Of a stretch of 64,000 nt of DNA, positions 1 through 64,000 are shown piece by piece (within the stretch, counting starts at the first letter, position 1; every line of letters begins with the position of its first letter). The DNA comes from Streptomyces canus (GTDB lineage: Bacteria > Actinomycetota > Actinomycetes > Streptomycetales > Streptomycetaceae), in NCBI RefSeq assembly GCF_041435015.1, contig NZ_CP107989.1, positions 372,001-436,000 of the forward strand, given 5' to 3'. Position numbers and translations under genes: made by a program. The notes beneath the pieces are model-generated. The model was given only the letters and a program-made list of their open reading frames with translations, had not been told where the DNA came from and made no database searches.

Positions 1-1019
1 TCCAGGCCGCACTCCTGCTTGGCGGTCTGGAAGCATTCCTCGACGGCCCAGCGGCTGCCCGCGATGCGGATCAGCTCGTCCAGGGTGGTGTCGGCGGGAC
101 AGTAGGCGATGTAGTAGGAGATCTCCTCGGGCCTGCTCACGCTGCGGCGGGCGAGGACCCAGTGCCGGCGGTCCTCGCGGTGCCAGGGCCTCACTTCGAC
201 GCGGGCCCAGTCGTAGATCCGCCGGCCATGGGCTCCCTCGCCGCAGGAACGGCGTTTCCATTTCTGCCGGGGCAGGCCGGGGAACAGGCCGTGGACGGGG
301 TGGTCGATGGACCAGCGGGTGACGACGGTGTCGTGCCGGGTGGTGGCCATGACGTGGAAGACGTCCGCCTGCTCGAGCTCGAAGCGCCAGCCCTTGCTGT
401 AGCCGTAGGCGGCGTCCGCCGTCACCCATCCGAAAGGGATCCGGTCGGTGATGGCCCGGCGGACCATCGCCTTGGCCATGGCCACCTTCGTCTCGAAGGC
501 GACGTGGTCGTCGATGCCGGCCCGCCGGCAGCGGTCCCGGTCGTCCGTCCAGGACGTGGGCAGATACAGACGGCGGTCTATCAACGTGCGTCCGCGGCCG
601 GTGGCGTAGGCGAGGAACACACCGATCTGGCTGTTCTCGGTGCGGCCGGCGGTTCCGGAGTACTGCCTTTGCACACCGGCCGAGCGGATGCCCTTCTTGA
701 GAAAGCCGGTGTCGTCGACGATCAGGACGGCATCCCGGTCTCCGAGGTGTTCCACGACGTAGTCGCGTACGTCGTTCAGGACCTCGTCGGCGTCCCACTC
801 GATCCGGTTCAGCAGTCGGTGGATGCGATCGGGACCGGCGTGTCCGGCCTCCTCCGCCAGCGTCCAGCCGTTCTTGCGCTGCAGCGGAGCGACCAGGCCC
901 CGCATGTAAGCCAGCGCCGACTGACGTGGCTCCTCCCGGTTGAACCTGTGCACGAACCGCTCATGCAGAGCGTCCAGTTCACCCGCCCACAGCCTGACAT
1001 CAGCAAGGTCCCCACCCAT
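1..1019 (-). mobile_element. IS701-family transposase, C-terminus outside window
   Basis: A DDE transposase read on the minus strand with no stop codon before base 1, so the C-terminus is off the window. Translation from ATG at 1019 begins MGGDLADVRLWAGEL and shows the family landmarks: VDDTGF near residue 102 (first Asp), TADAAYG near 201 (second Asp) and RWAVEECFQ near 327 (Glu). About 340 residues are visible, close to the usual full length of roughly 400. An in-frame GTG six bases upstream is an alternative start. I could not fix the terminal inverted repeats: the right end should lie just beyond 1019 and the left end is not in the window. Confidence 0.9.
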
Positions 1020-1096
1020 AACCACACCAACGACCGAATTGGCCAGCAGTCACGGCAAAGACCGTTGCAGTACTAGGACAGGACTCAAACCAATGT

Positions 1097-1112
1097 TGTG
1101 ACACTGGTGTGG
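1097..1112 (+). promoter_or_regulatory. Candidate operator upstream of the cupin gene
   Basis: TGTGACACTGGTGTGG lies about 100 bases upstream of the cupin start. A very similar element, TGTCACACATGGTGTGG, lies at 2330-2346 before the patatin operon, with one substitution and one extra central base. The two loci may share a regulator. Inference from sequence similarity only. Confidence 0.3.
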
Positions 1113-1211
1113 TCGCGCGTGTCACAGATTCGTCCGGAGCCCGGTCATCACTGGAGAGGCCATGGCAGCCATGGCCGGGTGAATCCAGGTGGATCCAAGG
1201 GAGGCCGACAC

Positions 1212-1655
1212 ATGTCGGACAAGGACGCAGCGCAGGAGACCGGAGTGCGGACCCAGTCGGAAGGATGGAAGACGGCGGCGACGATGCTGCAGGACACCGA
1301 TCCGCTCACCGTCGCAGAAGGCGCGTCAGCGATGACCATTTTCGTCGAGTGGCAGCCCGGAGACCCGGGAACCCCGCCCCACCGCCACCCGGGACCGGCG
1401 TTCGGCTACGTCCTCGAGGGAGCCGTCCGCTTCGAGCTCGAGGGGGAGCCCGAGCGGGTGATCGAGGCGGGCGGGACGTTCTGGGAACCGGGTGGCGACG
1501 CGATCCACTACCAGGACGGCAACGCGCTGTCCGACGCGTCCACCCGGTTCGTCGTGACCATGCTGTGCGCGCCGGGCAAGCCCATGGTGCAACTGGTCGA
1601 GGAGGAGGAACTGGCCCAGCGGGCCCACCTCCGCGCCCCACGGCCCACCGACTGA
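1212..1655 (+). CDS. Cupin-domain protein
   Basis: Small single-domain cupin of 147 residues. Cupin motif 1 contains H57-R-H59 followed by the FGYVLEG strand; motif 2 contains the EPGG turn and H100. His57, His59 and His100 are plausible metal ligands. Such proteins range from small-molecule binders to dioxygenases and isomerases, so substrate and reaction cannot be assigned. The start at 1212 was chosen because GGGAGG lies about 10 bases upstream; an in-frame start further upstream would add a low-complexity leader with no cupin similarity. The DUF5134 gene follows after 61 bases on the same strand and may be co-transcribed. Confidence 0.85.
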   Translation: MSDKDAAQETGVRTQSEGWKTAATMLQDTDPLTVAEGASAMTIFVEWQPGDPGTPPHRHPGPAFGYVLEGAVRFELEGEPERVIEAGGTFWEPGGDAIHYQDGNALSDASTRFVVTMLCAPGKPMVQLVEEEELAQRAHLRAPRPTD

Positions 1656-1716
1656 CCGCCCCGCACAAGGCGGTTGTGAAGGGATCCGTCCGCTTCAGGG
1701 GAGGGCGTGGTGAGGC

Positions 1717-2280
1717 ATGAGCGCCACTGATCTCGTGCACGGCATGCTGACAGCGCTGTTCGCGGCCGCGGCCGTGTACACGGCGTGGCAGGCCGTGCTG
1801 ACACGAGGCTCCGGATGGCGCGGCCGAGGCGACCGTCTCCTGCACACCGTCATGGCTTCGGCCATGGCGGTGATGCCGTGGCACCCGATCGACGAGGGGC
1901 CGCCACCGGGACGGGCGACCTTGTTCTTCGCCGCCGCGGCACTGTGGTTCCCGCTGACCGCGGTCCTCAGCCTCCGTGGCCCCGGATGGACCGGCCTCGT
2001 ACACAGGTCGCCCCACGCGGTCGGCATGGTCGCCATGGCATGGATGCCGCTGCGGCACGGCAGCGTCACGGACGCGCACACCGGCGACATGGTCACCGGC
2101 GTACTGACGCTCTGTCTGCTGGCCTACGCTCTCCGGTCGCTGACCCGGGACATGCCCACGCTGCTCGGAGCTCCTCCGGGCGGCGTGGGCATGTCCACCG
2201 ACCTCGGCGGGCCCTGCGACCGCTTCTGGCAAGGATCGATGGCCCTGGGCACGGCCATCATGCTGCTCATGCATCACTGA
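1717..2280 (+). CDS. DUF5134 membrane protein
   Basis: 187-residue integral membrane protein, likely with five or six helices, resembling the actinobacterial DUF5134 family. Typical features are an N-terminal helix after MSATDLVHG, a HTVMASAMAVMPW segment, a second His/Met-rich segment HAVGMVAMAWMPL and a C-terminal AIMLLMHH. The regularly placed His and Met residues in helices could bind metal or haem, but no function is established. The start is supported by GGGAGG about 16 bases and GAGG about 4 bases upstream. Family assignment is by recognised pattern only. Confidence 0.7.
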   Translation: MSATDLVHGMLTALFAAAAVYTAWQAVLTRGSGWRGRGDRLLHTVMASAMAVMPWHPIDEGPPPGRATLFFAAAALWFPLTAVLSLRGPGWTGLVHRSPHAVGMVAMAWMPLRHGSVTDAHTGDMVTGVLTLCLLAYALRSLTRDMPTLLGAPPGGVGMSTDLGGPCDRFWQGSMALGTAIMLLMHH

Positions 2281-2329
2281 CACTCGGCGCCGCAAAACCG
2301 TGTTGCCCGGGAACGCCGGTGCCCAACGG

Positions 2330-2348
2330 TGTCACACATGGTGTGGCA
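2330..2348 (+). promoter_or_regulatory. Inverted repeat upstream of the patatin operon
   Basis: TGTCACAC and GTGTGGCA face each other across ATG, with one mismatch, 58 bases upstream of the patatin start. It resembles the element at 1097-1112. A regulator-binding site is plausible; the binding protein is unknown. Confidence 0.35.
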
Positions 2349-2405
2349 GTCCGGTCCTAGGAGGAGAGGCAGTCCATTCTGCGCCCATGACGTGAAAGGT
2401 GGATC

Positions 2406-3332
2406 ATGAGGGGAAACCCCACCACAGTGGGTCTGCACACCCTTCCCCGTCCCGTGGCCGTGGTGGTGGGCGCCGGTGGTGTGCTCGGAGCGGCGCATAT
2501 CGGTGTCGGGTACGCGCTGGAGCGCCACGGATTCGCCCCAGACATGATCATCGGAACCTCGGTGGGTGCCCTCAACGGGGCCATCGCGGCCGCCCACCCC
2601 CACAGGGCCGCGCCGTGGCTGGACCACGTGTGGACCCAATTGCGTCGCCGTGACGTGTATCCGCTCGGCTACCTGTCCTCGCGGAGCAGCGTCTTCACCG
2701 ATCGCGGCCTGCGCCGGCTGATCGCCCGGGCCGGGCTGCCCTCGCAGATCGAGGCACTGGCGGTCCCGTTCACCGCGGTGGCCACCGACCTGGTCACCGG
2801 TGCTCCGGTGCTGCTCGACCAGGGGGACCTGGAGTCCGCGCTGCTGGCCAGCGCGGCCATTCCCGGGATGCTGCCCCCGGTGGAACGTGCGGGGCGCACC
2901 CTCGTCGACGGCGGGCTGATCGCCTATGTCCCGGTGTTGGCGGCTCTGCAGGCCGGGGCGGCCAGCGTGGTGGTGGTGGCAACCGGGCCGGAGAGCTCCC
3001 CGTTGCGCCCCACCATTCCGCGTCGACGTGCCAGTGCGATCGCCGCCAGGGCCGGGCTGCTGCTGTTGCACCACCAGATCGAGCGTGACCTGCGCGAGGT
3101 CTCCCAGCACATCCCGACCGTCGTGCTGCCGACCGGTATCGAAGCCTGGCCCGCCCCCTGGGACTTCGGCCAGTCCCAGCGGCTGATCAGCACCGCGTGC
3201 CGCGCAGCCGAGGGCTTTCTGGACGGGCTGCGCATCAGCGGCCCGGGGCTTTATCGGGCCGACGACGCCTCGGCGACATCGGGAGGCCCGGACGAGACAA
3301 CCATTTCTTCCACAGCGGAGGTCGGCCTGTGA
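2406..3332 (+). CDS. Patatin-like phospholipase
   Basis: 308-residue patatin-family acyl hydrolase, expected to release fatty acids from phospho- or glycolipids through a Ser-Asp dyad. The sequence shows the glycine-rich oxyanion segment VVGAGGVLGAAH (about 20-31), the nucleophile elbow GTSVG with Ser52, and the DGG motif with Asp168. No signal peptide or obvious membrane segment is visible, so a cytoplasmic or membrane-peripheral location is likely. Its stop overlaps the GTG start of the glycosyltransferase (GTGA at 3329-3332). It heads a four-gene coupled operon, which suggests lipid or glycolipid processing. Confidence 0.88.
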   Translation: MRGNPTTVGLHTLPRPVAVVVGAGGVLGAAHIGVGYALERHGFAPDMIIGTSVGALNGAIAAAHPHRAAPWLDHVWTQLRRRDVYPLGYLSSRSSVFTDRGLRRLIARAGLPSQIEALAVPFTAVATDLVTGAPVLLDQGDLESALLASAAIPGMLPPVERAGRTLVDGGLIAYVPVLAALQAGAASVVVVATGPESSPLRPTIPRRRASAIAARAGLLLLHHQIERDLREVSQHIPTVVLPTGIEAWPAPWDFGQSQRLISTACRAAEGFLDGLRISGPGLYRADDASATSGGPDETTISSTAEVGL

Positions 3333-4555
3333 GCACCATCGCGTTCCTGAGCATCGGCATGCACGGTCACGTCAACCCGACGCTGCCGGTCGTGGCCGAA
3401 CTTGTTCGGCGCGGTCACACCGTCACGTACCACACGTCGCCCGCGTTCCGTGAGGAGATCGAGGCGACCGGCGCGAGCGTGTACCTGTACCCCGGGGGCG
3501 ACCAGCCCTTTCCCGATCCGCCGACACCGCTCTCGTGGATGGAGGCGCTCGCGAGCACCGCCGTCCACATGCTGCCCGCCGTGCTCACCGACCTGCGCAG
3601 CGACCGACCCGACCTGATCGTCCACGACAGCGCCTGTCTGTGGGGGGCGGTGGCCGCCCGCGAACTCGGGGTACCGGCAGCCTCCTCATTCACCACGTTC
3701 GCCCTCAACCGGCATGTCCCCAGCCCCACCCGTGGCTCCTTGGACCTGCTGACCGCGGCGACGGCTCAACCCCGCAGTGTCCAGGGCTACCTGCGATCCC
3801 GCTGGGCACTGCACCGCCGCTTCGACGCGCGCGGGCTGCCCCTGCTCGACCTGGCGAACATCCGCCAGCCGCTCAACCTGGTCTACACCTCACGGGCGTT
3901 CCAGCCTGCAGTCGAGGACTTCGACCAGTCCTACCGGTTCGTCGGCCCAAGCATCGGCGCCCGACCGGCCGACCCGTCGTTCCCGACCGACCGGCTGCGG
4001 GACCCGGTGCTGTTCGCCTCGCTGGGCACGGTGTTCAACGCCGACCCCCAGTTGCTGCGCACCCTGGCCACCGAGCTCGCCCCGCTGGGCGGCACCGTGA
4101 TCGTCGCCACCGGCCAGACCGACCCCGAGGCACTGGGTCCTTTGCCGGCCAACGTGCTCGCCCGCCGCTTCGTGCCGCAACCGGAGGTACTGGCCCGCGC
4201 GGCGCTGTTCGTCACCCACGGCGGGATGAACAGCGTCAACGAGGCCCTGTACACCGGGGTTCCCCTGCTGGTGGTCCCCCAGGGTGCCGATCAGCCGATG
4301 GTGGCCCGGCGCGTCGTCGAGCTCGGCGCGGGCCTGTCGATCCGTACCCAGGACGTCGCCAGGGGCTCGGTGAACGTCCTCGCCCAGCAGCTGCTCCACG
4401 ACCCGCGGTTCCGAGCTGCCGCGCGCACCCTGGAGGTCGCCCAGCGCGAAGCGGGGGGATATCGGCGCGCCGCCGACGAACTCGAGGGGTACCTGCACGC
4501 GGCCGGCCCGGCCGGTCAGTCGTCTCCGCCGGTCCGGCACAGCGAGGCCGAGTGA
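3329..4555 (+). CDS. Glycosyltransferase, MGT/UGT type (GT1)
   Basis: 408-residue GT-B fold glycosyltransferase of the macrolide/UDP-glycosyl type. The N-terminus STIAFLSIGMHGHVNP is the usual acceptor-domain start, and the donor-binding signature THGGMNSVNEAL with PQGADQP follows near residues 295-325. It should move a sugar from an NDP-sugar to a small lipophilic or polyketide-like acceptor. The GTG at 3329 was chosen over earlier in-frame starts because it begins the conserved fold and overlaps the patatin stop. It overlaps the next gene by ATGA. Coupling to a patatin lipase suggests a lipid or lipid-linked acceptor; that is inference. Confidence 0.88.
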   Translation: MSTIAFLSIGMHGHVNPTLPVVAELVRRGHTVTYHTSPAFREEIEATGASVYLYPGGDQPFPDPPTPLSWMEALASTAVHMLPAVLTDLRSDRPDLIVHDSACLWGAVAARELGVPAASSFTTFALNRHVPSPTRGSLDLLTAATAQPRSVQGYLRSRWALHRRFDARGLPLLDLANIRQPLNLVYTSRAFQPAVEDFDQSYRFVGPSIGARPADPSFPTDRLRDPVLFASLGTVFNADPQLLRTLATELAPLGGTVIVATGQTDPEALGPLPANVLARRFVPQPEVLARAALFVTHGGMNSVNEALYTGVPLLVVPQGADQPMVARRVVELGAGLSIRTQDVARGSVNVLAQQLLHDPRFRAAARTLEVAQREAGGYRRAADELEGYLHAAGPAGQSSPPVRHSEAE

Positions 4556-5043
4556 TGTCCCCCGCCGTCCTTGTCCTGCTGGTGTTCGCCGGGGTGTCGG
4601 AGGCCGCCGGGCGCATCCTGCCTCTCGTGGCGCGCCGGCCTGGTATGCCGCGGACTCTCGTGGCCGCGTTGCTGCTGCCCGCCGGCCTCGTCGAGGGTGT
4701 GGTGTTCGCTCTGTGGCCGCTGACCGCGTGGACCATGGCCGAGTCGGTGGTGTCCTCTCCTTCGCCAGGAACCGGCCTGGAGTGGACACCAGGCGTGGTC
4801 GCCCCACTCGTGCTCGCCGCCGTCCTCGCCTTCCCGTTGCTCGGGCCCCTGCTCCACCTGGTGCTCTTTGTGGGGGTGGGGGCCGGTCTGGTCGGGCCGC
4901 TCGCCGCGGCGAGCGGGCTGGACCGGTGGAGCGCCGCCGGTTGCGTCGCCGTCGCCGGGGCCGGGCTCGCTCTCGCGGTGGAGACCGTCCGGCGCCTCGT
5001 CGTGAGGATCAGCACGACCGGAGCACAGGAGCCGATCGCATGA
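4555..5043 (+). CDS. Small multi-pass membrane protein, unknown function
   Basis: 162-residue hydrophobic protein with about four predicted helices: VLVLLVFAGVSEAAGRI, a central LVAALLLPAGLVEGVVFALWPL, APLVLAAVLAFPLLGPLLHLVLFVG in two parts, and AAGCVAVAGAGLALAV. I do not recognise a family. It starts inside the stop of the glycosyltransferase (ATGA) and its stop overlaps the next start in the same way, so it is translationally coupled on both sides and probably works with its neighbours at the membrane, perhaps as an anchor or lipid transporter. Confidence 0.7.
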   Translation: MSPAVLVLLVFAGVSEAAGRILPLVARRPGMPRTLVAALLLPAGLVEGVVFALWPLTAWTMAESVVSSPSPGTGLEWTPGVVAPLVLAAVLAFPLLGPLLHLVLFVGVGAGLVGPLAAASGLDRWSAAGCVAVAGAGLALAVETVRRLVVRISTTGAQEPIA

Positions 5044-5978
5044 ACGATTTCTTGTTCTGGGCCTGCGTGGCCGGGCCTGCTCTGCTGGCCGAAGCCCTGC
5101 TGGCCCGCTACGAGGTTCTGGCCTACGGTGCCGGCTGGCGGGCCCCTGCCACCGAGCTCCCGGCAGGTGTCCCCTACGCCCGGGGCGCGGCCGCTGACAG
5201 TCCCCCGGGTGCCTACCTGGTCTACCTCGACGGCATTGGCAAACGCCGCGTCCGTGACAGCCGGGACGGCGGACAGCTGGTCGAGGCCCTGATCGCCGGA
5301 GCGCCGGAGCTGCGAGTGCTGGGACAGATACAACCCTATTCACCACTGGCCGACCCGCTTGCCGACCGGCCGGTGTGGGCGTGGCTGCGCCGCCACGTCG
5401 GGTTGCTGCTGTTCCTCCACAACGTCATGCAGACCTTCGTCGCCGCCGACCACCGCTACCGGCCCCTGTACAACCGAGCCGTTGGCTCCCAGATCGCCAC
5501 TCAACTCCGGCTCGCCGGCTACCAGCCCGACAGCGGTACGCCCGTGGTACTGCTCAGCTACAGCGGCGGCGCCCAGGTCACCACCGGCGCGGTCGACGAG
5601 CTGTTCACGCGGCTACGCTGCCCGCTCCTGCTGATCACGCTCGGCGGGTTCCACAACGGAGCCAACGACCTCACCCATGCCGAGCACCTGCATCAACTCA
5701 CCAGCACGAACGACCGGATTGAGCAGATCGGCACCTGGATCTTCCCCCAACGCTGGCGGCTCTTCCGTCGTAGCGGATGGAACCGGGCCGTTCGTGCCGG
5801 GAAGATCACGGTGCATCGGCTCGACCCGGCCACTCACTTCGGCACTCAGAGCTACATCAGCCCAACGGCTCAGCTGCCCGATGGCCGCAGCCACCTCGAC
5901 CACACCGCGGACACGGTGATCGCGATCATCCGCGCCCACCACGGCACGGCCGTCGCGCAAGGCGACCCGTTGCCTTGA
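5040..5978 (+). CDS. Alpha/beta-hydrolase-like protein, uncharacterised
   Basis: 312-residue protein, last gene of the coupled patatin operon. An N-terminal hydrophobic stretch (about 4-20, FLFWACVAGPALLAEALLA) could be an anchor. The body has a serine-hydrolase-like nucleophile elbow LLSYSGGAQ with Ser175, preceded by strands typical of alpha/beta hydrolases. A late His (H290 region, SHLDHTADT) could complete a triad. I do not recognise the exact family. It may act on the same lipid substrate as the patatin protein. It starts at ATG inside the stop of the previous gene (ATGA). Confidence 0.65.
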   Translation: MNDFLFWACVAGPALLAEALLARYEVLAYGAGWRAPATELPAGVPYARGAAADSPPGAYLVYLDGIGKRRVRDSRDGGQLVEALIAGAPELRVLGQIQPYSPLADPLADRPVWAWLRRHVGLLLFLHNVMQTFVAADHRYRPLYNRAVGSQIATQLRLAGYQPDSGTPVVLLSYSGGAQVTTGAVDELFTRLRCPLLLITLGGFHNGANDLTHAEHLHQLTSTNDRIEQIGTWIFPQRWRLFRRSGWNRAVRAGKITVHRLDPATHFGTQSYISPTAQLPDGRSHLDHTADTVIAIIRAHHGTAVAQGDPLP

Positions 5979-6337
5979 GGGCCCCGACCGGGGCGCGCAG
6001 CGCAGGATCCGGCACGATCGGTCGCGACTCGACGCGGACGGACACGGGGAGATGAGCAACGGAGCCGGGGCCCAAAGTGCTGTTCAGGTCCGGCAATTCC
6101 CTGTACGGCCCGCCGTCCCCGAGTACATCAGCACGCCCTGTCAGGGCGGCCGGCCGAACCGCTTGGCCACACCATCCTGTAGATCCCCGAGACAGCCCCT
6201 GGCCCGAGGAGCGTCGCCACTCGCCCCGCGAAGGGGCCCGGCTACTGGCAGGCCCACCCTGCCAGTACGGGCAACCTGAGGTACATCCCGGCACGCCTGA
6301 CGCCCCATCAGGATGAGCGTCACGCGCAGGCGCGGAT
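5979..6337. other. Intergenic stretch, no gene supported
   Basis: About 360 bases between the convergent hydrolase and nitroreductase genes. Short open frames here lack a convincing ribosome site or recognisable product. The one clear structure is the hairpin at 6243-6267. Confidence 0.6.
6243..6267. terminator. Hairpin between convergent genes
   Basis: Perfect 10-base inverted repeat, TACTGGCAGG and CCTGCCAGTA, with a five-base loop, 70 bases past the nitroreductase stop. No T-run follows, as is common in Streptomyces terminators. It could serve either strand. Confidence 0.5.
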
Positions 6338-7003
6338 CTATCCCTCGACGAAGGCGACCGTCTCGTCAAGCGGCGCACGGCCTGTACGGGCGTCTGCCGC
6401 GTTGACGTCCTCGAACCCGATCGACATGCCACAGAAGAGGACGAGCTCGTCCGGTGGTGACAGGACCTCGGCGACGGTCCTGTGAAACTTCGCCCAGGCC
6501 ATCTGCGGACAACTGTGCAGCCCTTCGGCGCGCAGCAGCAGCATGACAGTCTGCAAGTACATGCCGACGTCAGCCCACTGGGCTGGGCCCATGTCACGGT
6601 CGATGTAGCAGAACAGGGCAGCGGGCGCACCGAAGCAATCCCAATTTGCGGCGGCGGCCCTCTGACGCGCCTCCAGATCCTCACGCGGAATACCGAGAGC
6701 GCCGTAGCGCTGCTCACCGAAGGCGGATCGCCGCTCGCGGTAGGGCGACTTCAGCGCGGGCGGGTACATCTCGTATTCCGGCTCGTCCCAGGGGTCACCT
6801 GAGGCCAGGCGCTCCCCGGCGCGATTCTTGATCACGGCCAGTGGCGCGCCCGTCACGACAAAGGGGCGCCACGGCTGGATGTTCGATCCGGACGGCGCCC
6901 AGGCTGCTGCGGACAGAACGCGCTCCAGCGTCTCCCTCGGAACACGGCGCTCTGTGAATGCGCGCACCGCCCGTCGGCTCGTGACCGCCTCATAGGTGTC
7001 CAT
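6338..7003 (-). CDS. Nitroreductase-family flavoprotein
   Basis: FMN-dependent nitroreductase-like protein of about 221 residues. The start MDTYEAVTSRRAVRAF contains the SRRAVR phosphate-binding motif; AAWAPSGSNIQPWRP is the family flavin-binding turn, and a C-terminal helix follows LVLFCGMSIGFED. It should reduce nitro, quinone or related acceptors with NAD(P)H. The start at 7003 matches the usual N-terminus and has GGAG nine bases upstream; in-frame starts at 7018, 7030 and 7042 are possible. It is divergent from the azoreductase-like gene, and the shared promoter region holds a candidate MarR site (7061-7090). Confidence 0.85.
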   Translation of the reverse strand: MDTYEAVTSRRAVRAFTERRVPRETLERVLSAAAWAPSGSNIQPWRPFVVTGAPLAVIKNRAGERLASGDPWDEPEYEMYPPALKSPYRERRSAFGEQRYGALGIPREDLEARQRAAAANWDCFGAPAALFCYIDRDMGPAQWADVGMYLQTVMLLLRAEGLHSCPQMAWAKFHRTVAEVLSPPDELVLFCGMSIGFEDVNAADARTGRAPLDETVAFVEG

Positions 7004-7060
7004 GACCGCCCGCTCCATTCCACTCCACATGGCCTTCATCACACCCGCGACGGTAGCAGT

Positions 7061-7090
7061 CGATACCGTATCGTGTGAAACTATCTAGCC
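7061..7090 (+). promoter_or_regulatory. Candidate MarR operator, copy 1
   Basis: This 30-base segment matches 8521-8550 upstream of the marR gene at 24 of 30 positions in the same orientation. The shared core is TGAAACTA followed two bases later by TAGCC, with CGATAC at the left edge. Here the left half, CGATACCGTATCG, is also a perfect 13-base palindrome. It lies between the divergent nitroreductase and azoreductase-like genes. Probable binding site of the MarR protein at 8016-8501. Confidence 0.6.
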
Positions 7091-7144
7091 GAATCCTCAG
7101 CCCCTGGTCCCCGGGCCTCGGGCACTGCACCTTGGAGAAAGTCC

Positions 7145-7795
7145 ATGGCCACGCTGCTGCACATCGACTCGTCCGTGTTCTCCGGCGAGGCGTCCTCGTC
7201 CCGTTCGGTCACGGCCGCCTTTCGCAGGACATGGGAGGAGCAGCACCCGGAAGGCGCAGTGATCTACCGCGACCTCGCTGCCGACCCTGTCCCGCACATC
7301 ACCGCCGACGCCTGGTCCGCCGGTTACACCGCCCCGTCCGAGCACAATCCGGAGCAGTCCGCCGCGTTCGCCGCACGCGTGAAGCTCATCGAGGAGCTGG
7401 AACAGGCGGACGCCGTCCTGATCGGCGCCCCCATGTACAACTTCTCGATTCCGTCGACCCTCAAGGCGTGGCTGGACAGCGTGCTCCTGCTCGGCCGCAC
7501 CGCCGGCGAGACCCCGTCCGCCCAGGGCACCCCGGCCCTCGTCGTCGCCAGCCGCGGCGGCTCCTACGCGGCGGGCACGCCGCGTGAGGGCTACGACTTC
7601 GTGCAGAACTACCTGCAGGCCGTCCTCAAGGGCACCCTCGGCCTGGACCTCGAGTTCATCGTTCCGGAACTCACCATGGCCCCTCGCAACCCGGGCATGT
7701 CCGAACTGATCCCTCGCTACGAAGCGTCCCGCCAGCACGCCTTGGAGGAGGCGGCGGCCAAGGCCAAGGGACTCGCGGAGCGTCTCGCCGCGTAA
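7145..7795 (+). CDS. FMN-dependent NADH-azoreductase/quinone reductase
   Basis: 216-residue flavodoxin-fold oxidoreductase of the AzoR type. The N-terminus ATLLHIDSSVFSGEASSSRS carries the phosphate loop for FMN, and GAPMYNFSIPSTLKAWLD is the conserved family motif near residues 98-115. It probably reduces quinones and azo compounds by two-electron transfer from NAD(P)H, limiting redox cycling. GGAG lies eight bases before the ATG. It is divergent from the nitroreductase and preceded by the candidate MarR operator, so it is probably induced by quinone-type or electrophilic compounds. A strong hairpin follows the stop. Confidence 0.9.
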   Translation: MATLLHIDSSVFSGEASSSRSVTAAFRRTWEEQHPEGAVIYRDLAADPVPHITADAWSAGYTAPSEHNPEQSAAFAARVKLIEELEQADAVLIGAPMYNFSIPSTLKAWLDSVLLLGRTAGETPSAQGTPALVVASRGGSYAAGTPREGYDFVQNYLQAVLKGTLGLDLEFIVPELTMAPRNPGMSELIPRYEASRQHALEEAAAKAKGLAERLAA

Positions 7796-7811
7796 CGCTC
7801 CGGGCCGCCGA

Positions 7812-7850
7812 ACGCCGTGTCACGCCCTCACCGAGGACGTGACACGGCGT
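7812..7850 (+). terminator. Strong hairpin after the azoreductase gene
   Basis: Perfect 13-base inverted repeat, ACGCCGTGTCACG and CGTGACACGGCGT, with a 13-base loop, 16 bases past the stop. It lies between this gene and the convergent marR gene and may terminate both. Confidence 0.75.
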
Positions 7851-8015
7851 ACTCGGGGCCCATGCTCGTGCCACGAGACCTGGCCCTGGGGGGGTGGGCA
7901 GCGCGGCAATGTGGACGGCTGAGTGTTCGGCCTTCCGGGGGCGCTCGCAGGGGTGCGGACCATCCCGGCCAGGTGCGGAAGCCGCATGCGCCCAAGAGCG
8001 CCGACGCGGGCGCGC

Positions 8016-8501
8016 CTACGCCTCGTCGTCCGCGGGATGGGCAAGCCGGGTCAGGAGATCCGTCAGCTGCTCGGGTGCGCCGCGCCCCAGTTCGGCAACC
8101 AGACGCTCAGCCAGCGGCTCGGCCGCCTCGTGGGCGGAATCGAAGAGCTCCAGTCCCCGAGGTGTGATCTCCACCGCCCTGACCCGCCGGTCCCCGGGAA
8201 CCGCCTTGCGTACGGCCAGACCCTTGCGCTCCAGGTCGTCCACGATTCGCATGATCCCGGCTTTGTCCGTGCCTGTCGCCACCGCCAGATCCCGCTGCAC
8301 CGTGGGCCCGTGATTGACCAGCTCGATCAGCACAGCGAAATGCCGCAACTCGATGCCGAGCGGCCGAAGCGCCTCACCCATCACCGCGGCTACACGCCAG
8401 TGCGCCCGGCGCAGCAGCAGTCCGAGAGCGAAGGGGGAGGGATCCCCGGGGCGGTCGGTCGCACGCGCGGCGGTGGAGTGGTGGGGAACATCGTCGGCCA
8501 T
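8016..8501 (-). CDS. MarR-family transcriptional regulator
   Basis: 161-residue winged-helix regulator. The DNA-binding region spans LVNHGPTVQRDLAVATGTDKAGIMRIVDDLERKGL (shown only as landmarks: recognition helix TDKAGIMRIVDDL near 78-90), followed by the wing RKAVPGDRRVRAVEIT. MarR proteins usually repress efflux or detoxification genes and release DNA on binding phenolic or oxidant ligands. Its own upstream region (8521-8550) and the nitroreductase/azoreductase promoter (7061-7090) share a near-identical 30-base element, pointing to autoregulation and control of the two flavoproteins. Confidence 0.9.
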   Translation of the reverse strand: MADDVPHHSTAARATDRPGDPSPFALGLLLRRAHWRVAAVMGEALRPLGIELRHFAVLIELVNHGPTVQRDLAVATGTDKAGIMRIVDDLERKGLAVRKAVPGDRRVRAVEITPRGLELFDSAHEAAEPLAERLVAELGRGAPEQLTDLLTRLAHPADDEA

Positions 8502-8520
8502 GACATCAGACTACTTCATT

Positions 8521-8550
8521 CGATACGGTCTCATTTGAAACTAAATAGCC
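8521..8550 (+). promoter_or_regulatory. Candidate MarR operator, copy 2
   Basis: Second copy of the 30-base element, 20 bases upstream of the marR start. It shares CGATAC, TTTGAAACTA-like and TAGCC blocks with 7061-7090 (24 of 30 identical). A half-palindrome GTCTCA/TGAAAC surrounds its centre. Position fits autorepression. Confidence 0.6.
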
Positions 8551-8741
8551 TGGTCGCGCGGTTGAGTGCGCTGAGTTGTCGGATGGCTGTACCGAGATCC
8601 GGCAGCGGGCGATCCTCGACACCGCGGCCGTGAGCGCGGTCGCGGGGGACTGTGCGCTCTTCGTGTTCGTCTTGTGTGTCCGTGGCATGCCGACGCAGCC
8701 GCCCGCGCGCCGTTGCGTGCACGAGAGCCGCGTCGGGTGAC

Positions 8742-9476
8742 TCAGCGGTGGGCGGCGCGGTTCATCTCGACGACGTCCTCCAGGGTGGCCGCGGCCGGGA
8801 GGGTGGCCAGGCGTTCCGGGACGCTGTCGCGGATGCGGGCGTCCTTGACTCGGTCGGCCGCGGCCAGGGCCTCCGGCAGCTCGTCGAGGGTCAGTTCGGT
8901 GCAGTAGGCGGGGCTGTTCGGCTGCTGGCGCCAGGAGTCGGCCAGTGTGCCGGCGTCGTAGGGGTCGAAACCGGTGTCGTCCACGAGCTGCATGGCCACG
9001 CGCCGCGCCTCCTCGGTGTCGCCGGCGACGGGGATGGCGAGGCGGCCGGGAGTTCCTGCCGGGACGCCCCGCGTCCGCTGGGTCTCTGCCAGGGCGGCGT
9101 TCCACGCCTTGACCACCGGACGCCCGAGCTGCTTGGCGTTCCACAAGCTCTCGACCTCGCCGTTGTCCACGGCCTCGATGTGCTCGTTGAGGTGCGGATA
9201 GTAGTTCGCGGTGTCGATGACCACCGTCTCGGCGGGGACCGAGGCGAACAGGTCGGCCAGCTTCCCCGCCACCCCGAAGGGGATCGCCAGGACGATGACG
9301 TCCCGGCCCTGGACGGCGTCGGCGAGGTCCGCCGCGCGCGCCCCGGACTCCAGCACCTCCGCCCGGATGTCCTCGGGGCCGCGGGTGTGGGCCACCTGAA
9401 CGTCGTGACCGGCCGTGCTGAGCTTGGCAGCAAGGTTGCCACCGATGGCACCGACGCCTATGACAGTAATTTTCAT
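8742..9476 (-). CDS. F420-/NADP-dependent oxidoreductase-like protein
   Basis: 244-residue protein with an N-terminal Rossmann fold, KITVIGVGAIGGNLAAKL, of the type found in NADPH-dependent F420 reductases and related NAD-binding proteins. A second feature is the segment VIDTANYYPHLNEHIE near residues 88-103. It probably moves hydride between NAD(P)H and a cofactor or small substrate; the partner is uncertain because the F420-binding residues cannot be confirmed by eye. The ATG at 9476 has an AAGGA site. The TetR gene lies 104 bases upstream on the same strand and may control it. Confidence 0.8.
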   Translation of the reverse strand: MKITVIGVGAIGGNLAAKLSTAGHDVQVAHTRGPEDIRAEVLESGARAADLADAVQGRDVIVLAIPFGVAGKLADLFASVPAETVVIDTANYYPHLNEHIEAVDNGEVESLWNAKQLGRPVVKAWNAALAETQRTRGVPAGTPGRLAIPVAGDTEEARRVAMQLVDDTGFDPYDAGTLADSWRQQPNSPAYCTELTLDELPEALAAADRVKDARIRDSVPERLATLPAAATLEDVVEMNRAAHR

Positions 9477-9580
9477 TATTTGTTCCTTGAGAGGTCGTGC
9501 GCTCCTGAGGGCAGCACGATGGGTTGTCCGGTGGTGGTGGCTCATCTGGCCTTGCGAGGGCGAGTCGCGGTGTCTGGCGT

Positions 9581-10174
9581 TTACGCCTGGGTGTCCCGCT
9601 CGCGGTAGCCGCCGGCGATGAGCGTGCGGAGCCGGTCGAGCGCCTCCTCCTCGGTGCCGGTGCCCTTGATCCAGGCAACGGAACAGGCCGCGAGGAACAG
9701 GTCGTTCCCCCGCACCGACGCGCGCACGCGCCCCGCGAGCTGCGCGGCTCGCACGTACTGATCGGTGGCGGAGATGAGGATGTCGCAGGGAATCGTGAGC
9801 GGGTTGTCCGGCTCCTGCGCCCTGGCCGCGGCCATGAGTGGGTCCGGCAGACCGCTGAAGGCGCTGAAGTACTCCTCCATCGCCCGCAGCCACTGGTCCA
9901 GCGCCTCTGCGGGGTCGCCAAGGCGATCGATGTCCGTCTGACGGGCCACCAGCTCCTCGGAGCGCGTCTGCAGCACAGCCGCCAGCAGCGCTTCCCGGGT
10001 GGGGAAGTGCCGGTACAGGGTGCCGGGCCCGACGCCCGCCTCCCTGGCCACCGCCTCCAGGGAGGTGCCGACCCCGTGCTGCAGGAAGTGACGCTGCGCG
10101 GTCTCCAGGAGGGCCGCGCGGTTGCGCTGAACGTCCGCACGGGGCTTGCGTCCTCGCTGTTCACCGGCGCTCAT
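9581..10174 (-). CDS. TetR-family transcriptional regulator
   Basis: 197-residue TetR regulator. The helix-turn-helix is AVAREAGVGPGTLYRHFPTR, near residues 38-57, followed by a ligand-binding domain with DILISATDQYV. The start at 10174 is preferred because AGGAGGGCGC lies directly upstream; an earlier in-frame start would add 11 residues. The gene lies upstream of the NADP-dependent reductase on the same strand, and a large inverted repeat (10215-10263) just upstream is a likely autoregulatory operator. Effector unknown. Confidence 0.9.
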   Translation of the reverse strand: MSAGEQRGRKPRADVQRNRAALLETAQRHFLQHGVGTSLEAVAREAGVGPGTLYRHFPTREALLAAVLQTRSEELVARQTDIDRLGDPAEALDQWLRAMEEYFSAFSGLPDPLMAAARAQEPDNPLTIPCDILISATDQYVRAAQLAGRVRASVRGNDLFLAACSVAWIKGTGTEEEALDRLRTLIAGGYRERDTQA

Positions 10175-10214
10175 GCGCCCTCCTGCCTGCCGTGATCCTG
10201 CGGCCACATCAAAA

Positions 10215-10263
10215 CGGATGCCGCCTCCGTATGTCTTCGAGAGTAAAACGGAGGGGGCATCCG
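10215..10263. promoter_or_regulatory. Large inverted repeat upstream of tetR
   Basis: Two 16-base arms, CGGATGCCGCCTCCGT and ACGGAGGGGGCATCCG, match as an inverted repeat with one mismatch across a 17-base spacer. AAAACGGA also occurs twice as a direct repeat (10211 and 10245). It lies 41 bases before the tetR start, which fits a TetR operator. Confidence 0.55.
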
Positions 10264-10544
10264 GTCAAACCTGCGGCCCGACCACTCAGCCCCGACAGCA
10301 GGGCACACACCCCCTCCAAGGCCTCTGCGACCCGTTCGGACACGGCACCGTCCTCCTCGCACGCCGACATGGCCGAGTCCGAACGCGGGTACGTCCGCGA
10401 GAAGTCCCTCGAAGGCCAAGCCGCCGAGCAGGAGCACGGCCACCACGGCAGGCGGACCAAGGGCGTCGAGCCGCAACCGCAGGTCGCCCAGAAGCTCCGG
10501 TTCAGCCTGCGCCACTCCGGGGTGCCTTCCCCCGGCCCGGGACG
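10264..10544. other. Intergenic stretch, no gene supported
   Basis: About 280 bases between the tetR operator and the end of the XRE gene. Open frames on both strands are present but show no recognisable domain or convincing start. I see nothing else in it. Confidence 0.5.
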
Positions 10545-11249
10545 TCAGGGCGTGACCTGCTGGTGCCCTGTGACGGAGAGCAGGGCGAGCTTGCTGTGGC
10601 TCTCCGTGCCGGGGCGAGTGGTCAGCACCACCAGGGTCTGGGCGCGGTTCTCGGTGTACGGGAGCTGGGCGTCGACGTCGATGCGGCCGAGTTCGGGATG
10701 GAGGATGGTCCTGCAGTCGTCGTAGCGTTGGGCGACCTGCTGAAGTTCCCACATGCGGACGAACTCGCGGCTGTGTTCCTGCAGTTCGGCGAGGATCCGG
10801 GCGGCTCGGGCGGTGTCGCTGCCGGCTGTCAGCGCGGCCCGCAGGCGTGCTGCCTGGGCGCGGCCGTGGCGTTCGTGGGTCTCCTCGGGAACCAGCAGAT
10901 GTTCGGCCGGGTCCATGAACCAGCGGTAGTAACCGCTGCGGGCCAGACCGGCGTGGCGGGTCTGGTCGCCGAGCAGTGCGACGGCCAAGCGGTTCATCGC
11001 GAGGGTGTCGAACAGGTCGGTCTGCACCATGGCCGGAGAGTCGTCCAGGCGGTCCAGGACCCGCATCAGCGTCAGGCTGACATGTTCGGAGCGGTGGAAG
11101 CGGGCCGGGGCATTGTGGCCGAGGAGGACGAAGAGGTGGTCGCGTTCGTCCGGGGTCAGCCGCAGTGCCTGGGCAAGAGCCGTGGTGATCTGGACGGAGG
11201 GCTGCGGAGCACGCTGCTGTTCCAGCCGGGCGTAGTAGTCGGTGGACAT
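10545..11249 (-). CDS. XRE/MmyB-type regulator with frameshifted N-terminus
   Basis: 234-residue reading frame matching the actinobacterial helix-turn-helix family with an MmyB-like ligand-binding domain. It begins at MSTDYYARLEQQR, which is the middle of the DNA-binding domain in homologues. The missing part can be read upstream: LRREELAQLAG directly before the Met, with DVGL a little earlier, but a TGA (11340-11342) closes this frame and no start codon precedes it. The segment LRHRRETLRP sits in another frame just upstream. One extra C in the run at 11327-11330 would join the two. Either a recent frameshift or a sequencing error; if real, DNA binding is probably lost. The C-terminal domain contains SGYYRWFMDPAEH, typical of the family. 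Confidence 0.75.
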   Translation of the reverse strand: MSTDYYARLEQQRAPQPSVQITTALAQALRLTPDERDHLFVLLGHNAPARFHRSEHVSLTLMRVLDRLDDSPAMVQTDLFDTLAMNRLAVALLGDQTRHAGLARSGYYRWFMDPAEHLLVPEETHERHGRAQAARLRAALTAGSDTARAARILAELQEHSREFVRMWELQQVAQRYDDCRTILHPELGRIDVDAQLPYTENRAQTLVVLTTRPGTESHSKLALLSVTGHQQVTP

Positions 11250-11393
11250 GCCGGCGAGCTGCGCGAGCTCCTCGCGGCGCAGCCCCTGCGTACGCCTGCG
11301 CGGCCCCTCGACCAGCCCGACGTCGCGGGGCGCAACGTCTCACGCCGGTGACGCAGGGAAATCGTGTACCGACGTCGGATGCCTTCGCTGAGG

Positions 11394-12416
11394 TCAGTGC
11401 TTGTGCGGCCCGTCCCGGTGGATGGGGCCGTGCGGGTCCTCGCAGTGCGCGGCGTCGCTCGCTCCTTCGCCGGTCAGGGCGACCTGCAAAACCTGTGCCG
11501 GGGTGTGGTCGACCTGGAGCGTGGTGTGGGTGATGCCGTAGTCGTGCTGGAGGAGTTCCTCCAGGTCGCGGCGCACAGCGTGGCAGTCGCCGCCAGGCTC
11601 GACCAGGACGTGCGCGGAGAGGGCGGACTGGCCGGAGGTGATCTGCCAGACGTGCAGATCGTGCACCTCGACGACGGCCGGCTGGGAGACAAGCTTGTCG
11701 CCCAGCGCGTCCGGGTCGACATCTGCGGGGGCGGCCTCCAGGAAAATGCGGCCCGACTCCCGCAGCAGCCCGTACCCGGCCTTGACCATGAGGGCGACCA
11801 CCACGAGCGTGGCGAGGGCGTCGGCGCGGCCGAAGCCGGTGAGCAGAACGATCAGGCCGGCCACCGCGGTGCCGATGAAGGCGAACAGGTCGTTGAGGAT
11901 GTGCTGGTAGGCACCCTCGACGTTGAGCGAAGAACGGTTGGCCTTGGAGATGCACCAGGCGGCCGCGATGTTCACCGCGATCCCGGCGAGGGCTGTGCCG
12001 AACACCAGCCCGCCTTCCACGTCGGGCGGATCGATCAGGCGGTGCACGGCCTCGTAGGCGAGCCAGGCGCCGAGCAGCAGCAGGGTCAGGCCGTTGGCCT
12101 GGGCGGAGAGGATCTCGGCGCGCTTCAGCCCGTAGGTGAAGACGCCGCGGGCCGGGCGGGCGGCCAGTCGCATGGCGATCAGCGCGAACACGATCGACAC
12201 GGCATCGGTCAGCATGTGTGCCGCGTCCGAGATCAGGACGAGAGACTGGGCCATGATGCCGATGACGACCTCGCCCACCATGAATACGGCGATCAGGCCG
12301 AGTGCGATGCCCAGCCAGCGCCGGTCGGCGTCCGCCGAGACGCTGTGGGAGTGGCCGGCGTGCCCTCCTCCTCCGTGCTCGTGTCCTGGACCGTGCCCGT
12401 GAGTGTGATCGCCCAT
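11394..12416 (-). CDS. Cation diffusion facilitator (CzcD/ZitB-like exporter)
   Basis: 340-residue CDF-family metal exporter, normally a proton antiporter for Zn, Cd or Co. The N-terminus is a His-rich tail (MGDHTHGHGPGHEHGG). Six helices follow, with the metal-site motifs SDAAHMLTD (helix II) and HILNDLF (helix V). A cytoplasmic domain with LHVWQITSG and a His-rich end GPIHRDGPHKH completes it. The ATG at 12416 opens the His-rich tail; an upstream extension would be non-conserved. No metal-sensor gene is adjacent except the damaged XRE gene downstream. Confidence 0.9.
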   Translation of the reverse strand: MGDHTHGHGPGHEHGGGGHAGHSHSVSADADRRWLGIALGLIAVFMVGEVVIGIMAQSLVLISDAAHMLTDAVSIVFALIAMRLAARPARGVFTYGLKRAEILSAQANGLTLLLLGAWLAYEAVHRLIDPPDVEGGLVFGTALAGIAVNIAAAWCISKANRSSLNVEGAYQHILNDLFAFIGTAVAGLIVLLTGFGRADALATLVVVALMVKAGYGLLRESGRIFLEAAPADVDPDALGDKLVSQPAVVEVHDLHVWQITSGQSALSAHVLVEPGGDCHAVRRDLEELLQHDYGITHTTLQVDHTPAQVLQVALTGEGASDAAHCEDPHGPIHRDGPHKH

Positions 12417-12719
12417 GGTGTACGCGCCTTCCCCCTCGCAGCGGATGCCTTGCCCGCAGTGAAACGCACGCGTACGCCCATCGCCAAAGGCTGCATCGGT
12501 GACCGTTGTCATGTCGGTTAACAAGCCTCTGACCTGCGGCAACTTGTCGACGAATGGCACCGCCCGAGCGGCGGCGCCGGGAGCTCCACCCGTCGTGAAC
12601 CAGCGGTCGGGGTGGTCGGTACCCTTCCATGACGTACGGACCATGCGGTTCCGTCGCCGCCGCCCGTCACCCGCTGCCCGTCCGCTCCCCACGACGGACT
12701 CCTCGAAGGCCACGATCTG
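12417..12719. other. Divergent intergenic stretch, no gene supported
   Basis: About 300 bases between the CDF exporter and the divergent membrane-protein gene. It must hold both promoters. I found no convincing operator or small gene. Confidence 0.5.
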
Positions 12720-13391
12720 ATGCGTACGCACTGCTCGCCCGGAGCCGGCTCGCCGGCGTCCGGCGTACTGCGCGGGCTTCGGGCCGGGGTGCTCGCGCTG
12801 CTGTGTGTGCTGCTGCCGCTGGCCGGGCACGTGCTGTCGCAGTGCCACGCACCCCGGTGGATCATCGTGGCTGCGACGGCGGCTGTCGCGCTGCCGGGCG
12901 CGGCCGTGCTGACACGGCATCGGCTGACGGACACTCAACTGCTGGGCGTGCTCGCCCTCGCGCAACTCGCCTACCACGTCGCCTACTCACTACCCGGCGC
13001 CTGCACTGCGGTGACCGGGCAGGACAGTTCCGTCGGCGGTCTGGGCCGGCTGATCGAGCATGACGCGACCGCCGGGCCGCCACCCGGTGTGCTGCTCGCC
13101 GGCCATCTGGTCACCCTGCTCCTCGTCGCCCGGTTGCTGGGCTTTTCGGAGCGGCTGCTGTGGCAGAGCAGATCCCTCCTGTTGGTCGTACGGCATCTGC
13201 TGCTGTTCCTGTGGCCACTGCTGAGTGGCGGTCACGGCACCGGCCCACAGCTTGTCCTCCCCGGGAGCACCTCGCCGCTGATGTCGGCCCTGCTGGTGCG
13301 GCTGCCCGAGGGCCGTGCACCGCCGCGCCACGGGCACGGTCCGTTCGCCCTTTTCCGGCCGACGCCGCTCGGCGCGCTCCGCCTGCCCTGA
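12720..13391 (+). CDS. Multi-pass membrane protein of copper/CtaG-type loci
   Basis: 223-residue protein with about five hydrophobic helices. The pattern LLPLAGHVLSQCHAPRW then LTDTQLLGVLALAQLAYHVAYSLPGAC is one I associate with Streptomyces membrane proteins encoded beside CopC and CtaG genes. No enzymatic motif is seen. The conserved His and Cys at the membrane edges could bind copper. The next DNA downstream is a degraded CopC-CtaG remnant, which supports the association. The C-terminus (RLPEGRAPPRHGHGPFA) is polar. Role unproven. Confidence 0.65.
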   Translation: MRTHCSPGAGSPASGVLRGLRAGVLALLCVLLPLAGHVLSQCHAPRWIIVAATAAVALPGAAVLTRHRLTDTQLLGVLALAQLAYHVAYSLPGACTAVTGQDSSVGGLGRLIEHDATAGPPPGVLLAGHLVTLLLVARLLGFSERLLWQSRSLLLVVRHLLLFLWPLLSGGHGTGPQLVLPGSTSPLMSALLVRLPEGRAPPRHGHGPFALFRPTPLGALRLP

Positions 13392-13475
13392 CGGGCCTGA
13401 CGCGAGGGCCGCCCGGCGGGCCGGTCCTCCCGTCCCGGTGGCGTGACTGCCGGGGGTCACAGAGAGTCCCGCGTC

Positions 13476-14156
13476 ATGTACGTCCCCGACCGGCGTGCCG
13501 TCCGCACGGTGGCACGCGCTTGTTGTCCCAGCCGCCCTGGCGGCCCTGGCCGTCGCCGCACCGCAGGCCACACCGACCTCGACATCAGCAGTCCGGGAGC
13601 GAACGCTCAACTCGCCGGACTGCCCCTGCGCGTCACGCTGACCTTCAGCGACGCAGACCCTGATGCGCAGCCATCTGGGCCACCTGTTCATGCTGGTGCA
13701 CTTCCTGGCCGTGGGGCTGCTGTTCTTCTGGGTCGTCATCGGCACCGACCCCGGCCCGCGCCGCCCGCCCCATCCGGGCCGGCTGTTCGTCCTCATCCTG
13801 ACGATGCCGTTCCACTCCTGGTTCGGCATCTCGCTGATGAGCGCGACCGCGCTGATCGGAGAGGGCTGATGGTCGGCGCTGGAGCGGCCCTGGGTCGAGT
13901 ACCCGATGGACGACCAGTACGACGCCGGGGCCATCGCCTGGGCCACCGGTGACACCCCGTACTGATCACCACGATCATCCTGGCCGTCCAGTGGGTCCGC
14001 TCCGACCAGCGCGAGGCCCGCCGCGTGGACCGGCAGATCCACCGCGGCTTCCACAACGACCCGCTCACCGCCTACAACGCCTACCTGGCTGGTCTGCACG
14101 CCCGCGACCGGCGCCCCGCCCGCCCCTCCACGTCCACCCCCACCGAGGAATCATGA
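13476..14156 (+). pseudogene. Decayed CopC-CtaG remnant
   Basis: The first part encodes a CopC-like N-terminus: a hydrophobic stretch LVVPAALAALAVAAPQA, then HTDLDISSPGANAQLAG and VTLTFSDA. The hydrophobic stretch is in a different frame from the start and the mature part, needing two compensating shifts. Near 13655 it changes abruptly to the C-terminal half of a CtaG-type cytochrome oxidase assembly protein (GHLFMLVHFLAVGLLFFW, then MPFHSWFGISLMSATAL). TGA at 13867-13869 replaces an expected Trp codon, and the end (LAVQWVRSDQREARRVDRQ) lies in yet another frame. Internal deletion plus several inactivating changes; not a working gene. Its last frame ends overlapping the dsbA-like start. Confidence 0.75.
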
Positions 14157-14821
14157 GCAAGCTGAAGAAGAACCTGATCGCAGCCGCCGTCCTCCTGGCC
14201 GGCTTCGCCCTCGCCATCGGCTCCTACCTCCTGCTCGCCCCGGACAACCGGAACAACGGCGGCCTTGATGTACAACCGGCCGCCGAGGCATTGCCCGTCC
14301 GAGAGAACAGCCACCGCCTCACCGAACCGAAGAAGAGCGAACTGACGATCGTCGAGTTCCTGGACTTCGAGTGCGAGTCGTGCGGGGCGTATTACCCGGC
14401 CGTGGAGCAACTGCGCGAGGCATACGGCGACCGGGTCACCTTCGTGGCCCGCTACTTCCCCATGCCCGGCCACCGGAACGGAGAACTGGCCGCCCGCACC
14501 GCCGAAACAGCCGCCCGCCAGAGCAAGTTCGAGGAGATGTACACCAAGCTCTTCACCACTCAGAAGGAGTGGGGCGAGTCGCAGGACTCGAAGGAGTCCG
14601 TCTTCCGCGGCTACGCGAAGGAACTCGGCCTGGACATGGACCGGTTCGACGCCGATCTCGCCGATCCGGAAGTGGCCGGACGCGTCCAGGACGACCAGCG
14701 CGACGGCCTCGGTCTCGGTGTCCAGGGCACCCCGACGTTCTTCCTCGACGGAGAACGGATCACCAACCCCGCATCCTACGAGGCGTTCAAGGCACTCATC
14801 GATGCCCGGCTGTCAGACTGA
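14153..14821 (+). CDS. DsbA-family thiol:disulfide oxidoreductase, membrane anchored
   Basis: 222-residue protein with a single N-terminal membrane segment (about 8-29) and an extracytoplasmic thioredoxin-fold domain. The active site is C74-E-S-C77 in FLDFECESCGAYYP, and the cis-proline loop is QGTPTFFLDG. It probably oxidises or isomerises disulfides in exported proteins; in this setting it might serve metal or oxidase assembly. The ATG overlaps the stop of the CtaG remnant (ATGA), suggesting it was the next gene of a former copper/oxidase operon. Its stop overlaps the carbonic anhydrase start. Confidence 0.9.
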   Translation: MSKLKKNLIAAAVLLAGFALAIGSYLLLAPDNRNNGGLDVQPAAEALPVRENSHRLTEPKKSELTIVEFLDFECESCGAYYPAVEQLREAYGDRVTFVARYFPMPGHRNGELAARTAETAARQSKFEEMYTKLFTTQKEWGESQDSKESVFRGYAKELGLDMDRFDADLADPEVAGRVQDDQRDGLGLGVQGTPTFFLDGERITNPASYEAFKALIDARLSD

Positions 14822-15408
14822 TGGCCCGGGGAGACCACACCATGCGAAACCTGATCGACCAGGTGCGTGTCTTCCGCGCCCGCGCGGCAGCCCACACCCC
14901 GCACCCGGCCGGCCTCACCCGGCACCACCGGCCACGGGCCATGCTCATCTCCTGCTCCGACGCCCGCATCGTTCCCGCCTTGCTGACCGCAGCCCGGCCC
15001 GGCGACCTCTTCGAACTGCGCACGTACGGAGGGGTGATACCGCCCTACGACGCGAAGATGCCGACCGGTGAATCCAGGACGATCGAGTACGCGGTCGACG
15101 AGCTGGGCGTCTCCGACATCATCGTCTGCGGCCACTCTCATTGCGACGTCGTCACCGCGGCCATGCACGACAGCCTGACAGCCTCCGGCATCACGGAGTC
15201 CGACGACGATCCGGCCCCCCTGACCGGAGACGTCACCGCCGCCGGGCACTGGCATGTGCTCAGCCAGCTCGACGTGCTCAGCACCTACCCGTGCATCATG
15301 CCCCGGCTGGCCGACCGGTCGTTACACCTGCACGCCTGGTTCCACGAGATCGGCACCGGCGCGACCCTGGCCCACCACGCCCGTGCCAACAGCTTCCTGC
15401 CCCTGTGA
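14821..15408 (+). CDS. Beta-class carbonic anhydrase
   Basis: 195-residue zinc enzyme for CO2 hydration. The zinc ligands are C45 in ISCSDAR, H105 and C108 in CGHSHCD, with D47 and R49 as the conserved catalytic dyad. In most beta enzymes Gly follows the last Cys; here it is Asp. The start at 14821 overlaps the dsbA-like stop (TGATG); an internal ATG at 14842 (MRNLIDQV) matches more family N-termini. A rare TTA codon at 15322-15324 (residue 168) would make translation depend on the bldA tRNA. Confidence 0.9.
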   Translation: MARGDHTMRNLIDQVRVFRARAAAHTPHPAGLTRHHRPRAMLISCSDARIVPALLTAARPGDLFELRTYGGVIPPYDAKMPTGESRTIEYAVDELGVSDIIVCGHSHCDVVTAAMHDSLTASGITESDDDPAPLTGDVTAAGHWHVLSQLDVLSTYPCIMPRLADRSLHLHAWFHEIGTGATLAHHARANSFLPL

Positions 15409-15450
15409 ACAGCCCCACCGCATCCGCCGAATACGACAAGGTGAACGCCC

Positions 15451-15605
15451 GTGGCCTCCACCAGTCGGCTCGTCTACGACGAACGCCTGACCGCCACCAG
15501 AGCCTGGTGGGCCATCGCCGTCCCCTTCGGCTTCGCCCTGGCCCCGATCTTCCTTCCCTACGGGGCCATCGCCGCGCTCATCGCCCTGAGCAGGGGAAGG
15601 GGACG
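15451..15605 (+). pseudogene. Truncated DUF3093 membrane protein
   Basis: From GTG at 15451 the frame reads ASTSRLVYDERLTATRAWW followed by a hydrophobic stretch with PFGFALAPIFLPYG, resembling the start of actinobacterial DUF3093 proteins. Similarity stops near 15600, after about 50 of the usual 150 residues, and the frame then runs into the antisense of the lipoprotein gene. This looks like a deletion or rearrangement stub. Confidence 0.5.
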
Positions 15606-15608
15606 TCG

Positions 15609-16127
15609 TTACGACGCGCTCGGGGCCGCGGTCGGGCCTATGCCGCGCAGTTGTTGGATCTCACCGCCGAGCTTGGCACGGAACTGCTCCAGCATCTCCG
15701 GCTTCTTGACGCTGACGATCCAGCGGGAGCCGACCAGGTACTTGCCGCCGTAGACAGCGGCGGATTCCAGCCAAGCCTGCTTGTACTTCTCCTCGGGGAA
15801 GGTGGTGATGAGGTAGTCGATCGCCTTCGTGTGGCACAGGCCCTGGCGCAGTTCGTCCGCTTCGATTCGGATCTTGGGCTTGCAGCCTGTCAGGTTGGCG
15901 ATCACCTCAACCTTCGCCGGAGCCACCACCCCCGCTGCCGGGGCAGCGGTCACTGTCTGCGGCGACGCCTTGCCCTTGTCTGTGGCATCGTCCTCGCCTC
16001 CGCTGCACGCGGTGGCCAGCGGTAGGAGGGCCAGGCTCCCCGCCAGAGCAGCGCAACGCACCAGTCGGGCCGTGGGCGTGATGCGGCCGCCGAGTTCCCC
16101 AGATCGCTCCTGTGACTGCTGAAGCAC
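15609..16127 (-). CDS. Putative secreted lipoprotein, unknown function
   Basis: 172-residue protein with a basic N-terminus, a hydrophobic stretch and the lipobox LATACSGG, so it is probably lipidated on Cys41 and held on the outer face of the membrane. The mature part has a low-complexity linker and a small domain containing GCKPKIRIEADELRQG and CHTKAIDYLITTFPEEKYKQ. Two Cys in the mature domain may pair. I recognise no family. The GTG start at 16127 has GGAG nearby. Its end lies four bases from the DUF3093 stub, marking a rearrangement junction. Confidence 0.75.
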   Translation of the reverse strand: MLQQSQERSGELGGRITPTARLVRCAALAGSLALLPLATACSGGEDDATDKGKASPQTVTAAPAAGVVAPAKVEVIANLTGCKPKIRIEADELRQGLCHTKAIDYLITTFPEEKYKQAWLESAAVYGGKYLVGSRWIVSVKKPEMLEQFRAKLGGEIQQLRGIGPTAAPSAS

Positions 16128-16382
16128 GTCCTACTCCGTATCCGCGTATCCACGCTCTTCCTGCCCGAGCTGGCGGACAGGCGTACGACCAGAGGTACGG
16201 GTGAACGTAGGTGGCTGTTCACCCCGTATGTCACCGCGAGCCCGTGGGACGGTCGGGACAACCGCCCCACGGGCCGGCACTCATGCCCAGGCGCGCGCCG
16301 GCGCAGCGAGCCGTTCCCTCGCTGCATGAGCCGCCGGGCGACGGGATTCCGTGTCCCGTCGTCCGGCCTGGCCCCTCGTGTG

Positions 16383-19037
16383 TCAGGGTCTGATCGTCAG
16401 CCAGTCGAGCGCGGCGACCCGGCCCGTGCCCTTCGCCACGAGGTAGAGGTCGTGTGCGCCGGTGACATGGCGCTTCAGGAGGACGGACTGCTCCTGCCAG
16501 TCACCGGTACCCGTGACGGGCACCACCGCGGCCACCGGTCCGTCCGGCGCGTCCAGGCGCAGTTGGAGCGAGCAGGCCCGTGCGCAGGCGGAGTCGAGTC
16601 GTACGGTGAGGTGCTTCCCGCTGATGTTCGCCTTGCGGAAGGCCAACCGGTCGCCGGAGGCGAGGACCCCGGTGGCCGCCGTGCCTCGCGCCACCCCTCG
16701 TACGCTCGTGGCCCGTTCGGCCTGGAGTGTCGAGGCGGCGTCGGGCCCGTCGCCGTACAGCCGGATGTCGTTCACGACCCAGGGCGTGGGCCCGCTCGCG
16801 GTCAGCGTGAGCCGTACGTAGCGGGCGGTGGTCTGTGTGGGGAACACCGCGTCCTGGGTGAAGGAGCGGCCGGAGACCCGGGCGAGCGGATCGCCCCACC
16901 GCGTGCCGTCGCGGCTGACGGAGACCGTGAAGCCGTACGGCTGGCCCCGGGTGTCGCGGCCCGCGTCGAGGGAGAGCCGGTCGAAGGTCTTGCTCTCGCC
17001 GAGGTCGACGGTCAGGGACTGGCCGGCGGCCTGCGGGGCGGCGCCCGTCCAGCGGGTGTTGATGTCGCCGTCGACGGTGGCGGCGGCGTCGGTGCCGTCG
17101 CTCGCGGTGGCGCTCCAGTTGCCGTGCCGCACCCGCTGCTGACAGCCGGGCAGGTCGCAGCCGGTCGACCAGATGGGAGCGCCGTACTCGTAGGCGCCCT
17201 GGTCGGGAGCTGTGCCCAGGGTGTCGGTGGTGGTGCCGTCGACCACCTCGCCCGCGTCGATGGCGGGTGATCCGGGGGTCAGCCACAGCTCGCCGTTGAC
17301 GGCGTCCGTGTAGCCGGGCTTTTCGCTGATCAGGTTGGAACGGACGACCGGCAACGGGTTGCCGGTCTGCGTCGCGGTGACCGGCTTGGGTCCGACGATG
17401 TTGCTGAAGTACGAGCCGGAGGCGTCCGTCGCGCCACCGAGGGCGGACGAGGCGACGTTGATGCCCACGCCGTAACTGGAGTTGTGGTCCTCGTTGGCGA
17501 TGCTGGGACCGGTGTGTCCGTTGAAGTAGACGCCCCGACTGCCGGTGTTCCAGGCGACGTTGTGGTGCAGCTTGAAGTGGCCGGAGTAGTTGTCGACGTA
17601 GTAGCCGTTCTGGCCGTCGGCGTCGTGCGCGGTGTTGTGGTCGATGGAGGTGCCGGAGCCGTTCAGGCTGCAGCAGACGTAGAAGGGTGAGCCGTCGCGG
17701 GAGGTGCGCATCGCCTCGGAGATGTCGTTGTAGGCGATGCGGTTGTCGTGGAACTCGGTGCCGTTGAGCTGCCAGGCGGTGTCGATGGCCGCTCGTCCGG
17801 TGCGGCGGACCGTGTTGTGGGTGACCGTGTGGCCTTTGCCGTTGATCTCGATGCCGGGGGTGTAGCTGCCCATCCACCCGACGTCGTGGAGGTAGTTGTT
17901 GGTGACGGTGTTGCCGGTGCCGCGGACCAGGACGCCGTCACCGGCCGACTGGGCGATCTCGCTGTTCTTCAGGGTGTTGCCGGTGCCGAGGATCTGGATG
18001 CCGGAGTCGAGGATGCGGGAGGCGACGATGTTGCCCTCGAAGGGCTCGACGGCTAGGTCGCTGTCCGGTGGCATGGGCAGGGTGGAGAACTCGGAGATGT
18101 AGGTGGCGTGCAACCCGTCCACCACAACTCCCGTACTGGACTTGCCCGTTCGCAGGGAGGTTCCCCATAGGTTCAGGCCGCGGACGGTGACGTACGAGCT
18201 GGCGCTCAGGTCGAGGCCCCACAGCCGGTGCTTGGCGGTCACCGTGTGGCCGGCGATGCCGTCCTTCGGGGGGACGAGGTAGAGCCGGTGCTCGGTCTTG
18301 TCGTAGTACCACTCCCCCGGTTGGTCGAGGGCGGCCTTCGATCCGACGAGGTAGTAGTTGCGGTAGGTCTGGTTGCCCATGCACAGCGGCGGGCAGCGGT
18401 AGTTGCCGCCCCTGAAGTCCAGTTCGCCCGATGAGGCGGCCGTGACCGTGCCGGTCTGCTGGGCCCAGGGGTTGGAGCCCGCCCACACGTGAACGGTGGC
18501 GCCGGTCCAGTCGGCGTCGGGCAGGTCGGTGTCGTCGATGTGCTGGTCGGTGGAGGTGGTGCCGGCCTCGGCCCACGTGGCGTTCAGCGGATCGGCCCCG
18601 GAGTTGGGCCAACGGCCCTCCGCCGCACGGGTGTTGTCCAGGAACACCGCGTTGAAGTCGGGATCGGGCGGCAGATTGGCGGCGGCGGCGATCAGTCCGC
18701 CGCCCGCGTCCTTCCAGCCGGTCACCTTCTCCGTCCCGTCGACGGTCACCGGTCCGTCCCCGTACGCGGCGATCGTGACCGGGGTGCCCTCGGTGCCGGA
18801 GGGAGGGGTGAGTTGTTCGCGGTAGGTGCCTTTGTGGATCAGGCAGGTGTCGCCGGGGCGGACGCGGTCGAGGCAGGCGCCGATGGTGCGCAGAGGGCTT
18901 GCCTGCGTGCCGTGGGCGTGGTAACTGCCCCGGGGGGCGACGTGGTACGTGTGGCCGGTTTGCGCCGCCTGCGCCTGAACCGGCGAGGTCAGCAGCGCGG
19001 TCACGGCGGCCAGTACGGACAGATGTCTGAGTCTCAA
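16383..19037 (-). CDS. Secreted right-handed beta-helix polysaccharide-active protein
   Basis: 884-residue exported protein. A signal peptide (LSVLAAVTALLTSPVQAQA) is followed by a pectate-lyase-like N-terminal segment, GTQASPLRTIGACLDRVRPG and a right-handed beta-helix rich in N/D/G repeats (TGNTVTNNYLHDVGW, IDHNTAHDADGQNGY) up to about residue 590. A discoidin-type carbohydrate-binding region follows (DGDINTRWTGAAP, TARYVRLTL), and a second jelly-roll-like module ends the protein. It probably cuts or binds an acidic or complex polysaccharide; exact activity cannot be assigned. TTG at 19037 is chosen: it lies inside the stop of the DUF2264 gene (TTGA) and has GGAGACGGGAC upstream. Confidence 0.85.
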   Translation of the reverse strand: MRLRHLSVLAAVTALLTSPVQAQAAQTGHTYHVAPRGSYHAHGTQASPLRTIGACLDRVRPGDTCLIHKGTYREQLTPPSGTEGTPVTIAAYGDGPVTVDGTEKVTGWKDAGGGLIAAAANLPPDPDFNAVFLDNTRAAEGRWPNSGADPLNATWAEAGTTSTDQHIDDTDLPDADWTGATVHVWAGSNPWAQQTGTVTAASSGELDFRGGNYRCPPLCMGNQTYRNYYLVGSKAALDQPGEWYYDKTEHRLYLVPPKDGIAGHTVTAKHRLWGLDLSASSYVTVRGLNLWGTSLRTGKSSTGVVVDGLHATYISEFSTLPMPPDSDLAVEPFEGNIVASRILDSGIQILGTGNTLKNSEIAQSAGDGVLVRGTGNTVTNNYLHDVGWMGSYTPGIEINGKGHTVTHNTVRRTGRAAIDTAWQLNGTEFHDNRIAYNDISEAMRTSRDGSPFYVCCSLNGSGTSIDHNTAHDADGQNGYYVDNYSGHFKLHHNVAWNTGSRGVYFNGHTGPSIANEDHNSSYGVGINVASSALGGATDASGSYFSNIVGPKPVTATQTGNPLPVVRSNLISEKPGYTDAVNGELWLTPGSPAIDAGEVVDGTTTDTLGTAPDQGAYEYGAPIWSTGCDLPGCQQRVRHGNWSATASDGTDAAATVDGDINTRWTGAAPQAAGQSLTVDLGESKTFDRLSLDAGRDTRGQPYGFTVSVSRDGTRWGDPLARVSGRSFTQDAVFPTQTTARYVRLTLTASGPTPWVVNDIRLYGDGPDAASTLQAERATSVRGVARGTAATGVLASGDRLAFRKANISGKHLTVRLDSACARACSLQLRLDAPDGPVAAVVPVTGTGDWQEQSVLLKRHVTGAHDLYLVAKGTGRVAALDWLTIRP

Positions 19038-20833
19038 GTCCCGTCTCCAGTCGTCGAATGTGCGGTGGTCGAGGGATGTGCCGTGGTCGGGAGATGTGTG
19101 AGGGTCGTCGGATGTGCGAGACGCGGAGGTTCTCGCCACGCCGTCTCGGCTTCGCTGCCGTCCGGGGCACCGAGCACGGCACACCTCAACCAGTGCTCGC
19201 CGGGCGGGAGTCGCCCTATGAGGACGGGCAGGGCGGTGCGTCGTGCGAGGACGTTCGTGCCGGGCAGACAGTCGACGACCTCGCCTTCGCGCCGGCCGTC
19301 GAGGTCCCGTAGGCCGGTGAGTCCCGCGGGGGCCGACACCCGTGCATGACCCGGCCCGGCCTCGCGGTCCGTGCCCGCGTCACGGTCGACGGCGAAGCCT
19401 GCCTCGGCGGTGTGCAGGGCGCGAGCAGTGCGGATGCGGTGGGTGCGCACATGCCAGGGCGCGGTGGCCGTCAGCCAGGTGGTGATCTCCACGTCGGGCC
19501 ACGGGTGCCAGGTGCTGAGGACCATGTCGCCGCTGACGTAGTGCGCGGCCGGCTCCTCGCGCACCCGGTAGTGGGCCCCGCCGTCGTCGCTCAGCGCCAG
19601 CATGGAGTCGTACGCGCCCTGTTCCAGCCCGAGCGTGCCGTTCGGCAGGCTGAAGCCGAAGCGGGTCGAGTACGCGAACTTGGCGTACTTCTCGGCGCCA
19701 TGGCGCACCCACCGGTGGTGCTGGCGCCCGGCGAGCAGGGTGACGTCGCCGTGCGTGCGCATCAGCACCGCCCCGGCGTGCGGCTGGGCGCTGACGGCCG
19801 GGAGGACGGGAGCCGGCTCTTCCTTCGCGGTCCAGAACCCGTGCTGTTCGGGCAGCACGAGCGGCAGATATGCCTTGAGCGACCAGTAGGGCGAGCCCGG
19901 CGCGTTGTACTGCTCGGCCAGCGCGGGCTGCGGATAGCCGTATCCGACGGAGAGCAGCCCGTCGGGGCCGGTCACCGGCCGCCCGCGCCACCAGCGCAGG
20001 TGCCGCAGCAGGTACCCCTTCACCTCGCCCCAGGGCAGTACGTCGACGCCCGCGAAGGGCAGCGCGCCCCAGAAGGCGGCCTGCGCCCAGCGGTAGGTCA
20101 GGCTGCGGCCGTACGGGACGGCGGCGCCGTCGTCGGCGAACCAGTGGCGGAAGTCGGCGGCGAACCGGGCCGCCCGGTCCTTGAAGCGGTCGCCGCCGGT
20201 CAGGGTGTCGTACAGCAGCCCGTAGAAGTGCATGGCCCACGGGACGTAGTAGTCGCGCCGTTCGGTGGGGCCGTCCGCGTACCAGCCGTCGCCCAGCCAG
20301 AAGGTCTCCAGACGGTCGAGGCGGGCGGTGATCAGCGAGCGGTCGTAGGGCACTCCCACCCGGTCGAGGCCGAGGCCGACCAGCACCGGGAAGAAGAGCC
20401 AGTTGTTGTCGGTGGTCTCCCTGGGCAGCGCGCTGAGCAGCCAGCGGGCGAGCCGGTCGCGTTCGGGGCCGCTCAGCGGGTCCCACCACTGCTCGGGGGC
20501 GAGGGCGAGCGCGAAGCCGATGGCAGCCATCTCCACGATGCGCTGGTCGTGGTCGCCGGGCTCGCCCCAGTACTCGGGATGCGCGGGATCGCTGCCGTGG
20601 GCGAGCCCGCGGACCCACAACTCGGCGTGCGGAACGGCCTGTCCGCCCGCCGCGAGGGGCGCCAGTCCCCACAGCGGCCGGGCGAACGCCTCCAGTTCGG
20701 CGGCCGTGTCGTCGTGGATCGCGGTGTTCACGCCGAGCCGTACGCGCGCCAGGCCCGCGCTGAAGCGGGACACGAGGGGATCCACCAAGTCTCTTACCTC
20801 GGCGGCCAGTTCGGTGCGTGCGTCCTCGTCCAT
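19034..20833 (-). CDS. DUF2264 protein
   Basis: 599-residue protein of the DUF2264 family, often found in polysaccharide-use loci. The N-terminal alpha/alpha-barrel-like part contains EYWGEPGDHDQRIVEMAAIG, NNWLFFPVLVG and GDGWYADGPTERRDYYVPWA, while the C-terminal beta-rich part includes WTAKEEPAPVLP. It resembles alpha/alpha-toroid glycan-active enzymes, so lyase or hydrolase action on oligosaccharides is plausible but unproven. It has no signal peptide, so it probably acts on imported sugars. The far C-terminus is a His/Thr/Pro-rich tail. The stop overlaps the TTG start of the beta-helix gene and the start overlaps the permease stop. Confidence 0.85.
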   Translation of the reverse strand: MDEDARTELAAEVRDLVDPLVSRFSAGLARVRLGVNTAIHDDTAAELEAFARPLWGLAPLAAGGQAVPHAELWVRGLAHGSDPAHPEYWGEPGDHDQRIVEMAAIGFALALAPEQWWDPLSGPERDRLARWLLSALPRETTDNNWLFFPVLVGLGLDRVGVPYDRSLITARLDRLETFWLGDGWYADGPTERRDYYVPWAMHFYGLLYDTLTGGDRFKDRAARFAADFRHWFADDGAAVPYGRSLTYRWAQAAFWGALPFAGVDVLPWGEVKGYLLRHLRWWRGRPVTGPDGLLSVGYGYPQPALAEQYNAPGSPYWSLKAYLPLVLPEQHGFWTAKEEPAPVLPAVSAQPHAGAVLMRTHGDVTLLAGRQHHRWVRHGAEKYAKFAYSTRFGFSLPNGTLGLEQGAYDSMLALSDDGGAHYRVREEPAAHYVSGDMVLSTWHPWPDVEITTWLTATAPWHVRTHRIRTARALHTAEAGFAVDRDAGTDREAGPGHARVSAPAGLTGLRDLDGRREGEVVDCLPGTNVLARRTALPVLIGRLPPGEHWLRCAVLGAPDGSEAETAWREPPRLAHPTTLTHLPTTAHPSTTAHSTTGDGT

Positions 20834-21699
20834 CAGCCTTTCTCCGCCCCGGCCAGCAGCCCGGTGCGCAGGAAGCGCTGGGCGAGGACGAAACCGATCA
20901 GCAGCGGCGCGCAGGCCACCAGGCCGGCCAGGGCCGCCTCCGGCTGGTGGATGTCGAGGTCGGCGAAGCCGCTGGAGTTGTTGACCGCGCCGGTGGACTG
21001 CAGCAGGGACATCAGGCCGAGCTGGAGGGTGAAGGTGCGGTCGTCGGAGAGCATCACGAAGGGCAGGAAGAAGTCGGTCCAGCAGCGGACGAAGCCGAAG
21101 AAGGCGATCAGCGCGATGGCGGGGCGGGCCAGCGGCACCGCGACGGACCAGAACAGCCGCAGCTCACTCGCCCCGTCGACGCGTCCGGCGTCCAGCAGGC
21201 TGTCGGGCAGGTTCGCCTGGAAGTGGAGGAAGGCGAGGTAGACGCCGAAGGGGTAGAAGGACAGCGGAAGGATCACCGACCAAACCGTGCCGGTGAGGTT
21301 GAGTGCCGACATCTCCAGGTACAGCGGGAGCACCAGCGCGGCCGGGGGAAGGATCATCGTCACGATCGACAGGGTGAGCAGGGCCCGGCGGCCGGCGAAG
21401 TCGTGTTTGGCGAGGGCGTATCCCGCGGGGACGCACAGCAGCAGCGAGACGGCCACGCTGGCCGCCGCGTAGATGATCGAGTTGCCGATCCACAGGGTGA
21501 TCTGGCCGTCGTTGTACGACATCAGGTGTGACCAGGCGTCGCCCACGTTGCCCAACGAGCCGAAACCCAAGGGTGAGCCGGTGGTCAGGTCGTCGGCCGT
21601 GCGGGTGGGTGCGAGGAGCAGCCAGAGCAGGGGCAGTCCGAAGAAGACGGCCGCACCGAGCAGGAACAGGGCGCGGGCGCCGCGCGACAGAGCGGTCAT
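20833..21699 (-). CDS. Sugar ABC transporter permease, MalG type
   Basis: 288-residue inner-membrane permease with six helices. The EAA loop, DGASELRLFWSVAVPLARP, contacts the ATPase. It pairs with the permease encoded at 21707-22651 and the binding protein at 22648-23955. No ATPase gene is present; in Streptomyces the shared ATPase MsiK often serves such importers. ATG at 21699 follows an in-frame GTG at 21702. The gene overlaps the DUF2264 start by one base. Confidence 0.9.
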   Translation of the reverse strand: MTALSRGARALFLLGAAVFFGLPLLWLLLAPTRTADDLTTGSPLGFGSLGNVGDAWSHLMSYNDGQITLWIGNSIIYAAASVAVSLLLCVPAGYALAKHDFAGRRALLTLSIVTMILPPAALVLPLYLEMSALNLTGTVWSVILPLSFYPFGVYLAFLHFQANLPDSLLDAGRVDGASELRLFWSVAVPLARPAIALIAFFGFVRCWTDFFLPFVMLSDDRTFTLQLGLMSLLQSTGAVNNSSGFADLDIHQPEAALAGLVACAPLLIGFVLAQRFLRTGLLAGAEKG

Positions 21700-21706
21700 C
21701 ACTCAC

Positions 21707-22651
21707 TCACCGGGAGTCGGAGGAGTCGGTGGCGTACATACGGGTGCGGGTGATCACGATCCAGGCGGCCAGCACGCCGACCGCGAGCATGGCCAGGGAC
21801 AGCGCGGCGGCCTTGCCGAAGTCGCCGTCCTGGGTGGCGTAGGTGTAGGCGAGCTGGTTGAGGGACCAGGTGGGGCTGATCTGGCCAGGGGCGCCGGTGG
21901 ACAGCACGGTCGGTTCGACGAACACCTGACTGCCGGAGGCGAAACTGGAGATCAGTACGAAGGCGACGTACGTGCGGACCATCGGCAGCTTGACGTGCCA
22001 CATGGTCCGCCAGGCCGAGGCGCCGTCGACCTGGGCGGCCTCCAGGACGTCCTTGGGAAGGGCGTTGAGTGCCCCGTACAGGACCACGATCCAGCCGCCG
22101 GCGTGCACCGCGACACCCATCACGGTGAGGACGGCGATGACGCTGCCGCCGGACAGCGCGTCCGTGGCGCTCTGGATGTCCATCAGCTTGAGCAGCGGGG
22201 AGAACGGGCTGCTGTCCGGGCTGACCATGAACAGCCACAGCAGGGCGGCGGCCGAGCCGGTGACCGCGCCGGGCAGGTAGTAGACGAGTTGCAGCGCGCT
22301 CGTCGTGCGGCCGGGGCGGGCGTGCAGGGTGAAGGCGAGGGACAGGACGGTCAGCAGCAGGATCGGCAGCCAGAGCAGCAGATACGTCGCCACGTTGGCG
22401 GCCGCGTCGCCGAGCCGGTAGTCCTCGAACACGGTCGCCCAGTCGCGCCCGCCGGTGAAGGAGCCGTTGTCGACGAACGAGGTCCACAGGGCGTATCCGG
22501 CTGGCGCGAGCCCGAAGACCACGAGGAACGCGGTGTACGGGCCGACGAGGATCCAGACGGCGGCAGTGCGAGCGGGGCGGCGTCGGCGGCGGGGTGTCGC
22601 CGGTACCGGGGCCGCGGCGGCGGAGGGGCGGGGTGTCGTGAGCGTTTTCAT
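21707..22651 (-). CDS. Sugar ABC transporter permease, MalF type
   Basis: 314-residue permease with an extended basic N-terminal tail (PRRRRRPARTA) before the first helix. Six helices and an EAA loop, DGASAWRTMWHVKLPMVR, are visible. It forms the heterodimeric channel with the MalG-type permease encoded next. ATG at 22651 overlaps the binding-protein stop (ATGA). Confidence 0.9.
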   Translation of the reverse strand: MKTLTTPRPSAAAAPVPATPRRRRRPARTAAVWILVGPYTAFLVVFGLAPAGYALWTSFVDNGSFTGGRDWATVFEDYRLGDAAANVATYLLLWLPILLLTVLSLAFTLHARPGRTTSALQLVYYLPGAVTGSAAALLWLFMVSPDSSPFSPLLKLMDIQSATDALSGGSVIAVLTVMGVAVHAGGWIVVLYGALNALPKDVLEAAQVDGASAWRTMWHVKLPMVRTYVAFVLISSFASGSQVFVEPTVLSTGAPGQISPTWSLNQLAYTYATQDGDFGKAAALSLAMLAVGVLAAWIVITRTRMYATDSSDSR

Positions 22652-23955
22652 CCGACCGTGTACCCGCTGGTCCTGGCCGCCGCCTCCAGCTTGTCCTGCC
22701 AACTCGCCAGTGCGCTGCGGAGGTTGCCGCCCGAGTCGATCGCCTTGACGAGCGTGTCGTTGAAGCTGCTCTGCCAGTCGGCTTCGAAGCGGACCGCGCC
22801 GAAGCCGGGACGCAGTGCGTTCGCTGCCGCGGTGAGGGCGGGCATCGGGTCGGAGGCGTAGTACGGGTCCTTCGACTTGGCCTCGCCCCATTTCGTCGCG
22901 GCCGCCGTGAAGGCGGGGTAGGTGGGCTGCTTCGCCTGGAGGTCGATGTCGGTGGTCATCCAGCGCACGAGATCCACGGCCTCCTTGGTACGTCCGCCGG
23001 CGTGCGCGGAGACGAGGAAGGCTCCGCCACCGACCTGTCCGGCGTACGGCTTGCTCTCGCCGGGCCAGGTGGGCATGGGGGCCGCGGCGATCCGTCCCTT
23101 GGGCACCTTGAAGGCGGGTGCGAACATGAAGTCGCCGAACCAGGCCGGGGCAGGCAGCATCAGGATCTTGTCGCCCTTGCCGAACTTGGCGAAGCCCGGG
23201 TCGATGGGCACGACGGTGGTGACCGCCTTCTTCCGGGCGAGTGGCTGGAGCAGATCGGCGACCCGGGTGCAGTTCGCCTGGCCCAGGTCGATGTGGACCT
23301 CGGTGAGGCTGAGGGTGTCGCGGGTTGCACAGCCGCTGCTGCCGAAGTAGATGCCGGCGCCGTACTTGCCGTTGACGGCTCCGACGATGGTCCCGGGGTG
23401 TTCCTGGGCCGCCTTCAGACCGGTCTGCTGGTACTCGGCCCAGGTCTTGGGGACCTGGTAGCCGTATCGCTTCATCAGCGTCGCGTCGTACCACAGGACG
23501 GTGGGGGCGATGTCGTTGCGCAGGCAGTACGTCTTGCCGCCGAAGGTGCAGGTGTCGAGGGAGCCGGGGGTGAAGCCGTCGCGGACCGACTTCGGGACGA
23601 GGTCGTCGAGCGAGGCCGCGTAGCCGAACTTCTCGCTCGCGAGGGTCGCCGCCTCGGCCGGGTTGGCCAGGAAGGCGACATCGGGCCAGCCGCTCTTGGT
23701 GCGGTTGGCGAGCGAGATCTTGGTGGGTACGTAGCCCGCGTCGGGCGGAATGGTGACGATGCGCATCTTCAGGTCGGGGTGGGCCTTCTTGTACTGCTGG
23801 GCCGCGGGCATCCGGGTGTTGTCCACCCAGACCAGCAACTCGCCCTTGCCGCCGCCCGAACCGCCGCCGGCACCACCGCCGGTTCCCCCGCAGCCGGAGA
23901 GGACCAGAGTCAGGGCCGCGGCCGCGGCCAGGGAAGCCACGCGCCATCTCTTCAT
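22648..23955 (-). CDS. Sugar-binding lipoprotein of ABC importer
   Basis: 435-residue extracellular solute-binding protein, family 1. The lipobox LVLSGCGG predicts lipidation at about Cys22, followed by a Gly-rich linker and the mature domain starting near GELLVWVDNTRMPAAQQY. Segments GGAFLVSAHAGGRTKEAVDL and RWMTTDIDLQ are typical of the fold. It is first in the operon binding protein-MalF-MalG-DUF2264-beta-helix and should capture oligosaccharides released by the secreted protein. The upstream region is shared with a divergent LacI gene. Confidence 0.9.
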   Translation of the reverse strand: MKRWRVASLAAAAALTLVLSGCGGTGGGAGGGSGGGKGELLVWVDNTRMPAAQQYKKAHPDLKMRIVTIPPDAGYVPTKISLANRTKSGWPDVAFLANPAEAATLASEKFGYAASLDDLVPKSVRDGFTPGSLDTCTFGGKTYCLRNDIAPTVLWYDATLMKRYGYQVPKTWAEYQQTGLKAAQEHPGTIVGAVNGKYGAGIYFGSSGCATRDTLSLTEVHIDLGQANCTRVADLLQPLARKKAVTTVVPIDPGFAKFGKGDKILMLPAPAWFGDFMFAPAFKVPKGRIAAAPMPTWPGESKPYAGQVGGGAFLVSAHAGGRTKEAVDLVRWMTTDIDLQAKQPTYPAFTAAATKWGEAKSKDPYYASDPMPALTAAANALRPGFGAVRFEADWQSSFNDTLVKAIDSGGNLRSALASWQDKLEAAARTSGYTVG

Positions 23956-24007
23956 GGGGGGACCGCCTTTTCGCCGGGAGTCTTACGTCGACAGCGAGGA
24001 TTGCGAT

Positions 24008-24022
24008 AGTTTTCGCAAAACT
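24008..24022. promoter_or_regulatory. Candidate LacI operator
   Basis: AGTTTTCGCAAAACT is a perfect inverted repeat with six-base arms around CGC, overlapping a GCGA/TCGC pair. It lies between the divergent sugar importer operon and the lacI gene, 32 bases before the lacI start. It fits the A/T-flanked CG operators of LacI proteins. Confidence 0.65.
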
Positions 24023-24053
24023 CGATCGCCCGGCAACGTAGGAGATTCATCCG

Positions 24054-25103
24054 ATGACGTCAACGGTTCGGACAGGATCCCGTGAGGCAAGACGGCGCAC
24101 CCTGGCCGAAATTGCCGATCAGGCAGGCGTTTCGGTGTCCACGGTCTCCAAGGTGCTCCACGACAGATCCGATGTATCCGCCGAAACAAGAGCCAAGGTG
24201 CAGCGCCTGCTGGGGCAGCACGGCTATCTGGCGAAACATCGGCCGGCGGCCACCGCGGCCCCACCCGGCGGGCTGATCGACTTCGTCATCAACGAACTCG
24301 ACAGCCCCTGGGCGGTCGAGTTGATCCGGGGCGCGGAGGACGTCCTGCACGACGCGGGAATGGGGCTGGTCGTCTCCTCCACCCACGGCCGGTCCAAACG
24401 CGCCCGTCAGTGGCTGGACTCGCTGGCCACCCGCTCCACGCGCGGAGCGATTCTCGTGGTTCCCGAACTGACGCCCGAGCAGCACGAGGAGCTGAGCCGG
24501 CTCGGCATCCCCTTCGCGCTGGTGATGCCGATCGACGAGCCCGCGCCGGGCACTCCATGGGTGGGCGCGACCAACTGGCCCGGCGGGCTGGCCGCGACCC
24601 GCCACCTCATCGAGCTGGGCCACCGGCGGATCGCGATCATCAGCGGCCCGGAGCGCCGGCTCACCTCCCGGGCACGGGTCGACGGCTACCGCTCGGCGCT
24701 GGCCGAGGCCGATCTTCCCTTCGACGCCGAGCTGGTGCGCTACGGGGACTTCACCCACAACCTCGCGTACCAACACGCCCTGGAGCTCCTGGCGTTGCCC
24801 GACCGTCCGACGGCGATCTTCGCCGGCAGCGACCACCAGGCGCTGGGCACCTACCGGGCCGCCGCCGAACTGGGCCTTCGCATCCCGGCCGACGTCAGCG
24901 TGGTCGGCTTCGACGATCTGCCGTTCGCGGACTGGGTGACCCCACGCCTGACGACGGTCCGCACTCCCCTGGCCGACATGACGGCGCTCGCGGCCCGGAT
25001 GGTGCTGCGGCTGCTGTCCGGGGAACAGCCGGAGACGACGCGGGTGGAGGTGGCGACGGAGCTGGTGGTGCGGGAGAGCAGCGGACGCCGTCCACCGCAC
25101 TGA
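24054..25103 (+). CDS. LacI-family transcriptional regulator
   Basis: 349-residue repressor. The N-terminal helix-turn-helix and hinge are TLAEIADQAGVSVSTVSKVL (residues about 16-35) and HGYLAKH; a periplasmic-binding-like sensor domain follows with LIDFVINELDSPWAVELI and VVGFDDLPFADWVTP. It should repress the divergent polysaccharide-use operon until an oligosaccharide inducer is bound. GGAG lies 9-10 bases before the ATG. The candidate operator at 24008-24022 lies in the shared promoter region. Confidence 0.93.
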   Translation: MTSTVRTGSREARRRTLAEIADQAGVSVSTVSKVLHDRSDVSAETRAKVQRLLGQHGYLAKHRPAATAAPPGGLIDFVINELDSPWAVELIRGAEDVLHDAGMGLVVSSTHGRSKRARQWLDSLATRSTRGAILVVPELTPEQHEELSRLGIPFALVMPIDEPAPGTPWVGATNWPGGLAATRHLIELGHRRIAIISGPERRLTSRARVDGYRSALAEADLPFDAELVRYGDFTHNLAYQHALELLALPDRPTAIFAGSDHQALGTYRAAAELGLRIPADVSVVGFDDLPFADWVTPRLTTVRTPLADMTALAARMVLRLLSGEQPETTRVEVATELVVRESSGRRPPH

Positions 25104-25264
25104 GCCCGCTGTGCGGGCGCCGGTCCACTCGGCGGGTGGCGGTCGATCCGGTCGGCGACGGCTCGGGGGCAACGGGCGGCGGGTCGACCAGGACCCGGCC
25201 GAGGACAGTGAGCCTTTCCATCGTCAGCTTGAGCTGGCCGCATCAGCCTCTCGGACGGCGCCGT

Positions 25265-25550
25265 ATGAGCCCCGCACCCGACGAACGCGACCGTATCCGC
25301 CCGACCATGGACCCGCATCCTGCAGGGAACCGCGCAGCACTCCACCGGCGCGCTGACGATTGTCGCCCTGGCCCAGGAAGCCGGCGTACTGCGCAACGCG
25401 CTCACCCCGCTGCGGGCCGATGTCGAGCAGCCGGTGCGCGTCATGAACCAACTTACGGCGCACAACCAGCAGCTGCTCCGCGCCCTGTCGAGCCCGGATG
25501 CCCTGGTCCGGGCATTGCCGAATCCGCCACATCCAGGCCGCAGCCACTGA
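25265..25550 (+). pseudogene. Remnant of a small Streptomyces protein, frameshifted and deleted
   Basis: From ATG at 25265 the frame reads MSPAPDERDRIRPTMD, and after a one-base shift continues RILQGTAQHSTGALTIVALAQEAG and NALT, then jumps to VRVMNQLTAHNQQLLRALSS. This matches, with a missing middle, a small protein often encoded near tyrosine recombinases or plasmid functions in Streptomyces (from memory, not verified). One extra C near 25310 and the internal deletion make a working product unlikely. Confidence 0.45.
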
Positions 25551-25583
25551 GTCGCTGTCCACGTCCGGTACAGGTGATGGCGG

Positions 25584-26150
25584 TCACAGCAATCGGTCGA
25601 CCAGCCCGTCGATGTAGTCCGGGGTGAGCGGGACCATGCCGAACAGGACGCGGATGTACATCGGGGCCAGGATGTGGTCCAGCACGTCGAACGCGTCGAG
25701 TGCGGGCTCGCCACGGTCGCGGGCGCGATCGAGCATGGATTGCAGTTGCCGGGTGCGCTCGGCGCGCAGGTGGTCGCTCGCCCGCAGGCCCTGCTGACCG
25801 CTGCTCGACAGGGCGAAGGCCAGGTGCAGCACCGCCGGACCGTCGGGTCCGGTGATCTCACGGGCCACTTGGGCAGCGTAAGTGCGCAGGTCGCCGTCGA
25901 GGCTCCCGGTGTCGGGCATCGGCGACCGCGCGTTGAGACGGGTGAGCGCCACCTCGCTGAGCAGGGTTTCCAGGCTGCCCCACCGACGGTAGACGCTGCT
26001 GTCAGCCACACCTGCGCGGGCAGCGACCTCGCCGACGGTGAAGTTGCCGTAGCCGCGCTCGCTGATCAGTTCGGTGACGGCCTGGTGCACCTGCGCGCCG
26101 ACGCGGGCACTGCGCCCGCCGGGCCTGCGGGCTCGCTGTCGCTCGTTCAT
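25584..26150 (-). CDS. TetR-family repressor of the efflux gene
   Basis: 188-residue TetR regulator. The helix-turn-helix is EVAARAGVADSSVYRRWGSL (about 41-60), followed by a TetR_C-like ligand domain with LRASDHLRAERTRQLQSML. It is divergent from the MFS exporter at 26300, and the shared region carries two similar operator-like elements. It probably represses both genes until bound by the exported compound. Confidence 0.92.
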   Translation of the reverse strand: MNERQRARRPGGRSARVGAQVHQAVTELISERGYGNFTVGEVAARAGVADSSVYRRWGSLETLLSEVALTRLNARSPMPDTGSLDGDLRTYAAQVAREITGPDGPAVLHLAFALSSSGQQGLRASDHLRAERTRQLQSMLDRARDRGEPALDAFDVLDHILAPMYIRVLFGMVPLTPDYIDGLVDRLL

Positions 26151-26160
26151 ACCCCCACCT

Positions 26161-26184
26161 TAACGCAGTCAGCACTTGCGTTTA
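26161..26184. promoter_or_regulatory. Candidate TetR operator, site 1
   Basis: TAACGCAGTC at the left, with TGCGTT on the right, forms an imperfect inverted repeat. The same TAACGCAGTC begins site 2 at 26209. It lies directly upstream of the tetR start at 26150. Confidence 0.55.
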
Positions 26185-26208
26185 TGGGGCGTCCTCCTTA
26201 CAGTCATC

Positions 26209-26231
26209 TAACGCAGTCGCCGACTGCTTTA
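26209..26231. promoter_or_regulatory. Candidate TetR operator, site 2
   Basis: TAACGCAGTC and GACTGCTTTA face each other across GCC, an inverted repeat with one mismatch. It lies 70 bases upstream of the MFS gene. Two sites placed at both promoters suggest control of the divergent pair. Confidence 0.6.
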
Positions 26232-26299
26232 GAGCGCTCAGGCGTATCACCGTCCGCGTCGACCGTGGCCGGGTACAACTACCGATCGGGGGGGTCCCC

Positions 26300-27760
26300 A
26301 TGGCTGCATCGCTTGCGACCGCAGGCGGTCGATCAAACCGGGCCGTGCTACTCACGGTGACCTGCCTGGGCCAGTTCATGGTCCTGCTCGACAACACGAT
26401 CGTCGGAGCGGCGCTGCCCGACATGCAGCATCGCCTGCACACCCAACTGACGGGTCTGCAATGGATCGTCGACGCGTACGTACTGCTGGTCGCCATGCTG
26501 CTGCTGTCCGGCGGCATCTTCGCCGACCGGTTCGGCCGCAAGCGGGTGTACCTGACCGGCGTGGCTGTGTTCACGGCCGCGTCCCTGATGTGCGCCCTCG
26601 CGCCCTCGCTCGGCTGGCTGATCGCCGGCCGGGTGCTGCAGGGCATCGGGGCCGCGGCGCTGAGCCCTGCCTCACTCGCCCTGCTCGCCGCCGCCCATCC
26701 CGTGCCGCAGGAACGCATGAAGGCGATCGGGCTGTGGGCCGGATTGAGCGGGATCGGTCTGGCCGCGGGCCCCGTGGCCGGCGGCGTGCTGACAGAAGCC
26801 TTCGGCTGGCCCGCCATCTTCCTGGTCAATCTGCCCATCGGCCTGGTCCTGCTGCTGGTCGGCCTGCGTCACCTCGGCGAGTCCCGCAATCCGAGCGCCC
26901 CCGCGATCGACATCCCGGGGACCGTGCTGTCCGTTCTGGGCGTGGGGGTGCTGACCTACGGGCTCATCGAGGGTGGTGCCCGCGGCTGGACCTCACCGGT
27001 CATCCTGGGCAGCTTCGCCGCCGCGGTGACCTTCCTCGCCGCCTTCATTGCCGTCGAAGCCCGTCGTACCGCCCCGATGCTGCCGCTGCGGCTGTTCGGG
27101 CAGCGCCTGTTCACCGTGTCCAACACCGCCATGGTCGTGGTGGGGTTCGCGCTCATGGGGTCGTCGTTCTTCTTCTCCCAGTTCTTCGTGTACGTCCAGG
27201 GCAGCTCGATCCTGCGCGCCGGCCTGCAGACCCTGCCGGTATCCCTCGCCATGGTGATCGTCAGCCCGTACGCGGGCCGACTCGCCGCCCGGTACGGCTT
27301 CCGCATCGTCGTCACCACCGGCCTGGCCCTGGCCGGCCTGGGCCTCCTTGCGCTCGGCACGGTGCACGCGGACACCGGCTACGCGATCGTGTGGTGGCGG
27401 CTGGCACTCACCGGCACCGGCTTCGCCCTGACCCTGTCCCCACTGACCGGCGCCGCCATCCAAGCCGTCAGCCCGCAAGAAGGCGGCCTCGCCTCGGGCA
27501 TCAGCAGCACCACTCGGCAGATCGGCGCGGTGCTCGGCGTGGCGGTACTCGGAGCCGTCGTCCGCACCCGGCAATCCGGCGGCGCCTCCTTCGGGGCCGG
27601 CCTGAACAGTGCCTTCGTCGCGGCGGGCGCCCTCACCTTGGCCATCGCCGTGTTCACCGGCCTGTGGCTGGCGAAGTCCGAACCCGCGAAAGACTCCGTG
27701 ATGACGCGCGGTGCCACCGATCCAGATGCGGTCACCGCCTCGAACGAGGCATCTGTTTAA
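26300..27760 (+). CDS. MFS drug exporter, DHA2 (EmrB/QacA) family
   Basis: 486-residue membrane protein with about 14 helices. Landmarks are TCLGQFMVLLDNTIVGAALP (N-terminal helix), the loop FADRFGRKRVYL (motif A) and GRVLQGIGAAALSPASLAL (motif C region). It is a proton-driven exporter of small hydrophobic compounds such as antibiotics. The start ATG at 26300 has a G-rich stretch upstream. Divergent tetR and two operator-like sites indicate induction by substrate. A hairpin at 27948-27970 separates it from the convergent luxC-like gene. Confidence 0.93.
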   Translation: MAASLATAGGRSNRAVLLTVTCLGQFMVLLDNTIVGAALPDMQHRLHTQLTGLQWIVDAYVLLVAMLLLSGGIFADRFGRKRVYLTGVAVFTAASLMCALAPSLGWLIAGRVLQGIGAAALSPASLALLAAAHPVPQERMKAIGLWAGLSGIGLAAGPVAGGVLTEAFGWPAIFLVNLPIGLVLLLVGLRHLGESRNPSAPAIDIPGTVLSVLGVGVLTYGLIEGGARGWTSPVILGSFAAAVTFLAAFIAVEARRTAPMLPLRLFGQRLFTVSNTAMVVVGFALMGSSFFFSQFFVYVQGSSILRAGLQTLPVSLAMVIVSPYAGRLAARYGFRIVVTTGLALAGLGLLALGTVHADTGYAIVWWRLALTGTGFALTLSPLTGAAIQAVSPQEGGLASGISSTTRQIGAVLGVAVLGAVVRTRQSGGASFGAGLNSAFVAAGALTLAIAVFTGLWLAKSEPAKDSVMTRGATDPDAVTASNEASV

Positions 27761-27947
27761 CAGCCGTTGACACCGACCGCCTTGATCGAAGTCCCACCGC
27801 ACCAGGGTGCCGACCCTGCTGTGACCTCTGGAACGCGGTGCGCCTGGTCCGGCGACGCCGGCATATGGGGAGCCTGCGAGAACAAAGCTTCCGCTCTCCG
27901 GGAGGTTCTCGACCTCTGACCCCTGACTCCGACCGAGGCCCGGCGGT

Positions 27948-27970
27948 GGGCCGACGCGCGAGGTCGGCCC
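27948..27970. terminator. Hairpin between convergent MFS and luxC-like genes
   Basis: GGGCCGAC and GTCGGCCC form a perfect eight-base stem with a seven-base loop, in the 295-base gap between two convergent genes. A bidirectional terminator is likely. Nothing else is seen in the gap. Confidence 0.5.
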
Positions 27971-28055
27971 GGCGCCGGTGTCCCCGGTCTTCCCGGTGGC
28001 CGGTCCCGCGGTCCGGGCGGAACCCGGGGCGACACGCCCGCCGTGGCGGAAGCCG

Positions 28056-29444
28056 TCACTCGTCGTTCACCCACCGCATGAGCCGTTGCAGCGGGTAGAA
28101 ACCGTCGTGGGACAGGCCCGGCGGCATGCCGCCCGCCCTGCCCAGGGAGACCACGCGTTGCACGCCGGCGCAGGCGAGGGCGTCGCGCAGTTCCGCCTTG
28201 CGGGTGTCGGGGTACACGCCGACCGTCTGGGTGGCGACCCCGGCATGGGTGACGGCCTCGGACAGGGCGGCGACCGGGACGACGTCCACGATCTTCCCGT
28301 CGGGGTGGAAGTCCACGGGTTCCGGTGAGCGGATGACCAGGCCCCGGCCGTCGTAGCCGCCCCACACCCGGTACTCGGGTTCCATGGACCGCAGGACGTC
28401 GATCTCCTCGCGCAGTTCCGCGGCCACCCGTGGGCCGATAGCTGAGCTGAACTCCCTTGCCACACCCAGGCGTTCACACAGTAGGGCGGCGTAGCGGTCG
28501 GCGTCGTCCCAGGATCCCTCGACGAACTGGAAGCGGCTGGCCACGCAGGCCTGCTGGTTGAAGAACGTGGCGTCGGCGGCGCCCGCGTCGGCCGCCCGGG
28601 CCAGGCTCTCCTCGGACGTGAAGGCCTCGCGGCCGATCATCGAGATGGAGGTCTTGGGGTCGAAGGAGACGAGCTCGAACCCCGGGCCGACGTACTTCAG
28701 CGCGCTGCGGATGGTGGACTCGCCGCCCCAGGCGACCAGCTTGTCGAAGAACTGCGGGCGGAACAGCGCGCTCTCCACCACATCGTCACCGCCGCGCCAG
28801 TACGCCGCGGAGAACGACCGCACCACCGGGTGCCCGGGGGCGACCGCGGCCATGGTGCGCAGGATCGCGGTCGCGGTGAACAGGTCGTTCGAGGGCAGTT
28901 TCAGGAGGTTGACGCCCTTGGTGAGCGCGCCGCGCACGACGGACATCGCGGCGACCCCGGGTGCGTTGCCGGCGATGATGTGCACCAGGCGGGGTGGGAA
29001 CGCGCGGGTGGCCGCGACCCGATCGTCAGGCAGGCGTACCTCGCGCCAGCCGTCGAGCACGTCCGCACCGCCGAGTTCGTGGTCGATCTGGGCGTACAGG
29101 CCGGGGCGTTGGAAGCTGCGCCACAGCACGGCGTAAGCGCGCTCCAGCACCTCCGCCGGCAGCGGGCTGACCGGGGCCATCCGCTCCAGGGCTTCGGCGA
29201 GCAGGCCCGCGCGGTCCGCCTTGAGCGCCTCGCCGGTCTCCACCAGCAGGTCGACGATCTCCGCGACGGGCACATGGAAGGCGGGGCCGGGTTCGGTGCG
29301 GGGCCACACGAGGCGGTCCAGGTCGAGGGCCGGTGCGGCGAACCGGCCGAGGTCGACGGGGGTGCTCCGGTCGACCTCGCCCCGGATCACGTGGACGACG
29401 GTCACGGGGGCGGCCGCGGTGCCGCCGAGTGTCGTACCGCTCAT
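28056..29444 (-). CDS. LuxC-like acyl-CoA reductase
   Basis: 462-residue protein of the LuxC family (aldehyde dehydrogenase superfamily), which reduces activated acyl groups to aldehydes with NADPH. The nucleophile region is FFNQQACVASRFQF with Cys300, and the cofactor domain includes HIIAGNAPGVAAMSVVRGAL. In luminous bacteria LuxC works with LuxE; here the luxE-like gene lies directly upstream and overlaps by one base (TGATG). No luciferase gene is present in the window, so the aldehyde probably feeds catabolism. ATG at 29444 is chosen for this overlap. It is the last gene of the livK-livF-luxE-luxC operon. Confidence 0.82.
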   Translation of the reverse strand: MSGTTLGGTAAAPVTVVHVIRGEVDRSTPVDLGRFAAPALDLDRLVWPRTEPGPAFHVPVAEIVDLLVETGEALKADRAGLLAEALERMAPVSPLPAEVLERAYAVLWRSFQRPGLYAQIDHELGGADVLDGWREVRLPDDRVAATRAFPPRLVHIIAGNAPGVAAMSVVRGALTKGVNLLKLPSNDLFTATAILRTMAAVAPGHPVVRSFSAAYWRGGDDVVESALFRPQFFDKLVAWGGESTIRSALKYVGPGFELVSFDPKTSISMIGREAFTSEESLARAADAGAADATFFNQQACVASRFQFVEGSWDDADRYAALLCERLGVAREFSSAIGPRVAAELREEIDVLRSMEPEYRVWGGYDGRGLVIRSPEPVDFHPDGKIVDVVPVAALSEAVTHAGVATQTVGVYPDTRKAELRDALACAGVQRVVSLGRAGGMPPGLSHDGFYPLQRLMRWVNDE

Positions 29445-30793
29445 CAGTGGATCATCCCCCGCACATAGGAGTCGAGTGTCGCGGCGCAGGTGATCTTGTC
29501 GTCGCCGCCGAGGTCGCCGTAGCGCCGAATGTCCGGCAGGACCGCCGGTCCGGGGCGGCCGCAGGCGCACGGCGAGAAGTCCACGAAGACACGGTCGCCG
29601 CTGATCAGCCCACCCCAGCGGCCCTCCAGGGAGATGTCGAGGAACGCGAAACGCCCTTCCACCACACCCTGTTCGGGGTTGAGCAGCTTCTCACCGGGCT
29701 CGTCCAGCACCAGGGGGATCACCCAGGGCGGCACGTGGTAGTTGCCCTGCTCGCAGGCGAGGCAGGAGCCCTGGAGCTCGGTCATGCCGTAGCTGCGTAC
29801 CCGGCGTACCCCGTCGTAGAAGGCGGTGAGCTGCTGCTGGTAGTCGTCGGGCAGGGCGCGGCCCTTGTTGCCGCCGCCGCTGAGCACCAGTGTGTCCGGG
29901 TGCAGGCTGCCGTCGGCCACACCGCGGGCGCGCAGGGCCTGGATGAGGGTGAACTGCTGGTTGTTCATGCCGGCGATCAGCAGCGGCTCGTCGCGGTGCG
30001 CGGCGATGTCGTCGACGATCCGGGCCATGGCCGCGCCGAGTTCCCCCTCGCGGGACTCGGAGGCGGTCTCGAAGGAGCTGATCTCCTGCGGAGTGGCGGC
30101 TCCCTCGGCGATCCGGCGGCGCAGCAGCGCGCTGCTCATCAGCTCGGACACCCGCATCGGGTCCTCGGTGAGCAGTCGCGTCTCGCCGGGTTGGGCGAAG
30201 ACGTCGGCGTGCCAGCGGAAGCCGTCGATGGAGCGCATCGGGCCGCTCGCGGGTGCGAGCAGATAGCCGCGGCGGGTGGGTTTCGCCGGCAGCGGGTCGG
30301 GCCAGCAGGTGAGGTGCTCCAGGATGTCGTGCAGGAAACTCAGGTCACTGGCGTCGCAGTTGAGGAAGGAGACCTTTCCCGAGGTGCCGCTGGTGATGTA
30401 CGGGCGGTGGCCGGCGGCGGTGATGCGGTCGGTCCACTCGTCGATGTCGCGGACGCCGTCCATGTCGACGTCGCCGGGTTCGACCGCCGACACGGTCGTG
30501 TACCAGCGCAGGAGCCGGTCCCAGCGGCCGGCGGTGATGAGGGAGACGGGGTAGGACTTGTAGCTCGTGTGCGAGAAGAGCAGCGGCACGAGGTCGTCGA
30601 GGCCGGTGACCTCCTCCACGCCGGTCTCCGTCGCCCGGGTGCGCAGCAGCGGAACCCGCTCGCGGTGGGCGGTGAAGGTCTCCCGGGCGGCCTCCAGCTG
30701 CAACTCCCGCAGTTCGTCGGCCGGTTGGTCGAAGGTGTCGCCGGAAAGGACGAGGGATCGGATCTGCTCGCGTGCGCCTGGCACAGCGTTCAC
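29444..30793 (-). CDS. LuxE-like acyl-protein synthetase (acyl adenylation)
   Basis: 449-residue member of the ANL-type adenylating enzymes of the LuxE group. The ATP-binding P-loop YITSGTSGK lies near residues 133-141 and YGMTELQGSC near 330 is the AMP-binding signature; CACGRPGP near the C-terminus is Cys-rich as in related ligases. LuxE activates a fatty acid and passes the acyl group to LuxC. GTG at 30793 starts one base after the livF stop. The pair implies reduction of a free acid to an aldehyde; the chain type is unknown. Confidence 0.8.
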   Translation of the reverse strand: MNAVPGAREQIRSLVLSGDTFDQPADELRELQLEAARETFTAHRERVPLLRTRATETGVEEVTGLDDLVPLLFSHTSYKSYPVSLITAGRWDRLLRWYTTVSAVEPGDVDMDGVRDIDEWTDRITAAGHRPYITSGTSGKVSFLNCDASDLSFLHDILEHLTCWPDPLPAKPTRRGYLLAPASGPMRSIDGFRWHADVFAQPGETRLLTEDPMRVSELMSSALLRRRIAEGAATPQEISSFETASESREGELGAAMARIVDDIAAHRDEPLLIAGMNNQQFTLIQALRARGVADGSLHPDTLVLSGGGNKGRALPDDYQQQLTAFYDGVRRVRSYGMTELQGSCLACEQGNYHVPPWVIPLVLDEPGEKLLNPEQGVVEGRFAFLDISLEGRWGGLISGDRVFVDFSPCACGRPGPAVLPDIRRYGDLGGDDKITCAATLDSYVRGMIH

Positions 30794-30794
30794 C

Positions 30795-31520
30795 TCAATC
30801 AGTTGCGTACGTTGTCTTTTCCGCTGTGGCTTGCGCGAGGTACGACGACTCGATCGCGTCGAGGTTGCCGCGCAGTTCCTTCGGGGTGCCGGTCATGGTG
30901 ACGCGGCCGCGGTGCAGGACGTACACGCGGTCGGCGATGTCCAGCACCTTGCGCACGTGCTGTTCGACCAGCAGCGCGCCGAGGCCGCGGTCGGCCGCCT
31001 CGCGTACCGCGCGCAGGAGGCGGTCGACCACCAACGGGGCGAGACCCAGGGAGAGTTCGTCGGCGAGGAGCAGCTTGGGCGCGCGGCACAGGGCGCGGGC
31101 CAGCGACAGCATCTGCTGCTCGCCGCCCGACAGCATGCCCGCGCCGGTTCTGAGGCGCTTTTCGAGTTCGGGGAAGAGTTCCAGTGCCTGCTGGGACCTC
31201 ACCCGGCCGACCCGCAGGTTGTCCGCGGTGTCGAGCCGGGTGAAGACCGCCCGCTCACCGACGTACGCCAGGCCCTGACGGGCCCGGCGGTGCAGCGGTG
31301 CGCGGCCGGGTACGCCCAGCCAGCGCACCTCGCCGCCCATCGGGGCGAGGCTGCCGGAGAGCGCCCGGAGGGTGGTGGTCTTGCCCGCCCCGTTGGGGCC
31401 GAGCAGGGCGACCACCTCGCCGGGCCGGACCTCCAGGTCGAGATCGCGTACGACGGGCCGGCTGCCGTATCCGGCGGACAGGGAGCGTGCTTCTATCAGG
31501 GGTGCGTCGGTGTCCGGCAC
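30795..31520 (-). CDS. livF: Liv-type ABC transporter ATPase (LivF)
   Basis: 241-residue ABC ATPase of the branched-chain amino acid/carboxylate importer class. Walker A is GPNGAGKTT (41-49), the signature LSGGEQ starts at 130 and Walker B is LLLADE (150-155). It pairs with the LivG domain of the fused protein at 32905-35601. GTG at 31520 was chosen because GAGGAG overlaps the binding-protein stop just upstream. It lies between the binding protein and the luxE-like gene in one operon. Confidence 0.9.
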   Translation of the reverse strand: MPDTDAPLIEARSLSAGYGSRPVVRDLDLEVRPGEVVALLGPNGAGKTTTLRALSGSLAPMGGEVRWLGVPGRAPLHRRARQGLAYVGERAVFTRLDTADNLRVGRVRSQQALELFPELEKRLRTGAGMLSGGEQQMLSLARALCRAPKLLLADELSLGLAPLVVDRLLRAVREAADRGLGALLVEQHVRKVLDIADRVYVLHRGRVTMTGTPKELRGNLDAIESSYLAQATAEKTTYATD

Positions 31521-31531
31521 GGGCCTGCTCC

Positions 31532-32776
31532 TCAGCTGGACGGCAGGGCCGTCAGGACCTTGCGGACGTCGACGAAGGTCGATCCGGGCTTGGCCCACTC
31601 GATCTTCCCGTCGCGGATGGTCAGTTCGGTGGCGGTGGTGTTGTGGATGCGGTTGAGGCCCTTGATCGGCAGGGCCGTGGACGCCTTCCAGCTCAGCGGC
31701 GGGGTCAGTCCGCCGGTGTTGATGCCCGGGGCCGTGTCGAGCTCCTGCACCAGGGCCTTCGCCGTGATCGTCGGGAGCGTCTTGGCGGCCTCGGTGAAGA
31801 CCTTGAAGGCCACCCAGGTCGTCTCGTCGGCGCCGTTGCTGGTGTCGATGTCCTTGTCGCCCTTGGTGGCCGCGAGGAAGTCCTTCCAGGCGGCGTCGGA
31901 GGTCGGCGGGAAGTAGCCGGTGATCGCGGCGCCCTCCAGAGGGCCGCCGGCTCCGCCGGTGCTCTCGGCGAGCTGCGGGGTCAGGTTGCCGACGACGCTG
32001 CCGAGCTTCGTCTTGGCGCCGGACTGCACGTACGACTTCACGAACAGGCCCGAGGCGGTGCCCATGATGACGCTCACGCAGTCGCTTCCCTTGGTCGCGG
32101 CGGCGACCTGCGGGGCGAGGTCGGTGGCGGTGAGGGGCACCTTGATGTCCTTGGGCGCCGCCCCTCCGGCGGAGACCGCGCCGACGGTGAGGAACTGCGA
32201 GACGACGGCGGCGGCGGCCACGTCGTAGCGCACGCCGGAGATCTTCTTGCAGCCGTTCTGGACCAGTTGCCGACCGTGGGCCGCGAACACCACCGGGGTG
32301 CCGCCGTTGACCGGGAACGACAGCGGGTTGGAGAACTCCGCCGCCGAGACTCCGGTGCCACCGATGTACGGGATGCCGGCCTTCTGCAGGATGGGCATGT
32401 AGCGATCACCGGCGAGGCTGTAGGAGCCCACCACCGCGACCACCTTCGCGGCGACCGCCTGCTGGGCGCACTTCTCGGCCTCGTCGGGGTTGTTCTTCTC
32501 GTTGCAGGTGAGCACCTTCAGCGGGGCGCCCTTGATCCCGCCGTTGGCGTTGATCCACTTCTCGTACGCCTGGGCGGTGAGCCGGACTCCGGGCTGGGCG
32601 CTGCCCTGGGTGTCCTCCGGCGCCCAGACCATCACCTTGACCGGTGTGCCCTTCAGGGCGGAGGTCTCCTCCTTCGAACTGCCGGACGCCTCTCCCCCGC
32701 AGCCGGCGGCGAGCAGGACTCCGGTCACCGCGAGAGCGCTCGCTGCGGCGGTTCTGCGTCGGCGTGAGTGGTTCAT
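31532..32776 (-). CDS. livK: Liv-type substrate-binding lipoprotein (LivK)
   Basis: 414-residue periplasmic-binding-type lipoprotein. The lipobox LLAAGCGG predicts lipidation near Cys26, and the mature domain is of the LivK/receptor family with MVWAPEDTQGSAQPG and CNEKNNPDEAEKCAQ. These proteins bind branched-chain amino acids but also amides, aromatic acids and other carboxylates, so the ligand is open. It is first in the operon with livF, luxE and luxC, and is divergent from the fused permease/ATPase gene. The upstream region contains a candidate GntR site. Confidence 0.9.
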   Translation of the reverse strand: MNHSRRRRTAAASALAVTGVLLAAGCGGEASGSSKEETSALKGTPVKVMVWAPEDTQGSAQPGVRLTAQAYEKWINANGGIKGAPLKVLTCNEKNNPDEAEKCAQQAVAAKVVAVVGSYSLAGDRYMPILQKAGIPYIGGTGVSAAEFSNPLSFPVNGGTPVVFAAHGRQLVQNGCKKISGVRYDVAAAAVVSQFLTVGAVSAGGAAPKDIKVPLTATDLAPQVAAATKGSDCVSVIMGTASGLFVKSYVQSGAKTKLGSVVGNLTPQLAESTGGAGGPLEGAAITGYFPPTSDAAWKDFLAATKGDKDIDTSNGADETTWVAFKVFTEAAKTLPTITAKALVQELDTAPGINTGGLTPPLSWKASTALPIKGLNRIHNTTATELTIRDGKIEWAKPGSTFVDVRKVLTALPSS

Positions 32777-32861
32777 GGTTCCTCCGCTGTGCTCGTCGTC
32801 GAGATGCCGAACAGCATGGGGTGCGTTTTGCAGTTAGTGAAGTACTCTCGGCACAATTATT

Positions 32862-32875
32862 TAAATGAATGCACT
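32862..32875 (+). promoter_or_regulatory. Candidate GntR operator, site A
   Basis: TAAATGAATGCACT in the liv divergent promoter, matching the reverse complement of site D (54203-54216) at 11 of 14 positions. It belongs to the TARATRA family of elements found in all four promoter regions of the catabolic set. It is embedded in an AT-rich stretch (32855-32870). Confidence 0.45.
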
Positions 32876-32904
32876 GTCTGACCACGCCTCCGGGAGGTTC
32901 CCCG

Positions 32905-35601
32905 ATGGACGACATCCTGCGGTTCGCGCTGCTGGGCCTGGGCCTGGGGGCCCTGTACGCGCTCACCGCGCACGGCATCGTGCTGGTCTACCGGGGCTCC
33001 GGCGTCCTGAACTTCGCGCACGGCGCGATCGGAATGGCCGGGGCCTATGTCCAATGGGAGCTCGCCACCCAGCACGGCATGCCGTACTGGCCCGCGACCG
33101 CGTGCGGCGTGCTCACCTCCGCCCTGCTGGGCGTGCTCACCCACCTGTTGGTGCTCCGCCCGCTGCGCAGAGCGTCCTCACTGGCCCGCCTGGTCGGCAC
33201 CCTGGCGGTCTTCATCGTGCTCACCGCGATCGCCGTCAAGCGCTACGGCGACAGCCTCGAGCTGGTGCCGGGCAAGCTGCCCACCAAACTGCTGACGATC
33301 GCCGGGGCGACGGTCTCCCAGGACCGCATGTGGCTGATCGGCATCGCGGTCCTCGTGACCGTGCTCCTCCACCTCCTCTACAGGCGCACCCTGTTCGGCC
33401 TGGGCACCAGCGCGGTCGCGGAGAACGAGGGCGCCGCCGCCTCGCTCGGCTGGTCCCCGGACCTGATCGCCACCGGCAACTGGGCGCTGGGATCGGCGCT
33501 CGCGGGGCTGACGGGCATCCTGATCGTGCCGGTCATCGGTCTGTCGGTGACCGGGCTGACCACCCTCCTGCTCAGCGCCCTGGCCGCCGCCCTGGTCGGC
33601 AGGTTCTCGTCGTTCCCGATCACGCTGGCGGGCGGCCTGGTCATCGGCGTCGTGCAGTCCGAACTGACCCGCTTCGGCTCCGACGTCACCGGGCTCGCCG
33701 CCTCGGTCCCCTTCCTGTTCATCGCCCTGGTGCTGGTCGCACGCGGCCGGGCGCTGCCGCTGCGCGGCACGTTCCTGGACCGGCTACCCGGTCTCGGCAC
33801 CGGGAAGGTCCGCCCCCTGCCGTTGGCGCTCGCCGTCGTGGCCGGGCTGTCGCTGGTGAGCCTGGCGACACCGCTGTGGGCCGACGCGATCACCACCACC
33901 CTGGTGCTGTCGCTGATCATCCTGTCGATCGTCGTGGTCACCGGGTACGCGGGACAGGTCTCTCTCGCGGCCTACTCCCTGGCCGGGACCGGCGCCTTCC
34001 TCGCCGGACACGCGGCGGCCGACTGGGGTTGGCCGTTCGAACTCGCCCTGCTGGCCGGGGTGTTGGGTACCGTGCCGATCGGCTTGCTGTTCGCGCTCCC
34101 CGCGGTCCGCACCCGCGGTGTCAATCTCGCGATCATCACGCTCGGCCTCGGCACCACGCTGGAGGCGATGGTCTTCCAGAACACCGACCTGTCGACGACC
34201 CCCGGCAGCGACGGCATCGCGGTGGGCAAGCAGACACTCTTCGGGATCAGCATCTCCGGCGTCGACCATCCGCAGCGGTACGCCGCCGTGGTGCTCGTGC
34301 TGTTCGTCGCCGCCACGCTCGTGGTCGCCAATGTACGGCGCAGCCGGACCGGCCGCCGGCTGATCGCCGTACGGGCGAACGAGCGGGCCGCCGCCGCCCT
34401 CGGCATCGACGTCCGCGCCGCCAAGCTCTACGCCTTCGGCCTCTCCTCGGCCATCGCCGCGCTCGCCGGCGTACTCACCGGCTTCCGCTCGACCTCGGTC
34501 GTCCTGTCCGACTTCGCGAGCTTCGGCTCCATCACCGCGCTCGGCCTCGCGGTCATCGGCGGTGTCGGTTTCCTCGTCGGCCCACTGTTCGGCGCGACCT
34601 TCGCCGCGGGCACGGTGGGCGCCCGGTTCGGGGACCTCGTGCTGCCCGGGCTCAGCGAGTGGATGCCGCTGATCGGCGGAATCGTCCTGGTGCTGACCCT
34701 GGTGGGCAACCAGGACGGCATCGGGGCGGGGCTCGGCAAACGAGCGGCGGGGAACCGGCGCGAGCTGCCCCCGAAGCGGCCGGCGACCGTCCCGGAGGAC
34801 GAGCCGTCGGCCGCCCCGACCGTGACCCGTGCCGCCCCGCTCCTCCTCCAGGTACGGGACCTCACCGTCCGCTACGGCGGTGTCGTCGCCGTCGACGGGC
34901 TCTCACTGGACGTCGGGCCGGGCGAGGTCGTGGGGCTCATCGGTCCCAACGGCGCCGGCAAGACCTCCGCCATCGACGCGGTCACCGGCTTCACGCGGGC
35001 CGCGTCGGGCAGTGTGCGCCTCGGGGACCGGGACGCGACCCGGCTGGCGGTCCACCGACGGGCCGCCGCCGGTCTGAGCCGGTCCTTCCAGTCTCTGGAA
35101 CTGTTCGAGGACATGACCGTCCTGGACAACCTGTACGCGGCCTGCGACCGGCCCGGCCGGTGGGCGTACCTCACGGACCTGGTCCGTCCCGGCAGCCGCC
35201 CACTGCCTGCCCATGTGCTCGTCGCGGTAAGGGAGTTCGGTCTCCAGGACAGTCTGGACCGGCCGGTGGGCGACCTGTCGTACGGAGAACGTCGGCTGCT
35301 GGCCATCGCCCGCGCGGTGGCGGCCTCGCCGTCCGTGCTGCTCCTCGACGAACCGGCGGCGGGCCTGTCGGACGACGAGACCAGGGAGTTGGCCCACCTG
35401 GTACGGCGGCTCGCCGAGGACTGGGGCATGGGCGTGCTGCTCGTCGAGCACGACGTCGACATGGTGATGAGCGTCTGCGACCAGGTCGTCGTCCTGGACT
35501 TCGGCCGCCGCATCTGCGCCGGTACGCCGGAGGAGGTCCGGCGCGATCCGGCGGTACGGGCGGCCTACCTGGGCGACCTGGAGCCGGAGACGCTGGCCTG
35601 A
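32905..35601 (+). CDS. Fused Liv-type permease-permease-ATPase (LivH-LivM-LivG)
   Basis: 898-residue fusion of three importer parts. LivH-like permease occupies about 1-290 (LNFAHGAIGMAGAYV), LivM-like permease about 300-625 (TRGVNLAIITLGLGTT) and LivG-like ATPase about 650-898, with Walker A GPNGAGKTS near 681 and Walker B LLLDEP. It should work with the separately encoded LivF ATPase and LivK binding protein. The start at 32905 is chosen because GGGAGG lies 8 bases upstream; an ATG at 32869 would add 12 residues. A strong hairpin follows the stop. Confidence 0.9.
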   Translation: MDDILRFALLGLGLGALYALTAHGIVLVYRGSGVLNFAHGAIGMAGAYVQWELATQHGMPYWPATACGVLTSALLGVLTHLLVLRPLRRASSLARLVGTLAVFIVLTAIAVKRYGDSLELVPGKLPTKLLTIAGATVSQDRMWLIGIAVLVTVLLHLLYRRTLFGLGTSAVAENEGAAASLGWSPDLIATGNWALGSALAGLTGILIVPVIGLSVTGLTTLLLSALAAALVGRFSSFPITLAGGLVIGVVQSELTRFGSDVTGLAASVPFLFIALVLVARGRALPLRGTFLDRLPGLGTGKVRPLPLALAVVAGLSLVSLATPLWADAITTTLVLSLIILSIVVVTGYAGQVSLAAYSLAGTGAFLAGHAAADWGWPFELALLAGVLGTVPIGLLFALPAVRTRGVNLAIITLGLGTTLEAMVFQNTDLSTTPGSDGIAVGKQTLFGISISGVDHPQRYAAVVLVLFVAATLVVANVRRSRTGRRLIAVRANERAAAALGIDVRAAKLYAFGLSSAIAALAGVLTGFRSTSVVLSDFASFGSITALGLAVIGGVGFLVGPLFGATFAAGTVGARFGDLVLPGLSEWMPLIGGIVLVLTLVGNQDGIGAGLGKRAAGNRRELPPKRPATVPEDEPSAAPTVTRAAPLLLQVRDLTVRYGGVVAVDGLSLDVGPGEVVGLIGPNGAGKTSAIDAVTGFTRAASGSVRLGDRDATRLAVHRRAAAGLSRSFQSLELFEDMTVLDNLYAACDRPGRWAYLTDLVRPGSRPLPAHVLVAVREFGLQDSLDRPVGDLSYGERRLLAIARAVAASPSVLLLDEPAAGLSDDETRELAHLVRRLAEDWGMGVLLVEHDVDMVMSVCDQVVVLDFGRRICAGTPEEVRRDPAVRAAYLGDLEPETLA

Positions 35602-35628
35602 GCGTCCCGTCCCGGGGAACACCGAGAA

Positions 35629-35656
35629 CCGGAGGCGCTGATCTCAGCGCCTCCGG
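35629..35656. terminator. Bidirectional hairpin after liv fusion and SDR genes
   Basis: Perfect 13-base inverted repeat, CCGGAGGCGCTGA and TCAGCGCCTCCGG, with a two-base loop, between convergent genes ending at 35601 and 35685. Confidence 0.8.
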
Positions 35657-35684
35657 TGGCCCGGTGGCAGGGACAGAGGCCGTG

Positions 35685-36479
35685 TCAGGCGTCGCGCAGA
35701 TCCGCGACATACGGCTGATGGGACAGGAGCCCGCCGTCCACGCGCAGGGTGTGCCCGGTGACGAAGGCCGACTCGTCGGAGGCGAGGAACACGACCGCCG
35801 AGGCGACGTCCTCCGGGCGCCCCAGGCGCGGGGTGAGGTGATGGCGCAGCATCGCCTCCCGGATCGCCCCGTGCGCCGAACCGGAGCTGGCCGGGGTGAC
35901 GATGAACCCCGGTGCGATGGCGTTGCAGCGCACGCCCTGCTTGCCGTACTGGGTGGCGACGTACTGCGTGAGGTTGATGAGGGCGGCCTTCGAGGCGCCG
36001 TACGCCGGATTGCGCAGATCGCCCGAGAGGCCGGCGCCGGACGAGGTGTTGATGATGGAGCCGCCGCCCCGGGCGATCATGTGCGGGACGGCGGCCTGGA
36101 TGGCGACCATGGTCCCGCGCAGGTTGATGCGCATCGTGTCGTCCCAGACCGCCGGGTCGGCTTCCACGACGGCGAGGTCCTGACGGGCGGCCAGGTGGGT
36201 GGCCGCCGCGTTGTTGTGCAGGACGTCGAGACCTCCGTACGTCTCCACCGCCGCGGTCACCATGGCCCGTACGCTCTCGATGTCGCCGAGGTCGACCGGG
36301 ACCGCCGTCGCGGAGCCGCCGGCGGCGCGGATCTCCTCCGTCACCGCCTTGGCACCCTCGAGGTTCAGGTCGGCCACGACCGTGTGGGCGCCCTCGGCCG
36401 CGAGGCGGCGGGCGGTGGCCGCGCCGATGCCGGACGCGGCCCCGGTGACGACGGCTATCTTGTCCTGGAGTCGCGTCAT
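35685..36479 (-). CDS. Short-chain dehydrogenase/reductase
   Basis: 264-residue SDR. The cofactor motif is VTGAASGIG (about 10-18), NNAA replaces the usual NNAG strand motif, and the catalytic residues appear in STS..YGASK (Tyr and Lys). It probably oxidises a hydroxyacyl-CoA or related alcohol with NAD(P). It is the last gene of the operon starting at 41160. Substrate not assigned. Confidence 0.88.
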   Translation of the reverse strand: MTRLQDKIAVVTGAASGIGAATARRLAAEGAHTVVADLNLEGAKAVTEEIRAAGGSATAVPVDLGDIESVRAMVTAAVETYGGLDVLHNNAAATHLAARQDLAVVEADPAVWDDTMRINLRGTMVAIQAAVPHMIARGGGSIINTSSGAGLSGDLRNPAYGASKAALINLTQYVATQYGKQGVRCNAIAPGFIVTPASSGSAHGAIREAMLRHHLTPRLGRPEDVASAVVFLASDESAFVTGHTLRVDGGLLSHQPYVADLRDA

Positions 36480-36494
36480 GGCGAACCGCCTTTT

Positions 36495-37703
36495 CTACTC
36501 GGTGAGTTGACTGCCGACAACCGACACGAACGAGACGCACTCGCCGGGTCCGCCGCCGAGGTTGTGGGTCAGGGCGAGCGAGCGTCCTTCGGCCACGGAC
36601 TTCACGGTCCGCTCGGCCGGTGCCTCGCCGCGCAGTTGGAGCCAGGCCTCGAACATCATCCGCAGGCCGGAGGCGCCGATGGGGTGGCCGAAGGCCTTCA
36701 GGCCGCCGTCCGGGTTGACCGGCAGCGAGCCGTCCAGGTCGAACGCGCCGCTGGTGACGTCCTTCCAGCCCTGACCGCGCTCGGAGAAGCCCAGGTCCTC
36801 CATCAGCACCAACTCCGTGGGCGTGAAGCAGTCGTGGACCTCGGCGAGGGCGAGTTCGGCGCGCGGGTCGGTGATGCCCGCCTGCCGGTAGGCCTCCTGC
36901 GCGGAGGCGACGACCTCGGGGAAGGTGGTGAAGTCGTACTCGGGGTCGAGGAGCCCGTCGGCCGGACCGGCGACGAAGGACAGCGCCTTCACGAAGATCG
37001 GCTTGTCGGTGTACTTGTAGGCGTCCTCGGCGCGCACCACGATCGCCGCCGCCGAACCGTCCGAGACGCCCGAGCAGTCGAACACGCCCAGCATGCCCGC
37101 GACGATCGGGGCCGACCGGATGCGCTCCAGCGGGACCTCCTTGCGGAACTGGGCGCGCGGGTTGCGGGCCCCGTTGACGTGGTTCTTCCAGGCGATGCGG
37201 GTGATGACGTCCTTCATCTCCTCCCCCGCCAGGCCGTACTTGGCGGCGTAGGCGGGGGCGAGGAGGGAGAAGTTGGCCGGGGCGGTGATCTCCCCGCGGC
37301 TGTCGTCTCCCGCGCCCGGAATGACGGTGCCGGACAGCCCGGACATGCCGGAGTCCTTGAGCTTCTCCACGCCGACGGCCATCGCCACGTCGTACGCCCC
37401 CGAAGCGACGGCGTAGCAGGCGTTGCGCAGCGCCTCGGAGCCGGTCGCGCACATGTTCTCGACGCGGGTGACCGGCTTGTGGGGCAGGTGGAGCGCCCGG
37501 CTCAGGGTCAGCCCGGACACGCCGGAGGCCTGGGTGCCGAACCAGTACGCGTCGATGTCGTCGAGGGTGATGCCGGCCGAGGTGACGGCCTCGCCGACGG
37601 CGTCGATCAGCAGGTCGTCCGCCGAGCGGGTCCAGTGCTCGCCGAAGGGCGTGCAGCCCATGCCGACGATCGCGACCCGGTCCCGTATTCCGTGCGAGCC
37701 CAT
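36495..37703 (-). CDS. SCP2-type thiolase/lipid-transfer thiolase (Ltp-like)
   Basis: 402-residue thiolase-fold protein of the SCP-x/Ltp class, lacking an SCP2 tail. Motifs: VENMCATGSEALRNA with the nucleophile Cys near 88, EVHDCFTPTE, GHPIGASG, and THNLGGGPG at the C-terminus. Relatives cleave beta-ketoacyl-CoAs or act as retro-aldolases in steroid side-chain breakdown together with a DUF35 partner. The upstream gene encodes a DUF35 fusion and overlaps by one base (TGATG), so a complex of the two is likely. Confidence 0.85.
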   Translation of the reverse strand: MGSHGIRDRVAIVGMGCTPFGEHWTRSADDLLIDAVGEAVTSAGITLDDIDAYWFGTQASGVSGLTLSRALHLPHKPVTRVENMCATGSEALRNACYAVASGAYDVAMAVGVEKLKDSGMSGLSGTVIPGAGDDSRGEITAPANFSLLAPAYAAKYGLAGEEMKDVITRIAWKNHVNGARNPRAQFRKEVPLERIRSAPIVAGMLGVFDCSGVSDGSAAAIVVRAEDAYKYTDKPIFVKALSFVAGPADGLLDPEYDFTTFPEVVASAQEAYRQAGITDPRAELALAEVHDCFTPTELVLMEDLGFSERGQGWKDVTSGAFDLDGSLPVNPDGGLKAFGHPIGASGLRMMFEAWLQLRGEAPAERTVKSVAEGRSLALTHNLGGGPGECVSFVSVVGSQLTE

Positions 37704-39139
37704 CAGTGTGTCCCCTCGGTCTCGCCCGTGCGCACCGGCCGGGCCTTCCAGAAGTAGTTGTGGACGCCGGACGCGGTGACCGTGCGCCGGAAGGTCATCT
37801 CGACCCGGGCGCCGATGACGGCGTCGGCCTCCGTGGCGTCGGTCAGCTGGCAGCGGAACCGGCCGCCGCCGTCGTAGTCGACGACCACGACGAGCATCGG
37901 CGGACTCGGCGTGGCCGCCAGGCGGTCGACGGTGAACGTGGCGACCGTGCCGCGCACGTCCGCCATCGGCTCGTCGGTCATGGCGTCGACGCTCCGGCAC
38001 GAGGTGCACACCCGGTCCGGCGGCAGATGCCGGGTGGCGCACTTCTCGCAACGGGAGGCGACGAAGCCGTACTTCCATCCGGTGCGGCGGTGTGCGGGCG
38101 GGGCGTAGGGCGGCTCGGGGTCCGGCCGGCGGGGTGGTTCGCGGTCGAGGAGGCCGCGCCAGGACAGGTAGGTGGCGTACGGCATCGGGGCGCTGCCCTG
38201 GGCGATCTGAGCGGCGACCGGGCGGGCCGCGCGGTGTGCGGGGAGTGCGTCGGTGGTGCGCAGCAGGAGGACTCCGGCGCCGTCGCCGAGTACGACGAGG
38301 GCGATGGTCTCGCCGGACCGGGCCCGATCGAGGACGTCGGCGAGGAGCAGGCCCGGCTGGGCGGTGCCGGCGTTGCCGATCACCCCGGCCAGGTCCGGGG
38401 TCACCGCCTCGGCGCGGACCCCGGCTGTGCGCCGGACCGCCGCGCACGCGCGCGCGTGCAGGCCCGCGACCACGAAGTGGTCGATCGAGCCGATGTCGAC
38501 CGCCGCGTGGTCGAGGGCCGCGGTGAGCGCCCTGTCCGCGAGGGACACGTAGATCTCCTCGGCGAAGCGCTCCTCCCAGACCCGGGAGACGGGCGCGCCC
38601 GGCAGCCGCCAGCGGTCGAGAATCTCGTCGCTGACCGTGTCATGAGCGAGCAACTCCGCGATGACCGGGGCTCCGTTGCGGTGCCCGCCGAAGACGAACG
38701 CCGCCGCGCCGTCGCCGCCCGCGACCTCGTCGCTGCCGCCGGGCAGGCCGGTGCGCAGGTCGGACAGGACCGTCAAGGTCGTTACCGGGGATCGTGCGGC
38801 CGTGACCAGGGCACCGAGGCCGGAGCGCACGGAGCCGGCCATGTCGGCGGCGAGCACGTGCGGGTCCAGGCCGAGCGCGGCATGGACGGCGGTGGCGTTG
38901 GTCTTGTCGAGGTAGGCGGGTGCGGCGGTGGCGAGGAAGAGCTGGCTGACGCGGGCGCGCAGTCCGTCGCGGGCCAGGGCGCCGCGGGCCGCCTCGACGG
39001 CCATGGACGTGCTGTCCTCGTCGTAGCCCGCGACCGCGCGGGTTCCCTTGCCTCCCTTGCCGCCCAGGGCGGCTGCGACATCCGTCCTCGCGAGGCGGTG
39101 GTACGGCACGTAGGCGCCGTATGCGATCAGTCCGGCCAT
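37703..39139 (-). CDS. HMG-CoA-synthase-like protein fused to DUF35 (OB/zinc ribbon)
   Basis: 478-residue fusion. The first 320 residues resemble 3-hydroxy-3-methylglutaryl-CoA synthase/KAS III (AGLIAYGAYVPYHRLAR, a GNAGTAQPGLLLADVL segment). Where the catalytic Cys is expected the sequence reads LAADMAGSVRSGLGAL, so the nucleophile is missing. The C-terminal part is a DUF35 unit with a zinc ribbon (CEKC near 361, CTSC near 374) and an OB fold. In archaea DUF35 bridges thiolase and HMG-CoA synthase, and in mycobacteria it pairs with an Ltp aldolase. A scaffolding or channel role with the Ltp-like protein is plausible. Confidence 0.8.
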   Translation of the reverse strand: MAGLIAYGAYVPYHRLARTDVAAALGGKGGKGTRAVAGYDEDSTSMAVEAARGALARDGLRARVSQLFLATAAPAYLDKTNATAVHAALGLDPHVLAADMAGSVRSGLGALVTAARSPVTTLTVLSDLRTGLPGGSDEVAGGDGAAAFVFGGHRNGAPVIAELLAHDTVSDEILDRWRLPGAPVSRVWEERFAEEIYVSLADRALTAALDHAAVDIGSIDHFVVAGLHARACAAVRRTAGVRAEAVTPDLAGVIGNAGTAQPGLLLADVLDRARSGETIALVVLGDGAGVLLLRTTDALPAHRAARPVAAQIAQGSAPMPYATYLSWRGLLDREPPRRPDPEPPYAPPAHRRTGWKYGFVASRCEKCATRHLPPDRVCTSCRSVDAMTDEPMADVRGTVATFTVDRLAATPSPPMLVVVVDYDGGGRFRCQLTDATEADAVIGARVEMTFRRTVTASGVHNYFWKARPVRTGETEGTH

Positions 39140-39140
39140 G

Positions 39141-40391
39141 TCAGCGTCCTCCATGAACGTGGGTTGCGTCGGTCGGCCGCTCGAAGACCGCGGCCAGGCC
39201 CTGGCCCCCACCGAGGCACATGGTCTCCAGGCCGTAGCGGGCCTGACGGCGGTCCAGTTCGCGCAGCAGGGTGGCGAGGATGCGGCCGCCGGTGGCGCCG
39301 ACGGGGTGGCCCAGCGAGATGCCGGAGCCGTTGACGTTGAACCGCTCGAAGTCGGTATCGGTCAGGCCCCATTCACGCGTGCAGGCCAGGACCTGGGCGG
39401 CGAAGGCCTCGTTGAGTTCGATCAGGTCGATGTCGGCAAGCTTCAGTCCGACTCGCTCCAGGGCCCGGGCGGTGGCGGGTACGGGGCCGATGCCCATGGT
39501 CTCGGGTGGTACGCCGACGACGGCCCAGGAGACCAGGCGGCCCAGCGGGCGCAGGCCGAGTTCGGCGGCGCGCTCGGGGTGGGTCACGACGCAGAGCGCG
39601 GCGCCGTCGTTCTGGCCGCTGGCGTTGCCGGCCGTGACGGTCGCCTCGGGGTCCTGGCGGCCGAGCACGGGGCGCAGCGACGCGAGCTTCTCCAACGACG
39701 AGCCGGGGCGCGGGTGTTCGTCGGTGTCGACGACCGTCTCGCCCTTGCGGCTGCGTACGGTGACGGGCACGATCTCGTCCGTGAACCGGCCATCGCGCTG
39801 GGCCGCGACGGCCTTCTCGTGGGAGCGCAGGGCGAGTCGGTCCTGTTCCTCGCGGGGGATGGCGTACTCGCGCCGGAGGTTCTCGGCGGTCTCCAACATG
39901 CCCCCGGGGACGGGGTGGTTGACCCCTCCGGAGGTGACGCGGCCGCGCGCCAGCCGGTCGTGCAGGGTGGTGCCGGCCCCGCGCACGCCCCAGCGCACCC
40001 CGGTCGTGTAGAACTCGGCCTGGCTCATGGACTCGACGCCCCCGGCCAGCACGAGGTCGCTCGCGCCGGTCTGCACCTGCATCGCCGCGGTGATGATCGC
40101 CTGCAGTCCGGAGCCGCAGCGGCGGTCGATCTGCAGTCCCGGCACCTCCACGGGCAGACCGGCGTCCAGGGCGGCCACGCGGCCGATGGCCGGGGCCTCG
40201 CCGTTGGGGTAGCACTGGCCCAGCAGGACGTCGTCGACGGCTGCGGGCGGTATGCCGGTGCGTTCCAGTACGGCGCGGACGACCGTGGCGGCGAGTTCGG
40301 CCGCCGTCACGTCACGGAAGGCGCCGCCGTAGCCGCCGACGGGGGTACGCAGGGGTTCGCAGATCACCGCGTCACGCAGGAGGGCGGGCAT
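39141..40391 (-). CDS. Acetyl-CoA acyltransferase (thiolase II)
   Basis: 416-residue classical thiolase. The nucleophile is in DRRCGSGLQAI (Cys near 89), the His is in GHPVGATG and the second Cys in MCLGGGQG. It should release acetyl-CoA from a beta-ketoacyl-CoA in the last step of a beta-oxidation round. The N-terminus PALLRDAVICEPLRTPVG is normal; an ATG two codons earlier is possible. It lies in the fabG-thiolase-DUF35-Ltp-SDR operon. Confidence 0.92.
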   Translation of the reverse strand: MPALLRDAVICEPLRTPVGGYGGAFRDVTAAELAATVVRAVLERTGIPPAAVDDVLLGQCYPNGEAPAIGRVAALDAGLPVEVPGLQIDRRCGSGLQAIITAAMQVQTGASDLVLAGGVESMSQAEFYTTGVRWGVRGAGTTLHDRLARGRVTSGGVNHPVPGGMLETAENLRREYAIPREEQDRLALRSHEKAVAAQRDGRFTDEIVPVTVRSRKGETVVDTDEHPRPGSSLEKLASLRPVLGRQDPEATVTAGNASGQNDGAALCVVTHPERAAELGLRPLGRLVSWAVVGVPPETMGIGPVPATARALERVGLKLADIDLIELNEAFAAQVLACTREWGLTDTDFERFNVNGSGISLGHPVGATGGRILATLLRELDRRQARYGLETMCLGGGQGLAAVFERPTDATHVHGGR

Positions 40392-40413
40392 CAGCACTGC
40401 CTTTCATGAGGGG

Positions 40414-41160
40414 TCACATGTACCGGCCGCCGGTGACCTCGACCACGGCTCCGGTGACGTAGCTCGCCAGGTCGGAGGCGAGGAACAGGACGACCTGGGC
40501 GACCTCGGCGGGCTCTCCGGCACGTCCCATCGGGATCTCCGCGAGCTTCGCGTCCCAGGCGGCCCTGGGCATCGCCTCGGTCATGGCGGTGCGGATCAGA
40601 CCGGGCTGGACGGCGTTGACGCGTATCCCGGCCCGGGCGAGTTCCTTGGCGGAGGCCTTGGTGAGGCCGACGAGTCCGGCTTTGGCGGCGCTGTAGTTGG
40701 TCTGCCCGAAGTTGCCGACCTTGCCGGCGATGGAGGAGATGTTGACGATGCTGCCGCCCTGGCCGTGCGCGCGCATCGCCTCGGCGGCGTACCGGGTGCC
40801 GTTCCAGGCGCCGGTCAGGTGCACGTCGACGACGGCGCGGAAGTCGGCGAGAGCCATCTTGCGCAGGGTCGCGTCCCGGGTGATTCCGGCGTTGTTGACC
40901 ATGACGCCGACCGGTCCGAAGATGTCGGTGCCGTGGGCGACGAGGGCGGCGACCTCGTCCTCGTCGGTGACGTCGCAGCGCAGCGAGGTGGCTGCCACGC
41001 CGTTCTTGGCGAGGCGTTCGGCGGCTTCCGCGGCCGCGTCCTCGTTGATGTCGCCGAGGACGACGGACGCACCCTCGGCGCCGAGGACTCCGGCGATCTC
41101 GAAGCCGATGCCCTGTGCGCCGCCGGTGATCACCGCGTTGCGGCCGTCCAGCAGTCCCAT
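40414..41160 (-). CDS. FabG-like SDR (hydroxyacyl-CoA dehydrogenase candidate)
   Basis: 248-residue SDR. Cofactor loop [13 protein letters not shown] strand, Ser in NISSIAG and YSAAK catalytic pair are present; the ending [14 protein letters not shown] is typical of FabG-type enzymes. It probably acts as a 3-hydroxyacyl-CoA dehydrogenase in the pathway. [10 protein letters not shown] at 41160 is the natural start; earlier in-frame ATGs would add a non-conserved leader crossing the promoter. First gene of the minus-strand operon; divergent from the acyl-CoA dehydrogenase gene. Confidence 0.9.
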
Positions 41161-41194
41161 GTCAGCCCGCCCTGGCTCGACGCTATTCCTCTCA

Positions 41195-41210
41195 AATAGA
41201 TAACCTATTA
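41195..41210 (+). promoter_or_regulatory. Candidate GntR operator, site B
   Basis: AATAGATAACCTATTA in the fabG/acyl-CoA dehydrogenase divergent region. AATAG and CTATT form a perfect inverted repeat around ATAAC, and TAGATAA matches the TARATRA core shared by the other sites of the set. Confidence 0.45.
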
Positions 41211-41272
41211 TGCTGAAACAATCAATACAGCGACTGAGCTGTGCGCACGGGCCGGACGAGGAGAGTACGCAG

Positions 41273-42499
41273 GTGGACATCAGCTATCCCCCCGAGACCG
41301 AAGCGTTCCGCACCGAGGTCAGGGCGTTCCTCGCCGAAACACTGCCGCCGCGCTGGAAGGGCATCGGCGCCCTCGACGAGGAGGCGGCCTGGGCCTTCGC
41401 CCGGGACTGGCGCCGTCTGCTGGCCGAGCGCCGCTACCTCTCACTGACCTGGCCCGAGCAGTACGGCGGCCGGGGCCTGACCAAGCTCCACCAGGTGGTG
41501 CTCATGGAGGAACTGGCGCTGGCCGGTGTGCCGTTCGGGCTGCCGCAGGACACCTTCGGCGTGAAGATGCTGGCCAACACGCTGCTGCGCTGGGGTACGG
41601 ACGAGCAGAAGGCCCACTTCCTCCCCCGCATCCTCAGCGGCGAGGACACCTGGTGCCAGGGGTACTCGGAGCCGGACGCGGGCTCCGACCTGGCCTCCCT
41701 GCGGACACGTGCGGTGCGTGACGGTGAGGAGTGGGTGATCGACGGCCAGAAGGTGTGGACCTCCGGCGCCCATCACAGCGACTGGATCTTCGTCCTGGCC
41801 CGCACCAACCCCGACGCCCCCCGACACCGCGGCATCTCCTTCCTGCTCGTCCCGCTCGACCAGCCCGGCGTCGAGGTGCGGCCCTTTCGCATGATGAGCG
41901 GACAGCTCCACTTCAACGAGGTGTTCTTCAACGGCGCCCGCACCCGCGCCGACCTCGTCGTGGGCGGCGTCGACAACGGCTGGACCGTCGCCCAGAGCCT
42001 GCTCGGCGTGGAGCGCGGGGAGGAGGCGGCGACCAACCCGATCCTCTTCAAGGCGGAGGTGGAACGCCTCGTCGAACTCGCGCGGCTGTACGGCAAGGAC
42101 CAGGACCCGGTGATCCGGCAGCGCATCGCCTGGTGCTGGTCCAAGGTCGAGATCATGCGCTATCTCGGCTACCGGATCCTCACCGGCTGGCTCAAGGGCA
42201 CCGAGCCCGGCCCGGAGTCGTCGATCGCCAAGCTGTACTGGAGCGAGTACCACACCAAGGTCACCGATCTGGCGATGGACATCATGGGCCTGCACGGCCA
42301 GGTGCCGGTCGGCCGCCCGCCCCTGCGCACCTACCGCACCGACGACCCCGGCGCCGCGAACTCCTCGGCGTCCTGGTCGACGACGTACCTGATCGCCCGG
42401 TCCGGCACGATCTACGCGGGAACCTCCCAGGTGCAGCGGAACATCCTCGCGGAGAAGGTGCTGGGGCTGCCGCGCGAGCCGAGGGCAGCGGCGGGTTAG
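41273..42499 (+). CDS. Acyl-CoA dehydrogenase
   Basis: 408-residue flavoprotein of the acyl-CoA dehydrogenase family. Landmarks are the substrate/FAD motifs [15 protein letters not shown] (about 145-160) and the C-terminal [17 protein letters not shown]. It should put a 2,3-double bond into an acyl-CoA and pass electrons to an electron-transfer flavoprotein. GTG at 41273 has GAGGAG about 9 bases upstream. It is divergent from the fabG-like operon and shares its promoter region with candidate GntR site B. Confidence 0.93.
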
Positions 42500-42655
42500 A
42501 ACCCGGTCGGGGGGGCTTTGCCGGCCGCGGCGGTGGACCGCGTCGGGCGCGGAGCAAGCGGAGCGGGGCGGGCCGGATCGTCATGCCCGTTGGGCCCTCG
42601 GCCGCAGTGGGTCTATCGTCGGGATCCTGGGGCCAGACGATGGAGGACGGCCGTG

Positions 42656-42913
42656 ATGCCGCAGGACGAGGCCGTGATCGGTTGCACGGGGAAGCTGCTC
42701 ATCGGAACCCGCGGTTCCGCGGGCCCCGGCGAGATCCTCGTGCGGGTCAGAGGCGGCTCGGAGACCTTCCTCGCCTGGTCCGAGGATCCCCTGCCCACCG
42801 GAGCGACCGTGCTCGTGATCGAGTCGCGTGGATGCCGCGCGGTCGGCGTCATCGAGTGGGCGGATCCATTGGACGCGCTCGCGGTGAACCCGCCGGCGCC
42901 GGCTGAGGAGTAA
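42656..42913 (+). CDS. NfeD-like OB-fold protein
   Basis: 85-residue soluble protein resembling the C-terminal OB domain of NfeD. The segment CTGKLLIGTRGSAGPGEI then VRVRGGSETFLAWSEDP and VLVIESRGCRAVGV is typical. It lacks the protease and membrane parts of long NfeD proteins. Partner of flotillin: the flotillin gene follows two bases after its stop. ATG at 42656 has GGAGG about 10 bases upstream; GTG at 42653 is equally possible. Confidence 0.75.
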   Translation: MPQDEAVIGCTGKLLIGTRGSAGPGEILVRVRGGSETFLAWSEDPLPTGATVLVIESRGCRAVGVIEWADPLDALAVNPPAPAEE

Positions 42914-42915
42914 CA

Positions 42916-44118
42916 ATGTTCGGATACCGCGTTCCCGCTCCCGACGAGGCGATGCTGATCTCGGGGGGACGGCGGGGACTGGGGGGCGCGCCGTTCCGAG
43001 TGGTGACGGGGCACGGCAAGTTCGTGCTCCCGATCTTCCGCAAGACCCGTTTCCTCACCCTGTCGATGTGCGAGGCCGAGGTCACCGAGACCTGTGTGAC
43101 CAGGCAGGGCATCGCGCTGCACGTCCGCGCCGTCATCGCCTTCAAGGTCGGCAACGACCACGAGAGCATCATCAACGCGGGCCAGCGGTTCCTCTCCGAC
43201 CAGGATCAGATGTCGGTGCTGACCGGCCGGATCTTCGCCGGTCACCTGCGCGCCATCATTGGCTCGATGACGGTCGAGGAGATCGTCACCGAGCGGCAGA
43301 AGCTCGCCGCGGAGGTCCTGGACACCTCGAAGGTCGAGATGGCGAAGATCGGTCTGATCGTGGACTCGCTGCAGATCCAGTCGATCGACGACGGAGAGGT
43401 CGGCTACATCGAGGCCATGTCCGCGCCGCACAAGGCGGCCATCCAGCGGCAGGCCCAGATCGCCCAGGCCCAGGCCACCCAGGCCTCGGTCGAGGCGGAG
43501 CAGGTGGCGGCCCGCAACCAGGCCGAGTACGCCCGGCAGACCGCCGTGGTCAAGGCGGAGTACTCGGCCGAGGTGGACCGGGCGCAGGCGAGGGCCGCGC
43601 AGGCAGGGCCGCTGGCGCAGGCCCACGCCCAGCAGGAGGTCCTCGACGCCCAGACGGAGCTGGCCCTGCGCCAGGCCAAACTGCGCCAGCAGCAACTGGT
43701 CGCCGAGATCGTGAAGCCCGCCGAGGCCGAGGCCGAGCGGATCAGGGTGCTCGCCGCCGCCGACGCCCAGCGGATGAAGATCCAGGCGGAGGCCGCGGCC
43801 TCCTACGACCGGGTCGCGCTCGACCGGATGCTGATCGACCAGCTCCCGCAGATCGTGAAGGAGGCCGCGGGCGGCCTCGCCGGTGCCAACGTCAACGTCC
43901 TCAACGGCGCCGACGGGCTCGGCGAGATCGCCGCCGGCCTGGTGTCCCAGGGCCTGACGATCCTCGACTCGGTCCGGCAGAACCTGAACGGCCAGGACTC
44001 CTCCGACGGCCGCCGTCCCTCGGAGAGCAACGACGGCGACGGCAGTGGCAACGGCCTGCTCCAGTTGCACGCGCGGAAGGACGGCAAGGGGGACGACGGT
44101 CGGGTCGACGTCGACTGA
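42916..44118 (+). CDS. Flotillin-like SPFH-domain protein
   Basis: 400-residue SPFH/flotillin protein. An N-terminal SPFH domain (about 1-160, HGKFVLPIFRKTRFLTLSM) is followed by a long Ala/Gln/Glu-rich coiled coil (about 165-320, AQAQATQASVEAEQVAARN) and a flexible, acidic, Gly/Ser/Asp-rich tail. There is no strong N-terminal membrane segment, so attachment probably depends on the SPFH hairpin. Flotillins organise membrane microdomains with NfeD partners, as the adjacent small gene suggests. Confidence 0.88.
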   Translation: MFGYRVPAPDEAMLISGGRRGLGGAPFRVVTGHGKFVLPIFRKTRFLTLSMCEAEVTETCVTRQGIALHVRAVIAFKVGNDHESIINAGQRFLSDQDQMSVLTGRIFAGHLRAIIGSMTVEEIVTERQKLAAEVLDTSKVEMAKIGLIVDSLQIQSIDDGEVGYIEAMSAPHKAAIQRQAQIAQAQATQASVEAEQVAARNQAEYARQTAVVKAEYSAEVDRAQARAAQAGPLAQAHAQQEVLDAQTELALRQAKLRQQQLVAEIVKPAEAEAERIRVLAAADAQRMKIQAEAAASYDRVALDRMLIDQLPQIVKEAAGGLAGANVNVLNGADGLGEIAAGLVSQGLTILDSVRQNLNGQDSSDGRRPSESNDGDGSGNGLLQLHARKDGKGDDGRVDVD

Positions 44119-44142
44119 GTGGGTTCCCTCGATCCGGAGGCC

Positions 44143-45090
44143 CTAGCAGGACCGGGGCAGGATGCGGCCCTGCAGGCCCCAGGCGGGGTCGATGGGGACG
44201 CCGAGACGGTCCAGGACGGTCGGTGCCAGGTCGATGAGGCGCGGGGTGTCGAGCCGGGTGCCGCCTGGCACGCCGGGCTCGGCGAGGATGACGAAGACCT
44301 CCCGCTCGGCACGGGTGTCGCCGCCGTGGCCACCGGTGTCGAGGTGGCCGTGGTCCGTGGTGACGAGCACCGTCCAGCGCTCGTCACCACGGCCGGGCTG
44401 GGAGCGTCGGGCGGCGATCGCGTCCAACAGCCGCCCGAGGTGGGCGTCCGTGCCGAGGAGGGCGTGGTCGTAGGCGGGGCTGAGCGAGCCCGTGGCATGG
44501 CCGGCTTCGTCGGTGGCGCCGAAGTACACGAACACGGCGTCCGGATCGCCGTCCGTGAGCCAGTGTGCGGCGGTGTCGGCGACGAGGCGGTCCGCACCTT
44601 CGTAGCCCTCCGCCTCGCCGTCGTGGAGTACCCGCCGGCCGATGGCGGGGCCGAGGGTGCCGCGGTGGACCAGGTCGGGCCAGGACACCGCGGCCGCGGT
44701 GCGCAGACCGGGCCGGGCGGTGACAGCGCGGCTGAGGAAGTCGGGGTAGCGGGAGTAGTCGGCGCCGGTGAAGTCGTTGCCGGTCACCCCGTGACGGTCG
44801 GGCCACACCCCGGTCAGCACGCTCGACCACCCGGGTCCGGAGTCGGTGTAGGCCATGCTGGTCGACGGCCCGCCCTCCGCCTGCCCGTCCACCTCGCCGT
44901 AGGGCAGCAGACTGGTGCCGTGGGCACCCGCCGCCATGAGCCCGTGCAACACGGGGACCATGGATGACGGCGAGCGAGTCAGCCGGTCGAAGCGCACCCC
45001 GTCCAGGCCGACCACGAGTACCTTGCCGCGCTGCACGCCGTGCGCCCTCCCCTCCTCAGCCGGCCGCCCCGGCGGATCGACATCCGTCAT
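44143..45090 (-). CDS. Alkaline-phosphatase-superfamily phosphodiesterase
   Basis: 315-residue metal-dependent enzyme of the nucleotide pyrophosphatase/phosphodiesterase type. Metal and nucleophile motifs: VVGLDGVRFDRL (first Asp), GPGWSSVLTGVWPDRHGVTG (Ser nucleophile region), DEAGHATG and TTDHGHLDTGGHGG. It has no evident signal peptide. It lies 59 bases downstream of the sugar permease gene on the same strand and may be in the importer operon, so it might release phosphate from a phosphorylated or sugar-nucleotide substrate. Confidence 0.85.
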   Translation of the reverse strand: MTDVDPPGRPAEEGRAHGVQRGKVLVVGLDGVRFDRLTRSPSSMVPVLHGLMAAGAHGTSLLPYGEVDGQAEGGPSTSMAYTDSGPGWSSVLTGVWPDRHGVTGNDFTGADYSRYPDFLSRAVTARPGLRTAAAVSWPDLVHRGTLGPAIGRRVLHDGEAEGYEGADRLVADTAAHWLTDGDPDAVFVYFGATDEAGHATGSLSPAYDHALLGTDAHLGRLLDAIAARRSQPGRGDERWTVLVTTDHGHLDTGGHGGDTRAEREVFVILAEPGVPGGTRLDTPRLIDLAPTVLDRLGVPIDPAWGLQGRILPRSC

Positions 45091-45149
45091 TCCTCACCTC
45101 TCTCGACGCCGAGGAGCCGTCTCCTCGCAGTCCAGGGTCGCCAACGGGT

Positions 45150-46019
45150 TCAGCTGCCCTGCACGGCACCTTCCGTCGCGCCCGCGATGAAGCCTCGGGC
45201 GAAGATCGAGAAGACGACGAGCATCGGGACGGAGGCCATGAGCACACCGGCCATGACCATGCTGTAGTCGGTGTTGTGGGCGACGTTGAGCTGGGCGAGC
45301 GCCACCTGCAGGGTGACGTGGCCGGGCCTGGTGAGCACGACGAGCGGCCAGATGTAGTCGTTCCAGGCGTTGACGAAGGCGTAGATCGCGAGGAAGGACA
45401 ACCCCGGCTTGATCATGGGCAGCGTGATGTTCCAGTACTGGCGGAAGAACCCGGCGCCGTCGATGCGTGCGGCGTCGAGCAGTTCGTCGGGCACGCCGCT
45501 CTGGATGTACTGGCGCAGCCAGAAGATGCCGAAGGCGTTGGCGAGGGCGGGCGGGACGAGTGCCCTGAGCGTGCCGACCCAGCCGATCTTCGAGACCAGG
45601 ATGAACTGCGGAAGGATGCCCAGCTGCAACGGCAGCATCATGAACCCCAGCAGCGCGGCGAAGAGCACCCTGCGTCCGGGAAAGTCGAACTTGGCGAAGG
45701 CGAAGGCGGCCAAGGAGTCGACGAACAGCACCAGGAGGGTGGTGACGGACGCGACGACGAGGGTGTTGAGCATCGACCCGAAGAAGTCGATGGTCTTGAG
45801 CATGTGCCGGATGTTCTCCAGCAGATGGGAGCCGAAGGTCAGCTTCGGCGGACTCTTGTAGATGTCCTGGGTGGTGTTGGTCGCCATGATGATCGTCCAC
45901 ACGAACGGGAAGACCGAGATCAGGACGGCCAGCATGAGGAAGATGTGGGCGCTCAGGCCCCTGGGCCGTCGGGACCGCCTCGTGTCCGCCGCCCCCGGCG
46001 TCGTACCCGCTGCCGTCAT
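45150..46019 (-). CDS. Sugar ABC transporter permease, MalG type (second importer)
   Basis: 289-residue permease with six helices; EAA loop DGAGFFRQYWNITLPMIKP. Downstream partner of the MalF-type permease, whose stop it overlaps (ATGA at 46016-46019). The ATPase is not encoded here. Confidence 0.9.
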   Translation of the reverse strand: MTAAGTTPGAADTRRSRRPRGLSAHIFLMLAVLISVFPFVWTIIMATNTTQDIYKSPPKLTFGSHLLENIRHMLKTIDFFGSMLNTLVVASVTTLLVLFVDSLAAFAFAKFDFPGRRVLFAALLGFMMLPLQLGILPQFILVSKIGWVGTLRALVPPALANAFGIFWLRQYIQSGVPDELLDAARIDGAGFFRQYWNITLPMIKPGLSFLAIYAFVNAWNDYIWPLVVLTRPGHVTLQVALAQLNVAHNTDYSMVMAGVLMASVPMLVVFSIFARGFIAGATEGAVQGS

Positions 46020-47023
46020 GCCTTCCTCCCTCGTTGCACGATGCGCCAGTTGATGAGGACCAGCACGATGATCAGTACGAAGAAGGCCCACACGATGGCC
46101 GCGCCGTAGCCGTAGTCGTTGTTGACGAAGGCCGACTGGTAGAAGTACAGCAGCGTGGTCAGGCCCGCCTGGCCGGGACCGCCGAGGCTGGGGTTGGCGG
46201 CCTCACTGGCGAAGAGGATCTGAGGTTCGCTGAAGCTCTGCAGGCCGTTGATGGTCGAGATGATGACGGTGAACAGGATGATGGGCCGCATGATCGGCAT
46301 GGTGATCTGGAGGAAGGTGCGGACAGGGCCGGCACCGTCCAGCTTGGCCGCCTCGTAGATCTCCTTCGGGATGGTCTGAAGCCCGGCCAGGTAGATGATC
46401 ATGTTGTAGCCGGTCCACATCCAGGTCATCAGCAACGCGATGACCAGTTTGATCAGCCACGGGTCGCTCAGCCACGGGACGGGCGAGATGCCGACCGTGT
46501 CCAGGATCGCGTTGACCAGGCCGAAGTTGTTGCTGAAGACCGCGCCGAAGAAGATCGCCACGGCCACGATCGAGGTCACGTTCGGCACGTAGAGGGCGAT
46601 GCGGTAGAAGCCCTTGAACCGGCGCACCGAATGCAGCAGCGTCGCCAGCACCAGGGCACCGGCCAGCGTGGGCACGGTGGAGAGGACCCAGATCACCAGG
46701 GTGTTGCGGATGGACAGCCAGAAGACGGGGTCCTTCCACAGGAACCGGAACTCCTGCAGCCCCACGAAGTGCATGGTGCCGATGCCGTCCCAGCGCTGGA
46801 AGGCCAGATACAGCGAGTAGAGGACCGGGAAGAACGAGAAGGCGAGGAAGACCAGGTAGAAGGGCGAGATCGCCAGGTACTGCCGCCAGTGGGACAGCAC
46901 CCCGCGACGCCTGACCCGTACGGCGCCCGCGGGCGGGGTGCGCCGCGGGCGGAACCGGGTCGGGCCCGGCCCGCCGCGGTGCTTGGGCACCGCGGCGGCT
47001 CCGGTGACCGGAGGTGAGGACAC
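46016..47023 (-). CDS. Sugar ABC transporter permease, MalF type (second importer)
   Basis: 335-residue permease with an Arg/Pro-rich N-terminal tail and six helices; EAA loop DGAGPVRTFLQITMPIMRP. GTG at 47023 lies one base beyond the binding-protein stop. It forms the channel with the MalG-type permease and serves the binding protein at 47025-48305. Confidence 0.9.
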   Translation of the reverse strand: MSSPPVTGAAAVPKHRGGPGPTRFRPRRTPPAGAVRVRRRGVLSHWRQYLAISPFYLVFLAFSFFPVLYSLYLAFQRWDGIGTMHFVGLQEFRFLWKDPVFWLSIRNTLVIWVLSTVPTLAGALVLATLLHSVRRFKGFYRIALYVPNVTSIVAVAIFFGAVFSNNFGLVNAILDTVGISPVPWLSDPWLIKLVIALLMTWMWTGYNMIIYLAGLQTIPKEIYEAAKLDGAGPVRTFLQITMPIMRPIILFTVIISTINGLQSFSEPQILFASEAANPSLGGPGQAGLTTLLYFYQSAFVNNDYGYGAAIVWAFFVLIIVLVLINWRIVQRGRKA

Positions 47024-47024
47024 G

Positions 47025-48305
47025 TCAGCTCACCCCCTGCCGCTGGCCGATCTGCTTGGCCTGGCTGACCGCGTCCTTCCAGGCGTCGTCGGGCTTCTTG
47101 CCCTTGGCCTCGATGTTGGTCAGCTCGGTCAGGTAGGGGGCCATGACGGCGGCGTCGGCGGGCGCCTCGTAGCTGGCCGGGATGGCCTCGGCGGCCGGGC
47201 CGAAGATCTCGATGATCTTCTGCCCGCCGAAGAAGGCGTCCGGCCCCGTCATGGCCGGCATCGCGTAAGCGGCAGGACAGGCCGGGAAGATGGCGGCGTC
47301 GGTGAAGCCTCGGGCGTCGTTGGCCGGGTTGAGGATCCAGCTGATGATCTTGAATGCCTCTTCGGGATTGCGGCACTGCTTGGGCAGGGCCAGGTAGGAG
47401 CCGCCCTGGTTGGCCGGTCCTCCGGGGTTCGGGCTGACATGCCACTTGCCCTTGGTGTTGGGGGCCGCCTGCTCGATGTCCAACGCGTGCCAGGCCGCGC
47501 CGAGTTCGGTGGTGAGGGTGCCCTTGCTGAGGGCGGCGTTGTGGGTGTTGTCGTTGATCTTCCCGTCGAGGCCGAGCCGGTAGGGGCGGATGGAGAGATC
47601 CCAGGCGGCGCGTATGTGGTCCTGGTCGCCGATGAAGTGGTTGTTCTCGTCGATGAACCGCTTGGTGCCCTGACCGACCGCGATGTTGAACACCGAGCCG
47701 AGGTTGTTGATCAGGTAGGTGCCGGGCAACGCCTTCTTCAGCTCGGCGCCGAGCGCGTAGTAGTCGTCCCAGGTCTTGGTCTCGGCGGCGACCTTGGCGG
47801 GGTCGGAGGGCAGCCCGGCCTTGTCGAACAGGTCCGCGCGGTAGTAGAGCGCGGTGGGACCGATGTCGATCGGAAAACCGATCTGCTTGCCGTCGGTGGT
47901 CTGGGCGAGCTTGGTCTTCCAGTCCAGGTACTGGGAGGAGAGCTTCTTGAAGCCCAGGTCGTTCAGGTCCAGGAAGCGGCTGCCGTTGGGCAGGAAGGAG
48001 GCGATGTCCTCCCCCTTGATGCCGGTGATGTCGGGCACGGCCGCGCCCGCCGCGAGGGTGGTGGTGAGCTTCTGCTTGAAGTCGCCGCCGATGGAGCTGG
48101 TGGTCAGCTTGACCTGGCCGCTGAAGTGCGTCTTGGCTTCGGCGACGACCTTGTCGCTGAGCGCGCCTCCCCAGTACCAGAGGGTCAGGTCCTTGCCGTC
48201 CTTGCTGCCGCTCGATCCTGAACTGCCGCCGCATGCTGCGGTGGCGCCGGCCGCGGCGGCCGTCAGGGCGGCGGCCTGAAGGAATCGTCTGCGGGAAAGA
48301 TCCAC
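47025..48305 (-). CDS. Sugar-binding lipoprotein with twin-arginine signal
   Basis: 426-residue family 1 solute-binding protein. The N-terminus DLSRRRFLQAAALTAAAAG is a twin-arginine-type signal ending in a lipobox ATAACGGS, so folded export and lipidation are likely. The mature domain contains DLTLWYWGGALSDK and ALYYRADLFDKAGLP. It probably binds a saccharide used by the GH4 enzyme encoded across the divergent promoter. Confidence 0.9.
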   Translation of the reverse strand: MDLSRRRFLQAAALTAAAAGATAACGGSSGSSGSKDGKDLTLWYWGGALSDKVVAEAKTHFSGQVKLTTSSIGGDFKQKLTTTLAAGAAVPDITGIKGEDIASFLPNGSRFLDLNDLGFKKLSSQYLDWKTKLAQTTDGKQIGFPIDIGPTALYYRADLFDKAGLPSDPAKVAAETKTWDDYYALGAELKKALPGTYLINNLGSVFNIAVGQGTKRFIDENNHFIGDQDHIRAAWDLSIRPYRLGLDGKINDNTHNAALSKGTLTTELGAAWHALDIEQAAPNTKGKWHVSPNPGGPANQGGSYLALPKQCRNPEEAFKIISWILNPANDARGFTDAAIFPACPAAYAMPAMTGPDAFFGGQKIIEIFGPAAEAIPASYEAPADAAVMAPYLTELTNIEAKGKKPDDAWKDAVSQAKQIGQRQGVS

Positions 48306-48405
48306 GATCTTCTCCTAGTTCTGGGCGGGTTCTGCACATCGGCCATATCCGGTATGTCCGACAGGACCTGTGAGTCGTGAGCCGTGGAGGGGTGTGACGG
48401 GAGGG

Positions 48406-48454
48406 CCGGGTGGCTGAAGAGCATCGGCGTGGTGGGAACCCTTCAGCCACCCGG
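48406..48454. other. Long perfect hairpin in a divergent promoter region
   Basis: CCGGGTGGCTGAA and TTCAGCCACCCGG are perfect 13-base arms with a 23-base loop, about 100 bases upstream of the binding-protein start and 200 from deoR. It could be a leftover terminator of a lost gene, a regulatory hairpin or a binding site. Confidence 0.5.
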
Positions 48455-48580
48455 GGCGTGTGAGCTGGTCCTCTCAGACGGTGCCGACGCGTCCATGGCG
48501 GCGAAATACGCCGTTCATCCGCTTCGGCCGACCGGAGTGGGGTCCGGACCTCGCTTGAATTACGCAAGAGAGTGCACCCA

Positions 48581-48635
48581 CTGCGCGACTTTGACAAGGG
48601 TCAAGCGAGTATCGAGACATTCCTGCGTGACTTTG
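48581..48635. promoter_or_regulatory. Candidate DeoR binding repeats
   Basis: CTGCGCGACTTTG (48581-48593) and CTGCGTGACTTTG (48623-48635) differ by one base and are 42 bases apart, about four helical turns. DeoR/GlpR repressors often bind spaced direct repeats before their own gene. The pattern suggests autoregulation and control of the divergent importer. Confidence 0.45.
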
Positions 48636-48659
48636 CTTGAGTTTGAAGAGTTCGCGAGT

Positions 48660-49424
48660 ATGGTCAGCGGCATGCTCGCTGACCGAAGACATCAGCTGAT
48701 CCTTCGCGCCCTGCGCGCGGACGGGCCCCTCTCGGTGGTCGCCCTGGCCGAGAAGATCGGGGCGAGTCAGGCCACGATCCGTCGGGACCTCGTACAACTG
48801 GAGGACGAGGGACTGCTCAAGCGGGTCTACGGCGGTGCCGCCCCCGTGGTGGGCGAGGACGACCCGTTCGCCGACGTCGCCGGCGTCCGTGTCGAGGCGA
48901 AGGACGCGCTGGCCGTCTGGTGCGCGGACATCGTCAGGGACGGCGAGACCGTGCTGCTCGACATCGGCACCACCGCCCACCGGGTGGCCCGCCATCTGCA
49001 CGGCCGGTCGCTGACCGTGATCACCAGCAACCTCGCCGTCTACGAGGAGCTCCAGGACGACAAGGACGTCCAGTTGATCCTCCTGGGCGGGGTGGTCCGC
49101 CGCGACTACCGCTCGCTGGTCGGCTTTCTCACCGAGGACAACCTGCGGCAGGTCCACGCCGACCGGTTGTTCCTCGGCACCAGTGGAGTCCGCCCCGACG
49201 GTCAGGTGCTGGACACCACGGCCGTCGAGGTACCCGTCAAGCGGGCGATGATCGCCGCCAGCGCCCAGGTGGTCCTGCTGGCGGACGCGGGCAAGTTCCC
49301 CGGCACCGGAATGGCCCGGGTGTGCGGTCCCGAGGAACTCGACGTCGTGGTGACCAACGCCCCGGTGGACGAGAAGACCGGTAGCCGTCTGCGGGAGGCG
49401 GGAGTCGAGGTGGTCGAGGTATGA
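48660..49424 (+). CDS. DeoR/GlpR-family regulator
   Basis: 254-residue repressor. The N-terminal helix-turn-helix is LADRRHQLILRALRADGPLS and VVALAEKIGASQATIRRDL; the sensor domain has the phosphosugar-binding features LLDIGTTAHRVA, ITSNLAVYEEL and GVRPDGQVLDTTAVEV. It probably responds to a phosphorylated sugar and controls the divergent importer and the GH4 gene. ATG at 48660 has GAAGAG upstream; ATG at 48672 is an alternative. The stop overlaps the GH4 start (ATGA). Confidence 0.9.
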   Translation: MVSGMLADRRHQLILRALRADGPLSVVALAEKIGASQATIRRDLVQLEDEGLLKRVYGGAAPVVGEDDPFADVAGVRVEAKDALAVWCADIVRDGETVLLDIGTTAHRVARHLHGRSLTVITSNLAVYEELQDDKDVQLILLGGVVRRDYRSLVGFLTEDNLRQVHADRLFLGTSGVRPDGQVLDTTAVEVPVKRAMIAASAQVVLLADAGKFPGTGMARVCGPEELDVVVTNAPVDEKTGSRLREAGVEVVEV

Positions 49425-50782
49425 GACTGACGATCCTGGGTGGCGGCGGCTTCCGCGTCCCGCTGGTCTACCGGGCCCTGCTCGGCGACCGCGGCGAAGG
49501 ACGCGTCACCGACGTGACCCTGTACGACCTGGACGCCTCCCGGCTGACGACCATCGGCAAGGTGCTCGCCGACCAGGCGGCCGAGCACCCCGATCCGCCC
49601 AGGGTCACCGTCACCACCGACCTGGACGCGGCGGTCACCGGAGCCGACTTCGTGTTCTCGGCGATCCGGGTCGGCGGGCTCGCCGGCCGTGCGGCGGACG
49701 AGCGGATCGCCTTGGAGGAAGGTGTGCTGGGCCAGGAGACCGTCGGCGCCGGCGGCATCTCCTACGGGCTGCGCACCATCCCGGTCGCGCTCGAGATCGC
49801 CCGTCGGATCGCCGCCCTGGCACCCGACGCCTGGGTCATCAACTTCACCAACCCCGCCGGCATGGTCACCGAGGCCATGACCGCTCTCCTCGGCGACCGC
49901 GTGATCGGGATCTGCGACTCCCCGGTGGGTCTCGGCCGCCGCGTGGCCGGGGCGCTCGGCGTGGATCCGGCGCGCACCAGCCTGGACTACGTGGGTCTGA
50001 ACCATCTGGGCTGGCTGTGCGGCCTGTACGCCGACGGCCGGGACCTGCTGCCGTCCCTGTTCGAGAACGAGGCCGCCCTGACCTCCTTCGAGGAGGGCAA
50101 GCTCTTCGGCGCCGACCTGCTGCGCACACTCGGCGCGCTGCCCAACGAGTACCTGCACTACTACTACTTCCACCGTGAGTCGGTCGGCACCGCACGGGCC
50201 GCCGAGCACACCCGGGGCGCCTTCCTCCACACGCAGCAGCAGCGCTTCTACGACTCGCTGGACACCTCGGTCGGCGGTCCGACCGCGCCCCGTGCCGCCT
50301 GGAACGCCTGGGACGCCACCCGGCTGGAGCGCGAGACCACCTACATGGCGGAGAACCGCGACGCCGTCGGCATGGGCGAACGGGACTCCTGTGACCTGGA
50401 ATCGGGCGGATACGAGCAGGTGGCCCTTGCTCTCATGCGGGCCATCGCCCGGGACGAGCGCACCACGCTCATCCTCAACGTCCGGGGCCGCGGCCGGATC
50501 CCCGCCCTGGACGACGACGCCGTCATCGAGGTCCCCTGCCATGTGGACGCCAACGGCGCACGCCCCATCGCCGGCTCCCCGTTGCCCGACCACGGCCAGG
50601 GCCTGGTGTGCGCCGTCAAGGCGGTCGAACGGGCGGTGATCCACGCCACGACCACCGCAGAGCGGGCCCACGCGGTCAAGGCACTGACCATCCACCCGCT
50701 GATCGACTCGTACACCGTCGCCAAGCGCCTGCTGGACGCGTACCAGCGGCACTTCCCCGAGCTCGCCTACCTGGGCCGCTAG
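49421..50782 (+). CDS. GH4-family glycosidase (6-phospho-beta-glucosidase-like)
   Basis: 453-residue NAD- and Mn-dependent glycoside hydrolase of family GH4. Rossmann motif RLTILGGGGFRVPLVYR, NAD-site NFTNPAGM, metal ligand region GICDSPVG and NHLGWLCG are seen. GH4 enzymes act on 6-phospho-glycosides or on alpha-galactosides and glucuronides by an oxidation-elimination mechanism. Here uptake is by an ABC importer and not by a PTS, so a non-phosphorylated substrate or a separate kinase step is implied. It overlaps the deoR stop by ATGA. Confidence 0.88.
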   Translation: MRLTILGGGGFRVPLVYRALLGDRGEGRVTDVTLYDLDASRLTTIGKVLADQAAEHPDPPRVTVTTDLDAAVTGADFVFSAIRVGGLAGRAADERIALEEGVLGQETVGAGGISYGLRTIPVALEIARRIAALAPDAWVINFTNPAGMVTEAMTALLGDRVIGICDSPVGLGRRVAGALGVDPARTSLDYVGLNHLGWLCGLYADGRDLLPSLFENEAALTSFEEGKLFGADLLRTLGALPNEYLHYYYFHRESVGTARAAEHTRGAFLHTQQQRFYDSLDTSVGGPTAPRAAWNAWDATRLERETTYMAENRDAVGMGERDSCDLESGGYEQVALALMRAIARDERTTLILNVRGRGRIPALDDDAVIEVPCHVDANGARPIAGSPLPDHGQGLVCAVKAVERAVIHATTTAERAHAVKALTIHPLIDSYTVAKRLLDAYQRHFPELAYLGR

Positions 50783-50817
50783 CGCCTTGACCGGGAATGT
50801 TCGCCCAGGCTGGTCGG

Positions 50818-51681
50818 TCACCGGGAGCTCAGGGCGGCCTCCAAGACCTCGTGGACGGTCTTCGCCGGGTGGCCGATGGTGGCTTCCAGTGTCGGGGTGG
50901 TGGCGTTGAACTCGCCCTTGCGCGATGCCGTGAACATCGTCAAGGAGAACTCCGCAGCCGGCCGCGGCATCCCGCCGGCGACTGCTGCGGATATCCACTC
51001 GTCGTCGTCCATGGCGACTCGGGTGATGGTCCGGCCGGTGATGCGGCTGAGGATGTCGGCTACGTCGGCGAAGTCCAGCGTGTGAGGGGCTGTCAGAGGC
51101 GGCGTGATCCCTTCGAGTGCACCGTCTTCGACCAGGGCGGAGGCCGCGGCTTCTGCCAGGTCCTCGTGGGCCGTCCAGGACACCGGGCCGTCCTGCGGCA
51201 CGGCGAGCGTGCCGGTCTCCAGCGCCGCGCCGATGTAGAAGCCCAAGGTGGCGGCATAGAACCCGTTGCGAAGAGCGGTGTAGGGGACGTCTTGCTGCTT
51301 GAGGTGCTCCTCGGTAGCCGCGTGGACCTTCTGCGGCGGGAAGAACGACGTGGGAGAGGCGGCCTGGTGGCTGGTGTAGAGGATGCGTCGGGCGCCCGCT
51401 TCCCGTGCTGCGTCGATGGCGGCGCGGTTGGCGGTCAACGCGCCGCCTCCTCGAATGGCCGCGGAGACGACCAGGACGCGCTCGGCACCTTCGAAGGCGT
51501 GCTTGAGACTGTCGGGTTCGGTGAAGTCTCCCGCTCGGACTCGGACGCCGCGCTCGGCAAGGTCGGCGGCCTTGCGCACGTCGCGCACACTGACGGCGAT
51601 CCGGTTGGCCGGTACCCGCTCCAGAAGGCGGTTGACGATCAGCGACCCGAGGCGGCCGGTGGCTCCCGTGACGATCAGCAT
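50818..51681 (-). CDS. NmrA/atypical-SDR NAD(P)H oxidoreductase
   Basis: 287-residue atypical SDR of the NmrA/QOR2 type. The cofactor motif is LIVTGATGRLGSLIVNRL; the segment ILYTSHQAASPTSFFPP and KVHAATEEHLKQQ match quinone-oxidoreductase-2-like proteins. It probably reduces quinones or senses NADP. It is divergent from a tetR gene, and the shared region has two operator-like repeats. Confidence 0.88.
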   Translation of the reverse strand: MLIVTGATGRLGSLIVNRLLERVPANRIAVSVRDVRKAADLAERGVRVRAGDFTEPDSLKHAFEGAERVLVVSAAIRGGGALTANRAAIDAAREAGARRILYTSHQAASPTSFFPPQKVHAATEEHLKQQDVPYTALRNGFYAATLGFYIGAALETGTLAVPQDGPVSWTAHEDLAEAAASALVEDGALEGITPPLTAPHTLDFADVADILSRITGRTITRVAMDDDEWISAAVAGGMPRPAAEFSLTMFTASRKGEFNATTPTLEATIGHPAKTVHEVLEAALSSR

Positions 51682-51726
51682 TCCTGGCTCCAGTCTGACG
51701 ACGTTTCCAACGGAACTGAAATAACG

Positions 51727-51739
51727 GTATCACTGATAC
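51727..51739. promoter_or_regulatory. Candidate TetR operator, site 1 of the NmrA pair
   Basis: GTATCACTGATAC is a perfect 13-base inverted repeat with a single central C, 46 bases upstream of the nmrA-like start. It shares TATCA and TGATA arms with site 2. Confidence 0.65.
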
Positions 51740-51793
51740 TTCCATTGGAAGCACTCATGCTTCACATGCAGCTCAACGGCATGTAGTTGCTCA

Positions 51794-51804
51794 TATCAGT
51801 GATA
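51794..51804. promoter_or_regulatory. Candidate TetR operator, site 2 of the NmrA pair
   Basis: TATCAGTGATA repeats the arms TATCA and TGATA of site 1 with a different centre, 38 bases before the tetR start. Paired sites suggest repression of both divergent genes. Confidence 0.6.
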
Positions 51805-51841
51805 ACATCACCTGTCACTGTCGGGCGATATCATCGTCTCC

Positions 51842-52528
51842 ATGACACCGAACGCGCAGCGGCGAGACATCACCCGGGACCGCATCGTGAAGGCTGCGGC
51901 CGGCCTGCTGCGCGACCAGGGTCCGGCCGCGGTGACCACGCGTCGCGTGGCGCACGAGGCCGGGCTGCAGCCTCCTGCTCTCTACCGCTTCTTCCAGGAC
52001 AAGGACGAGCTGCTGGATGTCGCCGCGGAACATGTCTTCGCCGAACATGTGGCGAGCAAGCAGACCACCGCGCCCTCGGACGACCCTGTGGAAGACCTCC
52101 GCGCCGGATGGAACACGCAGATCAGCTTCGGGCTCGCCAACCCGTACGTCTACGGCCTGTTGCTCGACCCGGCCCGCGCACGCGCCACCCCGGCACAGGT
52201 CAAGGGTGTCCTGATCCTCGCCGAGCGCGTGCACAGGATCGCCGCCGTTGGGCGGCTCCGGGTGAGCGAGGAACGCGCCGTCAATCTCATTCGCTCGGCG
52301 GGGATCGGAACCGTCCACACCCTGCTGACCCTGCCACCAGAGCAAAGCGACCCGCATCTGGCCGACGCCGCCTTCGACGCGATCGCTCGCGCCATCCTCG
52401 TCGATGAGCCCGCTGTCCCCACCCAGGACGCGGCGGCCGTCGTCGCGGCCTTCCGCACCCTCCTGCCGGAACTTCCCGGTCTCAGCAAAGCCGAGGCCGC
52501 GCTTCTCGACGAGTGGCTGCAACGCTGA
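51842..52528 (+). CDS. TetR-family regulator of the NmrA-like gene
   Basis: 228-residue TetR regulator. The helix-turn-helix is VAHEAGLQPPALYRFFQDKD (about 38-57), followed by a mostly helical ligand domain. Divergent from the NmrA-like gene with two matching operators in the shared region. Ligand unknown, perhaps a quinone or electrophile. Confidence 0.92.
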   Translation: MTPNAQRRDITRDRIVKAAAGLLRDQGPAAVTTRRVAHEAGLQPPALYRFFQDKDELLDVAAEHVFAEHVASKQTTAPSDDPVEDLRAGWNTQISFGLANPYVYGLLLDPARARATPAQVKGVLILAERVHRIAAVGRLRVSEERAVNLIRSAGIGTVHTLLTLPPEQSDPHLADAAFDAIARAILVDEPAVPTQDAAAVVAAFRTLLPELPGLSKAEAALLDEWLQR

Positions 52529-52628
52529 TCCAGCACCGCGCTGCGCGACGCACACTCCGCCGCGAACGGGAGAGATACGCCCGTCGACGCGACGCCCGCG
52601 AGGATGCAGACGTCGGACGGCAACGCGT

Positions 52629-53222
52629 TCAGGTGGTGCCGGACGTCCCCGGTCCACGCCCCTCGAAGGTCCTGAGCGGCGGCACCGGACGCGGGCCGGT
52701 CCCCGGGACCCAGCCCGCGTCGAGCTTGCGCAGGCCCACGCCGTCCGGCGCCCAGATGTGGCAGCTGTTCAGCACACCGGCCGTGGAGCGCGGGCCCTGC
52801 GACTGCTCACCGGCGTACCGCAGGCCCGCGTTCGCCGAGATGGCCGCCTGCACCACCGCGGGGCCCAGGACACGGGCCAGCTCATGCAGGTGCGAGCAGC
52901 CGGACACCCCGCGGAACCGCTCCTGGATGGCCCGGTTGTAGCCGGCGGCCACGCTGAGCCCGACCAGCCCGTCGAACACCGGGGTGATCAAGGGGCACTC
53001 GGCGTGCGGGAAGGTCCGCATGTCCGCGTCGGCGTGCACGATGACCATGTCGGCCAGACGGACGCGCACGGCGAGCGCCATCCGGTGGACGACGTCGGCC
53101 GACGGCTCCGCCCAGGGGCGCACGTCGCTCAGTTCCGCCTCGACCGAGATCTCGTCGCCGCCTTCCGCGTACGCGGTGACGGTGATCGTACGGCGGTGCA
53201 GCGGACGTCCGGAGCGCGTCAC
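52629..53222 (-). CDS. DUF2889 protein
   Basis: 197-residue protein of the DUF2889 family, found beside aromatic and acyl-CoA catabolic genes. Visible features: VTRSGRPLHRRTITVTAYAE, EAELSDVRPW, ADMRTFPHAECPLI and FRGVSGCSHLHELARV. The function is unknown; the conserved His and Cys could bind metal. GTG at 53222 overlaps the enoyl-CoA hydratase stop (GTGA), so it is translationally coupled to a beta-oxidation gene. Confidence 0.8.
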   Translation of the reverse strand: MTRSGRPLHRRTITVTAYAEGGDEISVEAELSDVRPWAEPSADVVHRMALAVRVRLADMVIVHADADMRTFPHAECPLITPVFDGLVGLSVAAGYNRAIQERFRGVSGCSHLHELARVLGPAVVQAAISANAGLRYAGEQSQGPRSTAGVLNSCHIWAPDGVGLRKLDAGWVPGTGPRPVPPLRTFEGRGPGTSGTT

Positions 53223-54058
53223 GAGGAGGCCTCCCCCGGGAGCGCCGATGCCGGGACCGGGGCCTCCCCCAGCCCCGCGAACTCCGGGGGTCTGCGTTCG
53301 ATGAAGCTGCGCACGCCCTCGCGGTAGTCCGGGGCGCGCTTCGCCGTGGCCAGCAGGGCGGCCGCGTGGTCCTGGCTCTCGGTGAAGGTCCTCGCCTGGT
53401 CGTCGGCGAGCTGCCGCTTGATGAGGGACATCGCGTACGGGCTGGCCGATCGGGCCAGTTCGGTCGCGTACGCGAGCGCCGTCGGGAGCAGCTCCGCCGG
53501 CTCGACCAGGCGGTTGACCAGCCCCATCGCCAGGGCCTCCGTCCCGGTGATCCGGCGCGAGGACAGCAGCAGGTCGGCGGCGTTGCCGTAGCCGACCAGC
53601 CGGGGCAGGAGCCAGGACACACCGTCCTCGGCCACCAGCCCACGGGCACTGAAGGCGGCGGCGAACTTGGCGTGCGGTACGGCGAACCGGACGTCGCACA
53701 TCAGCGCCTGGTTGAAGCCGATGCCCGCGCAAGCTCCGTTGACGGCCGCCACCACGGGCTTCGGGAAGGACATGGGCCGGGTGCGCGGGGGCAGTTGGTC
53801 CGTCGGCCACGGGCGGGCACCCGATGAGGCCGCGTCGAGCACACTCATGTCCATGCCCGGGCAGAAGCTGCGCCCGGCGCCGGTGAGCACTACGGCTCGC
53901 ACCCGTGGATCGTGCTCCGCCCGGTCGAACAGTTCGTTGTAGAGCAGCTCCATCTCCAGCGTCCAGGCGTTGTGCCGCTCGGGCCGGTTCAGGGTCAGCA
54001 GCATGACCCCGTCGTCGGTGAGATCGGTGAGGATCTCCGGGGCCGGGTTCTCGGTCAT
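53219..54058 (-). CDS. Enoyl-CoA hydratase/isomerase
   Basis: 279-residue crotonase-fold protein. The oxyanion-hole segments are LTGAGRSFCPGMDM (about 60-73) and VNGACAGIGFNQALMCDVRF (about 110-129), with the expected acidic residue in FSARGLVAEDG. It should hydrate an enoyl-CoA made by the acyl-CoA dehydrogenase, or rearrange a double bond. ATG at 54058 has GGGAG upstream; an earlier in-frame start would lie within the putative operator. It overlaps the DUF2889 gene. Confidence 0.9.
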   Translation of the reverse strand: MTENPAPEILTDLTDDGVMLLTLNRPERHNAWTLEMELLYNELFDRAEHDPRVRAVVLTGAGRSFCPGMDMSVLDAASSGARPWPTDQLPPRTRPMSFPKPVVAAVNGACAGIGFNQALMCDVRFAVPHAKFAAAFSARGLVAEDGVSWLLPRLVGYGNAADLLLSSRRITGTEALAMGLVNRLVEPAELLPTALAYATELARSASPYAMSLIKRQLADDQARTFTESQDHAAALLATAKRAPDYREGVRSFIERRPPEFAGLGEAPVPASALPGEASS

Positions 54059-54102
54059 CGAGGTCACTCCCGCGGTATCCGTCGGCTGGACCGGCTTTAT
54101 AG

Positions 54103-54119
54103 ATAGATGAATCATCTAT
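54103..54119 (+). promoter_or_regulatory. Candidate GntR operator, site C
   Basis: ATAGATGAATCATCTAT is a perfect 17-base palindrome around a central A, just upstream of the enoyl-CoA hydratase start. TAGATGAATCATCT (54104-54117) matches the reverse complement of site D at 12 of 14 positions. It is the best-formed site of the set. Confidence 0.65.
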
Positions 54120-54202
54120 ATACCAACAACCGCCGGGGCACCAGATCGGTTCGCGCAAGGAGAAGATCACCGATGGCTTGACCTGGTACCCTCGATGCAC
54201 TA

Positions 54203-54216
54203 AGACGATTCATTTA
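54203..54216 (-). promoter_or_regulatory. Candidate GntR operator, site D
   Basis: On the minus strand this reads TAAATGAATCGTCT, matching site C at 12 of 14 positions. It lies 20 bases before the gntR start, so autoregulation is likely. Confidence 0.6.
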
Positions 54217-54235
54217 GCTATACGAGGAGCCCACT

Positions 54236-55039
54236 GTGGCCGAGGCAGCCCGCACCGCAGAAACGGCGACCGTGCCGGTCCCCGCCCGCAGTCGCGTCGG
54301 ACGTCAGGTGCGGGTGCCGAAGACCGCCGAGCTGGTCGCCGCACACCTGCGTCGCCAGATCGTACGGGGCGAGCTGAAGCCCGGCGACGCGCTGCCCCCG
54401 GAGTCGGGCCTGATGGAGCAGTTCGGCATCTCACGGCCCACACTGCGCGAGGCGTTCCGGGTGCTGGAGTCGGAGTCCCTGATCACGGTGCGCCGCGGCG
54501 CCCACGGCGGTGCCCGGGTGAGCGCTCCCGACTCGGATGTCGCCGCCCGCTTCGCCGGCCTGATCCTCGAGTACCGCGGCGCCACCCTGGGCGACATCTA
54601 TCGTGCCGCCGCCCTCATCGAGCCGCCCTGCGCCCGCCAGCTCGCCACCAAGCACACGGCGGACGACATCAAGCGACTGCGCGACGCGGTGGCGGCCGAG
54701 AAGGCCGTTCTCGAGGACCCGCTCGCCCTGGTCGACGCACAGGACGCCTTCCACGCCCTGCTGGTCGAACTCACCGGCAACCAGACCCTGATCCTGCTGT
54801 GCGGCATGCTGCGCAACATCATCGACCGGGCCAACGCCTCGTACACGGCGGGCGCGGCCGATGCCGAGGCACAGAAGACGCAGGCCCTCAAGGGACACCG
54901 GGCGCATGTGCGGATGGTCGGCCTGATCGAGTCCGGCAAGGCGGACGAGGCCGAGAAGCTGTGGCAGCGGCACATCTCCAGCGCGGACGACGTCGTGAAC
55001 GCCGCAGGACCCAAGACGGTGCTCGAACTCCTCGACTGA
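54236..55039 (+). CDS. FadR-type GntR regulator
   Basis: 267-residue regulator. The N-terminal GntR winged helix is KTAELVAAHLRRQIVRGELK and EQFGISRPTLREAFRVLESE, near residues 25-80. A C-terminal FCD-type all-helical ligand domain follows, with IYRAAALIEPPCARQLA. Such proteins often sense acyl-CoAs or pathway acids. GTG at 54236 has GAGGAG nine bases upstream. It sits inside the catabolic set, beside its own candidate operators (C and D), and related elements occur at the liv, fabG/acyl-CoA dehydrogenase and amidohydrolase promoters. Confidence 0.93.
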   Translation: MAEAARTAETATVPVPARSRVGRQVRVPKTAELVAAHLRRQIVRGELKPGDALPPESGLMEQFGISRPTLREAFRVLESESLITVRRGAHGGARVSAPDSDVAARFAGLILEYRGATLGDIYRAAALIEPPCARQLATKHTADDIKRLRDAVAAEKAVLEDPLALVDAQDAFHALLVELTGNQTLILLCGMLRNIIDRANASYTAGAADAEAQKTQALKGHRAHVRMVGLIESGKADEAEKLWQRHISSADDVVNAAGPKTVLELLD

Positions 55040-55095
55040 CCGGCCCGACCTCGCGGCGGCTCCGCCTCCACTCCCCCTTGCGCTCTCTAATCAGT

Positions 55096-55110
55096 TAGAT
55101 AATTATAGAA
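55096..55110 (+). promoter_or_regulatory. Candidate GntR operator, site E
   Basis: TAGATAATTATAGAA lies 39 bases upstream of the amidohydrolase start. TAGATAA matches the TARATRA core of sites A-D, though the rest is more divergent. Confidence 0.35.
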
Positions 55111-55148
55111 GGCGTACTGAATAGTTCCTGGGGCCCGGAGGCGACGCC

Positions 55149-56330
55149 ATGGCCGAACAGCGCAAGCCCATCTTCGACTGCGACCAGCACATGTACGAGG
55201 AACGGGACTCCTTCACCCGCTACCTTCCGAAGGAGTTCCTCGGTGCGGCCGTCGCCCCGGTGACCCTGCCGGACGGGCGGGAGGTGATCCTCGCCGGGGA
55301 CCGCATCGTCGTATGCCTGGAACCGGAGTTCGGGCAGGTCTACCGTCCCGGTTCGCTCAAGGAGATGCTCAAGGCGATGGCCTCGGGCAATCCCGAGGAG
55401 ACGTACCAGTTCGAGCCGATGCACGAGTCGTACCAGAACCGCGACGCCCGGCTGCGCGTCATGGACGAGCAGGGGCTGGACCAGACGATCATCTACCCGG
55501 GCGGCTGGGCGCTGGTCGCCGAGGAGTACGTGAAGGGCGTGGAGCCGCTCTACGCGAACTACCACTCCTTCAACCGGTACATGAACGAGGTCTGGGGCTT
55601 CAACCACCAGGGCCGCATCTACGCCCCCGCGCTGCTGTCACTGCGCGATCTGCCCAGCGCCGTCAAGGAGCTGGAGTTCGTCCTGAACCAGGGCGCCCGC
55701 TTCATCCTGCTGCCCACCGGCCCGGTCTACGGCCGCTCGCCCGGCGACCCGTACTTCGACCCGTTCTGGAAGCTGGTCAACGAGGCCAAGGCGAGCGTCT
55801 GCTACCACATCAGCGAGTTCTACTACAACTCGCAGGTGGCGCCCTCCTGGGGCTACGACCCGAACCCCATCCACTTCCGGATGTCGGCCTGGCAGTGGCA
55901 GAACACCTACGGCCAGCGCCCCGTCGAGGAGACGCTGTCCGCGCTGATCTTCGACAACCTCTTCGGCCGTTTCCCCGACATCAACGTCCTGGTGTCCGAG
56001 TTCGGCTCCGAGTGGGTGCCGCACTTCGTGCGTCACATGGACAAGAGCCGGGGCATGGGCCGCAACGGCCCGTGGATCGGCGGGCAGTTGGACGAGCGCC
56101 CCAGCCAGGTCTTCCGCAAGCACATCCGCGTGGTGCCCTATCCGGAGGACGACATCGTGAACGTCGTCAAGCGCCTCGGCTACCACGAGTCCCTCGTCAT
56201 GGGCTCCGACTTCCCGCACGCGGAGGGCCTGGCCAACCCCGGCGACTTCCGCAAGCTCATCGCCGAGCTCGACGAGTCCGCCCAGGACGACATCATGTAC
56301 AACAACGCCCAGCAGCTGATCACCCGCTGA
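55149..56330 (+). CDS. Amidohydrolase-family (ACMSD-like) hydrolase
   Basis: 393-residue metal-dependent TIM-barrel protein of the amidohydrolase-2 type. The metal-site motifs are FDCDQHMYE near residues 9-17, CYHISEFYY near 217-225 and GSDFPHAEG near 356-364. Members hydrolyse or decarboxylate aromatic and ring-cleavage products. GGAGG lies 7 bases before the ATG. It is near the end of the GntR-linked catabolic set and is followed by a strong hairpin. The reaction is unassigned; ring opening or decarboxylation are possibilities. Confidence 0.88.
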   Translation: MAEQRKPIFDCDQHMYEERDSFTRYLPKEFLGAAVAPVTLPDGREVILAGDRIVVCLEPEFGQVYRPGSLKEMLKAMASGNPEETYQFEPMHESYQNRDARLRVMDEQGLDQTIIYPGGWALVAEEYVKGVEPLYANYHSFNRYMNEVWGFNHQGRIYAPALLSLRDLPSAVKELEFVLNQGARFILLPTGPVYGRSPGDPYFDPFWKLVNEAKASVCYHISEFYYNSQVAPSWGYDPNPIHFRMSAWQWQNTYGQRPVEETLSALIFDNLFGRFPDINVLVSEFGSEWVPHFVRHMDKSRGMGRNGPWIGGQLDERPSQVFRKHIRVVPYPEDDIVNVVKRLGYHESLVMGSDFPHAEGLANPGDFRKLIAELDESAQDDIMYNNAQQLITR

Positions 56331-56350
56331 GCCTCGCGGGAGAGAAACGT

Positions 56351-56382
56351 GGAGCCCGGTACCGGATTCGGTACCGGGCTCC
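56351..56382 (+). terminator. Strong hairpin after the amidohydrolase gene
   Basis: Perfect 14-base inverted repeat, GGAGCCCGGTACCG and CGGTACCGGGCTCC, with a four-base loop, 20 bases past the stop. It marks the end of the catabolic set before the carotenoid genes. Confidence 0.85.
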
Positions 56383-56550
56383 GTGCTGCCCGGCCCGTTT
56401 GCCGTCGGCGCCTGGAACCCTGCCGTCGGGCCGGTGGAGCGGCCATCCCCGAAGCGGCCCGCACCCCCAGCGGTGAATCGGTGCATCCGTACAGGCGCAC
56501 TCGGCAGAAACATGGGTGTGCGGGTGACCGAGAGTGAGAAGGGGTTGCGC

Positions 56551-57711
56551 ATGCGGGGACTGCGGCCCACGGTGGCCGAACCGGCTGGATCGGTCGGATC
56601 GGTCGGGTCGGTCGACCGGCCGTGCACGGCCCAGGAAGCCGTCCGTGCCGTCGAGGCGGAGCTCGGGCGTGTTCTTGACGAACGTATGTGCCGGGCCCGG
56701 GAGACCGATCCGGTGTTCGCCCGCGATGTCGCCGACCGTGTCTCCGCGCTCGTCCGGCGCGGCGGGAAGATGCTGCGCACGGCGTTCGCGTGGTGCGGAT
56801 GGCGGGCCGTCGGCGGATCGGGCGACGTCACCGCGGTCCTGCGTACGGGCGCGGCCCTCGAACTCCTCCAGGCGTGCGCCCTCATCCACGACGACGTGAT
56901 GGACGGATCGCCTCTGCGCCGCGGCGCACCGGCGGTGCACGTGGACCTCGCCCGCATGCACCGGGCCGGACGGATGACCGGGCCGCCCGAAGCGTTCGCG
57001 ACGTCCGCCGCGGTGCTCGCCGGCGACCTGGCCCTGGCCTGGGCGGACGACCTCCTGACCGAGACGGCCCTCGGCTCGCCGTACGGCCCCGAGCTGCACC
57101 GCGAGTGGCAGGCCATGCGCGGCGAGATGGTCGCCGGGCAGTACCGGGACATCCACGCCCAGGCCACCGGAACCTCCGGACTCGACGAGGCGGTGAGCAT
57201 CGCCACGCTCAAGAGCGCCCTGTACACGGTCGAGCGGCCCCTGGCTCTCGGCGCGGCACTGACCGGAGCCGACGCGTCCGCCCTGGACGCGCTGCGCTCC
57301 GCCGGACGGTGCGCCGGTCTGGCCTTCCAGCTCCGCGACGACCTCCTCGGCGCCTTCGGAGACCCGGCCGTGACGGGCAAACCGGCCGACGACGATCTGC
57401 GGACACGCAAGCTCACCTACCTGCTCGCTGTCGGTGTCAGGCTCGCCGACGCCTCCGGTGACGAGGAATCCGCCGACGCGCTCGCCCCGGGCACGCATCT
57501 CCCGTCGGACGAGGCCGTGGCGCGGATGCGGGCGGCGCTGGAGCGGACCGGGGCACGCGCCGTCGTGGAGTCGAAGATCACGCAGCTGGGCGCGACAAGT
57601 CTGCGGCACTTCGACCGGACCGGCGCGGAACCCTTCGTACGGCAGGAGTTCGCCACCCTCGTCGAACAGGCGGCGGGCGTCGCACTGGAGCGCGCCGGGG
57701 AGGCCGCGTGA
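56551..57711 (+). CDS. crtE: Geranylgeranyl diphosphate synthase
   Basis: 386-residue polyprenyl synthase making the C20 precursor of carotenoids. The first Asp-rich motif is HDDVMDGS near residues 113-119 and the second QLRDDLLGAFGD near 260. The N-terminus has a GSVGSVGSVD repeat ahead of the conserved fold. ATG at 56551 was chosen because GAGAAGGGG lies seven bases upstream; GTG at 56524 is possible. Its stop overlaps the crtI start (GTGA), starting a coupled crtE-crtI-crtB-Rieske operon. Confidence 0.93.
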   Translation: MRGLRPTVAEPAGSVGSVGSVDRPCTAQEAVRAVEAELGRVLDERMCRARETDPVFARDVADRVSALVRRGGKMLRTAFAWCGWRAVGGSGDVTAVLRTGAALELLQACALIHDDVMDGSPLRRGAPAVHVDLARMHRAGRMTGPPEAFATSAAVLAGDLALAWADDLLTETALGSPYGPELHREWQAMRGEMVAGQYRDIHAQATGTSGLDEAVSIATLKSALYTVERPLALGAALTGADASALDALRSAGRCAGLAFQLRDDLLGAFGDPAVTGKPADDDLRTRKLTYLLAVGVRLADASGDEESADALAPGTHLPSDEAVARMRAALERTGARAVVESKITQLGATSLRHFDRTGAEPFVRQEFATLVEQAAGVALERAGEAA

Positions 57712-59279
57712 GGACCGTACCGGGGCCGACGGACCATGTCGTCGTGGTGGGCGCGGGGTTGTCCGGCCTCGCCTGTGCGTTGCACCTGCTGGGTGCCGGC
57801 CGCCGGGTGACGGTCGTCGAGCGGGACGCCGGTCCGGGCGGCCGGGCCGGCCGGGTACGCCTCGGCGACTACGAGGTGGACACCGGGCCCACGGTCCTGA
57901 CCATGCCGCACCTGGCCGACGAGGCTTTCGCGGCCGTCGGTGACAGCCTCGCCCGCCACGTCGAGCTGACGGCCCTGCACCCCGCCTACCGGGCGTGCTT
58001 CGCGGACGGCACCTCCCTCGACGTGCACACCGACGGCGAGGCGATGGAGGCGGAGGTCGGGCGGTTCGCCGGACCGGCCGAGGCGGCCGGCTACCGCGAC
58101 CTGCGGGACTGGCTGGAGCGGCTGTACCGGGCGCAGATGCGACGCTTCATCGACACGAACTTCGACTCGCCCTTCCAGCTGCTCCACCCGGACCTGGCAC
58201 GCCTGGCGGCCCTGGGCGGCTTCGGGCGGCTCGACCGGCGCATCGCCCGCTTCCTGTCCGACCCCCGCCTGCGCCGGGTCTTCTCCTTCCAGGCCCTGTA
58301 CGCCGGAGTCGCCCCGGCCAGGGCCCTCGCGGCCTACGCGGTGATCGCCTACATGGACACCGTGGCCGGCGTCTGGTTCCCCAAGGGCGGTATGCACGCG
58401 CTGCCCCGCGGGATGGCGGACGCGGCGGCCGACGCGGGTGCCGAGTTCCGCTGGTCGGCCGAAGTGACCTCGCTGGAGCGCTCGGCCGGTCGGGTCCGTG
58501 CCGTACGGCTGGCCTCCGGCGAGCGGATCGCCTGTGACGCGGTGGTGCTCTCCTGCGAGCTGTCCGCCGCGCACCGGCTGCTGGGGCGCGTGCCTCGGCG
58601 CCCGGTGGGGCTGCGGCACTCACCGTCCGCCGTGGTCCTGCACGCGGGGACCGACCGCACCTGGCCCGGCCTCGCCCATCACACCCTGTCCTTCGGCGGG
58701 GCCTGGGAGCGCACGTTCGACGAGCTGACCCGCTCGGGGCAGTTGATGAGCGACCCGTCCCTGCTGATCACCCGGCCGACGACCCACGATCCCAGCCTGG
58801 CGCCGCCGGGCAAACACCTCCACTACGTGCTGGCCCCCTGCCCGAACACCACCGTCGGCCCCTCCGCCGCCGCGTGGCGCGACCTGGGGCCGCGCTACCG
58901 GGAGAGCCTGGTCGCCGAGTTGGAACGCCGGGGCCTGGACGGATTCGCGAACAGCGTCCAGGAGGAGCTGCTGGTCACCCCGCTGGACTGGGCGGCGCAG
59001 GGGCACGCGGCGGGCAGCCCCTTCTCCGTCTCCCACACCTTCGCCCAGACCGGCCCGTTCCGCCCGCGCAATCTGGTGCGCGACGCCGACAACGTCGTGC
59101 TGGCCGGCTGCGGCACAACCCCCGGTGTCGGCGTTCCGACCGTGCTCATCAGCGGCAAACTCGCGGCGGCGCGTATCACCGGGGGCGTCCCGCGCCGTTC
59201 CGACCGCACCCGCCCGGCGCCCCGCGAAGCACGTGTTCCCGTCCCCTCGACCGTGGAAGACGCCCATGACCCGTCGTGA
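57708..59279 (+). CDS. crtI: Phytoene desaturase
   Basis: 523-residue FAD-dependent phytoene desaturase, which converts phytoene to lycopene. The dinucleotide fold is [18 protein letters not shown] near residues 10-27; the C-terminal motif [16 protein letters not shown] is the carotenoid-desaturase signature. GTG at 57708 overlaps the crtE stop. Its 3' end overlaps the crtB start by 14 bases. Confidence 0.94.
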
Positions 59280-60261
59280 ACTGGACGCCGCCGGCATCAC
59301 CGACCCCGCCCTGCGCGCCGCGTACACGTACTGCCGGCGGCTCAACGCCCGCCACGGCCGGACCTACTTCCTGGCCACCCGGCTGCTCCCGGTGGAGCGC
59401 CGCTCCGCGGTGCACGCGTTGTACGGCTTCGCCCGCTGGGCGGACGACATCGTGGACGACCTCGACGGGAGCCGCACGCCTGAGGACCGCGACCGGCTGC
59501 TGCGCCGTCTGGAGAGCGATCTCGCGCACGGGCTGCGTACCGGCGGCGGAGACGAGCCGGTGGTCCGGGCCGTGGCCGACACCGCCGACCGGTACGGCAT
59601 CGAGGCCGTGCTGTTCGCGGACTTCCTGGCCTCGATGCGCAGCGACCTGCACGTCACGGACTATCCGACCTACGCCGACCTACGGGCCTACATGCACGGC
59701 TCGGCCGCGGTGATCGGACTGCAGATGCTGCCCGTCCTCGGCACGGTCGTACCCCGCGCGGAGGCGGCACCCCACGCGGCTGACCTCGGCGTGGCGTTCC
59801 AGCTCACGAACTTCCTTCGGGACGTGGGCGAGGACCTGGACCGCGGCCGCGTCTACCTGCCGACGGACCTGCTCGCCGCCCACGGCGTGGACCGGCCACT
59901 GCTGGAGTGGAGCCGCCGCACCGGACGCGGCGACCCGCGGATCCGCGCGGCGCTGATCGCCGCCGAGGCCATGACGCGAGAGGTGTACCGGGCGGCGGAA
60001 CCCGGCATCGCCATGCTCGACCCACGGACACGCCCCTGCATCCGCACCGCGTTCACCCTGTACGGCGGCATTCTCGACGCGATCGCGGATCAGGACTACA
60101 CGGTGCTGCACCGCCGTGCGGTGGTGTCCCGCGGGCGCCGAGCGGCCACGGCCGCCGCCGGAGTCGTACGCATCGCGGGCGCGCGGTGGCGTGCCCGCAC
60201 CGCGCGTGGGGTGCCCCGGGCGAGTGGCGAGGCAATCCCGACGAAAGGACCGGCGCGATGA
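59266..60261 (+). CDS. crtB: Phytoene synthase
   Basis: 331-residue squalene/phytoene synthase. The Asp-rich motifs [13 protein letters not shown] near residues 55-67 and [17 protein letters not shown] near 184-200 bind the diphosphates. It joins two GGPP to phytoene. ATG at 59266 lies inside the end of crtI. The stop overlaps the next gene by ATGA. Confidence 0.94.
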
Positions 60262-61268
60262 GTGACCGACCGGAATGGGCCGGCTGGACACCTCCGTTGC
60301 GCCGGCGCCGGCGCCGGCGCTCGGACTGGGCGACGCAGACGCCCACCTGGCGGGAGGCACGCCCGGCGCTGATCGCCGACGCGCTCAAACGGGCGTCGGC
60401 CCGCCGGTCCGGAAACTGGTTCGTCGTCGGTGCCTCCCGGGACGTACGCGCCGGTGGCCGCCCCTACGGCAGGACGGTGGGCGGGGTCGAAGTGGTGCTG
60501 TGGCGGTCCGACACCGGTGCGCTGCACGCCGGCCCGGGAGCCTGCCCCCACCTCGGTGCGCCCCTGCGTGACAGCCGGGTGGTGTGCGGCACGCTGGTGT
60601 GCCACTGGCACGGACTGGCCCTGGACGGCCGGTCGTTGGCCGGCTGGGATCCCTATCCGGCCCACGACGACGGGGTCCTGGTGTGGGTCCGGCTGGACGC
60701 GGTCGGCGGCGAGGAGCCGTTGGAGCGTCCGGTGGTGCCGGAACGGCCGGCGGCGGGCAGCGGGGTCGACGCCGTGTTCACGGCCGTCGGGCGGTGCGAA
60801 CCGCAGGACGTGGTCGCCAACCGGCTCGATCCGTGGCACGGCTCGTGGTTCCACCCGTACTCGTTCGTCGACCTGACCGTGGCCCGGCCGCCGACGAGCG
60901 AGGACGACACCTTCGTCGTCGACGTCTCCTTTCGTGTGACCGGTCGTCTGGTGGTGCCGGTCCGGGCGGAGTTCACGGCACCCGGACCGCGTACGGTCGT
61001 CATGCGTATCACCGAGGGTGAGGGGGCCACGTCCGTGGTGGAGACTCACGCCACCCCGCTGACCCGCGAGGCGGACGAGCGGCCGCGGACCGCTGTGGTC
61101 GAGGCGGTCGTCGCGGCCTCGGACCGGCGCGGTTTCGCCCTCGCGCGAGCGGCCGCGCCCTTACTGCGCCCGCTGATGAGGCGGACGGCCGGCCGGCTGT
61201 GGCACGACGACCTGGCGTACGCGGAACGACGCTGGGCGCTGCGCAGCACAGGACGGTTCCCGGGGTAG
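60258..61268 (+). CDS. Rieske-type protein of carotenoid clusters (DUF5914-like)
   Basis: 336-residue protein with a Rieske [2Fe-2S] domain. The ligands are C96-P-H98 and C115-H-W-H118. The rest resembles a DUF5914-type region, which I recall from Streptomyces carotenoid clusters. It may act as an oxygenase or electron-transfer partner in end-group or ring modification, although isorenieratene formation is not usually described as needing one. The ATG overlaps the crtB stop. It converges on crtU. Confidence 0.8.
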
Positions 61269-61274
61269 CGCCGC

Positions 61275-61313
61275 GAGTCACCCGGCAGCCCGGGGCCCGC
61301 ATGCCGGGGACTC
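61275..61313. terminator. Hairpin between convergent carotenoid operons
   Basis: GAGTCACCCGGCA and TGCCGGGGACTC pair with one bulge across the convergent gap (61269-61311) and slightly into the crtU end. A bidirectional terminator is likely. Confidence 0.55.
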
Positions 61314-62865
61314 AGCGTCTCCCGGTCGCCCCGAGTGCGCGCAGTACGGGGGTACGGCCCGCCCGGGGCACCGTCCACAACACCTGCCCCCGGACGCCCC
61401 AGGCGTCGAGCAGGGCACCCGCCGCCAGGAAGCCCGTGGTGGCGGCGCGCTCCATCAGGGCCACGGGCAGACCGCAGCGGATCGCGTCACCGGCCAGCGT
61501 CACCCGGGGATGGGGCGTCACCACGGTGGGCCGCCGGGAGTGGGAGCCGACCGGGAAGAACGGACAGTCGGAGCGCCACTCGTGCCGGGCGTCCACGACC
61601 CGTGCGTGCCGTGTCTCCGGGTAGACCCGGCGCAGACTCTCGGCGAGGCGGTTCTGCATCGCCTCCCGTGCGGTGCCGTCGGGGACGGCGTAGGCGTGCA
61701 GTTCCACCACCGAGCCGCCGGTCCGGGCGGCCCAGCGGGCGGCCTCGCCCTCGTAGCGGTCGAGGACGCTGATGTTGTCGAGGCCGTCGTAGCCGTTGGT
61801 GCCGAGGAATCCTGGGCGGTCTGCGCGGACCGGCCGGTCCAGCCAGAGCCGGGAGACGAGGAACGCGGGGGCGGTGGCAAGGGCGGCGATGTCGTCGCGC
61901 CAGGCGGGGGTGCCCAGGCCGGGTGACGCCGCGACGACCCCGCGCAGCGCCCCGGGGTCGAGTGCGAGCACGGCCGCGTGGTACCGGTCGGCGGCGCTGT
62001 CGGTCCGCACCTCCACTCCCCCGCCGTCGCACGGGAGGACGCCGTGCACGGGTGTGCCGGTGCGGACATCCGTCCCGAGGTTGCGGAGGTAGTCGCCGAG
62101 GGGCTCCCACAGGGCCCGGGGGAAGGGCTCGTTGGGCACGTCGAAGAGCAGGCCCTCCGAGGAGCCGAGGAAGTAGATGTGGAACATCAGCAGCAGTTCC
62201 GCGGCGGACAGTTCACGCGGGTCGGCGAAGAAGCTGCGCGAGAACACCTCGAAGGCCAGATGGTGCGCGGCTTCGGGGAAGCGGACACGCTCCAGGAAGG
62301 CTGTCGCGCTCATGCCGTCGAAGCGGTCGTAGACCTCGGGCACGCGGACGTCCAGGAGGGGCAGCGCGGCCCTGGCGTTCATCGCGGCGAGGTCGCGCCA
62401 GCCGAAGGTGGGGCTGAGGGCGACGAAGCCGAGCGCGCTGAACGGCGGCGTCCGCGGGACACGGGCGAAGCTGTCGGTCAACCCGCCGCTGTGCCGCAGC
62501 GGGTAGTCCGGCAGTGGCCGAAGACGGTCGAGGCCGGGATCGGTACGCCGCAGCAGGCCGCGCAGGTTGTAGTACTGGCGGAAGAAGGCGTGGAAGCCGC
62601 GGCTCATCGTCGCCTCGGAACCGTCGGCGAGACGGGTGCGCCACCCCGCGAGCCGGCCGCCGAGCGACTCCTCCCGTTCGTAGAGGGTCACGCGGGCGCC
62701 GCGTTCGGCCAGCAGGGTGGCCGCGGCGAGACCGGCGATCCCTCCGCCGACCACGGCGACGCCCGGCGCGTCCGCAGGGTCGAAACGGTCCCGGCCGGGC
62801 GCGGGCATCATGATCTCGGCCTTGCGGTCCCGGCCCCGCCGGGCTGCTCGCGGTGGGGCGCTCAC
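61312..62865 (-). CDS. crtU: Carotenoid desaturase/methyltransferase (CrtU, isorenieratene type)
   Basis: 517-residue FAD-binding amine-oxidase-fold protein of the CrtU type, which forms aromatic carotenoid end groups. The dinucleotide motif is GVAVVGGGIAGLAAATLL; LGGRLAGWRTRLADG and SRGFHAFFRQYYNLRGLL are family landmarks. GTG at 62865 overlaps the crtT stop (GTGA); a Met near residue 19 is an alternative. With crtT and crtY it points to an aromatic carotenoid such as isorenieratene. Confidence 0.9.
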   Translation of the reverse strand: MSAPPRAARRGRDRKAEIMMPAPGRDRFDPADAPGVAVVGGGIAGLAAATLLAERGARVTLYEREESLGGRLAGWRTRLADGSEATMSRGFHAFFRQYYNLRGLLRRTDPGLDRLRPLPDYPLRHSGGLTDSFARVPRTPPFSALGFVALSPTFGWRDLAAMNARAALPLLDVRVPEVYDRFDGMSATAFLERVRFPEAAHHLAFEVFSRSFFADPRELSAAELLLMFHIYFLGSSEGLLFDVPNEPFPRALWEPLGDYLRNLGTDVRTGTPVHGVLPCDGGGVEVRTDSAADRYHAAVLALDPGALRGVVAASPGLGTPAWRDDIAALATAPAFLVSRLWLDRPVRADRPGFLGTNGYDGLDNISVLDRYEGEAARWAARTGGSVVELHAYAVPDGTAREAMQNRLAESLRRVYPETRHARVVDARHEWRSDCPFFPVGSHSRRPTVVTPHPRVTLAGDAIRCGLPVALMERAATTGFLAAGALLDAWGVRGQVLWTVPRAGRTPVLRALGATGRR

Positions 62866-63593
62866 CGTGCGTCCCCCGCAGCCGCGGGGGAGCCGTTTCG
62901 GGCCAGGAAGGTGTGCACGATGCCGGTCTGCCATCCGGCGACGGGCGCCGCGCGCACGCCCGTGAATCCGGCGCCGGTCAGCCGCGCGGTGAAGTCGGGG
63001 ACCGTGTCGAAGTCGAGGACGCTTCGCCACAGGTGACGGTAGAGGGCACGGTCACCGCTGAGGGTGCCCGCCGGGATGATCACTCCCCGGCACACGGCCG
63101 TCCACACGGCGCGGTGCGCGGGCGAACCGCTGAGACTGTACTCGTGGACGGCGAGCCGCCCGCCCGGCCGGAGCAGTGACCGGACGGTTCCGAGGACGCC
63201 GTCCGGGTCGGTGACGTTGCGGAACAGGTAGGCGGCGAACACCGCGTCGTACGGTTCCTCACCGGCCGCCGCCGCCTCCTCGGCGGTCAGGTGCAGAAAG
63301 CGTACGTGGTCCGGCCACGGTTTGGCCTGAGCGCGCCGCAGCATCCCGGCCGACGCGTCGACGGCCGTGATCCGGGCGCGGGGCGCGGCCCGCAGCAGGG
63401 CCCGGGTGGAGGCGCCCGTGCCGCAGCCGAGGTCGAGGATGTGCAGGCCGGCCCCTGACCGGGGCAGCCCGAGCCTTCGGGCCGAGCGCAGGAGGTCGGT
63501 GCGGTAGCCGGGGTTGAGGGCCGTGAGGCGGTCGTAGGTGTGCGACGCGTGGTCGAAGGCGCGTGCCAGGTCGTCGTCGCGCAGCAGTGTCAT
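62862..63593 (-). CDS. crtT: SAM-dependent methyltransferase of the carotenoid cluster
   Basis: 243-residue class I methyltransferase. The SAM-binding motif is ILDLGCGTGASTRALL near residues 51-66, followed by AVDASAGML. It is probably CrtT, whose exact role in actinobacterial carotenoid pathways is unclear. ATG at 63593 overlaps the crtY stop and its stop overlaps crtU. Confidence 0.85.
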   Translation of the reverse strand: MTLLRDDDLARAFDHASHTYDRLTALNPGYRTDLLRSARRLGLPRSGAGLHILDLGCGTGASTRALLRAAPRARITAVDASAGMLRRAQAKPWPDHVRFLHLTAEEAAAAGEEPYDAVFAAYLFRNVTDPDGVLGTVRSLLRPGGRLAVHEYSLSGSPAHRAVWTAVCRGVIIPAGTLSGDRALYRHLWRSVLDFDTVPDFTARLTGAGFTGVRAAPVAGWQTGIVHTFLARNGSPAAAGDAR

Positions 63594-64000
63594 CGGTGGC
63601 TCTCTCCGGTTCGTGGGGCGGGCTGGAAACGCCGGGGCAGGAAGGGGAGTTCGAGGGCGGTCCGCAGCATGGGACCCACGGGGGTGCGCAGGCCGATGCC
63701 CCACTCCTCGCCGAGCGAGGTGTCACCGTCGAGGAAGCGCAGCAGACGTTCCGGCGGAATGCGTCGGAACAGGCCGGTGAAGAAGTCGGGACCGTCGATC
63801 CGCCCGGTGTCCAGCGCTCGCAGCAGCACCGCGTCCATGGCCAGTGCCCGCCGCCCGTGCGGGGCGGGCACGGCCGGCCGGCCGTCGCCCAGGGCGGCGG
63901 CGATGGCCCTGCTCTGACGCTGCACGGCGGCGAAGGTGTAGCCGGTCGACGGGCGGGTGGCACCGCCCGCGGTACCGATCCGGAACACGGCGGGCCCGGT
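63590..64000 (-). CDS. crtY: Lycopene cyclase, N-terminus outside window
   Basis: C-terminal 136 residues of a lycopene beta-cyclase. The segment RIGTAGGATRPSTGYTFAAVQ is characteristic of the CrtY/CrtL family, and PERLLRFLDGDTSLGEEW follows. The N-terminal FAD part lies to the right of the window. It makes beta-carotene, substrate of CrtU. First gene of the coupled crtY-crtT-crtU run seen here. Confidence 0.9.
   Translation of the reverse strand, partial: TGPAVFRIGTAGGATRPSTGYTFAAVQRQSRAIAAALGDGRPAVPAPHGRRALAMDAVLLRALDTGRIDGPDFFTGLFRRIPPERLLRFLDGDTSLGEEWGIGLRTPVGPMLRTALELPFLPRRFQPAPRTGESHR

Follow-up and report, generated by a model that had tools for sequence, protein, structure and literature searches.

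The 64-kb window of the Streptomyces canus chromosome analysed here (the whole stretch of DNA, in whose frame positions are given) carries transport, Lux-like and CoA-dependent genes with related AT-rich elements at their promoters, which raises the question of whether these elements are operators of one regulon and of which protein would read them. The original prediction proposed a single GntR-controlled regulon of about 14 genes; its five promoters in fact head 15 ORFs, and the set, which does not end with the window, has more than double that size.

The first genes of the set encode, on the minus strand, a LuxC-family acyl-CoA reductase (28056..29570; Pfam LuxC 169.5 bits, below the NCBIfam LuxC equivalog cut-off with 148 against 750), a 449-aa LuxE-like protein (29444..30793), a LivF-type ATPase (30795..31598; ABC_tran) and a LivK-type binding protein (31532..32776; Peripla_BP_6). 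The LuxE-like ORF has no match in Pfam or NCBIfam and is named from its homologues, which are mostly "hypothetical" and some of which UniRef calls "Acyl-protein synthetase LuxE domain". Divergently, on the plus strand, LivH, LivM and LivG form a single 898-aa ORF (32905..35601; BPD_transp_2 in two stretches, ABC_tran and BCA_ABC_TP_C). A minus-strand operon follows, with SDR1 (35685..36479), a thiolase of the PRK06157 type (36495..37703; NCBIfam 599.7 bits, cut-off 403), a fusion of an HMG-CoA-synthase/PhlA-like domain with a ChsH2/DUF35 OB domain (37703..39211), an acetyl-CoA acyltransferase (39141..40397; NCBIfam PRK06205, 713.6 bits, cut-off 551) and the FabG-like SDR2 (40414..41160; domain match), facing a plus-strand acyl-CoA dehydrogenase (ACAD; 41273..42499, probable GTG start after GAGGAG). 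The last group comprises a DUF2889 protein (52629..53222, minus strand; the 3' end of a 523-aa ORF at 52629-54200, with DUF2889 at residues 335-451 and an approximate start), an enoyl-CoA hydratase (ECH; 53219..54058, minus strand, with its start inferred at 54058, outside the palindrome described below), the regulator GntR1 (54236..55039, plus strand; GntR winged HTH and FCD) and a PF04909 amidohydrolase (55149..56330, plus strand; PDB 4dzi 177.8 bits, PtmU3 62.6 bits). The genes at 42.6-52.6 kb had been taken as an unrelated block, and they do look foreign: their intergenic gaps hold no TARATRA, and in one relative (G122) the ACAD gene adjoins ECH-DUF2889 without them.

All five predicted elements are present where they had been placed, each with TARATRA on one strand. 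Site A lies, with a conserved block, at 32833..32875 (element 32862-32875) in the livK-livF-luxE-luxC/livHMG divergent promoter. Site B (41194..41225, minus strand), between the SDR2 operon and the ACAD gene, is an AATAG-GTTAT-CTATT inverted repeat overlapping a promoter-like TTGATT-17-TATCTA pair. At the ECH promoter, site C (54098..54123, minus strand) holds a 17-base palindrome (54103-54119) within GATTCATCTATCTATA; being odd, it matches its own reverse complement at 16 of 17 positions, the centre base excepted. Site D, together with the gntR1 promoter, occupies 54178..54222 on the plus strand, where TTGACC-17-TAAGAC is followed by GATTCATTTAGCTATA, and agrees with C at 12 of 14 positions. 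Site E (55095..55110, plus strand), at the amidohydrolase promoter, reads TTAGATAATTATAG. AT-rich -10 elements contribute to the resemblance between sites, a point that counts against taking them as operators of one regulon.

We then asked how rare these elements are. The window holds 11 copies of TARATRA against about 1.6 expected from 262 in 10,677,318 bases (backwards control: 3 in the window, 284 genome-wide). Seven fall at sites A-E and four elsewhere, those at 21470, 46392 and 55489 being within coding regions. The fourth, TAGATGA at 26204 in a TetR/MFS intergenic region, was rejected as a lone 7-mer without the extended motif, so that the claim of no such element at other promoters needs a slight correction. 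TARATRA occurs in 8 of 10 promoter regions, a figure equalled by none of 1,000 shuffles in a test that is partly circular, its regions having been picked for having sites. The narrower TARATAA has 14 copies in the 10.68-Mb genome (backwards control 40), of which 7 lie inside one 62-kb stretch (G000:C1:404857-467114); the binomial value of ~8e-13 is post hoc, since the core was derived from these sites and the interval set by them. Four of these copies (72125, 77020, 85169 and 95108) lie past the right edge of the window, upstream of cluster genes beyond the reach of the original prediction, and played no part in deriving the motif; they are 4 of the 11 copies outside the window and fall within 31 kb (~2e-8, for an interval that ends at the last match). 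Seven TARATAA outside the cluster were set aside: two are in called coding regions, and none is among the matches at up to 3 mismatches to either extended pattern.

Extended patterns gave the same picture. TARATGAAT has five copies genome-wide (control 2), of which three are A, C and D, one, at 492.3 kb, precedes an acyl-CoA dehydrogenase ORF by 19 bp, and one, at 1966.7 kb, was set aside as lying within a coding region. Exact copies of TTAGATAATTATAG are site E and one at 77020; at up to 2 mismatches the pattern has 3 matches genome-wide, every one in the cluster, and 3 mismatches add 8, for a total of 11 against 13 for the backwards control, so that matches at 3 mismatches alone carry no weight. 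For the C-type pattern, C and D are the sole matches in the genome at 0 mismatches, and up to 3 mismatches there are 17 matches against 17 for the backwards control. That neither pattern exceeds its control at this level is a point against the regulon. Equally good matches scattered across the genome, which the original prediction named as evidence against a shared operator, were thus searched for genome-wide, and the outcome leaves the shared operator standing. That one operator family marks the promoters of the Liv, Lux and CoA genes is strongly supported.

The element set comprises some 12 sites over about 70 kb, with part 1 in the window and part 2 outside it, and the cluster spans 28 to ~98 kb, plus an ACAD gene near 120 kb. 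In part 2, a divergent promoter at 72 kb carries both of the site classes defined below, with a C-type match at 2 mismatches at 72066, and the 85169 site, reading TTATCTAG, is upstream of gntR2, which encodes a second FCD-type GntR protein. Two sites are weaker: 81297, a 3-mismatch match 41 bp upstream of ECH3, and 93880, a B-like palindrome that was noticed on reading its promoter and that overlaps TTGAYT-17-TAKCTA as B does.

The sites do not share one core. TARATRA is on one strand of all five, as predicted, but at D it is not the conserved part, many orthologous D sites reading GATTCATTTTGCTATA; GATTCATYTNNCTATA is common to C and D. They fall into two classes, TTCATYTA (A, C and D) and TTATCTA (B and E), whose lengths are one base apart and whose spacing also differs, the arms of C flanking one central base and those of B and 93880 a 5-nt spacer. 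It would be unusual for a single dimer to accept half-sites spaced in two ways, which speaks against GntR1 reading both classes.

Among about 30 relatives that have gntR1, most keep the elements as blocks. In mutually related genomes, selected because they carry gntR1, and with the window included in each count, site A is kept in 27 of 28 upstream regions, B in 28 of 31, C as an exact 15-mer in 29 of 36, D in 33 of 36 and E in 27 of 36. The single A miss (G266) reflects a misplaced extraction, since its LivK match begins at residue 27; the A set leaves out G261 and G025 (partial or distant LivK match) and genomes without a LivK match, and site A of strain SA15 was read apart from it. Sites labelled as coding at A (G089, G122), B (G122) and E (G030) owe this label to a crude gene caller that took over-long ORFs, and were counted as intergenic, a judgement from alignments or from their position beside a gene start. 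In G103, site E is upstream of an amidohydrolase gene that does not adjoin gntR1 there, and falls outside the 27 of 36. Site footprints extend over Streptomyces and two further genera of the family. As exceptions, G271 keeps the ACAD and both GntRs but lacks the B as well as the C motif, and its D reads GATTTATTT; G018 and G025 show no clear A-E set despite having both GntRs or several GntR relatives. A wider survey of the class found GntR relatives in 33 of 394 genomes (E<=1e-60), a count that takes in the genome of the window and three known Streptomyces. All 15 readable loci of the 16 read conserve the reading head, and a D-like element occurs upstream only at two of these 15, L174 and L175 (AATCATTT/AATAATTT), which weakens any claim of one class-wide operator. 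A clear operator is missing upstream of most of the 15 readable relatives from other families; this, like the three exceptional genomes, counts against a local GntR1 regulon.

Which protein reads the sites? GntR1 has an N-terminal winged HTH (PF00392, 68.6 bits, cut-off 27) and an FCD effector domain (PF07729, 69.9 bits, cut-off 24.3), which places it close to the FadR subfamily and to NanR, its closest PDB structure (65 bits), without being a NanR orthologue by the NCBIfam NanR model (110.5 bits, cut-off 260). Its recognition-helix arginines R67/R71 align with NanR R69/R73, and Ser57 stands at the position of NanR Arg59. According to PMC4494728, the FadR-subfamily operator consensus is a TKGT/ACMA palindrome, and Arg is the most frequent residue at HTH position 28 and is tied to the GT/AC box. 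In both GntR1 and GntR2 this residue is Ser, with Arg in none of 19 aligned rows, and the paired TKGT-N2/3-ACMA box is absent from ten cluster promoters, four of which have unpaired single boxes. The missing box counts against typical specificity and not against the fold, since NanR and BioR are deviating members too: NanR, unlike what the cluster sites would call for, recognizes GGTATA repeats (PMC8012715), and the BioR operator TTATMKATAA is AT-rich and outside the consensus (PMC4494728), like the cluster operators when sites rather than protein sequences are compared, though with another half-site arrangement.

GntR1 and GntR2 are identical at 57 of 71 positions in the DNA-binding domain (80%), with the same recognition helix, and at 75 of 172 in the remainder, the sensor parts (44%). 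In Corynebacterium glutamicum, the functionally redundant paralogues GntR1 and GntR2 share one binding site fitting TNGTNNNACNA and a single catabolic theme, the gluconate genes (PMC2230225); the Streptomyces pair differs in its diverged sensor parts and in having both genes in one cluster.

The strongest alternative is that two regulons are interleaved, GntR1 binding only TTCATYTA (A, C and D) and GntR2 only TTATCTA (B, E and part 2, including its own upstream site). Each regulator does have its own class upstream (D/C at gntR1, TTATCTAG at gntR2), and the classes differ in length and spacing as described. Against this, the recognition helices are identical, the 72-kb promoter mixes both classes, and a natural strain, Streptomyces sp. 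SA15, keeps A, B, C, D and E intact although a genome-wide search with GntR2 (E<=1e-30) matched only GntR1 itself. In this draft genome, of which we read 80 kb of a 188-kb contig around gntR1, 2 of 20 part-2 proteins match at ~90%, and the part-2 CoA-transferase has no match genome-wide at 1e-120. Since SA15 lacks GntR2 and yet retains B and E along with the other sites, it favours GntR1 as the reader of both classes and makes two separate regulons unlikely.

It is still less probable that the elements serve the core promoter, or an alternative sigma factor, rather than acting as operators: B and 93880 do overlap TTGAYT-17-TAKCTA, and D follows TTGACC-17-TAAGAC, but the core is almost missing from the remaining genome, C and 93880 are long palindromes, and the position relative to the promoter is not the same at B as at D. 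Least probable is binding by another regulator, either the TetR protein encoded at 51842-52528 or an unlinked one. The indirect nature of the case for GntR speaks for this view. Against it, the TetR gene is unmatched in G122 over the 60 kb read there, although the sites persist, and gntR1 lies amid C, D and E, with D at its own promoter.

We therefore return to a local regulon as the probable reading, in which the elements are operators, GntR1 is the putative reader of both classes, and its paralogue would share them where part 2 is present; put simply, a switch sequence is probably read by a repressor encoded in the cluster, and perhaps also by a sister protein. From the single-GntR regulon of the original prediction, the shared operator is retained, while a second GntR, two site classes and a larger gene set were added, and GntR binding is inferred. 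Site D lies at the gntR1 promoter with C in the same intergenic region, an arrangement seen with autoregulators, and the cluster repeats the operator of the regulator gene at further promoters, as expected of an autoregulated local regulon. GntR1 (54236-55039) would bind A, C and D through TTCATYTA and B and E through TTATCTA. Operators overlap the -10 at two sites, B and that of the aldehyde dehydrogenase, and lie directly behind the promoter at D, so that without inducer GntR1 would block transcription of the Liv uptake, LuxE/LuxC-like and beta-oxidation-like operons and of gntR1 itself, until released by an acyl-CoA or free-acid intermediate. Where part 2 is present, GntR2, whose reading head matches that of GntR1 while its sensor part differs, would act on these operators as well and bring in a second signal. 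A comparable placement is described for Atu1419, an FCD GntR protein and VanR member of hydroxycinnamate degradation, whose ATGTATACAT palindromes, including a pair separated by 190 bp, are tetramer-bound, with a palindrome over the -10 box (PMC7797058); it too is an FCD regulator of a catabolic region.

The cluster appears to serve the breakdown of an organic acid. Bad and Ali are names for the alicyclic-acid type of beta-oxidation, and the best NCBIfam model for SDR4 of part 2 is BadH, at a score under the cut-off (295.6 bits, cut-off 431.2); both part-2 ACADs fall short of the cut-off for the cyclohexane-1-carbonyl-CoA dehydrogenase model (233.3 and 251 bits, cut-off 650) and score higher, again under the cut-off, for acryloyl-CoA reductase (309 and 306 bits, cut-off 640). 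Among the titles and abstract starts listed by searches of open-licence literature, we found no description of the cluster or of its operator, which leaves absence from print unproven. Tentatively, the FCD-GntR pair, with one non-canonical reading head and two sensors, might integrate two signals over an undescribed actinobacterial pathway: Liv-type import of an alicyclic or terpenoid acid, LuxE/LuxC-like activation and reduction, a PhlA/DUF35-like enzyme with thiolase, and ring beta-oxidation.

In Streptomyces, a near genome-unique motif thus delimits the extent of a catabolic pathway by sequence alone and picks up a gene some 20 kb past the cluster that proximity would overlook. The locus further provides an example of two regulators that read DNA through one and the same surface but carry different sensors; SA15 retains just one of the two. 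It also suggests a testable tie of the lost position-28 arginine to the lost GT/AC box in operators of GntR proteins.

The five AT-rich elements on which the original prediction of a single GntR-controlled regulon rested were all found where it had placed them in the window (contig C1, 372001-436000, in a genome of 10.68 Mb), at the promoters of the liv genes (site A), SDR2 and the acyl-CoA dehydrogenase ACAD (site B), the enoyl-CoA hydratase ECH (site C), gntR1 (site D) and an amidohydrolase (site E). Site C is indeed a 17-base palindrome and agrees with site D at 12 of 14 positions. TARATRA, proposed as the common core, is present at all five sites, but the unit conserved at site D is GATTCATTTNGCTATA rather than TARATRA. 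Judging from sequence, the likeliest explanation, which we consider fairly probable, is that these elements are bound by GntR1, the FCD-type GntR protein encoded at 54236-55039 (+). The regulon claim is right in kind, but it was too small in extent and missed one regulator, a second FCD-type GntR protein (GntR2).

The core TARATRA occurs 11 times in the window against about 1.6 expected and 262 times in the genome, its backwards control being found three times in the window. TARATAA is found 14 times in the genome, compared to 40 times for its backwards control, and seven of these 14 matches fall within 62 kb, while the five genomic copies of TARATGAAT include sites A, C and D. Genome-wide searches allowing up to three mismatches gave 11 matches to the TTAGATAATTATAG pattern (13 for the backwards control) and 17 to the TATAGNTARATGAATC pattern (17 for the control). 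The three TTAGATAATTATAG matches with zero to two mismatches are site E (55095) and positions 77020 and 72125 (positions beyond the right edge of the window are contig positions minus 372000), the other eight, including 81297, having three mismatches. Only sites C and D match TATAGNTARATGAATC perfectly, and two mismatches are found at 72066 and at two positions elsewhere in the genome. Since loose matches are no commoner than controls, the best matches discriminate whereas loose ones do not. The minus strand of a TetR/MFS promoter (26151-26299) has a TAGATGA at 26204 that lacks the extended motif.

The regulon had been put at about 14 genes; the five promoters head 15 ORFs here, and further sites lie beyond the window. 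Taking same-strand neighbors as co-transcribed operons, which we infer, site A would serve livK-livF-luxE-luxC leftward and livHMG rightward, site B SDR2-thiolase-HMGS/OB-thiolase-SDR1 leftward and ACAD rightward, site C ECH-DUF2889, site D gntR1 and site E the amidohydrolase. SDR2 starts at 41160, and ACAD and ECH probably start at 41273 and 54058, so that sites B and C would be intergenic. LivH, LivM and LivG form a single 898-aa ORF (32905-35601; two BPD_transp_2 stretches and ABC_tran), which aligns near full length in one piece in the relatives G089, G103 and G030, and in two pieces in G122. Downstream of the amidohydrolase are polyprenyl synthetase and amine-oxidase-family genes (56383-59279), presumably carotenoid-like; among 29 named loci, two have the synthetase at 70% identity or more, namely L046 and L048.

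Beyond the right edge, a second part of the cluster (67-98 kb) encodes CoA ligases, MaoC proteins, enoyl-CoA hydratases, a thioesterase, CaiB-type CoA-transferases, SDRs, acyl-CoA dehydrogenases, an aldehyde dehydrogenase and GntR2 (84308-85162), with GH1 and two-component-type genes interspersed. One divergent region contains sites at both 72066 and 72125, two others have one each, at 77020 and 95108, and a further site lies at 85169 upstream of gntR2. A weaker site at 81297, 41 bp upstream of the ECH3 ORF, coincides with the end of a called ORF that has no Pfam match. Another weaker one, spotted by eye at 93880 in the aldehyde dehydrogenase promoter, reads CTAAATAG-CTAAC-CTATTTAG over TTGACT-17-TAGCTA. 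The sole further intergenic TARATGAAT of the genome is at 492.3 kb (120.3 kb in the window frame), where an acyl-CoA dehydrogenase ORF begins 19 bp downstream and thioesterase and zinc alcohol dehydrogenase genes are nearby.

GntR1 is patchily distributed: of 249 genomes from the family, 11 have a match at E<=1e-40. A search of named genomes gave 31 loci, 29 of them from Streptomyces (85-98% identity). Counting the window together with relatives that are kin to each other and were picked for having gntR1, upstream regions carried site A in 27/28 cases, B in 28/31, C in 29/36, D in 33/36 and E in 27/36. In two further genera of the family, too, sites adjoin orthologous genes: A, B, C and E plus D in G103, and A, B and E with three further places plus D in G030. 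In the more distant G018 and G025, one and two such matches were found, each of the three being called as intergenic, and neither genome shows a clear A-E set; G271 lacks the B and C motifs. The block splitting the cluster at 42.6-52.6 kb (flotillin-like, phosphodiesterase, sugar ABC, DeoR, GH4, NmrA and TetR genes) has no TARATRA in its gaps of more than 40 bp. It is missing from G122, and it cannot fit in 17 of 29 named loci because ACAD starts only 2.8-3.9 kb upstream of gntR1 there; GH4 lies between ACAD and gntR1 in six of the 29 (L046, L048, L052, L053, L059 and L062).

The DNA-binding domains of GntR1 and GntR2 are identical at 57 of 71 residues, including the whole helix segment SRPTLREAFRVLESESLI, and the rest of the two proteins at 75 of 172. 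Aligned with NanR, GntR1 keeps the helix arginines (R67 and R71), whereas NanR Arg59, among the residues proposed as base contacts in the relevant section of PMC8012715, is replaced by Ser57. Sections of PMC4494728 associate Arg at this position with a strong preference for G/C in the TKGT/ACMA box, and describe departures from that box for NanR and BioR. None of 19 aligned GntR rows has this Arg, and no TKGT-N2/3-ACMA pair was found in ten cluster promoters; the two observations are consistent with each other, as a correlation. Up to five GntR relatives per genome (E<=1e-60) were seen in another family of the class (L174-L189), and at the 15 readable loci the reading head is GntR1-like, with a residue other than Arg at position 28.

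The sites fall into two classes, TTCATYTA (A, C and D) and TTATCTA (B and E). Searched with GntR2 at E<=1e-30, the whole genome of Streptomyces sp. SA15 yields GntR1 alone; the part-2 CoA-transferase has no counterpart in it at 1e-120. Within 80 kb around its gntR1 (G261:C7:104001-184000, on a 188-kb contig), two of the 20 part-2 proteins have a match of about 90% along part of their length, the other hits being at 57% or less. Part 1 is retained in this stretch with its operators: sites A, B, C and E are all intact, and the gntR1 upstream region carries C and D. No LuxE or LuxC was detected in these 80 kb. Since SA15 keeps B and E but not GntR2, TTATCTA-class sites evidently survive in its absence; most simply, GntR1 would serve both classes. 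A site of the 492-kb type lies 13 kb from the SA15 gntR1, adjoining an ACAD-like match (32% to ACAD4). Two paralogues with common sites have a precedent in C. glutamicum, in the relevant part of PMC2230225.

As for what is regulated, LuxC is a clear family member that scores 148 bits against an equivalog cut-off of 750; no Pfam or NCBIfam model matches its LuxE-like neighbor, whose named homologues are mostly called hypothetical, some of them LuxE-domain proteins. The protein encoded at 37703-39211 is similar to archaeal HMG-CoA synthase and to PhlA, carries a fused DUF35 (OB) domain and adjoins a PRK06157 thiolase, a set-up reminiscent of a fused version of the PhlACB or archaeal thiolase-HMGS-DUF35 arrangement. 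In part 2, the best model for the SDR at 95168 is BadH (2-hydroxycyclohexanecarboxyl-CoA dehydrogenase), at a score under the cut-off, and the acyl-CoA dehydrogenases match a ring-acyl-CoA model but score higher for acryloyl-CoA reductase. The stretch at about 90.7-100.5 kb (L027) encodes a CoA ligase, ALDH, ACAD, BadH-like SDR, ECH, CoA-transferase and ACAD, a set resembling that for ring beta-oxidation of alicyclic acids, with model scores under cut-offs. Altogether, the gene set points to organic-acid uptake and CoA-dependent breakdown, and our guess, for which there is some support, is that the substrate may be an alicyclic or terpenoid acid.
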